Below are positions 1 through 64,000 of a DNA stretch of 64,000 nt, piece by piece. The first letter of the stretch is position 1. Every line of letters begins with the position of its first letter. The notes beneath the pieces were generated by a model. That model saw only the letters and a program-made list of their open reading frames with translations, was not told where the DNA came from and did no database searches. Source of the DNA: Asparagopsis taxiformis (lineage: Eukaryota > Rhodophyta > Florideophyceae > Bonnemaisoniales > Bonnemaisoniaceae). The position numbers and the translations under genes are program-made. Location of the stretch: positions 38,211 to 102,210 of the forward strand of contig JALQPE010001685.1 of NCBI GenBank assembly GCA_030407315.1, given 5' to 3'.

Positions 1-2657
1 TTCATCCGTACGATTGCTGTTGCAAATAACGTGGAAAACGCTGGCGACTTGCGTGAGTCTGATGTCATCCGAACATTGTTCGAGGCGCAGTTCATGGGGA
101 TGATGAATTCAACGAACACGGCCCGGCGGTGGACGCGTTTGGCTATAGCAACGCTGAAGCATCCTGTTCTCGACGAAGTGTTGCGTGAGCTGAACAATTC
201 CGAGCGCCGCAACGAGATTGGGATAACGCACCTGGACCACAAGATAGTGCGCGAGTTGCTGGAAGAAAACTTTGTCTTCGTCTTGCGTGGTCTTTCGGAG
301 TACTTGAACCCTGCTCATGGTGGACGTCCGGATGGACGCTTTGACGTGAACGACTTCTATACATACGTCCGTCGCGTGACTGCAATAGCAAATTCTCTGT
401 ACGCTGCGTATGGGCGCCCAAAGAGTATTATGCGCAAGTCATTTCTGAGCACAGAGATGGCAATTGGGTCGGTTAAGCAGCCGAAGGAGTTGCAATGGCA
501 TCTCACCAATGCCATTGCAATGTATAGAGGGGACGACCGGAGCAGTGAGGTTCGAATGCGACGGAGAACCACGCGTTTACAGGATTTGGAAACGAACTTG
601 AAAGAGTTTTTCAATCCGACATTGAAGAAGAAGACTAAGGCTCGACGCAAACGCCGCCCTTCTGCTGCCAATGTGAGACTCACTCACAAGAAGCAGCGGA
701 ATGTCGAACATGAGCCTGCTTCGCATGGCATCCGCCGCCGTTCACAGCGACTTCGCTCGACGGGGAGCACACGCCTCGAGGAAGAAGAGCCGGTTGTGGT
801 ACAACAATCCGCCGGGGAAGAAGAGCAGGCCGTTGTTGATAAACCCACCGATCAACAACAAGCCACTGCTTCCGGTGATGAGGTTGACGAAGACTCCGCC
901 CGTTCCCCCGATTCTGCCGTTGAGATTGTCCCCCAAGATAACCAACGTGCTGGTGCGACTCCCTCCAACCAAGAATCTGTCCATACCGCTTCGGACGAGG
1001 AAGACAAAAACGGTGCAGACGAGGGCCAAGTCGAAAGCAAGGGGGTCCGCGAAGTGACAATTACATTCACTGTTCCGGAAGGAGTGGAAGTCGATGAAGA
1101 CGGTTACATCGTTCGTGACTCTCCTTCTGAACACGACCTCCTGTTCGACGACCGTATGCCATCTCTTCCTGACGATTTCGAAGTCAAAGACCGAGCCGAA
1201 GGGCATCATCTGGCGCAGCGTCCCGCGGACGTCATCGCATCGGTGAGGGTTGGCTGTCTGCCCCCGATTGAGCTCAGGTTGTTATTGGAGAGTGTGGAAA
1301 TCGATGAGGAGGGCAGAGAGGTGAGGTATTTGAAGCAAGTGGCGATGGACCCTGTGTTTGAGGGGCTGCATATTCCGGAACAACATCGGGCTCGTCATCT
1401 TGTTTTCGAGATCGACACCATCTATCCGATGTTTTTCGCAGCGTGGAAGATGGCTGCCAAGGCGATGTGTGAGCCTACATCGACGTTTCTACCCTCGAGG
1501 CTGGACTTCGCCCAGGTTGCGCGAATGTCTACAAGCTGGAAGGATTCGTATGAGGCCGGCACTGGTATGGCGTACTTCCACAATTGCCGAACGGAAATCA
1601 ACGAGCGAGGGTATACGGTGATGCACAATTTCGCGGATGTAAGCTACCTCGATGCGTCGGACAAGTTCCCATTTGACTTGGGTCTCATGGAAGAAATTCC
1701 TAACCAGGAATTGTTTCGGTACTTTTGGGAACATGGGAGGGGGAGGAGGTGCACAAGGACCCTGGGAACCGGCAGCTGTGGAGTCCCATTGTCAATACGG
1801 GGGACGATGAAACAGATGAGAAGAACCGGAATGAGGGGAGGGCTCGCTTCACGTCTACGCGCCACTGCCTGGTTGACTATGCCGAGAACGATGAGACGCA
1901 TATCGACCGGTTCAAGTTTGTGACGCGGCGAGCCCTGCTGGATGTGTGGTTGGGAATCCTTGTCCGGCTGATAGGGCTGGAGGAGTGCGGTTTACCGGGA
2001 GAAAAACTTGTCATGCCGGCATCTGGGGGACGGTTTTTGATAACGGGAAAGGGGTGTCCTCGGCAGGTCCCACACAATGATTTCCCTGTTCCTCCTCGCG
2101 ACCGCAAAGATCAACTTCCGGGTTACTTTGTTATTGCCAACGGAGATGACCCATTCCCTATCTGGGTGTGTCCAGGGTCCCACAAGTACGTCTTTTCCAA
2201 AGCGCTGGAATTAGATATGTACGCCAAGACGATGAAGCTGAAGAAGGTAATCGTTCCGCCACGTTCAGTCTTCATCGGTCACGGCCATGTACAACATGCC
2301 GGGGCAGGGCATGTCGACAGAGTTGTGTCACACACGACAACGAGGTATCACACGTATTTCAGGAATGCGTCGTATCCGATTCCCGACAATGTTTCGTTTG
2401 GTTTCATCAGGCGGTTGGGATTCGAAGAAGAAGTAATCCCCAATGCTCCGCGCCGGTCTGCCAGGCAAAGTCAACCGGCACCTGTCAATGTTCGCCACAA
2501 GACAGTTGTTCCCATCCCGGTCAAGAAAGATCGTAGGCCGAAGACAGGGCAGCTCGGAATGATGCGGATGAAGACGACAGAACCTCGCAAGGATATAATG
2601 CACACACCGAGTGGGGCCCCGGTAGTGCCTCTTCTGCCGGAGAACCTGGATATCTAG
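1..2657 (+). pseudogene. ParB-like/2-oxoglutarate dioxygenase fusion, copy A (5' cut by window, frameshifted)
   Basis: The frame is open from base 1 and corresponds to residues from about 412 of the intact copy at 26133-30089. A one-base deletion in a run of T near 1725 (five T in the intact copy, four here) shifts the frame. The dioxygenase half continues in another frame to 2657. That half still carries the H-x-D pair (near 2072), the 'PGSHK' motif and the distal His (near 2295). The last 30 or so codons differ completely from copy B although the flanking sequence is nearly identical, and the stop comes earlier. The ParB-like domain would lie upstream of the window. Unless the product is recoded this copy is non-functional. 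Confidence 0.85.
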
Positions 2658-2984
2658 TTCACTATTATAGTGAGGACGAAGAGGAAGAACAATTTTCCGA
2701 CGGCTAGATAGCTTAACAACAACTACTTTGGTAAACAATTATCGAGAATATAATCATCTCCTTTATCACTTTCAATCTATGAACCTAGTATAATGTACTT
2801 CCGTTCCATGCTTTCAAACTAGATTGTCCATTCCCTCGTGGGTTGGAGCATGATTTCCAGGACGATTCCCTCACATCTCTAGACTCGATGGTCTATGCTA
2901 GAAATAGCAGAACAATTGGGTTTGTACGTGCTTCATCGCCTACTTGCTTCCGGTAATGGGTGGACGTGCACGATACACGATCAA
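2658..2984. other. 3' flank of the dioxygenase gene, copy A
   Basis: This non-coding stretch is almost identical to 30090-30364 downstream of the intact copy. It is AT-rich just after the stop and then runs into the hairpin-repeat cluster. I see no ORF or RNA gene in it. Confidence 0.5.
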
Positions 2985-4440
2985 CCTGAAATGGACGTCC
3001 GGTGGATGTCCAGCTCAGATGCATTGCTGGCCAGCCCAGAAATTCTACAATTTCGGGCACAAAAAAATATTGCAAAAAACATCGATTTGGGCGGTCGATT
3101 GTGCCGTACGGCACACCCCCATCTCAAAAACATGTTCACATGTGCATGTTTTTGAGAATAGCCCAAATTTTAATTCAAATCAGGGTGTCTAATTTGGCCA
3201 CAACGGCCCCAGGCACCGGCCGCCGCCCCGAGTGGGGCCATCACTGGCTTCTGTAAGCACCAACTGTAAGCCCAAATCGCGTCTTACGAAGGTTCGATTC
3301 CAGGCTTTAAGCCTAAGTTATGCTAGGGTGACATCTTTTTCCCTGTTTCATCATGGTCCCGCCTTACTCCCTCACGACAAACACTACTCACCCATCACGT
3401 TACTCATATTCCGTGCACCTTGTATGAGTAGTCAACCCGCCTGCTCAGTTGCTGCAATGCGTGGATGTAGGCAGCACACGACCAACCTGAAATGGACGTC
3501 TGGCGGATGTCCAGCTCAGATGCATTGCTGGCCAGCCCAGAAATTCTAAAATTTCGGGCACAAAAATATTCCAAAAATATCGATTTGGGCGGTCGATTGT
3601 GCCGTACGGCACACCCCCATCTCAAAAACATGTTCACATGTGCATGTTTTTGAGAATAGCCCAAATTTTAATTCAAATCAGGGTGTCTAATTTGGCCACA
3701 ACGGCCCCAGGCACCGGAGCCGCCGCCCCGAGTTGGGCTCACTGGCTTCTGTAAGCACAACTGTAAGCAAAAATGGCGTCTTACGAAGGTCGATTCCAGC
3801 TTTTAAGCCTAAGTTTATGCTGGTACATCTTTTTTTCCTGTTTCATCATGGTCCCGCCTTACTCTCACGACAAACACTACTCACCGATCACGTTACTCAT
3901 ATTCGGGCACCTTGTATGAGTATTCCCCGCCCTGCTCAGTTGCTGCATGCGTGGATGTAGCAGCACACGACAACCTGAAATGGCGTCTGGCGGATGTCCA
4001 GCTCAGATGCTTGCTGGCCAGCCCAGAAATTCTACAATTTGGGCACAAGGATATTCCCAAATTCGATTTGGGCGGTCATTGTGCCGTACGGCACACCCCC
4101 ATCTCAAAAACATGTTCACATGTGCATGTTTTTGAGATAGCCAAAATTTTAATTCAAATCAGGTTGTCTAATTGGCCACAACGGCCCCAGGAACCGGCCG
4201 CCGCCCCGAGTGGGGCTATCACTGGCTTCTGTAAGCACTAACTGTAAGGCTAAATGGTGCCTAACGACGGGTCGATTTGAGGCCAACACGTCCAGGGACA
4301 GGTCTTGGTCCTTGTTCCATCATGGTCCCGCCTCACTCTCTCACGACCAACCTGAAATGGACGTCCGGTGGATGTCCAGCTCGATTGCACTGCTGGCCAG
4401 CCCAGAAATTCTAAAATTTCCGAAAAATCAATTTGGTGGC
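2985..4440 (+). repeat. Hairpin-repeat cluster, element A (3 units)
   Basis: Three tandem units with a period of about 490 bp. Each has the same order: a GGACGTCC-type stretch, an AT-rich segment, the perfect palindrome GTGCCGTACGGCAC, then a 34-nt hairpin with arms CTCAAAAACATG and CATGTTTTTGAG. The hairpins are at 3123-3156, 3621-3654 and 4103-4136. A GC-rich block with 'CCGCCGCCCCGAG' follows each. Apparent ORFs here are the same repeat translated in several frames, not genes. A short (TAG)n microsatellite near 4490-4512 lies just after the cluster and is missing from element B. Confidence 0.9.
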
Positions 4441-6053
4441 CCAGCATCTCCTCTGCCGAAAATTCCCGCAGTCACTTCTGATATACTATATCGTAGTAGT
4501 AGTAGTAGTAGTCTAGACGTGTTTCGCACTTGTACGCATCAGGGAAGGCTGCACCGAAAGTTGAGACTACGCTACTTGTGTACCGCGTCGTCTGAAATAG
4601 CGAGTAGTGTTTGTTGTATAATTGTGGAGTATGCGTCTAGTGGTTTGTAAAGCTTGCAGAACGGGATAGGGATGTGGGTGGCCCTATTTTATGAATACAT
4701 GAGTACCAATATTCAGGGTTGACAAAGCGGAAAGTCATAGGCTCGTACATGTTTGAGATTGCATAGTGGAGAAAATATTTACATCGAAATTTACATGGAG
4801 CAGATGGAGGTTTTGAGGATGAGGTATGAGAGGAAGAAATTCTTCTGTTGTATGAGGATGTGTTCTGTGGAGGGATGCAATCTATGGATGGTACAGGGGG
4901 AGGTGGAAATGTACGGAGTGCGGGTTTAGATTGGAGTGTGATTCAGAGAGGAGTGCCGACAAGCATATTATGGGGATTGGAGAGACGCTGCGGGGTGTTG
5001 GGGTAGTGAGGGCGGAGGAGGTGTTTAGGTGGGACCGTAGGAGGGTGCGGTTGAAGGCGCCGAGAGGAGGTGGTTTTAGGAAAGTGAGGAGAAAGAGGGG
5101 GAGGGGGTGGCGTCTGTTCTGGCTGTGGTGAGTGGGGATGTGATGGAGAAGAAGGGGGTTATTGTATTTGGGGAGGGAGGGGAGTGGGAGGAAGGGTGCG
5201 AAGTGGGGAGTTGATATGTGTTTCAGAGCGGGGAGGTTTCTGGGGAGACGGCGGGGGTGTCACCCCGCAGTGCGGGAGCGTGGGCCGGTGGTGGTGGTGT
5301 ATACGGTATCGAAGATGCGGATGGCGTGGGGGCATGGAGCAGCTGAGGGAGGGAGGGGTGGAGCAGGTCGGGTACGGGATGGGGAGTGAGAGGTTTTGGA
5401 AGAGTAAGCTGCAGGGGAAGTTTGTGTAGAGGGCGAAGGAGAGGGGTTGAGGGTAGAGGAGAGAGGGTATTGAAGAACAATACGTTGCAAAGGTGTTGGG
5501 GGAGAGCATGGTCGAGGAGATAGGGGTGTTTTTTCCTATTCTGAGGTAGTATGAGGACTGGTTATACGAAATCTGTACGGTAGAGCAGAAATTAGGTATG
5601 GAATGGAGGTGTGCACCGTGGAAGCGGGGATAGGTAGCTGAAAATGCGTGCTAGAGTTGTATTGGGGGTGTTTGAGGCACAGTACGGGGGAGGTGAGCAC
5701 CAACTGGAAGGGGGTGTGAGCGAGAGGATGAAAAAATTAAAGACAAAATTGGAGTCGACCGACAAGGAAAAATAGAGTGGTCGCCGTGATGGATGCGGAC
5801 ATCCATGTCGAGCACGGCGGCAGAAATTTCTGGGGTCGAAATTTTTGAATTTCTGAACCGGCGACCGTCCTAGGTGGACATAGACATGGCGGAAGTCCAT
5901 CCCGAGGGGGACATCCGTGGTACTAGAAACAATGAATGTCGCCCTAGTAATACTAGACGTACTAGACCGCATGGACGTCCGGTTCTAGGCGGACATCCAA
6001 AATACTGGAGAACATGGACGTCCGCCTAGTAATACTAGGTGTACTAGAGGTTG
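4441..6053 (+). other. Right arm of element A (G-rich, subterminal)
   Basis: This is the counterpart of 31421-32999 in element B. From about 4840 to 5470 the plus strand is strongly G-rich, with many GGG runs. From about 5780 it becomes a subterminal zone full of GGACGTCC/GGACATCC and CTAGTA motifs. A frame around 4890-5131 encodes a Cys-x2-Cys stretch, described under the element B counterpart. There is no other credible gene. Confidence 0.6.
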
Positions 6054-6084
6054 TGGACGTCCGCGTCCATTTCCAAGAACACAG
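6054..6084 (-). repeat. Right terminal inverted repeat, element A
   Basis: Read on the minus strand it starts CTGTGTTCTTGGAAATGGAC and continues into the GGACGTCC palindrome. It matches the left end of element B with a few mismatches. The next bases are ACGG, then gypsy pol sequence. Confidence 0.85.
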
Positions 6085-6660
6085 ACGGTGCCCGGTTCGA
6101 GTTCGATTCGATGCTCCGTAGCATTGATTTCGCCGAGGCGTCCGCTCGTTCACATTGACAAATGTGTGGCTAGCATCTCGTTGATGCGCTTTCGTAAGTC
6201 CTCGTCGTCGAGGTGCGACAAATCGATTGTCGACTGCCAATTCGTGGCGGGATCGTTCCCCTTTTCGTTGACCAACGGGTCCGGCGTTTCGTCGCCCAGC
6301 CCGTTCGTATTCGTCCGCGTCGTCGCGTCGACTAGCGGTAGGTTCAAAACCTTCGCGAGGGCTTCGCCGCCCTCACGTTTGAGTGGGACGATTCCCAACG
6401 GGGAGCGTACCGCGTACGCAATCGTCGCGCCTTTCGGCAATTCGCGGTCCTTCCTCGTGAAGTTCGACACGATGATAGAGAACGTCTCTCTCGGTCCTAC
6501 GTCGACCACTCCGTTGGCTATGCGCAGCCCATGCCGGAATTGCACCGACGCTTTCGGTTCGAGGAACACGAGTCCGGTCGCGTCCGTCGTCACGTTGACG
6601 GTCCGTTGCGACATCGCCGGTACACGCGTGTACTTCGTCAGGCGAACCGAGAACGTTCGG
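6085..6660 (-). pseudogene. Gypsy 1 pol: protease-RT linker, truncated by element A
   Basis: The frame begins around 6660 and reads 'TKYTRVPAMSQRTVNVTTD', followed by a domain equivalent to the gypsy 2 segment 'TRAIDVTTSAEGRCIVVPA'. That segment lies between the protease and RT of these elements. A further break near 6150 shifts the frame before the 'ATEHRIEL' pre-RT motif. The gene then ends abruptly at 6085 where element A begins. No RT catalytic motif remains in the window for this element. Confidence 0.75.
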
Positions 6661-7570
6661 CTCGGCCTATTCGAGGCCGTGTTACGCTCGCGTGCTTCGG
6701 GTGTTCCACGTTTGGATTCGTCTCTTCCCCCTCCTCGTACGGAGTCGTCGTATCGCCTTCCGCGATAATGGGTATCGTATCTCCCCGATGGAGTTCGATT
6801 GTCTGCGCTTGACAGCGTATAGCATCGACATGCTTCGACATGAACGACGTGCCCATTATAACGGGAACAGCCAGCGTGTTGGCTACGAAGAATTTGACGC
6901 GGAACAGCGAGTTCCCCAGCCTGACACGAAGCAGGATGGCGCCTTCGATAGGCAAACGTCGCCCGTTGGCGTCTCCGAGCTTCGGTAGCTCTTCGTCACG
7001 TAGACAGCGGTCGACCCAGTCGTAGGGCAGTAAACTTGTTCGTATCAAGTTGTAGCCGCTGCACGTATCCATCGCGATGGTAATCGCCCTCATCACGTTG
7101 AGGTCTAGTCCGATCGTTCCGGATACGATATAATGCTTCGACGCAAGTAGGCACGTATGCCCGTCGAGGACCAACGGTTCGGTCCTGACCGGCGCGCGGT
7201 CTGCGTCTTCGCTAGCGGTTCGTCGCTTCACCGTATGAGCCCGTATGGCTTCTTTTGCGTCGACACGCTTCGTATAAGCCGCGTGCTTGGCTTTCTCGCG
7301 CTCGGAAGCGTCGTGCTTCCGGGTAGCGCGTCTCGCTCGTCTGCGAGGCTTCCTCTTCGTGTGAGGTTCGGTTGTCCCGTCGGACTTCGTTTCTTCCCCC
7401 ACGTCGGGTGTCGTGTGACTCGAGTTGGCCTTCGCGGCCGTGAGCTTTACGTAACTCTCGTTCGTCGGTGAGCCTGCGGAGGACCAATCATCGACGTCGG
7501 TCTTCCCCCTTTCACGTAAGGGTTCAGGCGATGTGGGTGGCTCGTGACCTACATCGCCTGGTCGTTTTCC
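6638..7570 (-). CDS. Gypsy 1 aspartic protease region of pol
   Basis: The frame overlaps the end of gag and lies -1 to it. The N-terminal 150 or so residues are charged. The protease core follows at about 7050-6760: 'AMDTCSGYNLI', a 'DANGRRLPIEG' strand, then 'VPVIMGTSFM', matching the gypsy 2 protease blocks 'AVLDTGAGPSLI', 'DANGRRLAPN' and 'VPCILGADFI'. The flap-proximal active-site triplet is D-T-C rather than D-T/S-G, which would be unusual for an active enzyme. Translation probably depends on -1 frameshifting at 7564-7570. The frame ends at 6638 and the linker continues in a -1 frame. Confidence 0.75.
   Translation of the reverse strand, partial: GKRPGDVGHEPPTSPEPLRERGKTDVDDWSSAGSPTNESYVKLTAAKANSSHTTPDVGEETKSDGTTEPHTKRKPRRRARRATRKHDASEREKAKHAAYTKRVDAKEAIRAHTVKRRTASEDADRAPVRTEPLVLDGHTCLLASKHYIVSGTIGLDLNVMRAITIAMDTCSGYNLIRTSLLPYDWVDRCLRDEELPKLGDANGRRLPIEGAILLRVRLGNSLFRVKFFVANTLAVPVIMGTSFMSKHVDAIRCQAQTIELHRGDTIPIIAEGDTTTPYEEGEETNPNVEHPKHASVTRPRIGRAERSRFA
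7525..7570 (-). promoter_or_regulatory. Putative -1 ribosomal frameshift signal, gypsy 1 gag/pro
   Basis: On the minus strand the heptamer GGAAAAC (7570-7564) lies in the gag frame as G GAA AAC. Three bases later comes a perfect 10-bp stem, CAGGCGATGT pairing with ACATCGCCTG (7534-7525 and 7560-7551), which encloses the gag stop codon. The protease frame is -1 to gag. The heptamer differs by one base from the canonical GGGAAAC found at the same place in gypsy 2. Confidence 0.55.
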
Positions 7571-9769
7571 GGCGCGGGGCCGTTCGACACGTCGTCGTCG
7601 TGAGCCCACGAAGCTCGTTCGTCATCGTGACTCGTTTCCACCTCGAGTGGTGTTTCGTCAGCGGAGGTCGTCACGTAGACTCCGCTGCGGCCATTACGCT
7701 GGCCATTTCGTTCGTTCGCCCACGGGCGGGGGTCACGTCGGTCATTACGAAAGTCGCCGCGGCGCCTGTCGAAGGGCCTTCCCCCGTCACGATTGGGGTT
7801 TCGGAGTATCGTAGGCGGCGTGCCGTACCTCCGCGGGTTCACGTTCCCTCGCTCACCAGGTCGTTCCTGGTTACGTTTTGCCATTCGTTGGCGAAAGTAC
7901 TCAGCCTGACGTGGGTTGCTCTTCACGTGGAAGAGGTAGTACTTGTACGCGAAAAAGATCCGTTGATCTGGCGTCAGACGCGGACACGTAAACGCCGAGT
8001 GGCCATCTTCGCGGCATGACCAACACGACAGCGTCCAGTAATCATTCGGGATTACGAAGTGCGCCAATTGCGTCTGCTCGCTCGTGAGCTTCGTCACGTC
8101 CTCGCATGGACGGTTCAATCGAGCTTCGAGCTCGTCCGGCGTTTCGTTTGCCGTTTTCGTATCGTTAGGCGGCGGCCCGTTCGTGAAGAGTATCGCCTCT
8201 AAATTCTCGGCAACGTGAGCCGCGGCGAGCGATACATCGTCATCATCCCTCGCGGGGATGTTCAGGTTACCATCGTGGTAACTGGGCTCGCTAGCCCGTT
8301 CATTACGTAAGTACGCGGACTCATCGTAGTCCGCGAACTTCCTCGACTCGTGGTCGGAAATAGCCAACGTAGGCTTCACCGGAAACCGCACTTTCGGTTT
8401 CGCGGCTGACGCGACAGCTGCCGTACGTGCACGGAAGGTCGTTCCTTCGGCCGTCGCCAATCGTCTCACAACGGTGAGGTCGTTCCTCTCTCGTTCGGGG
8501 AGTGACCGGAGTCGTTCCGTCACGGCTGCCCGCGTCGAGGGCAGTAAACCACGTACGTAGTGGTGAACGAGGAGTCGGTCCGTAAACTCGTAGTTGCACG
8601 CCCGCGTGGCGGTGTCGAGTCTATCAGTGTACTGATTCTCGTCCTCGTTAGGACTCTGCGTGATCATCGTGACCTTTTCGTAGGCCTCCTGCAGCACGTC
8701 GTCTTGCAGGTAACGTTTAATCAACGCGTTGATTACGTGAGGCCACGAGAACCTCTCCGTCGGATCAGTCGTGATCACACCAGTCGTACACTGGGAATCG
8801 TAGAACCGTCGGGCGTCCCCTTCGAGGAAGAAGTGCAGCGCACGTACTGCCACTCCCTCGCACACTCCGAGTGTGCTGAACCCATCACGTATTTGGGCGA
8901 GGAATCTGAGCAACGCAATCGGATTCCGGCCGGAGAACGGCTTTAACGTAGGGAAAAGTCCCTCCAGCTCACGTTTGAGCTATGTACGCTTTGATTCTCG
9001 TTCACGTAGAGATGTTCACGTACATCGTTAAGTCGGTACATGCGGTACGACACCACGTTCGCAAATGCGTCGAGCATTGTCGTGTGCTCTGCCAACGCGT
9101 GGCAAACGGGTCCGAGGGCGTTCCCTGGTAAGCGTACCGCGTCGGCACGTTCGTTTTCGTGTACTCGCGTGTCCGTCGTGCTGAACGTTCCCAGCCACGG
9201 AATGTACGTCTCACGTGGCGGGGGAGCTCTCGTATCGAATTGCGCAGCTCGTGCTGCGTCCGCCGACCGCGCGTGGTCTGGCGTATCGTTAAAACGTAAT
9301 TGCCTTCGTGGCGTCTCGTTGGGGTTGGCGATGGCTCGTTGCACTGTCGCCCCCTTCCGTACGTTGTCGGGGTCGTCGGACCGGGTGTTGGTGGGTATCC
9401 TCCCGGAACGGCCGGGGAGGATTGCGAGTTATAGGCGCGCGAGCCTTCTTCGTAATTCGGATCGCTTCCGCTCGGCGGAGCGGAACGTCCGGCGACGATT
9501 TCGTTGAATACTACGACAAACGAGTCGAGTCTTCCCTCCACGGCGGAGAGGCGGTTTCGTAAATCTTCGTTTTCCCGTTCGAGGGTCGCTGAGCGTTCAC
9601 GTAACGCACGAGCTTCGCGCTCCGAGACTCCGAGTCTCTGCCTTACGGCTTCGTCGACGGCCGCGTCGCTCTCCCTTTCGATGTGACCTCGAAGGTCTTC
9701 GTACACTACGCGTAGTGCCGTGGGAGTCACGTTCCCTTCATTGAGCTTACCGCGCGTAGCGGGGTCCAT
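7549..9769 (-). pseudogene. Gypsy 1 gag (frameshifted)
   Basis: The likely start is ATG at 9769 ('MDPATRGK'), comparable with gypsy 2 gag 'MDPSAPER'; an upstream extension lacks an ATG. The N-terminal part has a coiled coil rich in Glu/Arg ('LERENEDLRNRLSAVEGR'). A capsid-like region follows in a second frame from about 9344. The rest is in a third frame from about 8950, with 'ALLRFLAQIRDGF' and 'HHYVRGLLPSTRAAV'. Near the C-terminus is one zinc knuckle, C-W-S-C-x4-H-x4-C (about 8020). Two frame changes, near 9340 and 8945, mark this copy as inactive. It ends at 7549 just past the frameshift signal. Confidence 0.8.
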
Positions 9770-10546
9770 ACTCACGGACTCTGTGGAACGATAGTTCGGT
9801 GGACGTAGTAGCTGGTACGAGCCAGTGGACACGCTGTCCTTACGAAACGAAACGAGCAGTCCACCCGCTGGTGTTTGACTGTATTGTTAGAACGGTAGAA
9901 GGTAGAGTGGTTAGCGAGTAGACACGAGCGTCACGACGCAACAATCCACGCGAGGATTACGTTAGCAAACGAGGTGGTACGTCACCGGAGGCGCTCTCAG
10001 CCAAGCCCGGAGGCACTACACGCAATCAGCCTTACGTGCGGCGATGGGTAGGGAGTACGCAGCTCGACGGAGACGAAGCCTCGCTAGGCAAACGTAAACG
10101 TAAAACGTAGAAGTCAGTCGTAGACTAGAGCCGTTGCTCGTTCGATGTATTGTCCCCTTTCCCTCCCGGCACGATGCCAATACCTATATGGCCACGATGG
10201 CATCGCTTTACAGTGTAAACACTGTTCGTAACGTCCCCGAATGGGAAAGGACCTTGTGGTCACACGTAGGGACCCGTTGGTCCGTTGGCCGTTGCCAGTA
10301 CGTTCGTTGCACACGTGTGCCGGTTGCGCGCGCGCATGCGCCAGCAATGTTCGTGCATTGCTGTCGCCGGTCGTGTCGTCGAAATTCGAATTCGCGGAAA
10401 AACGTAAATATTTGCAATTTCGGAATTGCCACGTATACTACACAGCCCCACCCCCACACGTGGACGTCCCGGCCACGCGAGGCCCGTCAGGACGCGCCTG
10501 AGACACGGGCCGTGGCGCCTTTTCGGGTACAACTGCGGACGTGGCA
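9770..10546 (-). other. Gypsy 1 leader and probable 5' LTR remnant
   Basis: This is the gag-proximal non-coding sequence between the gag start and the left end of element B. It should contain the gypsy 1 leader and LTR. There is no second LTR in the window to compare it with, so I cannot fix boundaries. I see no credible gene here. Confidence 0.4.
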
Positions 10547-10549
10547 CGT

Positions 10550-10580
10550 CTGTGTTTTCGGAAGTGGACGCGGACGTCCA
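10550..10580 (+). repeat. Left terminal inverted repeat, element B
   Basis: It begins CTGTGTTTTCGGAAGTGGAC and ends in the palindrome-containing GGACGTCC. It pairs with 33000-33030 over 31 bp with two mismatches. The preceding bases are ACGT (10546-10549). Confidence 0.88.
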
Positions 10581-10671
10581 GTCTCTCTAGTACGGGTCCT
10601 AGTCGGCCCCGAGATTTACTAGAACAAATGAACGTCCGCGTCCAAAAAAAAAATAAAATTTTTTGGATGCG

Positions 10672-11153
10672 GACGTCCACTTTCTCTAGTACATATGGCG
10701 GAATACTAGGGCCCGACATCCACTTTCTCTAGTACATATGGCGGAATACTAGGACCCGACATCCACTTTCTCTAGTACGTTTGGCGGAATACTAGGACCC
10801 GACATCCACTTTCTCTAGTACATATGGCGGAATACTAGGACCCGACATCCACTTTCTCTAGTACATATGGCGGAATACTAGGACCCGACATCCACTTTCT
10901 CTAGTACATATGGCGGAATACTAGGACCCGACATCCACTTTCTCTAGTACGTTTGGCGGAATACTAGGACCCGACATCCACTTTCTCTAGTACATATGGC
11001 GGAATACTAGGACCCGACATCCACTTTCTCTAGTACATATGGCGGAATACTAGGACCCGACATCCACTTTCTCTAGTACATATGGCGGAATACTAGGACC
11101 CGACATCCACTTTCTCTAGTACATATGGCGGAATACTAGGACCCGACATCCAG
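10672..11153 (+). repeat. 43-bp subterminal minisatellite, element B (11 units)
   Basis: Units start every 43 bp from 10672 to 11102, followed by a partial unit at 11145. Each contains GACATCCAC, TTCTCTAGTA and GGCGGAATACTAGGACCC. Two units (10758 and 10930) share the variant CGTTT in place of CATAT, suggesting block duplication. The first unit has GACGTCC as in the terminal repeats. Element C has only three units. Confidence 0.92.
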
Positions 11154-11275
11154 TATACAATATATCAGCGAAAACCGGGAGGGAAGAAATTACAGCGGAT
11201 GGTAAATTCAGGGCCCATATCGGACCGTATTTTATTCTCTCATTTAGGAAACTGCTCGTATACAATACGTCTCTC

Positions 11276-11432
11276 TAGAATAGGGAATACATATCTGGTC
11301 AGAATAGGAAATAAATACCCGGTTAGAATAGGAAATACGTATCCAGCCAGAATAGGAAATACGTATCCAGCCAGAATAGAAATACGTATCCAGCCAGAAT
11401 ACGAAATACGTATCCAGCCAGAATACAAAATA
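11276..11432 (+). repeat. 24-bp subterminal minisatellite, element B
   Basis: About six degenerate units of the type AATACGTATCCAGCCAGAAT occur in tandem. The same array lies inverted in element C at about 54690-54830. Repeated 'SGWIRIS' translations here are repeat artefacts. Confidence 0.85.
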
Positions 11433-11449
11433 CCTGTCAGCATATCGTC

Positions 11450-12842
11450 GATCACCCATCTCCCTCACTATCGCGTTCTCCCTACCATCCGAACGCCATG
11501 CACCACCATCCGCACATACTGCAAGAACCCTCACGACCTAGATTACAAAAAATACGCTCCTTCCCAATACCATCCCCGCTTTCCTCGACACCACCCCAGC
11601 CCATTAAATCATCAAGACATCAAACACGAACATGGTCAGCAAAATCTTACACCACTTGAAACCACTCTCACTTCTATCGTATGCCCCAAAATATACACAT
11701 ACCAGAAACACCTCACAGCTTCATTCCCCATCTTCCTACATCCCTTCTTCACTCTCCTTCAGTCCTGCCGTTCCTGCTTCACCACTCCTGCATCACATAC
11801 ACAACATCAGAATCAACCACAACAGTCAGACTCAAAAGCAACGCTTACCACGACAGATATCCTAGAAACTCCCTTACTTACCTCTCCGAGAGGATGACTG
11901 AATCATCCATCCTACACAAAATACAAACCATGATCCAAAAACCTTGCAATGAATAATCAAAGTCAGCAGTCCATATCTTCGCAAAACAAGTCTTGGTGCT
12001 CAGTAAAACTTACCTTCTGTCATCAACATTCCTGCATCATCTACACAACATCGGAATCAACCACAACAGTCAGACTCAAAACCAACCTTCCATCACAGCA
12101 TACTTTCAAAACTCGCACACTTACCTTCGCTCCACACAATACACACCATGACTCAATAGGCTTCCAATGAAAAATATCGCATCAACGGAAATAGTCAGAC
12201 TCAAAACCAACCTTCCCTCGCTGCTTACTTTCAAAACTCGCACACTTACTTTACCTGTTCCATCCTGCACACAATAAAAACCATAAATCACGTAATCGTG
12301 TAGCCAAGAAAAGTAGTCAGCATTCCGCATCTTCGCACAACCGGTCTGGGCGCCCAATGTGACTTACCTTCCGTCATCACTATTCCTCCATCACCTACGC
12401 AACATCGGATTCAATCGCAACAGTCAGATTGAAAACCAACGTTTCCCTCGCTACATACCCTGAGAACTCGCAAATGTACCTCTCATCCATCCTACACACA
12501 ATACAAACCATGATCCAAAAACCTTGCAATTAACAATAATCATAGTCAGCAGTCCATATCTTCGCAAAGCACATCTTGGCACTCAATGAAACTTACCTTC
12601 CGTCATCAACATTCCTGCATCATCTACACAACATCGGAATCAACCACAACAGTCAGACTCAAAATCAACCTTCCCTCACAGCATACTTTCAAAACTTCAC
12701 GTACCTCTCTTCCATCCTCCGCTCAATACACACCATCAGTCAACAGGCTTCCCATGAAAAATATCGCATCAACGGAAATAGTCAGACTCAAAACCCACGC
12801 TTCCCTCAACGCATACCCTCGAGGGTAGAGGATGGAACGAAG
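11450..12842 (-). repeat. Exon/intron-like repeat array, element B
   Basis: This is the minus-strand counterpart of 53420-54345 in element C. It alternates short blocks ending in AG with introns-like stretches that start GTAAGT and end TGTGTAG or GTGCAG. Repeated phrases are 'CAACCACAACAGTCAGACTC' and 'ACAGCATACTTTCAAAACTC' on the plus strand. Plus-strand ORFs in this region (Ser/Thr/His-rich) are shadows of the repeat. Confidence 0.6.
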
Positions 12843-12880
12843 GTACGTGCGCGAATCTTGATCAAGATTCGCGCACGTAC
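12843..12880. repeat. 38-bp perfect palindrome, element B
   Basis: The half-site GTACGTGCGCGAATCTTGA is followed immediately by its exact reverse complement. The centre is TGATCA. The identical 38 bp occurs at 53256-53293 in element C, between the small ORF and the exon-like array. Confidence 0.95.
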
Positions 12881-12903
12881 AAAGCAAAGTCGGTCAAAGA
12901 AGA

Positions 12904-13029
12904 TCAGTCGGTGATGAGGGCGGAGTGGAGCCTGCGGCGTCGACCGGACAGCTTTCTGCGTCCGCTTAAGTCTTGCTGTGCATACTCGAAATCATCGCCG
13001 GCAGTGAGATTGAGTATGGCCCAAGCCAT
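12904..13029 (-). CDS. Small basic conserved ORF (41 aa), element B
   Basis: The ATG at 13029 has a favourable context (ACCATGG). The product begins 'MAWAILNLTAGDDFEY' and ends with a basic stretch containing 'GRRKLSGRRRR'. It differs from the element C copy (53107-53232) by one residue near the C-terminus. A TATA-rich stretch lies 40-60 bp upstream on the minus strand. It points away from the transposase towards the exon-like array, so it may be the first coding exon of a spliced gene. I do not recognise it. It could also be non-coding sequence conserved only because the copies are young. Confidence 0.35.
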   Translation of the reverse strand: MAWAILNLTAGDDFEYAQQDLSGRRKLSGRRRRLHSALITD

Positions 13030-13476
13030 GGTCTCTGATTCCCCGAACAAAGAGATCCGGATCGAGAACAACGAATATAAACATATAATCATATATATGA
13101 GAATCCATTTGCTTTCCTTACATGATCTGTGGCATATCCGCTGTAAAGCACATTCAGATTCCACGAAGTTTGGAAATAAAAAAGTTTATTATTACAAATG
13201 AATTAATTGAAAATTCATCTCCCAGGGCAGTCGTTCGTCCTTCCATGCACACGTTGCCAGCACGCAATGTGATGTAACAGTTGGAAATGATTGAACTCTC
13301 GGTTAAATTCCACCGTTGGGATGTCAGCTGGAGTGAGCACAAAACTACTACCCAAAAACTACGAACACGTTACATTCCAAGTCTCGAAAGCACCACAAAA
13401 ATAAAATTGGTCGCATCTGGACGGCACAGTCTCCCCTGTTCAGCTCGCAATCCTCCCTTTTGCGTCAAAACTCGAC
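13030..13476. promoter_or_regulatory. Divergent intergenic region upstream of the transposase, element B
   Basis: This non-coding region lies between the small minus-strand ORF and the transposase start. It has AT-rich TATA-like runs near 13080-13100. The matching region in element C is 52657-53106. It is the natural place for a bidirectional promoter, but this is inferred from position only. Confidence 0.35.
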
Positions 13477-16400
13477 ATGGAATGCAAGTATGAAGGGTGC
13501 TTCTACTACTGCGTAGATGCTTATGCGCTCGCGCTGCATGAGCGAACGTGTCGCTACCGTTTCAACCCCTCTCCCCAACATTTCAACAACGCTCGTGTCC
13601 CTGCCGTCACCCATGAGCCTGCTCGAAACGGCGACCATGATTCCCCGCAACCCAGCTCCCCAGACCCAGAATCTGGTCGTGCTTCCTCCAGCGACTCACC
13701 CTGTGACGCTTCACTGCCACCAACCTCAACCCCCTCCCGCGCAGACCTCCTCGTGCAATCCCTCGCCGCCAGTCTCACAACCCTCGAGTACAAGGCCGGC
13801 GCTGGCCGCGTGAGCGAAGTCATCACCATCCTACAAGACCCCGCATTCTCCCTAGAAAAGTTCAACAGCGCCGTTCGCACCGTAGAAGAATGTCGCCACG
13901 TTACCGCTTCCATGGTCGAAACACATTTCCGCACCGAAGGTTACAAGAGCCACATCATTCCAGACAAAACTGGTAAGTACTCGGCACAGCTGTACCTCCG
14001 CGACCCAGTCGACATGCTCCGCAGGCAGTTAGCACTGGCTAACGACCAAAATACTCTCTTCCACCCCTCCCCACAGACCGCCCCAGACGGCACCGCAATA
14101 TTTTCTCATCCCCTACACACAGAATTCGCGAAAACGCTGCACCAGGTTACTAGACAGCGCGTGCAGCTCTCGGAAGATCCACAGGTCGTATGGGCAGAGG
14201 AAAATGATCCCACCGCTTCCTCCTTTGCCGGCCTCCTCCAAGTGTACTCCGACAAGAGCAGCACAAGCCTCAAGAGCTCCGCAATCGTCGCATACCCCAT
14301 ACACGTCACACTGCTCAACTTCTCCGCCCCCCTCCGTCGCCACTGCATCCGTACCGGCCTCACCATCGTCGGGTATCTTCCGTACATTGTTAACCCTTCG
14401 TCCAACGCCTTGTTCGGTGATGAAATGCCGACAACCTCTAGTTCTGCTAGTCGCGCTCGCAAAATTGATATTCTTCATAAAGCACTCGAAAAAGTGTTTT
14501 CGTCCCTATCCACCGCGTTCTCTTCCGGTTCCCCTGCACAGACTCCACTGCAACTGCCCGCCAATGCTTTCCCATCCTAGCCAATTATTGCTGCGACTTT
14601 CCAGAGGCCAAAGAGCTCTCATGCACTCGCAACAGCACTACCACCACACATCCCTGCCACCGCTGCTACATCCCCGCCACTCAACTTGAATCCAGCGCGC
14701 CACACCAGCCCCGCTCCCTCGATGATACACGCTCTGCACGCCAAGAGAGCGCTCAGGAGCATACAACTGCTCCGCTCGAAGCTCTCTCCCTCCTCGAACA
14801 ACACTCTGTCCTCGAATCGACCGCTCTTTTACCCACCAACAGTCCCCTAGACCCCTACAACATTTTCTCCTTCGAGCCTCTGCACAATCTCCACCTCGGC
14901 ATCTCAAAGCTCATCAAACAGTGCATTGTCCACCGCCTCAGCTCCCCAGACCTCACCACCACTGCCTCCCATTCCGGGACACCTCGCACCTTCAAGAAGG
15001 TGAAAAAATCCATCCTCGCCGGCTCAAACAGCATTCTGTCCGCTATCGAACGCGACTACTACATCACCGGTCTTCATGTCGACTTCTCCAAGGGTGAGAA
15101 GGGCACCAATTTGAACGGCCTCTTCACGGAGGACGGCATACGCGGCATGCTCGCAGCCAAAGACTATCACCATGTCGACATGGTGTTCCCTTTCATCGCA
15201 GCATTCATTGACACATGCTGTGACGAAGTAGATACAGCCCCCCTCACTTCCATCTGCACGCAATACTCTGACCTCGTCGCATGGGTCATGAAACGCGGTC
15301 GCATCAAGCACTGGACTGCCGCCGAACTAGAAAGCCTCCAGAACTCCATTTCCTATTTCAAACAATCAATGCTCTCCACCCTCGGCCCATTCCACACCAC
15401 AGGTCTCAAAACTTTCAAGTTCCATCTTCTAGACCATCTTCCCGGTGACTTGCAGAGATATGGCGCCCTGGAACACATTGATGCAGGCCCCTACGAACAC
15501 TCGCATCTTCTGTTCAAACAGAGTTATAGGAAAACCTCTCGAAGGCGCTCCACAGCCATGGAAGAGACTATTCGCCACATGGAATTCTCCTTGGCCACTC
15601 CAACTGGTCATACCCCATCGAACACATTGGGAAACGCACGCATGATATCGCCCACAGACGGTGCAGTACTCGTTCGCGACGGATTCACCGTTGCACTGCA
15701 CGACTTTGCCTCCCTGCTGCCCGATGCAACCCTCCTCGTTGCAGATATCGACGGACAGCCCGATCCTGCCACTCTTTTGCCGCTGCACAACTCCTCGTTC
15801 CCGTCTGGCACCATAACGCTATTCCAGCAACTCGGTGACACAGCTGCACAAGCGTTCCTCACCCTCGCTAGACTGCGCGCCACGGCAGAAGGCCCTCCAA
15901 TACATGACATGGACATTTCCGTCACCGTGGTAAAGTCCGCCTACGTCATGGGAGGGTACGTCCCAGATGCCGACGACTTTGACCCGCACAGTGGCATGCT
16001 TCGCCCCACAAACGTGTCGAGGCACAAGCAGCAGCGCGTCTTTGCAACTTCATCGTTCGGCCCCGCAAAGAGATCGCAGTACTCCTTTGTCGTCATCTCC
16101 GGAACTGCCGATGACTACAGAACCATATGGGTAGGGCGCGTCCTGGCACTGGTACGCCTGCAGTCTCCAAACCTGTTTCAACCTGTAGAACTCGCTTTCG
16201 TTCAGTATATGACCTGCTTTGCCCCAAAAACCGCTGTGGAAAAATCACTTGGGTGCATTTGTTTAAAGTGGTCCACATGGGACCCGGACAACGGATCCGT
16301 TGACAGCAATGACACTGCATCCCACAGTGCAGGTGGTCCTTGGTTTGACCTCATTCCTGCATCTACTATATCTGGCACCGTGCACATCGTACGAAGTAAC

Positions 16401-16514
16401 TTTCCAGTCAAGCCATTTACGAAACAAATGCACTGGTCGGACCACCGTTTCTATCTCAACCGCTTCTACACCAACACTGATTACCAATTCACAGATGATA
16501 ATGAAGAAGAATAA
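13477..16514 (+). pseudogene. Plavaka-like transposase, copy B (single-base deletion)
   Basis: The start is ATG at 13477. Residues 1-35 hold a C2H2-like finger ('CKYEGC', then 'HERTC'). Around residue 200 is 'LYLRDPVDMLRR', then a block with 'YSDKSS', 'AYPIHVTLLNFS' and 'GYLPYI', characteristic of Plavaka transposases. The frame breaks near 14530 where copy C has three G and this copy two, giving a stop at 14580. Beyond it the reading continues in the shifted frame to 16514 with 'HPCHRCYIP', 'FEPLHNLHLG', 'EDGIRGML' and 'YEHSHLLFKQSYRK', blocks of the RNase H-fold core and its surroundings. The total would be about 1012 residues without introns. The TAA stop lies within AATAAA. It should cut and join the terminal repeats, but this copy cannot make full-length protein. 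Confidence 0.85.
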
Positions 16515-16591
16515 ATCTAAATCGCAGCACTCTATTGATAATGTACTACATGATAAACCTTCTAGTCAACGTCACATTTACTGCACTAATT

Positions 16592-18876
16592 TCAACCATC
16601 CTCCATTACGCCAAAACCGTTATCAGCAGTGGCTGCATGGCGCCGCTCCATGCCCCCATACTGTGGGGCATTGATTTCGACATTCAGGTTTGCAGTCAGG
16701 TGTCCAGCATATGGGTCAACGACGAAAAGTTCTGCGCCAATTAGTCCTTGCGCAATCACACAATCCATTACAGCACCGAGGTTTGACGTAATATGCGATT
16801 GAATCCAATCCTCGGACACTAGAACAAGTGATGAGCAGCGGTTTACATCATCAACGACATGAACAATTCCAGACCCCTCTCCGCTTTGCCACACTTCAAC
16901 AGCCTCTCTCGTCACAGTACGGCTTGCAAACACATGCCGTGACTGTGCACTAGTCCGCTGTTCGCTCTCGACAACGTCCGTTTCTTCCCTTGCTTGCGAG
17001 CCTTGGAGACAAGACATGCAGTACACCACCATACCAACTAATTGCTGAAAAGCTACCCCCACATATTGACTGTACCGCCTTGTAAACTCCTTCTGCCGTG
17101 CACCTCCTTTCCCCTTCGGTTCATCCAAACACTCCACAGTAGTCACTAGCCAAGCATCCAGGCGCGCCAGCGTTAGTATGCTCGTCTCTATGTCCATTAC
17201 TTGTTCTGGTCGTATCGAATAACCCCTGAAGATGTCCAGCACATTCACAGCTACTCGGTTGTTAAACCATGCATCACCATTCACTTCCATTTCGAAGCTG
17301 TCAGGAACCAAGCCTTTGCTGTATCGCAGCTCTGAGAACGGTGCCGTTCGCCACCTCCCCATATCCAAATCACCGTTACTTTCCCGTTTCAAAAGCTTCT
17401 CAGACGCTTCGCGCTTTTGTTCCTCTCGCTCGTCCATCTCAGCTCGCGTCGTCAGCATCGTGCATCTAGACATTAATTTCGTGTACCCCAGCGAACCGAA
17501 CAATCTGTCCCTCGCATTACGCTTCCGTGCACTCATCACGTCGGACAGTTTCTGCGTCACCTTCACTTTCAATTCCTTGCTCCCCGCCACAGCCTCTTGA
17601 CAGCACACACGCTGCTCCTCATCGGAAAACACATCACACCACGGACTTTGACGCAGTACGTGTCGCACCAAGTCATTCAGCAGATCACTCTCGTCCCTGT
17701 ACGAAGGTGTATACCACTGCAGATTCTTGATGATATAGCCCGGAGGGGTAGCAATATATCCTACACCGTTTTCGCTCCAAAGTGCCCCTTCTACCGGCTC
17801 TACCTCGATGGTACGTCCAGTCCAACGTCTCTGCGTTTGTTCCGCTATAGGGTCCAGCTCCATAGTCTCGTTCTTGCACCACTTTGTCAGGTTTTCCTCA
17901 ACCGCCCTAAGAACTCCAAGGTATTTCACAGGAATGGCTTTCTGTATTTTCGACTTACCGCCACCGTGATCACTGATTCTACCTGTTCTCGCAATTGCAG
18001 TAAGGCTGGCATTTTCCGCCTGCAGAGTCTTCACCTTAGCCTCCAACGCAACAATCTCCGTGGTGAGCGCCTTGTTTGCTATGTCCTGGCTAAACACTTT
18101 TTTTTCCAGCTCCGCGATCTTCTTCTTCTGCGCATTGATGCGACTCGCCATTAAATCGATGGATTCCGGCGGATGCAACCTCTCTGCCCTCACCGTCCCC
18201 CCATCTCCCACGCTATCGGGAATATGATGTCCTCCATCGCCAATAGCCTGACGTCGCGGGGGCGTTACGCGCATATTTGGCACCAATGACACTCTGTTGT
18301 GACGAGGCCCGCACTCCGGCTGCTCTCTCCCCTCAGTACCACCTGACCGCCGATGATAGTTGGCATCCTGTGAACGTTGCTCAGAAACAACATCCCTTGC
18401 CGCTATCCTCGGGTCCCTGACTGCATTACCTGCTGGGGCTGATGTACTCGGCATAGTTGGCGCAGTGGGGGTCACAGCCTCCAGTGTCTCGGAACCCCCG
18501 GCTGGGACTCCGTCTGCAGCACCTCCGCATCTGCCAACCCGGGAGGAACTACCTTTGCCATAGCACTCTGCCGCAATTCCAACATGTTTTGAGCCACTAT
18601 CATGTCATCATCATGATGTTCACTGTCCCTGCGAGCACGCTTGCCTCGGTCAAGCCCCATCTCTCTCCGCGCCGTTCCTCCTTCCTCACTTTCTCGCTGC
18701 GGATCCCCAGTTCTGCGCCGGTCCGTCTTGCGACTACCGGACCGCGGTTCAATGCTGCCGGTAGGCCCAGACCGCTTCTTCGCACGGGATTGTCGGGCAC
18801 TCGATACAGCAGCTGCTGACCGGGTTTTCTGGAGGCCCGGAGGCTTTGGAGCTTTCTTCGCAATACGCGGCGGCAT
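16592..18876 (-). pseudogene. 761-aa coiled-coil protein gene, copy B (single-base deletion)
   Basis: This is the counterpart of the intact gene at 47253-49538. The ATG is at 18876. A one-base deletion near 18491 (CTCGGAAC against CTCGCGAAC in copy C) shifts the frame after about 128 codons. The remaining 627 codons are open and almost identical to copy C. The gene converges on the transposase with 77 bp between the stop codons. No known domain is evident beyond the coiled coil. The two genes have the layout of a transposase and an accessory protein. Confidence 0.8.
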
Positions 18877-19074
18877 AATGAAGCTTTCCCGGAAGCGATG
18901 GAACGATTGAGTTGCACGAGATACAAAAAAGATTGCTGTATAGTGTCGGTAACCACAACGGTCTGCGATGAACGTTCAGGTCAGGTCAAGTACCGGATAA
19001 TACGCCAACAGCCCAGATTGTATACGGTAGGCAGTCATCAACAGTATTTAATGAGGTACAATTACAGCTGTCGA

Positions 19075-19700
19075 GCTAGGCCGCGAGCACCCCTATGTCC
19101 GGAAGACGTCCTGATTTGAATTAAAATTTGGGCTATTCTCAAAAACATGCACATGTGAACATGTTTTTGAGATGGGGGTGTGCCGTACGGCACAATCGAC
19201 CGCCCAAATCGATGTTTTTTGCAATATTTTTTTGTGCCCGAAATTTTAGAATTTCTGGGCTGGCCAGCAATGCAATCGAGCTGGACATCCACCGGACGTC
19301 CATTTCAGGTTGGTCGTGAGAGAGCGGGGCGGGACCATGATGGAACAAGGACCAAGACCTGTCCCTGGCGTATTGAGCCTGAAATTGACCCTTCGTCAGA
19401 CGCCATTTAGCCTTACAGTTGGTGCTTACAGAAGCCAGTGATGACCCCGCTCGGGGCGGCGGTCGGTTCCTGGGGCCGTTGTGGCCAAATTAGACACCCT
19501 GATTTGAATTAAAATTTGGGCTATTCTCAAAAACATGCACATGTGAACATGTTTTTGAAATGGGGGTGTGCCGTACGGCACAATCGGCCGCCCAAATCAA
19601 GGTTTTTTACAATATTTTTGCTGCCCGAAATTCTACAATTTCTGGGCTGGCCAGTAATGCATTAGCTATGTGCTCTAAACCGATTCTAACAAGCAGAAAG
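19075..19700 (-). repeat. Hairpin repeats in reverse orientation, element B (2 units)
   Basis: The hairpins are at 19138-19171 and 19526-19559, each with the GTGCCGTACGGCAC palindrome nearby. The order of blocks is reversed relative to the clusters at 24690 and 30365. This makes a long inverted repeat flanking the methyltransferase gene. Confidence 0.9.
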
Positions 19701-20135
19701 AATCCTCTCCTTCATGACGATGCTCTCGAATTGAGTGCAATGCAACGGACTCCCTCCAGGAGAACGACAAAGCATCGTCTTTTGCAAGACATTTTCGTAC
19801 GAAAAATAATCGAAACACATATTTGACTTTAACCTAACAGCTATCGCGAGCACCGTACTCAGCTAAATTTCCTCTGTAATTTCCTTCCTCCAACCAATCA
19901 ATAGCCGCTTGGTCACAGGCTTAAAAGCCTTCCACTATTTGTCCTATCCATCGAAGAGGGTTCGATCCAGGCCTTGATGGGTGTGGAACCCGAGAACTTG
20001 AAAATGGAACATATTGCGACAGAGATGAGATGTCATTCTCTTTCGTTTACTTTTTTCTAACAAGATTCTAAACGTCTACGCAGCGGAACGAACCCAATGT
20101 CGTCCGTCCGTTTTCAGCCCGGTGAGATGTTTTTG

Positions 20136-20470
20136 CCATTAACGGAGGTGGAGGCGGCTATGGAGGAAGCCTGCGGTTCGGGTATTCTTTCCATTAACGG
20201 AGGTGGAGGTGGCGGCTTTGGAGGAAGCCTGGAGAACATGTGAGATGTCAGTACCCATGGATCACAAGAAAAACATGTAGAGGTCCAGTTTGGATATTGT
20301 TGCCATTAACGGAGGCGGAGGAGGCGGCTACGGTGGAAGCCTGGAGAGCATGTGAGATGTCAGTACCCATGGATCACATGAAGAACATGTTGAGGTGCGG
20401 TTCGGATATTCTTTCCATTAACGGAGGCGGAGGAGGCGGCTACGGTGGAAGCCTGGAGAAGAATAGAATA
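20136..20470 (+). repeat. 112-bp tandem repeat with Gly-rich translation
   Basis: Units begin CCATTAACGGAGG at 20136, 20191, 20303 and 20415. The full period is 112 bp. One frame reads 'INGGGGGGYGGSLE' within each unit. Because 112 is not a multiple of three, no single frame keeps the motif across units. Confidence 0.85.
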
Positions 20471-20754
20471 GTCCTATACCCATGGATCACAAGTAGACGT
20501 AGTTGGGCTCCTTTTCGAAGCCCATTCGTCTCTTGAATAAATTTAGCACCCAAATCATATACGATTGCCGAGTTGACACCCCGTATGTCTCGTTGGTAGA
20601 AATAGCAGGGGTTCCACCACTCAGCTGGCGGGAAGTAGTTACTGATTATATGAGATATGGCTTAGCTCCCGCCAAAACCGATAGCTCTGGGCTCAGGTTC
20701 TCCAAATGTGGTTATACGAATGTGTTCTGACAATGGTAGAAGACGAATATCTGC

Positions 20755-20965
20755 ATCCTGCTTTGAATTAAAATTTGGGCTATTCTCAAAAACATGCACA
20801 TGTGAACATGTTTTTGAGATGGGGGTGTGCCGTACGGCACAATCGACCGCCGAAATCGATGTTTTTTGCAATATTTTTTCTGCCCGAAATTGTAGAATTT
20901 CTGGGCTGGCCAGCAATGCATCTGAGTCGGACATCCCCACGTCCAGTGGCCGTCCGGATGTCGCT
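20755..20965 (-). repeat. Hairpin repeat in reverse orientation, element B (1 unit)
   Basis: The hairpin at 20785-20818 and its adjacent palindrome end shortly before the 5' region of the methyltransferase-SET gene. Confidence 0.88.
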
Positions 20966-21271
20966 CACCTGGTAAGCGTGAGGCACCTGTGTCAACCTAT
21001 GTGACTGGCGGCCTTGCAGTACAACACTCAAAGGCAGGGAATCACAATCTTTTTAAAATTTTTTCTCTACCACGTATCCGTCACAACTTATTACCTACAC
21101 CGGTTACGGGTTTCAAGACCTTTCCAGTGCTGTGTACCCGTATACTCTGTTCCGTTCGATATCAACCAGTGTTCCTCACGAAAGAGTGCAAACGTCACGA
21201 GATACGTCGTCAAATTTGACTGTCTCGCCGAGCGGTCGCCATCCTGTACCGAATTTTCCACTCATTCCATT

Positions 21272-24200
21272 ATGACGAATAAGCGCAGGCGCAACAGCAA
21301 TCCGATCGTTGACGACGCAACCGTGCCAATTCTGCGCGAACCCGCTAGCCCTTGGGAGGATTCTAGTGACATGGGTACACGTCGAAACGTAGGTCGCGCC
21401 GCCCGCGAAACTACTCTCGCTGGCAAAGACTTCCTCCGCCTCTTGCTGGATTTATTCGCCCACTCAAGTTTCGCAGACTTGACGGACAAGCCGGGAGGTT
21501 TCACATACGCGGACCTTGGCGCTTGGGTTGCGCAGGGCACGGAAGAACAATTTGTGGCGCTGCAAGGTCGACTCAGCATGTCCTTCAGCGGTCGTTCGAA
21601 GAATGCTGGAGTCGAGGCGGATGTTGCCGAAATCGTCATGGCAGAGATGAACGTTGAGCGAGCCAAGCAGATTGTTCGTCTGGCATTACCCATTGCCGAG
21701 TTTTCAAGACAGGATGAGCGTATCGGGCAATGGGTTGAGCACTGCATCCTTTCTGGGATCGTGCCGCAGACCTTCCTTATTGGATGTAACATGCTTCCTT
21801 CGCCACTACAGGCGCCGCAGCGCGGGGAACCAAGCGCCTTCGTTCTTGCTCCACCGGAAACGTTCGAGGTATTGATGTATTTCCAAGCGTTGTCTATCAT
21901 CCGAAATCACAACAAGAACCTGCCGCGTCGCCGAATAGGAGATGCGGCCGAAGAGGGGAACGAAGCCGCACGCGTCCCAGCCCATCGGAAAAGCACTAAT
22001 CGAGCTTGTTACGTGGTTCAAGTTTTATACCATGCTTGGACCGATGTGGCCTACGCCGCAAAGTTTTCCAGCTTCGAAGAGTTGATGGCGCCGTACATCA
22101 TTTTCGACAGCAGTGAGCATTGGTTTGACGTGCTCGATGAAGGTCTATTCGCACCGATGGAGCAGAAGCTAGATCTCTACCACAACAAAGCTCCCCTATC
22201 TCATCCTGATGGATATGGTGGAAAAGTAGAGACAAGAACCAGTGCGCAGCACAGTGCATTTAGGGACCTTGTGAGGAAGTTCTTCGACCGGTTGCAGTTT
22301 CTTATCGTCAACCCGGACCTGTACACCTGGCCGGAGTCCGACCGCTGGGGGGCACTGGAAATATACTTCTCAAGCGGAAATCCGGACAAGCTGCCAGCGT
22401 ATTTTGACACCCTCGACGAAGACGTTATGGCTGTCCTCCGCCCGGCACCACAAGCCGCGGACGCAGAAAAGGTCCCCAAGCCGGTTGATGACACTCCCAC
22501 TCGTCGCAACACAGGAGGGAGAGGTTTGGTTCCGTCGACAAGACACACAACCAGGCTTCAACTTGGACCTGGGAGGACCAGTCTTACTGCCCAAGGGCCG
22601 TCTCCCCCGTCACCGTCACCCCATGCGACAGAAGAGCAGGAAAGTGAAGGGCAGGCTCTCGCAAAGGACTTTCTTTCGAAAATGAGTCAGTATTGCCGGG
22701 TGTACGACGTCCCTTTCGAAGATTTGGTCAGTGCCGACGAGAGCCGAGAACACGTGCCCATCACGGGCAACGTTCAGCTCATTCTGACTGATCCGCCCTA
22801 CAATGTTCGTCGTAAGAGGAACGATTCCAACTCTTCGTACGACAGGCTAACTGCAGAAGATATGCAGGCTAGCATCGAAGTGTTTGACGAGCTGTTGCGC
22901 CCCGGTGGCCACGGCATCGTGTTCTGCTCGGTTTTGCAGTTCTACGAATGGTTCCATTACTTGGAAACGTACAAAGGACCGCAGTCAGAAGGCCCAACCG
23001 ATACTGCTGCCAGTGATGACGGGTCGGATGAAGAAGAGGTTACGTCCATGAATTCGGACTCCGAAGCATCGCAGCACAGTGGCGAAGAAAGTGCGGATGA
23101 GGAGGAGGACGAGGAGGAGGAGGACGTCGTTCGGAATTCAGTTTTCTTCGTTGACGAGGTACCTCTGTTGTTTGTCCGACTACCTGGGCACCTCTATCAA
23201 ATGCCGGGGCGGAAGAGGTACCAACGCATGAACATGGCAGAGGTCGCTATCCACTTCTGGAAGCGAGGTGTTCCGTTCAAGACCGGAAGCGAGATGGTGG
23301 CCTATAGGAACCACGGATACATGGACGGCACGTACCCGGCGTGGTGCAACGTCACCATCAATATGCCCGCCATCGATTCGAATGAGATGGTGTGGCGAAC
23401 AAGGAGCACAACCGGTGCTACGGTCAGAGTTCGTGCAGAGCAGAAGAGCGTCGCTCTCATGATGGAGTTGATCAGCCAGCATTCACAGCCTGGTGATATT
23501 GTTGTCGATCCATTCTCTGGCACTTTCGCAACGGGAAAAGCAGCTATGAGCTTGCCTGAGCACCGTGTTTTCGTCGGCAGTGACATGGACAAATTGTGTG
23601 TGGTACGATCGCTTCCAAAGCTGTGTGCAGTCATGTCACGTGTAATTCTTTCAAACAACACTGACATGAGGGTCACGACAGAAGCGAAACAGAGTGCTGA
23701 GAAGTTCTTGGCGTCCCCCTCTGTCACGATGCGTACGCAGAGGGAACGCAGGATCATCGAACCCCCACCTGGCCTTCCCCTGTACCAGAGGTTCCCGAAA
23801 TATATTCGGCAGTACCTCTGGCAGCTGTGCCCAGAGTCGATTGCGTCGCGCGAGCACATGGAGAAACCGGTACATTATTGGCCACCTTCCCTGCGCCGCT
23901 GGTTGCAAACTGAAAACCCTCGCGTGATGCGGGCACACGATTGTGTTGCGAAAAAATTGAGCGTTCGACCATCGCTGATTAAGCATCCAAATGCAGGAAG
24001 AGGGCTCTTCGCTGAACAGACATTTAATGTTGGTGACGAAGTATGTGCATACTACGGAACTGTTGTGTACTCTGATATGAGCAAGGAGTCGATGAGGTTC
24101 GCGTACGGAGAGGGTCACATGGCGATAACGAAGGAAACATTCTTGATGTATGCTATCAAGCTGTATGCAACAGCGGAGGACGACGAAAACATCGAGCATC

Positions 24201-24469
24201 CAATTTGGATTGTTCCGGCTCCGTTCTGTTCGGCGCAGTTCATCAACGACCCGCGGTATTTGCGAGGTGAGGACACTCCGGCGGAAGACACCAGGCGGAT
24301 GGCCAACGTCGAGTTTGTCGAGAACTACAGCAGCGGTTCGACGGGGAAGAAGCTCAAGGCGAAGGACCTAGAAAATCCGAAGATCATTGTAGTACGTGCA
24401 ATCCGCGATATCCGTCCGGGGCAGGAGCTCTACGTTCATTATGGGACAGCGTTTAGAGCATGGAATTAG
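21272..24469 (+). CDS. DNA amino-methyltransferase-SET domain fusion (1065 aa), intact
   Basis: ATG 21272 is the first ATG in the frame; the reading frame extends upstream without one. Residues 1-440 are not recognised. At about residue 507 is 'LTDPPYNVRR', the catalytic motif IV of DNA adenine-N6/cytosine-N4 methyltransferases. An acidic run follows at about 578-621. At about 746 is 'VVDPFSGTFATGKAA', the SAM-binding motif I. Motif IV before motif I is the order of beta-class enzymes such as CcrM. Residues 895-1060 form a SET domain: 'NAGRGLFAEQTF', 'YYGTVV', 'QFINDPRY' at the usual NHxC position and 'GQELYVHYG'. The protein therefore combines a predicted DNA methylase with a predicted protein-lysine methylase. 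AATAAA lies 32 bp after the stop. There are no introns or frame breaks. DPPY favours N6-adenine, but specificity is not provable here. Confidence 0.88.
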   Translation: MTNKRRRNSNPIVDDATVPILREPASPWEDSSDMGTRRNVGRAARETTLAGKDFLRLLLDLFAHSSFADLTDKPGGFTYADLGAWVAQGTEEQFVALQGRLSMSFSGRSKNAGVEADVAEIVMAEMNVERAKQIVRLALPIAEFSRQDERIGQWVEHCILSGIVPQTFLIGCNMLPSPLQAPQRGEPSAFVLAPPETFEVLMYFQALSIIRNHNKNLPRRRIGDAAEEGNEAARVPAHRKSTNRACYVVQVLYHAWTDVAYAAKFSSFEELMAPYIIFDSSEHWFDVLDEGLFAPMEQKLDLYHNKAPLSHPDGYGGKVETRTSAQHSAFRDLVRKFFDRLQFLIVNPDLYTWPESDRWGALEIYFSSGNPDKLPAYFDTLDEDVMAVLRPAPQAADAEKVPKPVDDTPTRRNTGGRGLVPSTRHTTRLQLGPGRTSLTAQGPSPPSPSPHATEEQESEGQALAKDFLSKMSQYCRVYDVPFEDLVSADESREHVPITGNVQLILTDPPYNVRRKRNDSNSSYDRLTAEDMQASIEVFDELLRPGGHGIVFCSVLQFYEWFHYLETYKGPQSEGPTDTAASDDGSDEEEVTSMNSDSEASQHSGEESADEEEDEEEEDVVRNSVFFVDEVPLLFVRLPGHLYQMPGRKRYQRMNMAEVAIHFWKRGVPFKTGSEMVAYRNHGYMDGTYPAWCNVTINMPAIDSNEMVWRTRSTTGATVRVRAEQKSVALMMELISQHSQPGDIVVDPFSGTFATGKAAMSLPEHRVFVGSDMDKLCVVRSLPKLCAVMSRVILSNNTDMRVTTEAKQSAEKFLASPSVTMRTQRERRIIEPPPGLPLYQRFPKYIRQYLWQLCPESIASREHMEKPVHYWPPSLRRWLQTENPRVMRAHDCVAKKLSVRPSLIKHPNAGRGLFAEQTFNVGDEVCAYYGTVVYSDMSKESMRFAYGEGHMAITKETFLMYAIKLYATAEDDENIEHPIWIVPAPFCSAQFINDPRYLRGEDTPAEDTRRMANVEFVENYSSGSTGKKLKAKDLENPKIIVVRAIRDIRPGQELYVHYGTAFRAWN

Positions 24470-24689
24470 GGTCACGAAAGATGTTTTCATTTCGACTACA
24501 AATAAAGCTACGTTCCAGAGTTGAAGTATATCATATAATGCAGAATGTCCAGCCACCATTAGTCCAGGGTGAAACCTATTCGGCAGTACTCGCCTGTCAA
24601 AAACCAATCGTTCACACTCTAGGTGCACTTCGTCCGAGCAGTGAACCTGACTGCTTGGTTGCTGTTATGCGTGCAGATGCAAAATACAA

Positions 24690-25800
24690 GACCAAGTTGA
24701 AATGGACGCCCGGTGGATGTCCAGCTCAGTTGCATTGCTGTCCAGCCCAGAAATTCTACAATTCAGGGCAGAAAAAATATTGCAAAAAACATCGATTTCA
24801 GCGGGTCGATTGTGCCGTACGGCACACCCCCATCTCAAAAACATGTTCACATGTGCATGTTTTTGAGAATAGCCCAAATTTTAATTCAAATCAGGGTGTC
24901 TAATTTGGCCACAACGGCCCCAGGAACCGACCGCCGCCCCGAGTGGGGTTGTCACTGGCTTCTGTAAGCACTAACTGTAAGGCTAAATGGCGTCTGACAA
25001 AGGGTCAATTTCAGGCTCAATACGCCAGGGACAGGTCTTGGTCCTTGTTCCATCATGGTCCCACCCCACTCTCTCACGACCAACCTGAAATGCACGTCCG
25101 GTGGATGTCCAGCTCGATTGCACTGCTGGCCAGCCCGGAAATTCTAAAATTTCGGGCACAAAAAAATTGTAAAAAATCAACGATTTCAGCGGGTCGTTTG
25201 TGCCGTACGGCACACCCCCATTTCAAAAACATGTTCACATGTGCATGTTTTTGAGAATAGCCCAAATTTTAATTCAAATCAGGGTGTCTAATTTGGCCAC
25301 AACGGCCCCAGGAACCGGCCGCCGCCCCGAGCGGGGTCATCACTGGCTTCTGTAAGCACTAACTGTGAGGCTAAATGGCGCCGGAAGATGGGTCGATTGC
25401 AGGCTTCAAGCCTAACTTATGCTAGGGAGAAATCTTCTTCCGTGTTTCATCATGGTCCCGCCTTACTCCCTCAACAGAAACACTACTCACCCATCACGTT
25501 ACTCATATTCCGTGCACTTTATATTAGTAGTGAACCCGCCTGCTTAGTTGCTGCAATGCGTGGATGTAGGCAGCACACGACCAACCTGAAATGGACGTCC
25601 GGTGGATGTCCATCTCAGATGCACTGCTGGCCAGCCCAGAAATTCTAAAATTTCGGGCACAAAAAATCTTGCAAAAATCAACGATTTGGGCGGGTCGATT
25701 GTGCCGTACGGCACACCCCCATCTCAAAAACATGTTCACATGTGCATGTTTTTGAGAATAGCCCAAATTTTAACTCAAATCAGGGTGTTCCCCGGATAAA
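24690..25800 (+). repeat. Hairpin-repeat cluster between methyltransferase-SET and dioxygenase genes (3 units)
   Basis: The hairpins are at 24834-24867, 25222-25255 and 25723-25756, each preceded by GTGCCGTACGGCAC. The first unit has the variants ATTCAGGGCAG and TTTCAGCGGGTCG, which also occur in element C at 46880-46935. Confidence 0.9.
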
Positions 25801-26132
25801 GGGGTGCTCGCAGCCGCCCCAAAAGCCGCCTAGCTTGACAGCTGTAATTTTAACACATTACACATCAAGGACACTGCCTGCTTCACGCCACCTCGTCAGG
25901 TTTCGAGAGCCCGACTCGGGCCCGTTCTGAACGGACACTCACATCTCGATTGCCTGTCTTGCATTCCAGCGGTCACGATAGGTGTGTACCTAACAAAATT
26001 TCGGTTGTATTGTGTTATTATTTCCAGCGATTGGCGTTCACGACCATTCTTCAACTTAACGTGAAACATACCATCCACATCACTCGAATACGTCAACGTC
26101 AACCATCTCTTTTCCTTTCCAACTCAACAACC
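25801..26132 (+). promoter_or_regulatory. 5' region of the ParB/dioxygenase gene
   Basis: This non-coding region lies between the last hairpin unit and the ATG at 26133. The reading frame continues upstream to about 25950 but without an ATG, so it is probably 5' UTR. It should contain the promoter. I see no clear TATA box. Confidence 0.4.
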
Positions 26133-29100
26133 ATGGCGGATACGCATTTCAGCAGTTTGTTTTCAACGGTTTGCGGCGATCAAGTGAGCGCGTCAGCGGA
26201 GTCGCGCGGACTCAAGCGCGGCGTCGATGTCGACTTGTTTGCGGACGTGGACGGTGCGGCTGTGCATATTGGGACGGCTTCGGTGAGCACTGCTGGTGGC
26301 GATGTTGGCCTTCCGCGCACGCTGCACAACCACAAGCTGCCGGAAACCGACGAGGCCGACTATATCGTCGTGCGCAACATTGCGACTAAGGACAAGTTCA
26401 AGGACCTCCCGTTCCCGTACATGTTTGATGGCGCCGAGGGACCGCCGGAGACGATGGGTGGAGCATACGCCGCGGCGTTTTACCCTTGGGATACTCGGAT
26501 GATGCGCCCCGCTGCGGAGGATGGCTCTAGCGACATTCGTACCCCTGCTGCAGCGTCAAACTTCAACGCAGCGACGAACCAGGCCAGCTCGGGACGGATG
26601 CCCAGTACCGGTCCAGCAGGCGAAATCACTGGTTCGGGGGGTACGAAGCATCCAGCACGCTCCGTCCCGGTTTCGGGAGGCACGAAGCGCCCTGCTCGCT
26701 CTGCCAGAGCCTCCAGTGGAGGCACGAAGCACCCTGCTCGCTCCAACGTCACCGAAGCTACTACGCAGGACGTAACCGAGGTGGACGACGAACCGGAGGT
26801 GGCGGAAAGCATTCGTGAGCAGCAGGGGACGCAAATTATGGTGCCCAAGTTTGTGACGTCGGATTACGTCGGAGAAGGAGCGACTGTGTTGGTGAGGCAG
26901 CTAGTGGAACCGGCCGTGACCCTTCGCGATGTCAAAGAAGACCACGTGGAGGACCTGCGCAACAATATGTTGGCGGTGGGGTATGTGAGCTCTTCGCGTA
27001 TCACTGTGACGGTGCTGAGGTCGCAGAACACGCATTTGTCCGCCGACACGCGTCTGTTCCAGAATGGCAAATTCCATGCCAATGCGAACGTGACCGTGAT
27101 CGACGGACTGCATCGTCTCAATGCTATGCATAGCATTGCGGATGACTTCACGCGCCTCACCCGTATGCACAGAACCAAGCTGCCACAGGAGGCAAACCGC
27201 TTGCGCTGGGTTACTCAGCCTCTGGATGTGTACTACCTTCGCCGCAAGGACGACAGTGATCTCCAGCCTCATGAGATCATCCACAAGAGTGCAGAGTCGA
27301 ACCATACGACTGGGACGCAACTGACGGAGCGCTCCCTGGTTCGAATCTTGTCGTCCATCCAGCAGTTCATCCGTACGATTGCTGTTGCAAATAACGTGGA
27401 AAACGCTGGCGACTTGCGTGAGTCTGATGTCATCCGAACATTGTTCGAGGCGCAGTTCATGGGGATGATGAATTCAACGAACACGGCCCGGCGGTGGACG
27501 CGTTTGGCTATAGCAACGCTGAAGCATCCTGTTCTCGACGAAGTGTTGCGTGAGCTGAACAATTCCGAGCGCCGCAACGAGATTGGGATAACGCACCTGG
27601 ACCACAAGATAGTGCGCGAGTTGCTGGAAGAAAACTTTGTCTTCGTCTTGCGTGGTCTTTCGGAGTACTTGAACCCTGCTCATGGTGGACGTCCGGATGG
27701 ACGCTTTGACGTGAACGACTTCTATACATACGTCCGTCGCGTGACTGCAATAGCAAATTCTCTGTACGCTGCGTATGGGCGCCCAAAGAGTATTATGCGC
27801 AAGTCATTTCTGAGCACAGAGATGGCAATTGGGTCGGTTAAGCAGCCGAAGGAGTTGCAATGGCATCTCACCAATGCCATTGCAATGTATAGAGGGGACG
27901 ACCGGAGCAGTGAGGTTCGAATGCGACGGAGAACCACGCGTTTACAGGATTTGGAAACGAACTTGAAAGAGTTTTTCAATCCGACATTGAAGAAGAAGAC
28001 TAAGGCTCGACGCAAACGCCGCCCTTCTGCTGCCAATGTGAGACTCACTCACAAGAAGCAGCGGAATGTCGAACATGAGCCTGCTTCGCATGGCATCCGC
28101 CGCCGTTCACAGCGACTTCGCTCGACGGGGAGCACACGCCTCGAGGAAGAAGAGCCGGTTGTGGTACAACAATCCGCCGGGGAAGAAGAGCAGGCCGTTG
28201 TTGATAAACCCACCGATCAACAACAAGCCACTGCTTCCGGTGATGAGGTTGACGAAGACTCCGCCCGTTCCCCCGATTCTGCCGTTGAGATTGTCCCCCA
28301 AGATAACCAACGTGCTGGTGCGACTCCCTCCAACCAAGAATCTGTCCATACCGCTTCGGACGAGGAAGACAAACAGGGTGCAGACGTGGGCCAAGTCGAA
28401 AGCAAGGGGGTCCGCGAAGTGACAATTACATTCACTGTTCCGGAAGGAGTGGAAGTCGATGAAGACGGTTACATCGTTCGTGACTCTCCTTCTGAACACG
28501 ACCTCCTGTTCGACGACCGTATGCCATCTCTTCCTGACGATTTCGAAGTCAAAGACCGAGCTGAAGGGCATCATCTGGCGCAGCGTCCCGCGGACGTCAT
28601 CGCATCGGTGAGGGTTGGCTGTCTGCCCCCGATTGAGCTCAGGTTGTTATTGGAGAGTGTGGAAATCGATGAGGAGGGCAGAGAGGTGAGGTATTTGAAG
28701 CAAGTGGCGATGGACCCTGTGTTTGAGGGGCTGCATATTCCGGAACAACATCGGGCTCGTCATCTTGTTTTCGAGATCGACACCATCTATCCGATGTTTT
28801 TCGCAGCGTGGAAGATGGCTGCCAAGGCGATGTGTGAGCCTACATCGACGTTTCTACCCTCGAGGCTGGACTTCGCCCAGGTTGCGCGAATGTCTACAAG
28901 CTGGAAGGATTCGTATGAGGCCGGCACTGGTATGGCGTACTTCCACAATTGCCGAACGGAAATCAACGAGCGAGGGTATACGGTGATGCACAATTTCGCG
29001 GATGTAAGCTACCTCGATGCGTCGGACAAGTTCCCATTTGACTTGGGTCTCATGGAAGAAATTCCTAACCAGGAATTGTTTCGGTACTTTTTGGGAACGT

Positions 29101-30089
29101 GGGAGGGGGAGGAGGTGCACAAGGACCCTGGGAACCGGCAGCTGTGGAGTCCCATTGTCAATACTGGGGACGATGAAACAGATGAGAAGAACCGGAATGA
29201 GGGGAGGGCTCGCTTCACGTCTACGCGCCACTGCCTGGTTGACTATGCCGAGAACGATGAGACGCATATCGACCGGTTCAAGTTTGTGACGCGGCGAGCC
29301 CTGCTGGATGTGTGGTTGGGAATCCTTGTCCGGCTGATAGGGCTGGAGGAGTGCGGTTTACCGGGAGAAAAACTTGTCATGCCGGCATCTGGGGGACGGT
29401 TTTTGATAACGGGAAAGGGGTGTCCTCGGCAGGTCCCACACAATGATTTCCCTGTTCCTCCTCGCGACCGCAAAGATCAACTTCCGGGTTACTTTGTTAT
29501 TGCCAACGGAGATGACCCATTCCCTATCTGGGTGTGTCCAGGGTCCCACAAGTACGTCTTTTCCAAAGCGCTGGAATTAGATATGTACGCCAAGACGATG
29601 AAGCTGAAGAAGGTAATCGTTCCGCCACGTTCAGTCTTCATCGGTCACGGCCATGTACAACATGCCGGGGCAGGGCATGTCGACAGAGTTGTGTCACACA
29701 CGACAACGAGGTATCACACGTATTTCAGGAATGCGTCGTATCCGATTCCCGACAATGTTTCGTTTGGTTTCATCAGGCGGTTGGGATTCGAAGAAGAAGT
29801 AATCGCCAATGCTCCGCGCCGGTCTGCCAGGCAAAGTCAACCGGCACCTGTCAATGTTCGCCACAAGACAGTTGTTCCCATCCCGGTCAAGAAAGATCGT
29901 AGGCCGAAGACAGGGCAACTCGGAATCATGCGGATGAAGACGACAGAAGCTCCCAAGAAGAGAACCCTCACACCGGGTCAAAAATTCATCTTGAGCTATT
30001 CAACTCCACAGTTGCCGATAACGCCTATTCTGCCGGGAGATCCTGAATATAGTGAGGACGAAGAGGAAGAAGAATTTTCCGACGGCTAG
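26133..30089 (+). CDS. ParB-like/2-oxoglutarate-Fe(II) dioxygenase fusion (1318 aa), intact
   Basis: ATG 26133 has a strong context (CAACCATGG) and is the first ATG of the frame. Residues 170-210 carry three copies of GGTK(H/R)PARS. Residues 235-420 look like a ParB/Srx fold: 'VEPAVTLRDVKEDHVEDL' and 'VIDGLHRLNAM', the G-x-H-R-x-x-A box. A helical middle part is followed by a basic, NLS-like stretch near 625-680 and an acidic low-complexity linker. Residues 1000-1220 resemble PhyH-type oxygenases: H-x-D at 1103/1105 ('PHNDF'), 'CPGSHKYVF', the distal His near 1177 and an Arg near 1193. Such enzymes hydroxylate substrates using iron and 2-oxoglutarate. Next to a DNA methyltransferase, a nucleic-acid or chromatin substrate is plausible but unproven. 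The end is very acidic. There are no introns. Confidence 0.85.
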   Translation: MADTHFSSLFSTVCGDQVSASAESRGLKRGVDVDLFADVDGAAVHIGTASVSTAGGDVGLPRTLHNHKLPETDEADYIVVRNIATKDKFKDLPFPYMFDGAEGPPETMGGAYAAAFYPWDTRMMRPAAEDGSSDIRTPAAASNFNAATNQASSGRMPSTGPAGEITGSGGTKHPARSVPVSGGTKRPARSARASSGGTKHPARSNVTEATTQDVTEVDDEPEVAESIREQQGTQIMVPKFVTSDYVGEGATVLVRQLVEPAVTLRDVKEDHVEDLRNNMLAVGYVSSSRITVTVLRSQNTHLSADTRLFQNGKFHANANVTVIDGLHRLNAMHSIADDFTRLTRMHRTKLPQEANRLRWVTQPLDVYYLRRKDDSDLQPHEIIHKSAESNHTTGTQLTERSLVRILSSIQQFIRTIAVANNVENAGDLRESDVIRTLFEAQFMGMMNSTNTARRWTRLAIATLKHPVLDEVLRELNNSERRNEIGITHLDHKIVRELLEENFVFVLRGLSEYLNPAHGGRPDGRFDVNDFYTYVRRVTAIANSLYAAYGRPKSIMRKSFLSTEMAIGSVKQPKELQWHLTNAIAMYRGDDRSSEVRMRRRTTRLQDLETNLKEFFNPTLKKKTKARRKRRPSAANVRLTHKKQRNVEHEPASHGIRRRSQRLRSTGSTRLEEEEPVVVQQSAGEEEQAVVDKPTDQQQATASGDEVDEDSARSPDSAVEIVPQDNQRAGATPSNQESVHTASDEEDKQGADVGQVESKGVREVTITFTVPEGVEVDEDGYIVRDSPSEHDLLFDDRMPSLPDDFEVKDRAEGHHLAQRPADVIASVRVGCLPPIELRLLLESVEIDEEGREVRYLKQVAMDPVFEGLHIPEQHRARHLVFEIDTIYPMFFAAWKMAAKAMCEPTSTFLPSRLDFAQVARMSTSWKDSYEAGTGMAYFHNCRTEINERGYTVMHNFADVSYLDASDKFPFDLGLMEEIPNQELFRYFLGTWEGEEVHKDPGNRQLWSPIVNTGDDETDEKNRNEGRARFTSTRHCLVDYAENDETHIDRFKFVTRRALLDVWLGILVRLIGLEECGLPGEKLVMPASGGRFLITGKGCPRQVPHNDFPVPPRDRKDQLPGYFVIANGDDPFPIWVCPGSHKYVFSKALELDMYAKTMKLKKVIVPPRSVFIGHGHVQHAGAGHVDRVVSHTTTRYHTYFRNASYPIPDNVSFGFIRRLGFEEEVIANAPRRSARQSQPAPVNVRHKTVVPIPVKKDRRPKTGQLGIMRMKTTEAPKKRTLTPGQKFILSYSTPQLPITPILPGDPEYSEDEEEEEFSDG

Positions 30090-30364
30090 ATAGCTTAACA
30101 ACTACTACTTTGGTAAACAATTATCGAGAATATAATCATCTCCTTTATCACTTCCAATCTATGAACCTAGTATAATGTACTTCCGTTCCATGCTTTCAAA
30201 CTAGATTGTCCATTCCCTCGTGGGTTGGAGCATGATTTCCAGGACGATTCCCTCACATCTCTAGACTCGATGGTCTATGGTAGAAATAGCAGAACAATTG
30301 GGTTTGTACGTGCTTCATCGCCTACTTGCTTCCGGTAATGGGTGGACGTGCACGATACACGATC

Positions 30365-31420
30365 AACCTGAAATGGACGTCCGGTGGATGTCCAGGTCAG
30401 ATGCATTGCTGGCCAGCCCAGAAACTCTACAATTCAGGGCAGAAAAAAATATTGCAAAAAACATCGATTTGGGCGGTCGATTGTGCCGTACGGCACACCC
30501 CCATCTCAAAAACATGTTCACATGTGCATGTTTTTGAGAATAGCCCAAATTTTAATTCAAATCAGGGTGTCTAATTTGGCCACAACGGCCCCAGGAACCG
30601 GCCGCCGCCCCGAGCGGGGCCATCACTGGCTTCTGTAAGCACTAACTGTAAGCCAAAATCGCGTCTTACGAAGGTTCGATTCCAGGCTTGAAGCCTAAGT
30701 TATGCTTGGGTGACATCTTTTTCCCTGTTTCATCATGGTCCCGCCTTACTCCCTCAACACAAACACTACTCACCTATCACGTTACTCATATTCCGTGTAC
30801 TTTGTATTAGTAGTGAACCCGCTGGCTTAGTTTCTGCAATGCGTGGATGTAGGCAGCACACGACCAACCTGAAATGGACGTCCGGTGGATGTCCAGCTCA
30901 GATGCACTGCTGGCCAGCCCAGAAATTCTAAAATTTCGGGCACAAAAAATCTTGCAAAAATCAACGATTTGGGCGGTCGATTGTGCCGTACGGCACACCC
31001 CCATCTCAAAAACATGTTCACATGTGCATGTTTTTGAGAATAGCCCAAATTTTAATTCAAATCAGGGTGTCTAATTTGGCCACAACGGCCCCAGGAACCG
31101 ACCGCCGGCCCCGATCGGGGCTATCACTGGCGTCTGTAAGCACCAACTGTAAGCCGGAGCCGGCTGCCGCCCCGATCGGGGCTATCACTGGCTTCTATTA
31201 GCACCAACTGTAAGCCAAAATCGCGTCTCACGAAGGGTCGATTTCAGGCTCAACACGTCAGGGAAAGGTCTTGGTCCTTGTTTCATCATGGTCCCGCCCC
31301 ACCCTCTCGCGACCAACCTGAAATGGACGTCCGGTGGATGTCCAGCTCGATTGCATTGCTGGCCAGCCCAGAAATTCTAAAATTTCCGAAAAATCAATTT
31401 TGTGGCCCAGCATCTCCTGT
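30365..31420 (+). repeat. Hairpin-repeat cluster downstream of the dioxygenase gene, element B (2 units plus partial)
   Basis: The hairpins are at 30505-30538 and 31005-31038, 500 bp apart. A third partial unit lacks the hairpin. A local duplication of the CCGCCCCGATCGGGGC block occurs near 31100-31200. Confidence 0.9.
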
Positions 31421-32999
31421 GCCGAAAATTCCCGCGCTCACTTGTGATATACGTCTAGACGTGTTTCCCACTTGTACGCATCAGGGAAGGCGTCACGGAA
31501 GGTTGACACTACGCTACTTGTGTACCGCGTCGTCTGAAATAGCGAGTAGTGTTTGTTGTATAGTTGTGGAGTATGCGTCTAGTGGTTTGTAAAGCTTGCA
31601 GAACGGGATAGGGATGTGGGTGGCCCTATTTTATGAATACATGAGTACCAATATTCAGGGTTGACAAAGCGGAAAGGCATAGGCTCATACATGTTTGAGA
31701 TTGCATAGTAGAGAAAATATTTTCATCGAAATTTACATGGAGCTGATGGAGGTTTTATGGATGAGGTATGAGAGGAAGAAAATTCTTCTGTGGTATGAGG
31801 ATGTGTTCTGTGGGGGGATGGAATCTTGGGATGGTACAGGGGGAGGTGGAAATGTACGGAGTGCGGGTTTAGAATGGATTGTGATTCGGAGAGGAGTGCC
31901 GACAAGCATATTATGGGGATTGGGGAGACGCTGCGGGGTGTTGGGGTAGTGAGGGCGGAGGAGGTGTTTAGGTGGGACCGTAGGAGGGTGCGGTTGAAGG
32001 CGCCGAGAGGAGGGGTTTTTAGGAAAGTGAGGAGAAAGAAGGGGAGGGGGTGGCGTCTGTTCTGGCTGTGGTGAGTGGGGATGTGATGGAGAAGAAGGGG
32101 GTTATTGTATTTGGGGAGGGAGGGGAGTGGGAGGAAGGGTGCGAAGTGGGGGGTTGATATGTGTTTCAGAGCGGGGAGGTTTCTGGGGATACGGCGGGGG
32201 AGCCACCCCGCAGTGCGGGAGCGTGGGCCGGTGGTGGTGGTGTATACGGTATCGAAGATGCGGATGGCGTGGGGGCATGGAGCAGCTGAGGGAGGGAGGG
32301 GTGGAGCAGGTCGGGTACGGGATGGGGAGTGAGAGGTTTTGGAAGAGTAAGCTGCAGGGGAAGTTTGTGTAGAGGGCGAAGGAGAGGGGTTGAGGGTAGA
32401 GGAGAGAGGGTACTGAAGAACAATACGTTTCAAAGGTGATGGGGGAGAGCATGGTCGAGGAGATAGGGGGTGTTTTGCCCTATTCTGAGGTAGTATGAGG
32501 ACTGGTTATACGAAATCTGTACGGTAGAGCAGAAAAGTAGGTATGGAATGGAGGTGTGCACCGTGGAAGCGGGGATAGGTATCTGAAAATGCGTGCTAGA
32601 GTGGTATTGGGGGTGTTTGAGGTACAGTACGGGGGAGGTGAGCACCAACAGGAAGGGGGTGTGAGCGAGAGGATGAAAAAATTAAAGACGAAATTGGAGT
32701 CGACCGACAAGGAAAAATAGAGTGGTCGCCGTGATGGATGCGGACATCCATGTCGAGCACGGCGGCAGAAATTTCTGGGGTCGAAATTTTTGAATTTCTG
32801 AACCGGCGCCCGTCCTAGGTGGACATAGACATGGCGGAAGTCCATCCCGAGGGGGACATCCGTGGTACTAGAAACAATGAATGTCGCCCTAGTAATACTA
32901 GACGTACTAGACCGCATGGACGTCCGGTTCTAGGCGGACATCCAAAAATACTGGAGAACATGGACGTCCGCCTAGTAATACTAGGTGTACTAGAGGTTG
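31421..32999 (+). other. Right arm of element B (G-rich, then subterminal motifs)
   Basis: It is nearly identical to 4441-6053. The plus strand is extremely G-rich from about 31800 to 32420 and has many potential G-quadruplex runs. From 32730 on, GGACGTCC/GGACATCC and CTAGTA motifs are repeated, resembling the subterminal transposase-binding repeats of CACTA-like elements. The minus-strand Pro/Ser-rich frame at 31723-32433 is a composition artefact. Confidence 0.6.
31826..32074 (+). CDS. Possible zinc-finger-like exon in the right arm
   Basis: The frame encodes 'WKCTECGFRMDCDSERSADK' followed by His and a basic tail. Element A (4890-5131) has the same reading with conservative changes (M to L, D to E). 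It has Cys-x2-Cys and a His at C2H2 distance but no clear fourth ligand. There is no ATG upstream of the Cys pair in frame, so if real it is an exon rather than a complete gene. It may be chance in G-rich DNA. Confidence 0.2.
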   Translation: MGWYRGRWKCTECGFRMDCDSERSADKHIMGIGETLRGVGVVRAEEVFRWDRRRVRLKAPRGGVFRKVRRKKGRGWRLFWLW

Positions 33000-33030
33000 T
33001 GGACGTCCGCGTCCATTTCCGAGAACACAG
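33000..33030 (-). repeat. Right terminal inverted repeat, element B
   Basis: It is the reverse complement of the left repeat with two mismatches over 31 bp. Bases ACG follow, and the next base is the first base of the gypsy 2 LTR at 33034. Confidence 0.88.
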
Positions 33031-33033
33031 ACG

Positions 33034-33599
33034 TACAACGCGATCCACACAGGGGTCGTAAATCCCTGGCCTAGTGGAGTGCAACGCAACGCGCGCTATC
33101 GCGGTGCGACGCGGTTCGACGATCGGTTTATGCGCAGCGCGCACGCGAACGTCGGCGATCGTGAGCAACCCCGCACGCATTGTCGTAATGCAATCGGTCC
33201 TCGCGACGCGCTGGACACTTCACTCGTAGCTGCGAAGATGCTGACTGTTTATTGGTAAGGTGCGAAGCTGAACGACCATTAATAGCTAACTACTAAAGGA
33301 CAGGCTGTCATTCCATGGCCGGCCGGCGTCCGCTCGCTCGCACGCAAAAGGGAAATATTTGGGAAAAAGACTTTCGTCATAAAAAACCCAAAAAGGGGAA
33401 ATAAAGGGAATTTCGCAAAAGGCGCTACACGTGGCGCCGGGCTCGCAATCGCACGCGTTCGCGCTGACGCGCCGTGACACGTAATTGTATCGCCACGCGT
33501 ACGCTCGCTTACTAACTAACTCAGCGCGGATGCACGCGGACTCAACTCGTCGATATCGCTTCAACCCGCGTTCGCGTTAGTGGCATAAATTGCACCACA
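33034..33599 (-). repeat. 3' LTR of gypsy 2
   Basis: It matches 44152-44717 over its whole length. On the minus strand it begins TGTGGTGCAATTTATGCC and ends CGCGTTGTA, giving TG...TA rather than TG...CA ends. Confidence 0.9.
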
Positions 33600-33615
33600 C
33601 TCCCCCCGACTAACT
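33600..33615 (-). promoter_or_regulatory. Polypurine tract of gypsy 2
   Basis: On the minus strand the sequence GTTAGTCGGGGGGAG lies immediately before the 3' LTR. This is the expected place and composition for the plus-strand primer. Confidence 0.7.
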
Positions 33616-33800
33616 CCACAGCGCGTCCTCGCGCGTTACCTCTCCGCGTACATATTCATCTCTTACCTTCCATTCCTCTCTCCATTCTTCTTGTGATTCC
33701 TTCTCTCTTTGTTACTCTTCTTCTTTTCATTCCGTCTCGCGCGCTCGTTTCCTCGCCGCCCGTGTTCCTTCTTCGTCGACGCACGCACTCGCATTTTGCA

Positions 33801-35200
33801 ATGTCGCACGAAAATAACGCTCTTCCTGGCTGGCTTCGTGCCGGCGCCGCGCCTCGCGACGAACCTGCGACGCCGACGAACGCGTCACCCCACGCTGCCC
33901 GGGCGTCCCATTTCCTTTCTCTTTCAAGCCCGGAGAGTCCTTATTACAAGTCCATGGTGCAAGCATCTTCCTTAAGCGCGTCCGCGCTCGCGTCGTCGAG
34001 CGGTCCTGGAAAAGGCGGCAGTACTTCGTCTGACGTCGTAGCTACGGTAGACGCCACCACCACTCCAACTTCTGCGTCTGCCGTGCGTTCCGGCAGCGGT
34101 ATCTAATGACGCGGGCGAGGGTGCTGCGACGACCAGTGATACGGGGGGTACGGCGGAGCTTAGCGACGGAACGGGCGGCGCTGCAGCCGGAACGGACGTT
34201 GGCGCAATGCGGTACCAGCTCTCCACAGCCGAAAGGAGCCGAGACGAGGCACTGGCGCGAGTGGCGTCGGTCGAAAAAGCTCTTGATGAAGCGCTAGTGC
34301 GTGTATCGTCTGCTGAGCAGACTCGCGACGAAGTGTTGGCGCGCGTGACAGCGGTTGCGGAAGCTCGCGACCAAGCTATGGGGCGCCTTGACTAAGCGGC
34401 CAGAATGTGCGACGAGGCGTTCAATGTTTTGCGAGAAGCGGAGAAGACGGTGAAAGAAGCGGCTAACCGCGAAGCGAAGCTTTTGTGCAAGGCGGACGAA
34501 GACTCGAAGCGTATCGAACAGATGCAAAACGATATCCGCGCGCTGCAAGTACGCGCCGCGGCGCATCAGCGGGTCGTTGACGGAAATCGCGCCATGATCA
34601 CTGCTCTTCACGTGCGTTGCGAGGCGGCGGACTTAGCCCAAGAGAGAGCAGAGCGCGCTGGGCGACGTTGAATCCACCCTAGCGAGCGAACGCAAGCGCA
34701 GCGAAGAGTGCGTCGCAGTAGTGCGTCGCAAATATCAAACGCGCGAGCAAGAGACCGTCCGTCAGCTTCAAGACACAATCGAGCGTACGCATCGACTCAG
34801 CGCACCGCTGAACAGTATCATCGGGCATGTGCAGAAGTCGCTCACAGCTTCAGCGGAGGGGGTTGCGTCTACCGGCGGAACTCAATCGGTGAGCGGTTTG
34901 CGTGAATAGGCGGCGCGGGGAACGGCATCAGTGGCAGCAGGAAGAGTCGGGGCGGGTCGCGGTGGCGCACGTCCGATGAATCGCGCTCGCGCTGCAGGAG
35001 CAGCGTCGTCGCGCGCTAGTATCCCTCTCCTGCGCATTGGCGTGCAACAAGGGCGCGTCATCCGCGTAGTGAATCCCGAGCGTCGACGCCGTCACGAAGC
35101 AGATACGGCTTCAAGCCGCGCTCGCACGCGCGAGGCGGTGGGCAGCACGTCCACTCGTCATCCACGCCGTGGTGATGACTCGCACACGGATACTTCGTAG
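33801..35200 (+). pseudogene. Antisense ORF of gypsy 2: coiled-coil protein, broken
   Basis: The ATG at 33801 starts 'MSHENNALPGWLRAG', then a Ser/Thr/Ala-rich segment to about 34100. After one frame change comes a long coiled coil with heptad-like repeats ('RDEALARVASVEKALDEALV'), interrupted by TAA at 34393. A second frame change near 34660 leads to 'RQLQDTIERTHRLS'. The end, to 35200, is Arg-rich. The gene runs opposite to gag-pol and starts about 200 bp inside the 3' LTR. It is not a known gypsy protein. Gypsy 3 has an ORF of similar design at the same place. The lesions make this copy inactive. Confidence 0.6.
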
Positions 35201-37178
35201 TTGCCGCTCGGCCGCGCGGTAGATCGTCGCGCCGCATAGATTAAGCATCTCCACTTGCCTGAGTTAATCCCAAGTTTTAGCTTCATCCTCTCGTCAGTGC
35301 GATACGCGGCATAGCCAGCGCGTTCGCGTTCGCGGCTGCATTGGTTCGCCTGCGCGTGGTCTTCTCGTTGACGCAGTTGGGTGCCGCGCGTCGCTACTTG
35401 AAGCTGTACTTGCCCGGTGATCGCGTCGGCGTCCGGGAGTCTCGCAAACTACGCAACCAGTTTATGCATAGTGTGGCTCTTCGGGTCGTGCCCTCTATCT
35501 TGCGGTAAGGGCGTTTCTTGACTCGGTAGGGATGGGAGGGGCAGGAACCAAAACGGGAGGTTACGTAAGCGTACTGGGGGGCACCGTCGTCGTGCATTCT
35601 CTACTCGCGTCGGCGGGAGCTCATTCGTTCGGGCGCGCTTCGCGCGTTCGTCGTCGTTCGCTTTCTCGTCGTGCGTTCGCTATTCGTTTCGTCGGCGCGC
35701 ATTTCGTCGTTTGCGCTCTCGGGATTCGTTTTGCTTTTCACGTTCCGTAGTCGCGCGTCCGCCTTCGCTCGCCGTTCGTGTCGCTCCGGGGTGGGGGAGG
35801 AACGGCATGGTACTATTCCGGGTGCATACCGGCGCCAGTTCCCTGCAAGCACGCACGTGGGTGGCGGTTTGGGTTTGCGCGCTTCTCATCATTCGCCGAA
35901 CGCGTCGGCGATCGCGAGATACGTGCGGGCAGGAAGCGCACCAATCAGAACGCGCTAGCGACGACACACACGGCTGGCCAGGAACGGATTGATCAAAAAT
36001 TTCGCGCCAAAAATTCCAGGTGGAATTTCTGAGCCGATATTTTTAGCTTGATCAAATGGCCCGATTTTCTTGCCAAAATCGAACTCAATTTCTGGGCGAT
36101 TTTTTTGGCTCGATTTTTTTTGGCCCGGTTATTTCGCTGCATTCGCGCTCAATTTCCGCACGATTTTTGGCGGCCGGCGGCGGATTCCAGCGCTGCGCTC
36201 GCGCGAGGGTGGCCAACGCGATGACGTCATTCGCTGGCGTGCGCGATCCGTCGTCCGCACGTACGCGGTCGGCCAATCAGACGGCGCCAGCGGCAGACGC
36301 CTTGTCACGACGAGGGGGTCGAGCCGGCGGCCTCGCAACGCGTCCGTCCCAGCCCGATGCAAGTTTTGGGACGGCCTCATTTCCAATCCGCTGGGCCACC
36401 CCTGCATACCTGGCGCCTGATCGATGACCAGCCCCCTTGTTTTCGCACGAAAAGTGCGTTGGCGGCATGGTGCGCCCCTGTGACTCCAGTGGCGGGTGCA
36501 CGACAGTTTGGCTGCGAGGTGGTCCTCAGCCTTCGGTGTGCGAGACGCTCGTTCGTGCAGGCGTCGCGTTGCGGACGACGGGGCGAAGGCGTTTTGCGGC
36601 GTATACGGCGGCGCAAAGGTATGCGTGGCGAACGATGGGGGTGAAGGTGCGGTGCGGCGTATGTTGCGTGGCGAATGACGATGCGGCGCGTGTTGCATGG
36701 CGTACGACGAACTGGGCGTTGCGTGCCGAACGACGAAGCGTTCGCGCGAACGACGATTGCGTGCCGAACGACGAAACGGTTACAAGGCGTTCGACGAAAC
36801 GATTACATGGCGTTCGAGGAAGCGTTTGCGTGGCGTCCGACGAAGCGTTTGCGTGGCGCTGCGACGCTTGGCGGCAATAAGTCGTATCCCCTTCCGGTCC
36901 CTGCTGCCGGTAGTAGTTTGGCGTGATGCAAGGCGGGTAGCTGTGTTTGCGTTTGGATGCTTACCACTGCCAGGTAATCAGCTGGAAACTTGCGCAGCTT
37001 TTTCGTCGACGTAAACGCGCGTGGATGGCAACCCCCCGCAACGCTTCGTGCATTAATTGCGTTGCGCACGAGGCGTCATTTGTCGGCTCGCAATACGCGC
37101 GCTAATGCGGCTAGGTGTCGTTTTTCGCGGCGCGCCATCGGGTGCCTCCCTCGGGTCTGAGCGCTTCGTTGAGCGACT
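35201..37178. other. Non-coding spacer of gypsy 2 between antisense ORF and integrase
   Basis: This 2-kb region is GC-rich with many GCGTTCG-like words. AT-rich palindromic phrases around AATTTC occur at 36000-36170. Degenerate short repeats of the type GCGTGCCGAACGACGAA are found at about 36600-36860. A short frame near 35390-35460 ('YLKLYLPGDRVGVRES') resembles 63640-63700. No reliable gene is present. Confidence 0.5.
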
Positions 37179-38657
37179 TCAGCGGTTACGCAGCGCCGCA
37201 GGGCCGTCGGCAGTAGCGCGCGCAGCGGTTTTAGAGGCGGGCCGTCCTTGATCACGGCGAAAACGGGCGACGATAGGCGCGGGCAGGGACGCTTCGGGCT
37301 CCCACGTATCATCGCGCGGGGAGTAGCCCTTCCAGCGCACCCGGAATACGGGCGTGCCGGTGTCGTCGATGCCCTCAGCCGTCAACCTGTCAATCATGAA
37401 CTCGCGCGTTCCATACCCGGCTTCCGGGTCGACCTTGCGCGCCTCGTTAATTTCGCGTTCATCCCGTCGCGCTGCGTCGTTCGCGTTCTCCGTGTTGATG
37501 TCCTCTTCTACGTCGTCCAACGTCGTTGGCGCATGCGTCGCGTAGCGCGGTGCTACGCGAACGCGGTCGGAGCTGACGAGTTCGGGGACACCGTCGATTA
37601 TGATTTCGTACGTGTGTCCGCGGCAGCCTATAACCGGGAAAGGGCCCGACACAGGATAGTCTAACTTCGACGTGTGCGCTCCGTCGTTGCCCTGCGTTCG
37701 TGTCGTCGCTCCCGCGCGAGTGTCCAGGTACACTTGATCGCCCACCTTGATATCCTTATTCACCGTGCGCACGCCGCGGTCAAAGTCGCGCTTGTATCTC
37801 GCTTGCGCTTTCTTCAACGCGTTCGCCGAGCGTGCGTACGCGTCCGATAATCGTGCGAGAAATTCCATGCGAAGAAATGGCGTGCTGCGAATCGTGTCCA
37901 CTTGCTCCGTTCCCAGCGATACGGGATAGCGCGTGAGCGTAAGTTCGAACGGCGACGTATTCGTCGAGCGGTGTATCGCGCGGTTGTAAGCGTATGCTAG
38001 CGCGTCTAAATGCTCGTCCCAATTCTTCCGCTCTTCGTCGACGTAATGGCGCAGCGTCGCTACGATAGTGCGGTTCATGCGCTCGACTTGTCCATTCGAT
38101 TGCGGATGGTATGTCGTCGTAAATATGTTCCGCGTACCCATCAGCGCGCAAGTCTCCTGAAACAGCTTCGAGCGGAATTGCGGCCCATTGTCCAAAAGTA
38201 GCGTGCGCGGCGGTCCATAGACGAAAACCCAGTCTCGGCAAAATGCCTTCGCAACGGCGAGTGCGGATACGCGTCCGAGCGCGATGAGTCGGCAGAGTTT
38301 GCTATAGCGGTCTGCGATTACGAGTACGAAGCGGCGTTGGCGCGGAGTCTCGGGCAGCGGACCAAGGATATCGATAGCGACGTCTTCGAGCGGGCGCGTC
38401 GCGGGGAATAGCTTCAGGGCGTTCGTATGGCGATATTGCGTAACGCGGTTACGTGCGCACGCATCGCACTGTCTCACTGTAGTGTAGACGTCCACGCTCA
38501 TCATCGGCCAGTAGTACGCGCGTCGAATGGCGTCGTACATGCGTCGCGCGCCCGGATGTCCTGCAGTTACCGCATAATGGTTAGCTCGCAAAATGCGCCC
38601 CTTAATCGCTTCGGGCACGACTATCTGCGTGGCGTCGTCAAGCGGCGCGGTCCTCAT
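37179..38657 (-). CDS. Gypsy 2 integrase with chromodomain
   Basis: The N-terminal zinc site is 'HYAVTAGHPG' with 'QCDACARNR' (HHCC). The catalytic triad is in 'VAIDILGPLP', 'LLLDNGPQF' and 'HPQSNGQVER' (D, D, E). The C-terminal part has the 'VGDQVYLDT' barrel and a chromodomain, 'FMIDRLTAEG', 'FRVRWKGYSPRDDTWEPE'. It would insert the cDNA, with the chromodomain guiding it to methylated histone. The frame is not continuous with RT: the linker at 38658-38934 holds a TGA directly after 'SRMAT' and a frame change, whereas gypsy 3 is open there. This copy's RT-integrase junction is therefore damaged. Confidence 0.9.
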   Translation of the reverse strand: MRTAPLDDATQIVVPEAIKGRILRANHYAVTAGHPGARRMYDAIRRAYYWPMMSVDVYTTVRQCDACARNRVTQYRHTNALKLFPATRPLEDVAIDILGPLPETPRQRRFVLVIADRYSKLCRLIALGRVSALAVAKAFCRDWVFVYGPPRTLLLDNGPQFRSKLFQETCALMGTRNIFTTTYHPQSNGQVERMNRTIVATLRHYVDEERKNWDEHLDALAYAYNRAIHRSTNTSPFELTLTRYPVSLGTEQVDTIRSTPFLRMEFLARLSDAYARSANALKKAQARYKRDFDRGVRTVNKDIKVGDQVYLDTRAGATTRTQGNDGAHTSKLDYPVSGPFPVIGCRGHTYEIIIDGVPELVSSDRVRVAPRYATHAPTTLDDVEEDINTENANDAARRDEREINEARKVDPEAGYGTREFMIDRLTAEGIDDTGTPVFRVRWKGYSPRDDTWEPEASLPAPIVARFRRDQGRPASKTAARATADGPAALRNR

Positions 38658-38934
38658 AAGTATCCCATCGGGGGACAGGTGAAAGCGCGACTGCAGCGCG
38701 GTTTCGACGTCGCGTTTCGCGTTCTGGCAGAATTCGTCCGTCGCCTGTTCGCGTGGATACGGGCGGCTCGATACACGACCGAGTTGCCAGTAGGCAGGCC
38801 AAGCTCGGGTAGTATTCTGCGTAGTCGCATAATAGCGCAGCGTCGGTTCGGTCGCATGCGTTCGCGTGCGGTTCGACGATGTTCGCGGCGCCGAAACAGG
38901 GTATCTCGTCCGGTATTTCCGTCTCGTCGCAGCT

Positions 38935-40770
38935 TCACGTGGCCATTCGCGAGAGCGCGTCGGCGATAACGTGGCGTTTTCCCTTCTTGTATTCGACGTC
39001 GAATTCGAACTCGGCGAGTCGCAATCTCCAGCGCGCGAGTCGTCCTTCCGCGGACGTCATGTTCAGGATCCAACGCAACGAATTATGGTCGGTGCGAACC
39101 GTGAACTTTCGTCCTTCCAAGTATGCGCGTAATAGCAAGACTGCCCATACGACTGCGAGGCATTCGCGTTCCGTCGTCGAATAGTTGCGCTCCGCGTCGT
39201 TAAACGTGCGCGACCAGTATCCGACTGGATGTAGTACGTCGTCGTCCGCGTCTAGCTGAAGTAGCGCGCATCCGATTTGCCCTTGCGACGCGTCTGTATC
39301 GAGCACATACGGGTGCCCTTCGCGCGGTAGACGGAGGATTGGTGGAGACAACATCGCTTGTCGCAATGATTCGAACGCGCGCGTTTGCTCCGGCGTCGGC
39401 GCGGGTAAGTTGTCTCCTTGGTCCTTCTTTAGCAACTGCGTAAGCGGCGCCGCGACGAACGCGAATTTCTCGACGAATCGGCGGTATACGTTGCAAGTTC
39501 CTAGGAAACTTCGCAGCTGCGTCTTCGTCGTCGGGTACGTCGCATCGCGCAGCGCGTCGCACTTCGTCGTCGGTACGGAGAGCTTCCCAGGCGAAATAGT
39601 ATGTCCCAGGTAGTCCACCGAGCGCTTGAAGAACTCGGTCTTCGCGAATTTCAGCGAAACGCCTGCGCGTCCGAGGATTCCCAGTATCTCGTCGACGTGG
39701 TGCACGTGCGCGTTTACGTCGGCGGAGAAGATGATTACGTCATCCAGGTAGACAAGGCAATGTTGCCACTTCACGTTCGCGAGCAAAATGTCGAGCGCGC
39801 GCTGAAACGTCGCGGGCGCGTTCGAAAGTCCGAAAGGCATGCGGCGAAAGCGGTACGTACCGACGTGCGACGTAAACGTAGTCTTATCGCGGTCGGCGTG
39901 CGCTACTGGGATTTGCCAGTATCCCGAGTTGCAGTCCAGCGTCGTGAAAACTGTCGCGTTACCGAGCGAATCGACGCAATCGTCCATGCGCGGAATCGGG
40001 TACGCGTCCTTCACGGTGGCGGCGTTCAAGCGGCGGTAGTCAATGCAGAAGCGGGAGGTCCCGTCCTTCTTAGGCACGACCACGACCGGGCTCGCCCATT
40101 CCGACGTAGCGGGTTCGATTACTCCAGCGCGGAGCATCTTCTCCACTTGCGTACGGCTAATCTCGCGCGACGCGTGTCCGGCGCGGTACGGCGGTTGGTT
40201 GACGGGGGTCGCCCCCGGAACCAGCTCGATGCGGTGCTCCGTCGCGTGAATGGCTCCCAGCGTGCCGCTCCACATGCGCTCATGCTTTCTTAGCATCTCG
40301 ATAATTTCCGCGTGCAGGTCGTCGTCTACTCGCTCGTCGCGTAGCGTCGCGCGTAAGAGTTCTTCCCAAGGCGGCGTCGCGCTCGCAATTTCGTCGGTCT
40401 CGCGCGGGTCCGGCGGTGTCGTAACGTTGCGTCGCGTCGCGTCGTCGGGCGGTCGGTCTTGCGGGTCCGGCGCTTCCTGAGCGACTTGTAGACACCCCAC
40501 GGGGTTGGGCACGGCGGTGCCTACCTTCATGCTTTTGGGTAATACTTGTAGACGAGTGCCAGCGTTGTGTAACTGTACTCGGAAGGGTACATTCCTTCGA
40601 ACCATCGTCTCCCCGTTGGTTAAACGGAGTAGTTTCTGCGCGTAGAGGTTAGTCGCGGGAACTACGATGCAGCGCCCTTCAGCGCTCGTGGTAACGTCGA
40701 TCGCTCGCGTCGCGTTCGGCGGAATCGATGTGCGGCGCGCAGCGCGATAGGCGCGAAGCTTGTGGGTCGG
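38935..40770 (-). CDS. Gypsy 2 reverse transcriptase-RNase H
   Basis: RT blocks include 'ATEHRIEL', 'EWASPVVVVPKKDG', 'CIDYRRLNAAT', 'MPFGLSNAPATFQ' and the catalytic 'VYLDDVIIFS'. RNase H blocks include 'VLDTDASQGQIGCALLQ', 'TERECLAVVWAV' and 'VRTDHNSLRW'. All catalytic Asp and Glu positions are present. The real protein starts upstream in the protease frame; the frame changes by -1 in the overlap at about 40662-40800, where I find no canonical slippery heptamer. Confidence 0.9.
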   Translation of the reverse strand, partial: PTHKLRAYRAARRTSIPPNATRAIDVTTSAEGRCIVVPATNLYAQKLLRLTNGETMVRRNVPFRVQLHNAGTRLQVLPKSMKVGTAVPNPVGCLQVAQEAPDPQDRPPDDATRRNVTTPPDPRETDEIASATPPWEELLRATLRDERVDDDLHAEIIEMLRKHERMWSGTLGAIHATEHRIELVPGATPVNQPPYRAGHASREISRTQVEKMLRAGVIEPATSEWASPVVVVPKKDGTSRFCIDYRRLNAATVKDAYPIPRMDDCVDSLGNATVFTTLDCNSGYWQIPVAHADRDKTTFTSHVGTYRFRRMPFGLSNAPATFQRALDILLANVKWQHCLVYLDDVIIFSADVNAHVHHVDEILGILGRAGVSLKFAKTEFFKRSVDYLGHTISPGKLSVPTTKCDALRDATYPTTKTQLRSFLGTCNVYRRFVEKFAFVAAPLTQLLKKDQGDNLPAPTPEQTRAFESLRQAMLSPPILRLPREGHPYVLDTDASQGQIGCALLQLDADDDVLHPVGYWSRTFNDAERNYSTTERECLAVVWAVLLLRAYLEGRKFTVRTDHNSLRWILNMTSAEGRLARWRLRLAEFEFDVEYKKGKRHVIADALSRMAT

Positions 40771-41336
40771 GTCGCCTTCGCGGTCGGCGCGCGGCGCGGT
40801 TTCGTCGGCGTACGCGGAAGCATCGGGACGTGGTCGCCATAGCGGGTTCGCAACGCGCGCTGCGGTCCAGTGTAGATAATTTCGACTACGCGGTCGATGA
40901 AGTCCGCTCCCAAGATACATGGGACGGATAAGCGTGGCATCACCAAAAAGATTTGGAGATGCGCTCGGGCACCTAGAAAAACGCTAAGTCGCAGCGACGC
41001 GTTTGGCGCAAGGCGTCGTCCGTTCGCGTCGATAATCGCGCAGCGCAGCGTCGGCGGCGTAGCGTGGCGCTTCCAGTCGGCGCCTAGTACGTTTTCGCGA
41101 ATGAGGCTCGGGCCTGCGCCAGTATCAAGCACGGCGGTCACCGCGGTGGCCGTGCGTTGATTATACCCGACGCGGGTCTCGAGTTTGTAGTTCGCGGTAG
41201 GGGTCTGAAACAGGACCACTGTTTCGGGGGGTAACGGAGGCGGTTTTTCGCGCGGTAGTTGCGTCGTTGCGCGTCGCGTATCCGTTGAGTGAGGAGGAGC
41301 CGGCCCACCCGCTACGGCTCCTCGTAGGCGTTTCCC
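40662..41336 (-). CDS. Gypsy 2 aspartic protease
   Basis: The frame overlaps the end of gag in the -1 frame and is open from the GGGAAAC heptamer. It reads a Pro-rich linker, then 'TAVLDTGAGPSLI' (active-site D-T-G), 'DANGRRLAPN' and 'VPCILGADFI'. It cleaves the Gag-Pol precursor. It ends at 40662, overlapping RT in another frame. Confidence 0.82.
   Translation of the reverse strand, partial: GKRLRGAVAGGPAPPHSTDTRRATTQLPREKPPPLPPETVVLFQTPTANYKLETRVGYNQRTATAVTAVLDTGAGPSLIRENVLGADWKRHATPPTLRCAIIDANGRRLAPNASLRLSVFLGARAHLQIFLVMPRLSVPCILGADFIDRVVEIIYTGPQRALRTRYGDHVPMLPRTPTKPRRAPTAKATRPTSFAPIALRAAHRFRRTRRERSTLPRALKGAAS
41294..41336 (-). promoter_or_regulatory. -1 ribosomal frameshift signal, gypsy 2 gag/pro
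   Basis: On the minus strand GGGAAAC (41336-41330) is in the gag frame as G GGA AAC, a canonical X XXY YYZ heptamer. Six bases later a perfect 9-bp stem, GAGGAGCCG with CGGCTCCTC, encloses a 12-nt loop that contains the gag stop TAG. The protease frame is exactly -1. Position, heptamer, spacer and stem all agree. Confidence 0.8.
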
Positions 41337-43348
41337 GGGTCTTCTGCAAAACGAACCGAGTGGGGCGTGAGCTGCTCGCCGTCATGCGCGTCGTATTCGC
41401 GCGTCCGATCGTTTTCGCGCTCACGCTCGCGTGCGCCCTCGTTTTCGCGCGTTCGCTCGTTGCCGTCGACGCGCTGTCGCTCGCTCTCGTTCGCGTCGGC
41501 GTGCGCGGAGACTTCGAAGACCTGAACGTTGCGCTGCAGGTTCAGTTCTTCGGGCGTTAGGCGCGCGTGGCTATGCATTTCGCGAATCGCGGCCTGCTGC
41601 TCGGACGAGAGCAGTGGGCAATTCACCATCGGGTGCCCGAACTTCCTGCATATCAGGCATCGGAACGCCGCCGTGCGAGACGTGTCGGCCGGTGCCGTCT
41701 GCCTCACGATAGGCGGTGGGTAAGTCGCGCGCGGTATGTGCGCCGTGTACGGTCCCGCGCGTTCGCGTTCCCGGTCGTCGGTATGCGCGGTGCGTCGTGG
41801 GCGGTCGGCGGGCGAGGCGTCGCGCGAGCGTGGCGTGCGGTAATTCGACGAAGGAGTGCCAAGCGAGGTCGGACTTCGCATGGGGCTCGGAGTCGAGAAC
41901 TTCCGTTCGCGCGGAGCGTGCGGTGTCGCGGCGGAGGTTGAGACGTTTGGCGATGAGAAATCTGATGGTGGGGTGTGCCCCACGGTCAGAGCTTGCATCG
42001 TTGGTGTCTCCTCCTCTTCCACGTAGAGCGCAGGCGTTCGCCTTAATAGCGGTCGAGCGCTCGTCGTCGGCGTCATCGCTCGGTGCGTGTCTCCGTGGCT
42101 CTGCGCCATAGAGACTAGCTCTCGAAAGGTGTATCGCCGCGGGTCACGAGACAGCGCGTCCCGCACGAGGTGTTGCGCGTAGGGGCGTAGACCATCGACG
42201 AAAATAGAAACAAGCGTTCGCTCGCTAAACGCGTCGCCGCAGCGCAGCGCTCGTCGTCGTAATCGCGTAGCGAATTGCGTTTCGGTTTCCTTCGGGTCTT
42301 GCGTTTGTTGCGCCACGTCGCGGTACGCTTGCGCAACGTCGCCTTCGCGCGCGTAGGTTAGTAAGAGCCACTGAACGGCTTCCGCGTAGAACGTAATCGA
42401 ATCGACGCCCGCGCGCGCTCCTCGGAACGTTCGTCCCACGTACGTTTGGAACTTGTCGCGCGCTTCGTCGGCCAGGAAATACTTGAGAATCGGGAGCGCT
42501 GCGCCTTCGGATACGCCGGTGTCGTCGCATGCGCTCTTGAAGTACTTCAGAAACGATAGTACCGCGATTCCGTCAGCGCCCGTGAAATTCTCTCCTTGCA
42601 TCGAATGGCGCACCATTTTCGCGGTGTTAGCCAATTCGCTCGCAATCGTTCGGTTAAACGCGCGGTCCGTATTACGCAAGCGGTACGTGCGATACGAAAG
42701 CGCGCGCGTGAACAGCTCGTTCAACGGCTGGATCTCTACCAGCCCGGGATGTGCGGGTCCATCGTCGCAATCCGAACGCGGATGGTCGTCGAATGACAGG
42801 TCCTGGCGCGCCAGTTCCAGCCATCCTTCGGGATCCGCGTTACGCGCGTAGTTCGTCGGAGTCGCGCGCGCTGCGGTTCGCGTTCGGTTTTCGCGCGTAA
42901 CGACGCTCGCGCGGTCGGTATTGTGCTCCTCGCGGGAGTCCATCGTAGTGACGATTAGGTTGTGGACTTGCGCCCTCATCTGAGCCGTCAATCCACGTGA
43001 TTGGCCCTTGATGGCGCGGTCCACAGCCGCTCGGACTTCTGCCTGGAGCATGCATTGGAACGTAGGGTCGTCCACTACTTGTCGAACCAAGCTCGGAAGC
43101 GTTGCGGACGGCGTAGCGTGCACGTCGGAAACGCGGAACTCGGCCTCGCGCTTCGTTGCGGCGCCATCGTCGGACGTTTGCGCGTCGTCATCAATGCTCG
43201 CGAGCGCTTGCGTCGGTAACGGCGGCCAACGGGAAGCGGTAGGGTCAGGGATGTGTGAAGCGACCAGCGCGTCGACTGCGTGCGTTTGCGACGCGACTGG
43301 CGGCGGTTCGGTCGGTGCGTTCGATCGCTCGGGCGCGGATGGATCCAT
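41312..43348 (-). CDS. Gypsy 2 gag (678 aa), intact
   Basis: The ATG at 43348 begins 'MDPSAPERSNAP'. The capsid-like region includes 'GIAVLSFLKYFKSACDD' and 'FVDGLRPYAQHLVRDAL'. One zinc knuckle, C-L-I-C-R-K-F-G-H-x4-C, is at about residue 580. The C-terminal tail is rich in Arg-Glu. It forms the particle and binds RNA. The frame is open throughout, and the stop lies in the loop of the frameshift stem. Confidence 0.9.
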   Translation of the reverse strand: MDPSAPERSNAPTEPPPVASQTHAVDALVASHIPDPTASRWPPLPTQALASIDDDAQTSDDGAATKREAEFRVSDVHATPSATLPSLVRQVVDDPTFQCMLQAEVRAAVDRAIKGQSRGLTAQMRAQVHNLIVTTMDSREEHNTDRASVVTRENRTRTAARATPTNYARNADPEGWLELARQDLSFDDHPRSDCDDGPAHPGLVEIQPLNELFTRALSYRTYRLRNTDRAFNRTIASELANTAKMVRHSMQGENFTGADGIAVLSFLKYFKSACDDTGVSEGAALPILKYFLADEARDKFQTYVGRTFRGARAGVDSITFYAEAVQWLLLTYAREGDVAQAYRDVAQQTQDPKETETQFATRLRRRALRCGDAFSERTLVSIFVDGLRPYAQHLVRDALSRDPRRYTFRELVSMAQSHGDTHRAMTPTTSARPLLRRTPALYVEEEETPTMQALTVGHTPPSDFSSPNVSTSAATPHAPRERKFSTPSPMRSPTSLGTPSSNYRTPRSRDASPADRPRRTAHTDDRERERAGPYTAHIPRATYPPPIVRQTAPADTSRTAAFRCLICRKFGHPMVNCPLLSSEQQAAIREMHSHARLTPEELNLQRNVQVFEVSAHADANESERQRVDGNERTRENEGARERERENDRTREYDAHDGEQLTPHSVRFAEDPGNAYEEP

Positions 43349-44151
43349 CGGCGCGGTTGCGTTCGATCGTCGCCTAGGGAAAAGGGAAAAAGGGATGATG
43401 GGGAAGGAGAAAGGGGAATTCGACGCGCGTCAGAATCTCGCGTCGGCGCGTCGAAAAATTGGCAAGTAAAAAGGGAAGCGCTTCCCGAAAATTGTCTGCG
43501 TATCGGGCGCGCGTAGTAAGGGTGAGGGGGACGAGTTCGCTCGCAGGAGGGCTTCTTCCTCGCTCGGAACGCGCAAAGACGGGTCTCGATCGTCCGCGAA
43601 CCCAATATTTTCGGCACCGCCGAACTCGCGTTAGGGTTGCGAACTAGCGCGCGCACGCGCTGCGTCTTCGATCGCGTCGTTCCGCGCTGCGAACCGTCGT
43701 AGTAGAGATAGGGTAGTTATGCAAACCAGAGAGGCTATAGCACCGCTTCCGGGATAGCGATACGCGCGCACGCGTCAATCGCCCTCGCTGTCGCGCACGA
43801 CGAACGGATAAATGAGGAATTAGAGTAAGCGATAGGTTTGGCGTCCTGTGTTTTCCCCAAGCGGAGTTTCTGTGCTTCGCTGAGTTCGCACGTCGGTTCG
43901 CGCAATTCTAGGTCGAGAGACCAGTTGTAGGACCAGCCGGGACGGCGGTCACTAGGAGAGTTCTAGAATCGCGTGCCGTGTCAGGGCGTAGTGAACCGGA
44001 TCGCGCTGGTGAACTTGCGTTTCGCACGTCGCGCGGTCGCAGTGGCGATCGGGTGGTACAACCGCGGAACGCGCAGGGATCGATCGCAACACGGGATTCG
44101 CGGGCCGGCGCAAGCCGTGATCTCAGGGGGAGATCACCGAGTAAACTCGAG
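43349..44151 (-). other. Gypsy 2 leader (5' UTR and primer-binding region)
   Basis: This is non-coding sequence between the 5' LTR and gag. The bases next to the LTR read CTCGAGTTTACTCGGTGATC on the minus strand. I could not assign the complementary tRNA with confidence. Confidence 0.5.
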
Positions 44152-44717
44152 TACAACGCGATCCACACAGGGGTCGTAAATCCCTGGCCTAGTGGAGTGC
44201 AACGCAACGCGCGCTATCGCGGTGCGACGCGGTTCGACGATCGGTTTATGCGCAGCGCGCACGCGAACGTCGGCGATCGTGAGCAACCCCGCACGCATTG
44301 TCGTAATGCAATCGGTCCTCGCGACGCGCTGGACACTTCACTCGTAGCTGCGAAGATGCTGACTGTTTATTGGTAAGGTGCGAAGCTGAACGACCATTAA
44401 TAGCTAACTACTAAAGGACAGGCTGTCATTCCATGGCCGGCCGGCGTCCGCTCGCTCGCACGCAAAAGGGAAATATTTGGGAAAAAGACTTTCGTCATAA
44501 AAAACCCAAAAAGGGGAAATAAAGGGAATTTCGCAAAAGGCGCTACACGTGGCGCCGGGCTCGCAATCGCACGCGTTCGCGCTGACGCGCCGTGACACGT
44601 AATTGTATCGCCACGCGTACGCTCGCTTACTAACTAACTCAGCGCGGATGCACGCGGACTCAACTCGTCGATATCGCTTCAACCCGCGTTCGCGTTAGTG
44701 GCATAAATTGCACCACA
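44152..44717 (-). repeat. 5' LTR of gypsy 2
   Basis: It is the partner of 33034-33599. Its outer end at 44717 adjoins CCAAGG of the methyltransferase gene of element C. Confidence 0.9.
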
Positions 44718-46592
44718 CCAAGGGCCGTCGTCTCCCTCGTCACCGTCACCCCATGCGACAGAAGAGCAGGAAAGTGAAGGGCAGGCTCTCGCAAAGGACT
44801 TTCTTTCGAAAATGAGTCAGTATTGCCGGGTGTACGACGTCCCTTTCGAAGATTTGGTCAGTGCCGACGAGAGCCGAGAACACGTGCCCATCACGGGCAA
44901 CGTTCAGCTCATTCTGACTGATCCGCCCTACAATGTTCGTCGTAACAGGAACGATTCCAACTCTTCGTACGACAGGCTAACTGCAGAAGATATGCAGGCT
45001 AGCATCGAAGTGTTTGACGAGCTGTTGCGCCCCGGTGGCCACGGCATCGTGTTCTGCTCCGCTTTGCAGTTCTACGAATGGTTCCATTACTTGGAAACGT
45101 ACAAAGGACCGCAGTCAGAAGGCCCAACCGATGCTGCTGCCAGTGATGACGGGTCGGATGAAGAAGAGGTTACGCCATGAATTCGGACTCCGAAGCATCG
45201 CAGCGCAGTGGCGAAGAAAGTGCAGATGAGGATGAGGAGGAGGAGGACGTCGTTCGGAATTCAGTTTTCTTCGTTGACGAGGTACCTCTGTTGTTTGTCC
45301 GATTACCTGGGCACCTCTATCAAATGCCGGGGCGGAAGAGGTACCAACGCATGAACATGGCAGAGGTCGCTATCCACTTCTGGAAGCGAGGTGTTCCGTT
45401 CAAGACTGGAAGCGAGATGGTGGCCTATAGGAACCACGGATACATGGACGGCACGTACCCGGCGTGGTGCAACGTCACCATCAATATGCCCGCCATCGAT
45501 TCGAATGAGATGGTGTGGCGAACAAGGAGCACAACCGGTGCTACGGTCAGAGTTCGTGCAGAGCAGAAGAGCGTCGCTCTCATGATGGAGTTGATCAGCC
45601 AGCATTCACAGCCTGGTGATATTGTTGTCGATCCATTCTCTGGCACTTTCGCAGCGGGAAAAGCAGCTATGAGCTTGCCTGAGCACCGTGTTTTCGTCGG
45701 CAGTGACATGGACAAATTGTGTGTGGCACGATCGCTTCCAAAGCTGTGTGCTCTCATGTCACGTGTAATTCTTTCAAACAACACTGACATGAGGGTCACG
45801 ACAGAAGCGAAACAGAGTGCTGAGAAGTTCTTGACGTCCCCCTCTGTCACGATGCGTACACAGAGGGAACGCAGGATCATCGAACCCCCACCTGGCCTTC
45901 CCCTGTACCAGAGGTTCCCGAAATATATTCGGCAGTACCTCTGGCAGCTGTGCCCAGAGTCGATTGCGTCGCACGAGCACATGGAAAAAACGGTACATTA
46001 TTGGCCACCTTCCCTGCGCCGCTGGTTGCAAACTGAAAACCCTCGCGTGATGCGGGCACACGATTGTGTTGCGAAAAAATTGAGCGTTCGACCATCGCTG
46101 ATTAAGCATCCAAATGCAGGAAGAGGGCTCTTCGCTGAACAGACATTTAATGTTGGCGACGAAGTATGTGCATACTACGGAACTGTTGTGTACTCTGATA
46201 TGAGCAAGGAGTCGATGAGGTTCGCGTACGGAGAGGGTCACATGGCGATAACGAAGGAAACATTCTTGATGTATGCCATCAAGCTGTATGCAACAGCGGA
46301 GGACGACGAAAACATCGAGCATCCAATTTGGGTTGTTCCGGCTCCGTTCTGTTCGGCGCAGTTCATCAACGACCCGCGGTATTTGCGAGGTGAGGACACT
46401 CCGGCGGAAGACACCAGGCGGATGGCCAACGTCGAGTTTGTCGAGAACTACAGCAGCGGTTCGACGGGGAAGAAGCTCAAGGCGAAGGACCTAGAAAATC
46501 CGAAGATCATCGTAGTACGTGCAATCCGCGATATCCGTCCAGGGCAGGAGCTCTACGTTCATTATGGGACAGCGTTTAGAGCATGGAATTAG
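44718..46592 (+). pseudogene. Methyltransferase-SET fusion, copy C (5' truncated, frameshifted)
   Basis: It starts at the gypsy 2 LTR at the equivalent of residue 441 of the intact copy. DPPY, DPFSGTFAAGKAA and the full SET domain are present. A one-base deletion near 45175 (GTTACGCC against GTTACGTCC) shifts the frame after the acidic run starts. A 3-base insertion near 44727 and scattered substitutions also separate it from copy B. It has no start and cannot make the fusion. Confidence 0.88.
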
Positions 46593-47030
46593 GTTCACGA
46601 AAGATGTTTTCATTTCGACTACAAATAAAGCTACGTTCCAGAGTTGAAGTATATCATATAATGCAGCATGTCCAGCCACCATTAGTCCAGGGTGAAACCT
46701 ATTGAGCAGTACTCGCCTGTCAAAAACCAATCGTTCACACTCTAGGTGCACTTCGTCCGAGCAGTGAACCTGACTGCTTGGATGCTGTTATGCGTGCAGA
46801 TGCAAAATACACGACCAAGTTGAAATGGACGCCCGGTGGATGTCCAGCTCAGTTGCATTGCTGTCCAGCCCAGAAATTCTACAATTCAGGGCAGAAAAAA
46901 ATATCGCAAAAAACATCGATTTCAGCGGGTCGATTGTGCCGTACGGCACACCCCCATCTCAAAAACATGTTCACATGTGCATGTTTTTGAGAATAGCCCA
47001 AATTTTAATTCAAATCAGGACGTCTTCCGG
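46593..47030 (+). repeat. 3' flank of copy C methyltransferase and single hairpin repeat
   Basis: 46593-46935 matches the sequence after the intact methyltransferase gene (24470-24820), including ATTCAGGGCAG and TTTCAGCGGG. From 47017 on it matches the reverse complement of 19100 and below. The hairpin at 46958-46991 and the GTGCCGTACGGCAC palindrome lie in the switch zone. Confidence 0.9.
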
Positions 47031-47252
47031 ACATAGGGGTGCTCGCGGCCTAGCTCGACAGCTGTAATTGTACCTCATTAAATACTGTTGATGACTGCCT
47101 ACCGTATACAATCTGGACTGTTGGCGTATTCTCCGGTACTTGACCTGACCTGAACGTTCATCGCAGACCGTTGTGGTTACCGACACTATACAGCAATCTT
47201 TTTTGTATCTCGTGCAACTCAATCGTTCCATCGCTTCGGGTAAAGCTTCATT
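47031..47252 (+). promoter_or_regulatory. 5' region of the 761-aa gene, copy C
   Basis: This region is conserved as the reverse complement of 18877-19095. It has no ORF. It should hold the promoter and 5' UTR; no distinctive motif is visible. Confidence 0.4.
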
Positions 47253-49538
47253 ATGCCGCCGCGTATTGCGAAGAAAGCTCCAAAGCCTCCGGGCCTCCAG
47301 AAAACCCGGTCAGCAGCTGCTGTATCGAGTGCCCGACAATCCCGTGCGAAGAAGCGGTCTGGGCCTACCGGCAGCATTGAACCGCGGTCCGGTAGTCGCA
47401 AGACGGACCGGCGCAGAACTGGGGATCCGCAGCGAGAAAGTGAGGAAGGAGGAACGGCGCGGAGAGAGATGGGGCTTGACCGAGGCAAGCGCGCTCGCAG
47501 GGACAGTGAACATCATGATGATGACATGATAGTGGCTCAAAACATGTTGGAATTGCGGCAGAGTGCTATGGCAAAGGTAGTTCCTCCCGGGTTGGCAGAT
47601 GCGGAGGTGCTGCAGACGGAGTCCCAGCCGGGGGTTCGCGAGACACTGGAGGCTGTGACCCCCACTGCGCCAACTATGCCGAGTACATCAGCCCCAGCAG
47701 GTAATGCAGTCAGGGACCCGAGGATAGCGGCAAGGGATGTTGTTTCTGAGCAACGTTCACAGGATGCCAACTATCATCGGCGGTCAGGTGGTACTGAGGG
47801 GAGAGAGCAGCCGGAGTGCGGGCCTCGTCACAACAGACTGTCATTGGTGCCAAATATGCGCGTAACGCCCCCGCGACGTCAGGCTATTGCCGATGGAGGA
47901 CATCATATTCCCGATAGCGTGGGAGATGGGGGGACAGTGAGGGCAGAGAGGTTGCATCCGCCGGAATCCATCGATTTAATGGCGAGTCGCATCAATGCGC
48001 AGAAGAAGAAGATCGCGGAGCTGGAAAAAAAAGTGTTTAGCCAGGACATAGCAAACAAGGCGCTCACCACGGAGATAGTTGCGTTGGAGGCTAAGGTGAA
48101 GACTCTGCAGGCGGAAAATGCCAGCCTTACTGCAATTGCGAGAACAGGTAGAATCAGTGATCACGGTGGCGGTAAGTCGAACATACAGAAAGCCATTCCT
48201 GTGAAATACCTTGGAGTTCTTAGGGCGGTTGAGGAAAACCTGACAAAGTGGTGCAAGAACGAGACTATGGAGCTGGACCCTATAGCGGAACAAACGCAGA
48301 GACGTTGGACTGGACGTACCATCGAGGTAGAGCCGGTAGAAGGGACACTTTGGAGCGAAAACGGTGTAGGATATATTGCTACCCCTCCGGGCTATATCAT
48401 CAAGAATCTGCAGTGGTATACACCTTCGTACAGAGACGAGAGTGATCTGCTGAATGACTTGGTGCGACACGTACTGCGTCAAAGTCCGTGGTGTGATGTG
48501 TTTTCCGATGAGGAGCAGCGTGTGTGCTGTCAAGAGGCTGTGGCGGGGAGCAAGGAATTGAAAGTGAAGGTGACGCAGAAACTGTCCGACGTGATGAGTG
48601 CACGGAAGCGTAATGCGAGGGACAGATTGTTCGGTTCGCTGGGGTACACGAAATTAATGTCTAGATGCACGACGCTGACGACGCGAGCTGAGATGGACGA
48701 GCGAGAGGATCAAAAGCGCGAAGCGTCTGAGAAGCTTTTGAAACGGGAAAGCAACGGTGATTTGGATATGGGGAGGTGGCGAACGGCACCGTTCTCAGAG
48801 CTGCGATACAGCAAAGGCATGGTTCCTGACAGCTTCGAAATGGAAGTGAATGGTGATGCATGGTTTAACAACCGAGTAGCTGTGAATGTGCTGGACATCT
48901 TCAGGGGTTATTCGATACGACCAGAACAAGTAATGGACATAGAGACGAGCATACTAACGCTGGCGCGCCTGGATGCTTGGCTAGTGACTACTGTGGAGTG
49001 TTTGGATGAACCGAAGGGGAAAGGAGGTGCACGGCAGAAGGAGTTTACAAGGCGGTACAGTCAATATGTGGGGGTAGCTTTTCAGCAATTAGTTGGTATG
49101 GTGGTGTACTGCATGTCTTGTCTCCAAGGCTCGCAAGCAAGGGAAGAAACGGACGTTGTCGAGAGCGAACAGCGGACTAGTGCACAGTCACGGCATGTGT
49201 TTGCAAGCCGTACTGTGACGAGAGAGGCTGTTGAAGTGTGGCAAAGCGGAGAGGGGTCTGGAATTGTTCATGTCGTTGATGATGTAAACCGCTGCTCATC
49301 ACTTGTTCTAGTGTCCGAGGATTGGATTCAATCGCATATTACGTCAAACCTCGGTGCTGTAATGGATTGTGTGATTGCGCAAGGACTAATTGGCGCAGAA
49401 CTTTTCGTCGTTGACCCATATGCTGGACACCTGAGTGCAAACCTGAATGTAGAAATCAATGCCCCACAGTATGGGGGCATGGAGCGGCGCCATGCAGCAA
49501 CTGCTGATAACAGTTTTGGCGCAATGGAGGATGGTTGA
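47253..49538 (+). CDS. 761-aa coiled-coil transposon protein, intact
   Basis: The ATG at 47253 begins 'MPPRIAKKAPKPPG'. Residues 1-110 are very basic and disordered ('RQSRAKKRSG', 'DRGKRARRD'), as in nuclear DNA-binding proteins. Residues 243-295 form a coiled coil ('INAQKKKIAELEKKVF'), suggesting multimers. Residues 310-761 appear globular, with Trp-rich stretches ('QWYTPSYRDESDLLNDLV'), but match no family that I recognise. The gene converges with the transposase in both elements, an arrangement typical of an accessory transposition protein. A role in DNA binding or recruiting is inference. Confidence 0.8.
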   Translation: MPPRIAKKAPKPPGLQKTRSAAAVSSARQSRAKKRSGPTGSIEPRSGSRKTDRRRTGDPQRESEEGGTARREMGLDRGKRARRDSEHHDDDMIVAQNMLELRQSAMAKVVPPGLADAEVLQTESQPGVRETLEAVTPTAPTMPSTSAPAGNAVRDPRIAARDVVSEQRSQDANYHRRSGGTEGREQPECGPRHNRLSLVPNMRVTPPRRQAIADGGHHIPDSVGDGGTVRAERLHPPESIDLMASRINAQKKKIAELEKKVFSQDIANKALTTEIVALEAKVKTLQAENASLTAIARTGRISDHGGGKSNIQKAIPVKYLGVLRAVEENLTKWCKNETMELDPIAEQTQRRWTGRTIEVEPVEGTLWSENGVGYIATPPGYIIKNLQWYTPSYRDESDLLNDLVRHVLRQSPWCDVFSDEEQRVCCQEAVAGSKELKVKVTQKLSDVMSARKRNARDRLFGSLGYTKLMSRCTTLTTRAEMDEREDQKREASEKLLKRESNGDLDMGRWRTAPFSELRYSKGMVPDSFEMEVNGDAWFNNRVAVNVLDIFRGYSIRPEQVMDIETSILTLARLDAWLVTTVECLDEPKGKGGARQKEFTRRYSQYVGVAFQQLVGMVVYCMSCLQGSQAREETDVVESEQRTSAQSRHVFASRTVTREAVEVWQSGEGSGIVHVVDDVNRCSSLVLVSEDWIQSHITSNLGAVMDCVIAQGLIGAELFVVDPYAGHLSANLNVEINAPQYGGMERRHAATADNSFGAMEDG

Positions 49539-49615
49539 AATTAGTGCAGTAAATGTGACGTTGACTAGAAGGCTTATCATGTAGTACATTATCAATAGAG
49601 TGCTGCGATTTAGAT

Positions 49616-52600
49616 TTATTCTTCTTCATTATCATCTGTGAACTGGTAATCAGTGTTGGTGTAGAAGCGGTTGAGATAGAAACGGTGGTCCGACCAGTGC
49701 ATTTGTTTCGTAAATGGCTTGACTGGAAAGTTACTTCGTACGATGTGCACGGTGCCAGATATAGTAGATGCAGGAATGAGGTCAAACCAAGGACCACCTG
49801 CACTGTGGGATGCAGTGTCATTGCTGTCAACGGATCCGTTGTCCGGGTCCCATGTGGACCACTTTAAACAAATGCACCCAAGTGATTTTTCCACAGCGGT
49901 TTTTGGGGCAAAGCAGGTCATATACTGAACGAAAGCGAGTTCTACAGGTTGAAACAGGTTTGGAGACTGCAGGCGTACCAGTGCCAGGACGCGCCCTACC
50001 CATATGGTTCTGTAGTCATCGGCAGTTCCGGAGATGACGACAAAGGAGTACTGCGATCTCTTTGCGGGGCCGAATGATGAAGTTGCAAAGACGCGCTGCT
50101 GCTTGTGCCTCGACACGTTTGTGGGGCGAAGCATGCCACTGTGCGGGTCAAAGTCGTCGGCATCTGGGACGTACCCTCCCATGACGTAGGCGGACTTTAC
50201 CACGGTGACGGAAATGTCCATGTCATGTATTGGAGGGCCTTCTGCCGTGGCGCGCAGTCTAGCGAGGGTGAGGAACGCTTGTGCAGCTGTGTCACCGAGT
50301 TGCTGGAATAGCGTTATGGTGCCAGACGGGAACGAGGAGTTGTGCAGAGGCAAAAGAGTGGCAGGATCGGGCTGTCCGTCGATATCTGCAACGAGGAGGG
50401 TTGCATCGGGCAGCAGGGAGGCAAAGTCGTGCAGTGCAACGGTGAATCCGTCGCGAACGAGTACTGCACCGTCTGTGGGCGATATCATGCGTGCGTTCCC
50501 CAATGTGTTCGATGGGGTATGACCAGTTGGAGTGGCCAAGGAGAATTCCATGTGGCGAATAGTCTCTTCTATGGCTGTGGAGCGCCTTCGAGAGGTTTTC
50601 CTATAACTCTGTTTGAACAGAAGATGGGAGTGTTCGTAGGGGCCTGCATCGATGTGTTCCAGGGCGCCATATCTCTGCAAGTCACCGGGAAGATGGTCTA
50701 GAAGATGGAACTTGAAAGTTTTGAGACCTGTGGTGTGGAATGGGCCGAGGGTGGAGAGCATTGATTGTTTGAAATAGGAAATGGATTTCTGGAGGCTTTC
50801 TAGTTCGGCGGTAGTTCAGTGCTTGATGCGACCGCGTTTCATGACCCATGCGACGAGGTCAGAGTATTGCGTGCAGATGGAAGTGAGGGAGGCTGTCTCT
50901 ACTTCGTCACAGCATCTGTCAATGAATGCTGCGATGAAAGGGAACACCATGTCGACATGGTGATAGTCTTTGGCTGCGAGCATGCCGCGTATGCCGTCCT
51001 CCGTGAAGAGGCCGTTCAAATTGGTGCCCTTCTCACCCTTGGAGAAGTCGACATGAAGACCGGTGATGTAGTAGTCGCGTTCGATAGCGGACAGAATGCT
51101 GTTTGAGCCGGCGAGGATGGATTTTTTCACCTTCTTGAAGGTGCGAGGTGTCCCGGAATGGGAGGCAGTGGTGGTGGTGAGGTCTGGGGAGCTGAGGCGG
51201 TGGACAATGCACTGTTTTATGAGCTTTGAGATGCCGAGGTGGAGATTGTGCAGAGGCTCGAAGGAGAAAATGTTGTACGGGTCTAGGGGACTGTTGGTGG
51301 GTAAAAGAGCGGTCGATTCGAGGACAGAGTGTTGTTCGAGGAGGGAGAGAGCTTCGAGCGGAGCAGTTGTATGCTCCTGAGCGCTCTCTTGGCGTGCAGA
51401 GCGTGTATCATCGAGGGAGCGGGGCTGGTGTGGCGCGCTAGATTCAAGTTGAGTGGCGGGGATGTAGCAGCGGTGGCAGGGATGTGTGGTGGTAGTGCTG
51501 TTGCGAGTGCATGACAGCTCTTTGGCCTCTGGAAAGTCGCAGCAATAATTGGCTAGGATGGGAAAGCATTGGCGGGCAGTTGCAGTGGAGTCTGTGCAGG
51601 GGAACCCGGAAGAGAACGCGGTGGATAGGGACGAAAACACTTTTTCGAGTGCTTTATGAATAATATCAATTTTGCGAGCGCGACTAGCAGAACTAGAGGT
51701 TTTCGGCATTTCATCACCGAACAAGGCGTTGGACGAAGGGTTAACAATGTACGGAAGATAACCGACGATGGTGAGGCCGGTACGGATGCAGTGGCGACGG
51801 AGGGGGGCGGAGAAGTTGAGCAGTGTGACGTGTATGGGGTATGCGACGATTGCGGAGCTCTTGAGGCTTGTGCTGCTCTTGTGGAGTACACTTGGAGGAG
51901 GCCGGCAAAGGAGGAAGGGGTGGGATCAGTTTCCTCTGCCCATACGACCTGTGGATCTTCCGAGAGCTGCACGCGCTGTCTAGTAACCTGGTGCAGCGTT
52001 TTCGCGAATTCTGTGTGTAGGGGATGAGGAAATATTGCGGTGCCGTCTGGGGCGGTCTGTGGGGAGGGGTGGAAGAGAGTATTTTGGTCGTTAGCCAGTG
52101 CTAACTGCCTGCGGAGCATGTCGACTGGGTCGCGGAGGTACAGCTGTGCCGAGTACTTACCAGTTTTGTCTGGAATGATGTGGCTCTTGTAACCTTCGGT
52201 GCGGAAATGTGTTTCGACCATGGAAGCGGTAACGTGGCGACATTCTTCCACGGTGCGAACGGCGCTGTTGAACTTTTCTAGGGAGAATGCGGGGTCTTGT
52301 AGGATGGTGATGACTTCGCTCACGCGGCCAGCGCCGGCCTTCTACTCGAGGGTTGTGAGACTGGCGGCGAGGGATTGCACGAGGAGGTCTGCGCGGGAGG
52401 GGGTTGAGGTTGGTGGCAGTGGAGCGTCACAGGGTGAGTCGCTGGAGGAAGCACGACCAGATTCTGGGTCTGGGGAGCTGGGTTGCGGGGAATCATGGTC
52501 GCTGTTTCGAGCAGGCTCATGGGTGACGGCAGGGACACGAGCGTTGTTGAAATGTTGGGGAGAGGGGTTGAAACGGTAGCGACACGTTCGCTCATGCAGC

Positions 52601-52656
52601 GCGAGCGCATAAGCATCTACGCAGTAGTAGAAGCATCCTTCATACTTGCATTCCAT
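49616..52656 (-). pseudogene. Plavaka-like transposase, copy C (two stops and a frameshift)
   Basis: The ATG at 52656 starts with the same finger as copy B. Lesions differ from copy B: TAC to TAG near 52341, a one-base deletion near 51876 (CTCCACAAG against CTCCGACAAG), and TGG to TGA near 50813. At the place where copy B is broken this copy is in frame, and the reverse holds, so the two define an ancestral frame of about 1013 codons. The 3' end faces the 761-aa gene 77 bp away. Confidence 0.85.
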
Positions 52657-53106
52657 GTCGAGTTTTGACGCAAAAGGGAGGATTGCGAGCTGAACAGGGG
52701 AGACTGTGCCGTCCAGATGCGACCAATTTTTTTTGTGGTGCTTTCGAGACTTGGAATGTAACGTGTTCGTTCGTAGTTTTGTGGGTAGTAGTTTTGTGCT
52801 CACTCCAGCTGACATCCCAACGGTGGAATTTAACCGAGAGTTCAATCATTTCCAACTGTTACATCACATTGCGTGCTGGCAACGTGTGCATGGAAGGACG
52901 AACGACTGCCCTGGGACATGAATTTTCAATTAATTCATTAGTAATAATAAACTTTTTTATTTCCGAACTTCGTGGAATCTGAATGTGCTTTACAGCGGAT
53001 ATGCCACGGATCATGTAAGGAAAGCAAATGGATTCTCATATATATGATTATATGTTTATATTTGTTGTTCTCGATCCGGATCTCATTGTTCGGGGAATCA
53101 GAGACC
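52657..53106. promoter_or_regulatory. Divergent intergenic region, element C
   Basis: It is the counterpart of 13030-13476. TATATATG and other AT-rich runs lie at about 53038-53065, 40-70 bp upstream of the small ORF. A bidirectional promoter role is inferred. Confidence 0.35.
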
Positions 53107-53232
53107 ATGGCTTGGGCCATACTCAATCTCACTGCCGGCGATGATTTCGAGTATGCACAGCAAGACTTAAGCGGACGCAGAAAGCTGTCCGGTCGACGCC
53201 GCAGGCTCCACTCCGCCATCATCACCGACTGA
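53107..53232 (+). CDS. Small basic conserved ORF (41 aa), element C
   Basis: It starts with ACCATGG and is nearly identical to 12904-13029. It ends 24 bp before the 38-bp palindrome and reads towards the exon-like array. There is no recognised domain; the C-terminal half is Arg/Lys-rich. Confidence 0.35.
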   Translation: MAWAILNLTAGDDFEYAQQDLSGRRKLSGRRRRLHSAIITD

Positions 53233-53255
53233 TATTCTTTGACCGACTTTGCTTT

Positions 53256-53293
53256 GTACGTGCGCGAATCTTGATCAAGATTCGCGCACGTAC
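53256..53293. repeat. 38-bp perfect palindrome, element C
   Basis: It is identical to 12843-12880. As RNA it would form a 19-bp hairpin with almost no loop; as DNA it could bind a dimer. Confidence 0.95.
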
Positions 53294-53419
53294 CTTCGTT
53301 CCATCCTCTACACTAAACAAAGCAAAGGCGGTCAAAGGGAAGCGTGGAGTTTGAGTCTGACTATTTCCGTTTATGCGATATTTTTCCTTGGAAGCCTGTT
53401 GACTCATGGTGTGTATTGA

Positions 53420-54345
53420 GCGGAGGATGGAAGAAGGTACGTGAAGTTATGAACGTATGCTGCGAGGGAAGGTTGGTTTAGAGTCTGACTGTTGTGGTTG
53501 ATTCCGATGTTTTGTAGATGATACAGGAATGTTGATGACGGAAGGTAAGTTTCACTGAGCACCAAGACTTGTTTTGCGAAGATATGGACTGCTGACTTTG
53601 ATTATTCATTGCAAGGTTTTTGGATCATGGTTTGTATTGTGTGTAGGATGGATGAGAGGTACATTCGCGAGTTCTCAGGGTATGTAGCAAGGGAAACGTT
53701 GCTTTTGAATCTGACTGTTGCGATTGATTCCGATGTTGCGTAGGTGATGGAGGAATAGTGATGACAGAAGGTAAGTCACATTGGGCGCCCAGACCGGTTG
53801 TGCGAAGATGCGGAATGCTGACTACTTTTCTTGGCTACACGATTACGTGACTTATGGTTTTTATTGTGTGCAGGATGGAACGGGTAAGGTAAGTGTGCGA
53901 GTTTTGAAAGTAAGCAGCGAGGGAATGTTGGTTTTGAGTCTGACTGTTGCTGTTGATCCAATATTCATTCATTGGAAGCCTATTGAGTCATGGTGTGTAT
54001 TGTGTGGAGCGAAGGTAAGTGTGCGAGTTTTGAAAGTAAGCAGCGAGGGAAGGTTGGTTTTGAGTCTGACTGTTGTGGTTGATTCCGATATTGTGTAGGT
54101 GATGCAGGAATGTTGATGACAGAAGGTAAGTTTCACTGAGCACCAAGACTTGTTTTGCGAAGATATGGACTGCTGACTATGATTATTATTCATTGCAAGG
54201 TTTTTGGATCATGGTTTGTATTGTGTGTAGGATGGATGAGAGGTAAGTAAGGGAGTTTCTAGGATATCTGTCGTGGTAAGCGTTGCTGTTGAATCTGACT
54301 GTTGTGGTTGATTCTGATGTTTTGTATGTGATGCAGGAGTGGTGA
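53420..54345 (+). repeat. Array of exon/intron-like units, element C
   Basis: Two block types alternate. One is (gtgatgcag)GAATGTTGATGACAGAAG and the other GATGGATGAGAG or close variants. Most are followed by a GTAAGT/GTACGT/GTACAT donor-like word (at about 53435, 53545, 53659, 53771, 53888, 54015, 54125, 54243). Acceptor-like ends TGTAG, CGTAG or TGCAG occur at about 53517, 53646, 53743, 53873, 54098, 54230 and 54336. Spacings are about 75-130 nt. Confidence 0.6.
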
Positions 54346-54689
54346 AGCAGGAACGGCAGGACTCAAGGACAGTGAAGAAGGGATCTAGGAAGATGGGGAA
54401 TGAAGCTGTGAGGTGTTTCTGGTATGTGTATATTTTCGGGCATACGATAGAAGTGAGAGTGGGTTTCAAGTGGTGTAAGATTTTGCTGACCATGTTCATG
54501 TTTGATGTCTTGATGATTTAATGGGCTGGGGTGGTGTCGAGGAAAGCGGGGATGGAATTGGGAAGGAGCGGATTTTTGTAATCTAGGTCGTGAGGGTTCT
54601 TGAAGTATGTGCGGATGGTGGTGCATGGCGTTCGGATGGTAGGGAGAACGCGATATTGAGGGAGATGGGTGATCGACGATATGCTGACA

Positions 54690-54835
54690 GGTATTTTGTA
54701 TTCTGGCTGGATACGTATTTCGTATTCTGGCTGGATACATATTCCGTATTCTGGCTGGATACGTATTTCCTATTCTAACCGGGTATTTATTTCCTATTCT
54801 GACCAGATATGTATTCCCTATTCTAGAGCGACGTA
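54690..54835 (-). repeat. 24-bp subterminal minisatellite, element C
   Basis: About five units of ATTCTGGCTGGATACGTATT type, the reverse complement of the array at 11276-11432. Confidence 0.85.
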
Positions 54836-54949
54836 TTGTATACGAGCAGTTTCCTAAATGAGAGAATAAAATACGGTCCGATATGGGCCCTGAATTTACC
54901 ATCCGCTGTAATTTATTCCCTCCCGGTTTTCGCTGATATATTGTATACT

Positions 54950-55082
54950 GGATGTCGGGTCCTAGTATTCCGCCATATGTATTAGAGAAAGTGGATGTCG
55001 GGTCCTAGTATTCCGCCATATGTACTAGAGAAAGTGGATGTCGGGCCCTAGTATTCCGCCATATGTACTAGAGAAAGTGGAC
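54950..55082 (-). repeat. 43-bp subterminal minisatellite, element C (3 units)
   Basis: Three units of the array that has eleven in element B, in the same position relative to the terminus. Confidence 0.9.
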
Positions 55083-55176
55083 GTCCGCATCCAAAAAATT
55101 TTTATTTTTTTTGGGACGCGGGCGTTCATTTGTTCTAGTAAATCTCGGGGCCGACTAGGACCCGTACTAGAGAGAC

Positions 55177-55207
55177 TGGACGTCCGCGTCCACTTCCGAA
55201 AACACAG
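55177..55207 (-). repeat. Left terminal inverted repeat of element C
   Basis: On the minus strand it reads CTGTGTTTTCGGAAGTGGAC and continues as the left end of element B. ACGT (55208-55211) follows. Confidence 0.88.
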
Positions 55208-58200
55208 ACGTAGTGAGTTATCCTCTTCCGGCTCAAACCGTATCATCAGTCTAACCAACCCGATGACGGGAACCAAGGAGAAAGAGAATCCGCAATGGCG
55301 GGAGGATGTATCCTTGGAGCACCTTCAACAACCACAGTTGAAGGAGAAAATTATAGCGATACTATCACAACATGAGTCCATGTGGGATGGGTCTCTTGGA
55401 GACATTAAAGCAACCGAGCATCGGATTGATATAGGCAAAGGAAGTCGACCACGTCGACAGCAACCATACCGAATGGGACCCTTGAGAAGGGAGCTAGTAA
55501 GTAAGGAGATCATCTCCATGCTAGAAAAAGGATTCATCGAGCCTTCAAACTCTGAATGGGCTAGCCCAGTGGTCCTAGTACCCAAGAAGGATGGTAAATT
55601 ACGCTTCTGCGTTGACTACCGACGTCTCAACGACATCACCATCTCGGATGCTTATCCGTTACCGCGCATGGACGATTGCATAGACTCCTTAGGAGATGCA
55701 CGCGTGTTCACCACGCTTGATTGCAACTCAGGCTATTGGCAAATTCCCGTTGCCTCCGAGGATCGGGATAAGACGGCCTTTACGTCGCACCTTGGAACAT
55801 ATCGATTTAAACGATTGCCCTTCGGGCTGAAGAATGCGCCCGCCACGTTCCAACGTGCTATCGATATTATCTTAAGCAGCGTACGCTGGCAAACTTGTCT
55901 CATCTATCTTGACGACGTCATCGTCTTCTCACGGAGTGAGGAAGAACACCTTCATCAGGTGGATCAGGTACTCACACTGTTGAGGAAGGCAGGGGTAACC
56001 CTAAAACTGGCCAAGTGCCACTTCTTCGAAGCGAAGGTAGATTACCTTGGACATGTGGTTATGCCAGGTAAGCTAGCGGTCGCCCAAACGGCAACGGACG
56101 CTATTGCGAAAGCAACTTTTCCGACCACACCTACGCAAATGCGTTCTTTCCTCGGGAGCTGCGGGGTCTTCCGCCGTTTCGTGAAGGGGTACGCGGATAT
56201 CTCCGACCCCCTCAACGCGATGTTGACTAAGGAAAACCTACCGAGTTTCGGTTCAATGCCTCCAACAGAGGAACAACGCCACGCGTTTGAACAACTCAAG
56301 GAATCCTTGGTGCAACCACCAATATTGGCTCTGCCAAGAGTGGGTAAACCCTACATCGTAGACACGGACGCTTCTGCGTATCAGATAGGGTGTGCGCTGT
56401 TGCAACAGCAGGATGACGACGACTATCGTCCTGTAGGATACTGGTCGCGGACCTTAACCAACCCCGAAAGGAGATATTCTCCGACAGAGCGCGAGTGTCT
56501 CGCTGTAGTATGGGCAGTCACTACCCTCAGACCATACCTTGAGCAAACAAAGTTTGTGGTACGATCCGATCATAACGCGTTGCGTTGGTTGATGAACATC
56601 ACCGACCCATCCGGGCGCCTTTGCCGTTGGCGACTCCGCCTTTCAGAGTTTGACTACACCATAGTCTATCGCCCCGGTAGGGTTCACCAAGTACCAGACG
56701 CGTTATCGCGTGTTGAAACAGAAGGGTTAGACCCACATCCGGTGGATGACGAAATTCCCACACTCTTCGCGTATGATCTTACCCAGGAAATACCTGTTAC
56801 AGAAGAGATGAACCCTTGGTTCTTTGATGTGCTCATCGCGCGGAATTACACTGACAAATCCCTAACGGGAATAAACCCAGCTGTCCTAACGACACACCCT
56901 CAGACAGAGGGTTTCGAACCGATAACACTCAACGAGTGGATTGAGGAGCAACGCTCTGATGACTTTTGTCAACAAGTATTGACAAGTCAGAAGTCGGACA
57001 CTGTCTTCTTCGAAGATGACAAAGGTGTCTTGCGACGTAAATCCACCCTTTACAATTCCCACCAAGTGGTGGTACCAAGAACACTCAGGCCCCGCCTGTT
57101 GAAGATGTGTCATCACGACGTACTCGCGGGTCACCCCGGACAAAACCGTATTTATGAGACTAGGCGTCTCTCGTATTATTGGCCTGCCATGGCCGCGGAT
57201 ATAACCGCTACGGTTGAACGTTGTCAGGCTTGCGCCAAGAACCGCCTCAAGTTGCGTAGACACGCAAACACATTGAAACTATTCCCAGCTTCAGCACCGC
57301 TGGAAGAAGTCTCTATAGACTTATTAGGCCCGTTGCCTAAAACAAAGAAGGGTAACCTTCACCTTTTAGTAATTACCTGTCGCTTCACGAAGCTTACTCA
57401 GGTTGTACCATTACGCAGTATCACTGCTTACCATGTGGCTGTTGCCTTTTGCACCCACTGGGTTTTCAAGTACGGTCCCCCTAGGACGTTGCTTTCCGAT
57501 AATGGACCTCAGTTTGCTTCCAAACTTTTTCAGGCTGTTTGCCTGCAACTTGGAACAAAGAACTTGTTCACAACAACCTACCACCCTCAGACCAACGGTC
57601 AGGTAGAACGGTATAACCGTACGTTGTTGAACATGTTACGCAACTACGTAAATGAGAACCAGAATGACTGGGATGTATACGCACCAGCGTTGACTTACGC
57701 GTATAATACGCACGTGCATCGCACGACAGGGACGACACCCTTTGACCTTATCCTAAGTCGACCCCCACCACCTTACTCCCTTCATCACTCGACGAGATCA
57801 CGGCAAAAACCGGACGCTTTCTTGAAACAGGATTTCCTGCAACGGATTGCTCACGCGATTGAGAAGTCTGGTCAACGGCTACAAGCCACGCAAGCGCGTT
57901 ATAAACGGGACTTTGACCGAAGGATCCGGAAGACCAAACGACTCCTTCAGGAGGGTGACTACGTCTACCTTGACAACCCCGAAGTACGGGAACGAAACAA
58001 GTTGACGCCACTGGCGCAAGGACCTTTTAAGGTTGCTAAAGCCGGTAGGCGTACCGTCCATATTGAACGTGATGGACTTGTCGAACAAGTTAGCCACGAC
58101 CGCGTGACGTATGCGCCACAACCTGAACAGGAAATACCGCACTTACGGTTAACTTCTAACGGAGCACCCGTACCTGCGGCAAGAACCGACGATCAAGCCG

Positions 58201-58982
58201 CCAACACGGTGCCGACTATGGCGGAAGAACGACTACGTCGCGAGACATCAGGTCCGCAGCGCGTACCTCTTCACACCGGACAACCCCCAGGTCACCCTGT
58301 AACCAAGCCTTTGTCATCCCGCTCCGCGGTTGAAGGTAATTCCGTAACTAACACACCGAGTATCGGTCCGAGACGAACCGTCTTTGGGGAGGGGGCCCAG
58401 GCTGACATACGTCGTAATAACAATGCTGCTTTACAGCCAATGCCCACTCAAATTGACCTCGCCGAGGATGAAACTCTTGACACAATGCAGGAACCTGCTT
58501 CCCAAGACGCCAACAAGACGTTCTCCCGGCTTCGCCGATCAACCCATAAGGCACCAACCGGAACAAGTCTGAAGAAGAATAGTCGCTCTCGTCGACAAAC
58601 AAGAATAAGCCGACCACACGGCATGGAAATATCCCAAGAAGCCACTTCGGCTGAGCCGATAAACCCTGCGGGTGACACGGCCAACACCGGAAGCAGACGA
58701 CGCTCGTCGAGCCAAGAGGTTATACCCGAACCGGGAACTGTCTCCCACAACCTGGGACCACCTGAGGAACAGGAATTCGCCATAGACGACTTGATCGATT
58801 ATGTCGTCGACGACGATCAGGAGGAATGGTTCCTCGTGAAGTGGTACGGGTATCGTGACCCTACGTGGACGCAACGGCACAACGTGCCAGACGAGCAAAT
58901 ATCTCGGTACTTCCGGAAAGTTGACCGCCAAGCGGGTAAGAAAACGTCTAAACGACGAACGGCCAAAAGGCGTGGTAAGTAG
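55208..58982 (+). CDS. Gypsy 3 pol: RT-RNase H-integrase-chromodomain (5' truncated)
   Basis: The reading frame is open upstream to 55038 through the element C terminus, but that part is not pol. Genuine pol begins at about 55212 and reaches the pre-RT motif 'ATEHRIDIG' at about 55410. RT has 'IYLDDVIVFS' (about 55911). RNase H has 'IVDTDASAYQIGCALLQ', 'TERECLAVVWAV' and 'RSDHNALRW'. Integrase has 'HHDVLAGHPG', 'CQACAKNR', 'VSIDLLGPLP', 'LLSDNGPQF' and 'HPQTNGQVER'. The chromodomain is at about 58760-58930 ('WFLVKWYGYRDPTW'). All catalytic residues are present and the frame is unbroken for about 1255 codons, so this part looks young. It lacks its own start and the protease. Confidence 0.92.
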
Positions 58983-59313
58983 AACGGCAGAGCTGCCCCA
59001 CAGCGAAGCTGTTGTACGCAAGAGCGTCAGTAGGAACGGCTAGTGATCGCGGCGTCACCGCTAATGACCACAAGGTTGAGCCGGTAAGACCCCACGAACA
59101 GCACCCGTCGGGTTGGCCAAATAACAAAAACCGCGAGCGGTAGAAATATGAAGCCAATCGGCGGACGAAAAAATCCATAAAAACAACAAAAACATTCCAA
59201 ATTTTAATGGGAGACATGACAAAGCCGCACACGGCGCATGGATGAACGATCTAACATGAGAGTGAAACGCAAATGCGTATAAGAAGGTAAACCCGGTTAC
59301 GGAAGTAAGACGT
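58983..59313. other. Gap between gypsy 3 pol and the antisense ORF
   Basis: Non-coding region between two convergent stop codons. No feature is recognised. Confidence 0.5.
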
Positions 59314-62300
59314 CTAACGTCGGAAGTTGTCGGAGGGACGGGGGCGCTGATGCGAAGGGTAGGAAGAGGTTGGCCTCAATGACCGGTTGGTCGGATGTTG
59401 AGCCGTAGAACGACGAGTGTCGCGACGACGAATGCGTCCAGCATCCCGACGGGAAGTGGTTAAACGAGCCGGTGGGCGATGATGAGGCACAGCAGGGACT
59501 GAAGGAACCGATACCGTCGGAGAATTAGTGACCACCTCATCGGACATATCCGGAGACTCCTCCCTCACGGGATCCCGTGATTCGATGCGCTGAAGCAACG
59601 GCGGAGTCGTGTTAACTGGAGAAGCGCGCCGGGGGCGGACATTTCGACCATCGTCGCGCTCAGCGGGAGAACGATCCCGACGACGACCGGATATCCCTCC
59701 CCGAGGTTGAATACTAGCTGGAGTCTCCAGGGCGTGTGTCGTATCCCTACCCCGCTCATGCGGTATGCGCCTACGCGCTAAGCGCAATTCTTCCTCAAGC
59801 TCTCGGACTCTTGTCACTAGTTCATCGAACGTCTTCTGCCTCGCAGTTAAGTCCTTTTCCAATTTTGACACCTTCTCTTCCGCTAAGCGGCGACCTGTAC
59901 GCTCTGCGCGATAGCGCGTTACTGCAGCATCCCGTCGCTCGCGACTTTCCTTGTACCGAGTACCCAACGTGACACACGTTAACGCCAAAGTATCCAACGC
60001 ATTGCGAACGGGGTAACCGTCATCCCGTGGATGAAACACCGACGAAAGTTGGCCATCACCAAGACTATCCGCCAATTGGCGCACATTCGTAACTGATAAT
60101 AACTGCGCCGCAGACAAACTGGATTCAAGAACATCCGCGCGAGCGGTAGCACGACCGACCGTACCGTCATCCTCGAGTGACTGACCGGATTGACGGTCTG
60201 GTGACAGAAACGGCGCTGCCATAGAAGCCGGAAGACCCGGACGGGTAGAGCGAGAAAGATCCAGTGGGGCTGGTGGAGGGACAACTGCCGGGGGTTCCAT
60301 CGCTTCGTAAGAAGCTGGCTCTACAGGAGCAGTTGGATGAGGAGAGACGCCGGAATCGGCTGGACGATAATGACCAGCAGGTGTCGAACGCCCAGGGCGT
60401 GGAACGTGCATCTCCCGTTCGGGTTTGTACATGTAGTCCTCCAAATCTCCGTCGGAGTAACTTGGCGGGTCGACCGTAAGATAGCCGTCCTCGGCAAATT
60501 CACCGTCCCGACGAAACGGAGGAGTCTCAACCACAGTCCCGTCCCGGGTAGTATACGCCGCGGCCTTCGCCGGTTTGAAGGGCAAACTCGGATGCGAGTA
60601 AAGGAAGATCTTCTCGGGCGCAACGCCTTCGATTGTACAAGCAATCTCCTCTATACCATCGGTGGTCTTGTAAGAAGCCTCGAGGAGGTCGATGATAACC
60701 TTCACATCTACGCTACGCGTCTTCGGTACAACCGGTGATAACGGCATCTCATGGAATGTCTTCCACGTCGTGATAGCCGACTCTGCCAAGTGTTTGGCCA
60801 ATACCGGGAGGAACCCTCTAGTCTCTACGAGACGAGCCAATTCCAAACCAATCATGAGCTCTCGCTCTAACAGGACATAGTCCAAAAACCGAGGCTTCAC
60901 CCAAGGACGGGGATCCGCCTCTACCACACTGTGGAAATACAGCATCGCTGGTGTATCCCCAATGGGCAAACACAAGGGCGGTGAGTTCTCGCCTTCCCAT
61001 CGGGAATCTTCCAACGTCGAATTCAGCTCTGCTGTAGGTACCACCAAGTTCGCAGTGCGATGGTCTATGCTCCGATTAGCTCGGTAACCGAACACTCGGT
61101 AGTCAAGTGACGACACTTGCAAACCGGTAGTCCGGGTTAGGTGACGCGCGTGTACACGCATGTGATGTTCCAACATACCGGTATCCGGGCGGGGCGGATA
61201 CGCAAACCATCTTGACCTAACGATAGGTAAGTCGGGACGCTCCCTTGATCCGAGTGTGACTCGAACAATCGACGGTTCATCCGCTCAACGTACAAGGCAT
61301 CGCCTGGGTGGAGAAGAAAGGTGCGGTCGCACAGCAACGTGTGTGGTACACGGAAATGTCGCATCGGCCGACACGACGGCAATTGGGCATAAGCCGACCA
61401 GCTGTTATGCAGCGCATGGGTATCACGGTGTTTAACACCTGCCATGAGACGGAGGTCTCGACGTAAGTCGGTAACGTCCTCGCTTAAAAACTCCCGTAGG
61501 GGCAGGCGCGCAAAAGGGTAATACTCCCACGGAGCTCTCAAATACCTTGAAAAAGGCAACTCATGTGAGTCAAAGACCATGAGCTCCGAAGCATTCGAAG
61601 GATAAAATTCGCCTTCGCGACGCCAATCGGCGGAAGGAGCCGGAACCCGCTTGGGCGATGAATAAGTCGGCGCAGCCGTAACAGCAGGAGCTGGTTTTTG
61701 GTACGGATCTACCAACTGACCTTGTCTTCCTTGCGGTTGCACCGTCTCATATCCACCGGACCCATACGCGGCTCGCGTCGAATTGCTGGCAACCAGCCCG
61801 CGACCCGCTTCTTCTTCGGCCGCCTTGCGGTTTCGCGCATCGATGATGAATTGCCGATTACGGCTGTATAAGTCCTCATAAGGATTCTTGGACTTAACCG
61901 GCTCAGCCGTAATGGGATTCTGTGTGGACGAGCGAGGTTTCGCATAAGGATCCGGATACTCCGATGGACGGGGAACGATGGAACGGCCTGTGACAGCAGG
62001 AGCGGCAGAAGTCGCGTGGGTCGAACTGGGCTGCGAAGCCGCAGCAGCGTCAACGATAATTTCTGCCGGTTCCGGCGTGCGGCGCGAAGGCTGGGGAGTC
62101 CCTTGCTTGTCCGATGGCGGTGAACGCGGGGTATCCCGTTGAACTTCAACTTCTTCTACCTCAGGATGAGGGTCGCTTGGGGCGGAACTACCGAAGGCAG
62201 CACAACCGGTTTACCGGGATTGTCTTTACGAGGCGTAACCTCAGGTGAGGGACTCGGCGGATGGTGAGCGGCCGAAGGTGTCTTCGCCTGTTCTGACCAG

Positions 62301-62517
62301 TCCCTGTAGAGGGTTTAGCCTGCGAACCGGAATCCGGTGGTTGAGAAGAAGAAGCTGGAACGCCAGCAGCGGAAGCGGAAGGGTTAGTTGTCGGCGTCGC
62401 CGGGGTTGGAGTCGAAGGTGCGCGCGACGCCTGATGGCGGGTGGTTTGACGGCGGGAAGCCGCCCGCGTAGAACGTGTTGGCATGTTGCCTGTCGGGCTG
62501 TTAATGCGATCGACCAT
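59314..62517 (-). pseudogene. Antisense ORF of gypsy 3: coiled-coil protein, frameshifted
   Basis: The ATG at 62517 starts 'MVDRINSPTGNMPTRSTRAA', then a Ser/Thr/Pro-rich region. Frame changes near 62190, 61720 and 61150 break it into four open parts; the last (59314-61176) is 620 codons. That part ends with a coiled coil ('RLAEEKVSKLEKDLTARQK', 'RVRELEEELRLARRR') and an Arg-rich tail. The order of disordered Ser/Thr region, coiled coil and basic tail, and the position between pol and the 3' LTR on the opposite strand, match gypsy 2. Function is unknown; a nucleic-acid-binding regulator or structural protein is possible. Confidence 0.65.
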
Positions 62518-62991
62518 GCTGAGTAACAGCAGTCCTTAAATACTCCACTGGAGTCAGAAGCAACGCAACAGACAAGTCGTACGGTCGCCACAGGCGTGAG
62601 GTCTTTCTTGAATCCCGAAGGGACGCCGCGGAAGACGCAAGGCGGGTATTACCCTTAACGCAAGAAAAATCGCGTATCACGCGCGCAAACCTCAGCGAGG
62701 CACAAGACTTGAATCGCCAGGCGAGATCGCTTCGCAAACCGGCAGGACCGGAGGGAGAACAAGTTGGACAACACGGCAAAGCCGGTGAAAGGACGCAAAC
62801 CTGAAAGGTCGTTACTCAGATGATGAGCGACGCTCGGGAGTGGAACCGTGTGCACGGGTAAATATCAGTCAAATTTTGGCGGTCAAAATTTTTATCCGGT
62901 TGGCCGGCCACGGCGGTGGAAATAATTTGGGAATTTAAAATCAGTAGATTTTTGGAATTGTCGGGACGACAATTGGCTTAGGAGGGGGCGA
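62518..62991 (+). other. Gypsy 3 pre-LTR region with polypurine tract
   Basis: Upstream region of the antisense ORF. The purine-rich AGGAGGGGGCGA at 62980-62991 directly precedes TGTCATACC, the putative LTR start. No gene is recognised. Confidence 0.5.
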
Positions 62992-63608
62992 TGTCATACC
63001 ACGCGGTGGTCTGCCCTGGTAGGGTCGTGTCAACATCCTATTGGATGACCCCGGGTCGGGACTGACCAATAGAAACAGCCTCGCTGTATCTCGCCCAAGT
63101 CAAGGGAATGGACCCACTGGACAATTAAAGACCCACAAGGGGCAAATTTTAACTAAGCTGACTCAGCTAACTTTACACTGTAACACTAACAGTTGGTGAT
63201 CTCGCGGGCTTCCGCAGTCGCCATAATCAGGGATCTGATTGGTGCACATAAGGATATTTATTCCTAACTGTCTACCTACCCTAACTGTTTACAGTAACTT
63301 AGACTAGTATAAAACGCCTCTGGATTAGCCAGAGTGCTTACCTTTTAGAGGTAACGTAAACTCACGTGGAATTTACGACTCCACTGAACAGTGTTTGCAT
63401 TGCTCTATTCCATCCTTCCAGGACGAATTAGCTTTAGCTATACAGCTCGACGGGTTACGTCTTTTCGCTCCATCAATACGCACTTCGTGCGTGGGCACCC
63501 CCAACCTTCACCCGCATTACCGGAAGACCTTTCGTGGTATACACGCCATTGGCGGTTTGACGCAAGATTCGCTTGCTCTAACCACGCTACCGAGCTCGGA
63601 CACCTGTA
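62992..63608 (+). repeat. Putative 3' LTR of gypsy 3
   Basis: It starts TGTCATACC after a polypurine tract and is proposed to end CACCTGTA at 63608, matching the TG...TA end type of gypsy 2. It contains a TATA box. The partner LTR is not in the window, so the right boundary is a guess. Confidence 0.5.
63308..63314 (+). promoter_or_regulatory. TATA box in the gypsy 3 LTR
   Basis: The sequence TATAAAA lies in the middle of the putative LTR, followed by a small CTCTGG/CCAGAG inverted repeat. This is the expected site of the retroelement promoter. Confidence 0.55.
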
Positions 63609-64000
63609 GGGTGGTTTTGCCGCTTTGCGGATTTTCTACCTACTACAGTATCTGCCTGGTGACCGCGTCGCCGCTCGGAATTTAACCCCGAACGACGCGC
63701 CCGTCGTGTACGCAATCCGAAAGTGGAGGGATACCCGTCGCCTCGTGCTAACCCGCGGACTCGCCGTGCCGCGAACGCGTCATGGGACGCGCCCCGCCAC
63801 GACCCGAACCCACGCTTCCCGTCGCGCCATGCGTCGCATCTGCGCGTACCCGCTCTCCGACTACGCGTCGCGCCAGTCGACTCCCTTTCGTCAACGAACC
63901 CGCAGGGAGAACGCTGCATGAATTTGACGACGTCATTTAACGCCGAGCCCATACGGTGAGCGCGTTCGATAGTTTCCTGAACCCGACGAACAGTCTCCCT
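63609..64000 (+). other. Flank with possible retroelement remnant
   Basis: Around 63640-63700 the plus strand reads 'YLLQYLPGDRVAARN', resembling 'YLKLYLPGDRVGVRES' at about 35395-35440 inside gypsy 2. This suggests the tail of another element of that kind. No full gene is visible before the window ends. Confidence 0.25.

What the first reader, a model, noticed from the sequence alone, without database searches (positions are those of the whole stretch)
10550..33030. A 22.5-kb DNA transposon carrying a DNA methyltransferase-SET fusion and a ParB-dioxygenase fusion
Seen: three copies (A, B, C) share the same termini and modules, and B is bounded by 31-bp inverted repeats. Known: Plavaka/CACTA-like and KDZ elements of fungi can be large, and KDZ elements can associate with TET/JBP oxygenases. 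Inference: this element carries a writer of DNA marks, a writer of histone marks and an iron/2-oxoglutarate oxygenase, so it could set and reset its own chromatin state. I know of no described transposon with this set. It is the best candidate for a new system in the window.
Basis: partly seen in the sequence, partly recalled or inferred. Interest (0 to 1): 0.93.

Follow-up and report, generated by a model that had tools for sequence, protein, structure and literature searches.

The report
Red-algal transposon carrying epigenetic enzymes
A 22.5-kb jumping gene, present in roughly 900 copies in what is probably a red seaweed genome, carries its own DNA-methylating, histone-methylating-like and oxygenase-like proteins, which suggests that a DNA parasite can bring a private toolkit for marking chromatin.

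Summary
Copy B is a DNA transposon, 10,547-33,033, with 34-bp terminal inverted repeats. The exact repeat occurs 2,404 times in the 141-Mb genome (control 0); 6 of 10 end pairs read show a 2-bp target duplication. It carries a Plavaka transposase (frame broken in B), a coiled-coil protein, an N6/N4-type DNA methyltransferase fused to a SET domain, and a ParB-fold protein fused to an oxygenase-like half (HxD...H...R; fold support weak). Marker 48-mers of the four genes occur 954, 992, 964 and 884 times, so they travel together. The host has phycobilisome genes, so it is an alga and not a fungus; assembly size fits Asparagopsis taxiformis. No C5 methyltransferase was detected, while N6/N4-type genes are abundant. 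Also new: the methyltransferase segment exists in two orientations, a gene-less 11-kb relative keeps ends and palindromes, and a 36-bp palindrome is nearly invariant. Function (holding its own chromatin open) is inference. Searches of an open-access library found no transposon with this set. New variant of a known kind: transposons with epigenetic cargo.

The parts
10547..10580 (+). left terminal inverted repeat
   Evidence: genome-wide counts; 30 of 30 fetched left boundaries exact
10587..11152 (.). left subterminal region: 43-bp tandem array rich in TACTAG
   Evidence: 24 of 33 TACTAG/CTAGTA sites of B lie here
13477..16514 (+). Plavaka-family transposase in two overlapping reading frames (13405-14580 and 14481-16514); the frame changes between about 14529 and 14580
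   Evidence: Pfam PF18759 on both halves; homologue P0032 is one unbroken 1013-aa protein, 94.5% and 98.5% identical to the two pieces
16592..18454 (-). 620-aa coiled-coil-like protein of unknown family; candidate second transposition protein (inference)
   Evidence: 992 places of its 48-mer
21272..24469 (+). 1065-aa DNA methyltransferase-SET fusion
   Evidence: Pfam PF01555 and PF00856; fold matches; 964 places of its 48-mer
22772..23593 (+). N6/N4 amino-methyltransferase domain, DPPY motif first and motif I last (beta-class order)
23996..24445 (+). SET domain with NDPRY where NHxC is usual
26133..30089 (+). 1318-aa ParB-oxygenase fusion
   Evidence: 884 places of its 48-mer
26841..27764 (+). 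ParB/Srx-fold half, including the stretch aligned to ParB helical DNA-binding parts
28788..29777 (+). putative Fe(II)/2-oxoglutarate oxygenase half, HxD...H...R
19137..19172 (-). 36-bp palindrome copy
19525..19560 (-). 36-bp palindrome copy, 1 mismatch
20784..20819 (-). 36-bp palindrome copy
24833..24868 (+). 36-bp palindrome copy
25221..25256 (+). 36-bp palindrome copy, 1 mismatch
25722..25757 (+). 36-bp palindrome copy
30504..30539 (+). 36-bp palindrome copy
31004..31039 (+). 36-bp palindrome copy
32866..32993 (.). right subterminal region with 7 of 33 TACTAG/CTAGTA sites
33000..33033 (-). right terminal inverted repeat
1..6087 (+). copy A, right part only (cut by the window start)
44718..55210 (-). 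copy C: transposase side of the element with the methyltransferase segment in the other orientation; interrupted by an LTR retrotransposon

Best explanation
This is a family of Plavaka-lineage (CACTA-like) cut-and-paste DNA transposons in a red-algal genome. Shown: ends, near-constant gene set, high copy number, and domain assignments (the oxygenase half more weakly). Inferred mechanism: the transposase, with the coiled-coil protein, acts on the terminal and subterminal repeats. The methyltransferase-SET protein writes an amino-methyl DNA mark (most likely N6-methyladenine, by its DPPY motif) and a linked lysine-methyl mark on element DNA and its nucleosomes. The ParB-oxygenase loads on the conserved internal palindromes and oxidatively removes methyl or other marks. 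The net effect is to hold the element in a permissive chromatin state so that it is expressed and can transpose; gene-less relatives with the same cis sites are mobilised in trans.
Against: No methylation, histone or expression data. The SET motif reads ND in place of NH in 16 of 20 proteins and was not found in the other 4, so histone activity may be lost or changed. The oxygenase fold match is weak and its model poor (mean pLDDT 51). Substrates unknown. 4 of 10 end pairs and B itself show no duplication, so some pairs are rearranged, nested or misassembled. The ratios rest on 11-25 differences each. Contig lengths of the 23 transposase homologues did not coincide with those of the methyltransferase homologues, so linkage to Plavaka outside this genome is not shown.
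Confidence: 0.55

Rival explanations
1. The methyltransferase-SET protein and the oxygenase regulate the transposition reaction itself: methylation state of the subterminal repeats gates transposase binding and couples excision to replication, as in En/Spm and Ac (analogy recalled, not read here), without any general anti-silencing role.
For: Subterminal TACTAG repeats: 31 of 33 lie in the terminal 606 and 168 bp, a CACTA-like layout; the motif contains adenines that a 6mA enzyme could methylate.
Against: The nearly invariant palindromes lie inside the element, not at the ends; a SET domain is not needed for this.
Confidence: 0.2
2. Self-restraint: the element silences itself and its relatives by laying down DNA and histone methylation, limiting damage to the host, with the oxygenase as the reset.
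For: In bdelloid rotifers an amino-methyltransferase of the same fold class marks transposons and is proposed to work with a SET enzyme in silencing (passages of PMC8885841).
Against: Many near-identical copies point to recent growth: 30 of 30 fetched methyltransferase genes are identical to B over 3,198 nt (they were the top of a ranking that selects identity, so this does not describe all 964 places).
Confidence: 0.15
3. The cargo genes are passengers that spread with the transposon and serve no purpose for it.
For: A related element with the same ends and none of the four genes has a target duplication, so it evidently transposed.
Against: Near-equal counts of all four genes, ratios of 0.31-0.66, and the same fusion in homologues 27-37% identical and in another methyltransferase class of this genome.
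Confidence: 0.1
4. The arrangement is an assembly artefact or contamination.
For: Junction B-LTR-C is odd: the LTR element interrupts C but abuts B's right end and lacks matching flanks; 2 of 28 left-end sites appear on two contigs.
Against: Same ends, gene order and spacing on many contigs, and elements embedded among Gypsy retrotransposons.
Confidence: 0.03

Closest known systems
Plavaka (CMCT clade) DNA transposons, including TET+ Plavaka of Agaricales (PMC12730594; abstract, passages, section 4, and part 1 of section 24 read)
   Same: transposase family and catalytic motifs, 2-bp target duplication, a chromatin-modifying cargo gene
   Different: host is an alga; termini CGTCTG..CAGACG fit neither PlavakaA (TGT..ACA) nor PlavakaB (CATCA..TGATG); cargo is a methyltransferase-SET fusion and a ParB-oxygenase, not TET/JBP
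Plavaka giant repeats of Amoebidium (PMC11244446; passages read)
   Same: large, intron-poor gene clusters with Plavaka transposase
   Different: those are described with tyrosine recombinases; no methyltransferase-SET or ParB protein in the passages read
Retrotransposons with DNA methyltransferases: DNMT in dinoflagellate/charophyte elements, Dam-like in DIRS (PMC5890265; passages read)
   Same: mobile element encoding a DNA methyltransferase
   Different: retrotransposons, C5 or Dam type, no SET fusion in the passages read
HarbingerS and MuDR elements with SET (cited in PMC12730594, section 4)
   Same: DNA transposon encoding a SET protein
   Different: no DNA methyltransferase fusion mentioned there; the original reports were not seen
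Bdelloid N4CMT system (PMC8885841; passages read)
   Different: host-encoded, SPPY motif and chromodomain; here transposon-encoded, DPPY and SET in the same protein

Membership tests
Plavaka transposons | transposase matches Pfam Plavaka above cut-off | tested here: met
   36.2 and 37.0 bits against 26.3
Plavaka transposons | C(2)C and H(3-4)H between second D and last E | tested here: met
   C394xxC397 and H651xxxH655 between D374 and E698 (P0032 numbering), invariant in the 21 sequences aligned; P0053 and P0054 of the 23 hits were left out. Which D and E are catalytic is inferred
Plavaka transposons | 2- or 3-bp target site duplication | tested here: met
   2 bp in 6 of 10 end pairs; 4 without
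Plavaka transposons | terminal motif of PlavakaA or PlavakaB | tested here: not met
   termini are CGTCTG..CAGACG; sub-lineage membership is not claimed
beta-class N6/N4 DNA methyltransferases | Pfam PF01555, motif IV before motif I | tested here: met
   PF01555 in 19 of 19 members; DPPY then DPFSGT in the window protein
N6-adenine specificity | DPPY/F rather than SPPY | tested here: met
   18 of 20 proteins; P0011 and P0013 lack it; activity not tested
SET lysine methyltransferases | SET domain above cut-off | tested here: met
   29.5 bits against 22.4; 13 of 19 members at E 0.01
SET lysine methyltransferases | NHxC catalytic motif (recalled) | tested here: not met
   NDPRY or similar in 16 of 20 proteins, no such motif found in 4
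ParB CTPase clamps | ParB/Srx fold plus helical DNA-binding part | tested here: met
   Foldseek E above 0.001 but the top five hits are all of this fold; block pLDDT 51-84 in that half
ParB CTPase clamps | nucleotide-dependent loading at a palindromic site and spreading | not testable with these tools
   palindromes present; binding not shown
Fe(II)/2-oxoglutarate oxygenases | HxD...H...R motif | tested here: met
   7 of 7
Fe(II)/2-oxoglutarate oxygenases | double-stranded beta-helix fold | tested here: inconclusive
TET/JBP oxygenases | Pfam match to TET/JBP | tested here: not met
   no such family at E up to 1 in 7 of 7 members

The most novel reading that the evidence does not exclude
A mobile element with a self-contained, spreading write-and-erase system: the ParB half loads as a clamp at the element's own 36-bp palindromes and slides, carrying a DNA (or histone) oxygenase over kilobases of the element, while a single methyltransferase-SET enzyme writes both an adenine mark and a histone mark. 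To my knowledge it would be the first ParB-type clamp to deliver an eraser, and the family would have used it to fill about a seventh of an algal genome in which no C5 cytosine methyltransferase was detected.
Probability: 0.2. Interest if true: 0.95.

Novelty: new variant of a known kind. Interest (0 to 1): 0.8.

Why it matters
Transposons that carry one chromatin enzyme are known; one that carries a DNA writer fused to a histone-type writer plus a ParB-fold oxygenase-like protein, in roughly 900 copies, would show that genome parasites can bring a complete private marking system. It also gives a direct test of whether amino-methylated DNA is a working epigenetic mark in red algae: the genome shows no detectable C5 methyltransferase but very many amino-methyltransferase genes, and the PacBio data of the likely source species (PMC12115072) could be re-read for 6mA/4mC.

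Tried and rejected
Considered and dropped: fungal origin (13 phycobilisome matches on contig C469 and two others); endogenous virus (no capsid or polymerase family among the five B ORFs scanned; not tested further); TET/JBP identity; a separate mobile unit for the methyltransferase (30 of 30 fetched copies have element flanks; 30 of the 40 rows); ongoing flip-flop of the methyltransferase segment: 43 flipped and 18 forward among 73 places, 12 unassigned, but most flipped copies with a listed transposase share one spacing (5.65-5.75 kb), the register of copy C, so one or few old inversions are likelier.

Led nowhere: IMG/VR scans. One search gave 28 loci whose matches lie only within query residues 719-830 (motif-I side; general amino-methyltransferases); one search gave none. 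The PDB sequence search with the ParB-oxygenase profile gave nothing credible. The N-terminal helical domain of the methyltransferase-SET protein was not identified; it was barely tested. P0004 matched only families below their cut-offs, mostly coiled-coil regions. A first palindrome comparison counted both strands and was replaced. Empty sites were not searched. The organism was not identified by a marker gene; Asparagopsis taxiformis is inferred from assembly size (142.47 Mb, 3,308 contigs in PMC12115072, against 141.49 Mb, 3,156 here).

Absence from print rests (open-access library only); subscription papers and Repbase reports were not searched.

Full report
What was checked. The window is G000:C1565:38,211-102,210 of an assembly of 141.5 Mb in 3,156 contigs. 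Copy B was re-measured: 22,487 bp, 10,547-33,033, terminal repeats of 34 bp with 2 mismatches. Copies A and C are real but partial. The exact terminal repeat occurs 1,204 times forward and 1,200 times reverse, against 0 for the pattern read backwards. Of 30 left ends fetched (from 40 listed, best first), all 30 start at the same base, with 28 different flanks. Of 10 left/right end pairs read, 6 have identical 2-bp flanks (AA, TG, AT, TT, GA, TA) and 4 do not; about 0.6 would be expected by chance. B's own flanks (CA and TA) do not match, and its right end abuts an LTR retrotransposon.

Numbers and linkage. 48-mers allowing 2 mismatches: transposase 954, coiled-coil protein 992, methyltransferase 964, ParB-oxygenase 884, all controls 0. 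If most belong to full elements this is about 20 Mb, a seventh of the assembly (inference; haplotype duplicates may inflate it: 2 of the 28 left-end sites were seen on two contigs). A published red-alga assembly that fits in size reports 33.48% DNA transposons (PMC12115072, passages). Of the 80 exact-match methyltransferase places on contigs up to C306, 62 have a listed transposase or ParB-oxygenase match within 15 kb and 18 do not. With the coiled-coil and ParB-oxygenase lists and strict spacing, 61 of 73 places up to C284 are assigned, 0 conflict, 12 have no fitting listed neighbour. Only exact matches at the head of each list were available, so misses are expected.

Two orientations. 18 of those 73 have the methyltransferase as in B, 43 have it inverted. 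Inverted copies with a listed transposase mostly share a spacing of about 5,720 bp to it, which is what recombination between the inverted repeat copies 19,109-19,318 and 24,687-24,895 gives, as seen in copy C. So this is one old inversion (or few) followed by amplification of both forms, rather than a switch (inference).

Cis sites. TACTAG/CTAGTA: 31 of 33 sites of B lie in the subterminal regions, a layout like the subterminal repeats of CACTA elements (recalled). A 36-bp nested palindrome occurs 8 times in B, all between genes; over 18 copies (12 in the window, 6 in the gene-less element) it is 99.1% identical; the 24 nt next to it on the 5' side are 95.9%, the 60 columns beyond them 82%, and the 60 columns on the 3' side 57% (gaps counted). 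Inverted arms of 13 bp or more number 13 in B against a mean of 0.02 in 50 block shuffles. An 11.07-kb element with the same ends and an AA duplication (C12:264,414-275,483) has no blastn match to any of the four gene regions of B yet keeps six exact palindromes, which suggests that the palindromes serve the element in cis.

Spread. The protein search found 19 methyltransferase relatives, one 99% identical, the rest 27-37%; SET is scored in 13 of the 19 members of alignment A3, which holds the window protein and P0008-P0025. Six ParB-oxygenase relatives were found. In this genome PF01555 gave 2,605 candidates, of which 150 were scored and matched, in several score and length classes; one class, read at C44 (672 + 1,343 bases), is again methyltransferase plus SET-like sequence. 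PF00145, the C5 methyltransferase family, gave 0; introns could hide it. Phycobilisome genes (13 matches) mark the host as a red alga or another phycobilisome-bearing alga.

Selection. Between B and C or A, nonsynonymous over synonymous proportions are 0.31 (methyltransferase), 0.36 (transposase), 0.66 (coiled-coil) and 0.53 (ParB-oxygenase) on 11-25 differences each. 30 of 30 fetched methyltransferase genes are identical to B over 3,198 nt, but they were top-ranked for identity.

Reading. The structure is settled, the function is not. The likeliest reading is epigenetic self-licensing: write an adenine mark and a histone mark, and clear opposing marks through a ParB-guided oxygenase. Rivals are control of the transposition step, self-restraint, and passenger genes. 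Against any simple TET analogy: no C5 methyltransferase was detected and no TET/JBP match was found, so the oxygenase, if active, more likely acts on amino-methyl or other marks.

Noticed in passing
33033-44718: Ty3/Gypsy-type LTR retrotransposon with integrase, reverse transcriptase and chromodomain; its two 568-bp LTRs are identical, so it is young. It sits in copy C and abuts B's right end without matching flanks.
   Followed up: partly
55029-58982: Second Gypsy-type polyprotein; the outer end of copy C (55210) lies at its start.
   Followed up: partly
7549-8979: Gag-like ORF on the minus strand (Retrotrans_gag, E 2e-6) between copies A and B.
   Followed up: no
19109-25283: Inverted repeats around the methyltransferase; genome-wide the segment is found in both orientations (43 flipped, 18 forward, 12 unassigned of 73 places).
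   Followed up: yes
L081 1-10000 and L082 1-1101: Gene-less 11-kb element with the same ends, about 3.4 kb of interior without match to the window, and six exact palindromes.
   Followed up: partly
L111, L112 (C44:69500-71514): Another methyltransferase class of this genome, with SET-like sequence after it, about 29% identical to B's in the methyltransferase domain.
   Followed up: partly
20176-20460: 112-bp tandem repeat, 2.5 copies, upstream of the methyltransferase gene.
   Followed up: no
L034 1579-2028: Two element ends back to back, about 380 bp apart.
   Followed up: no
G000 whole genome: No match to the C5 cytosine methyltransferase family (PF00145) while PF01555 gave 2,605 candidates.
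   Followed up: partly
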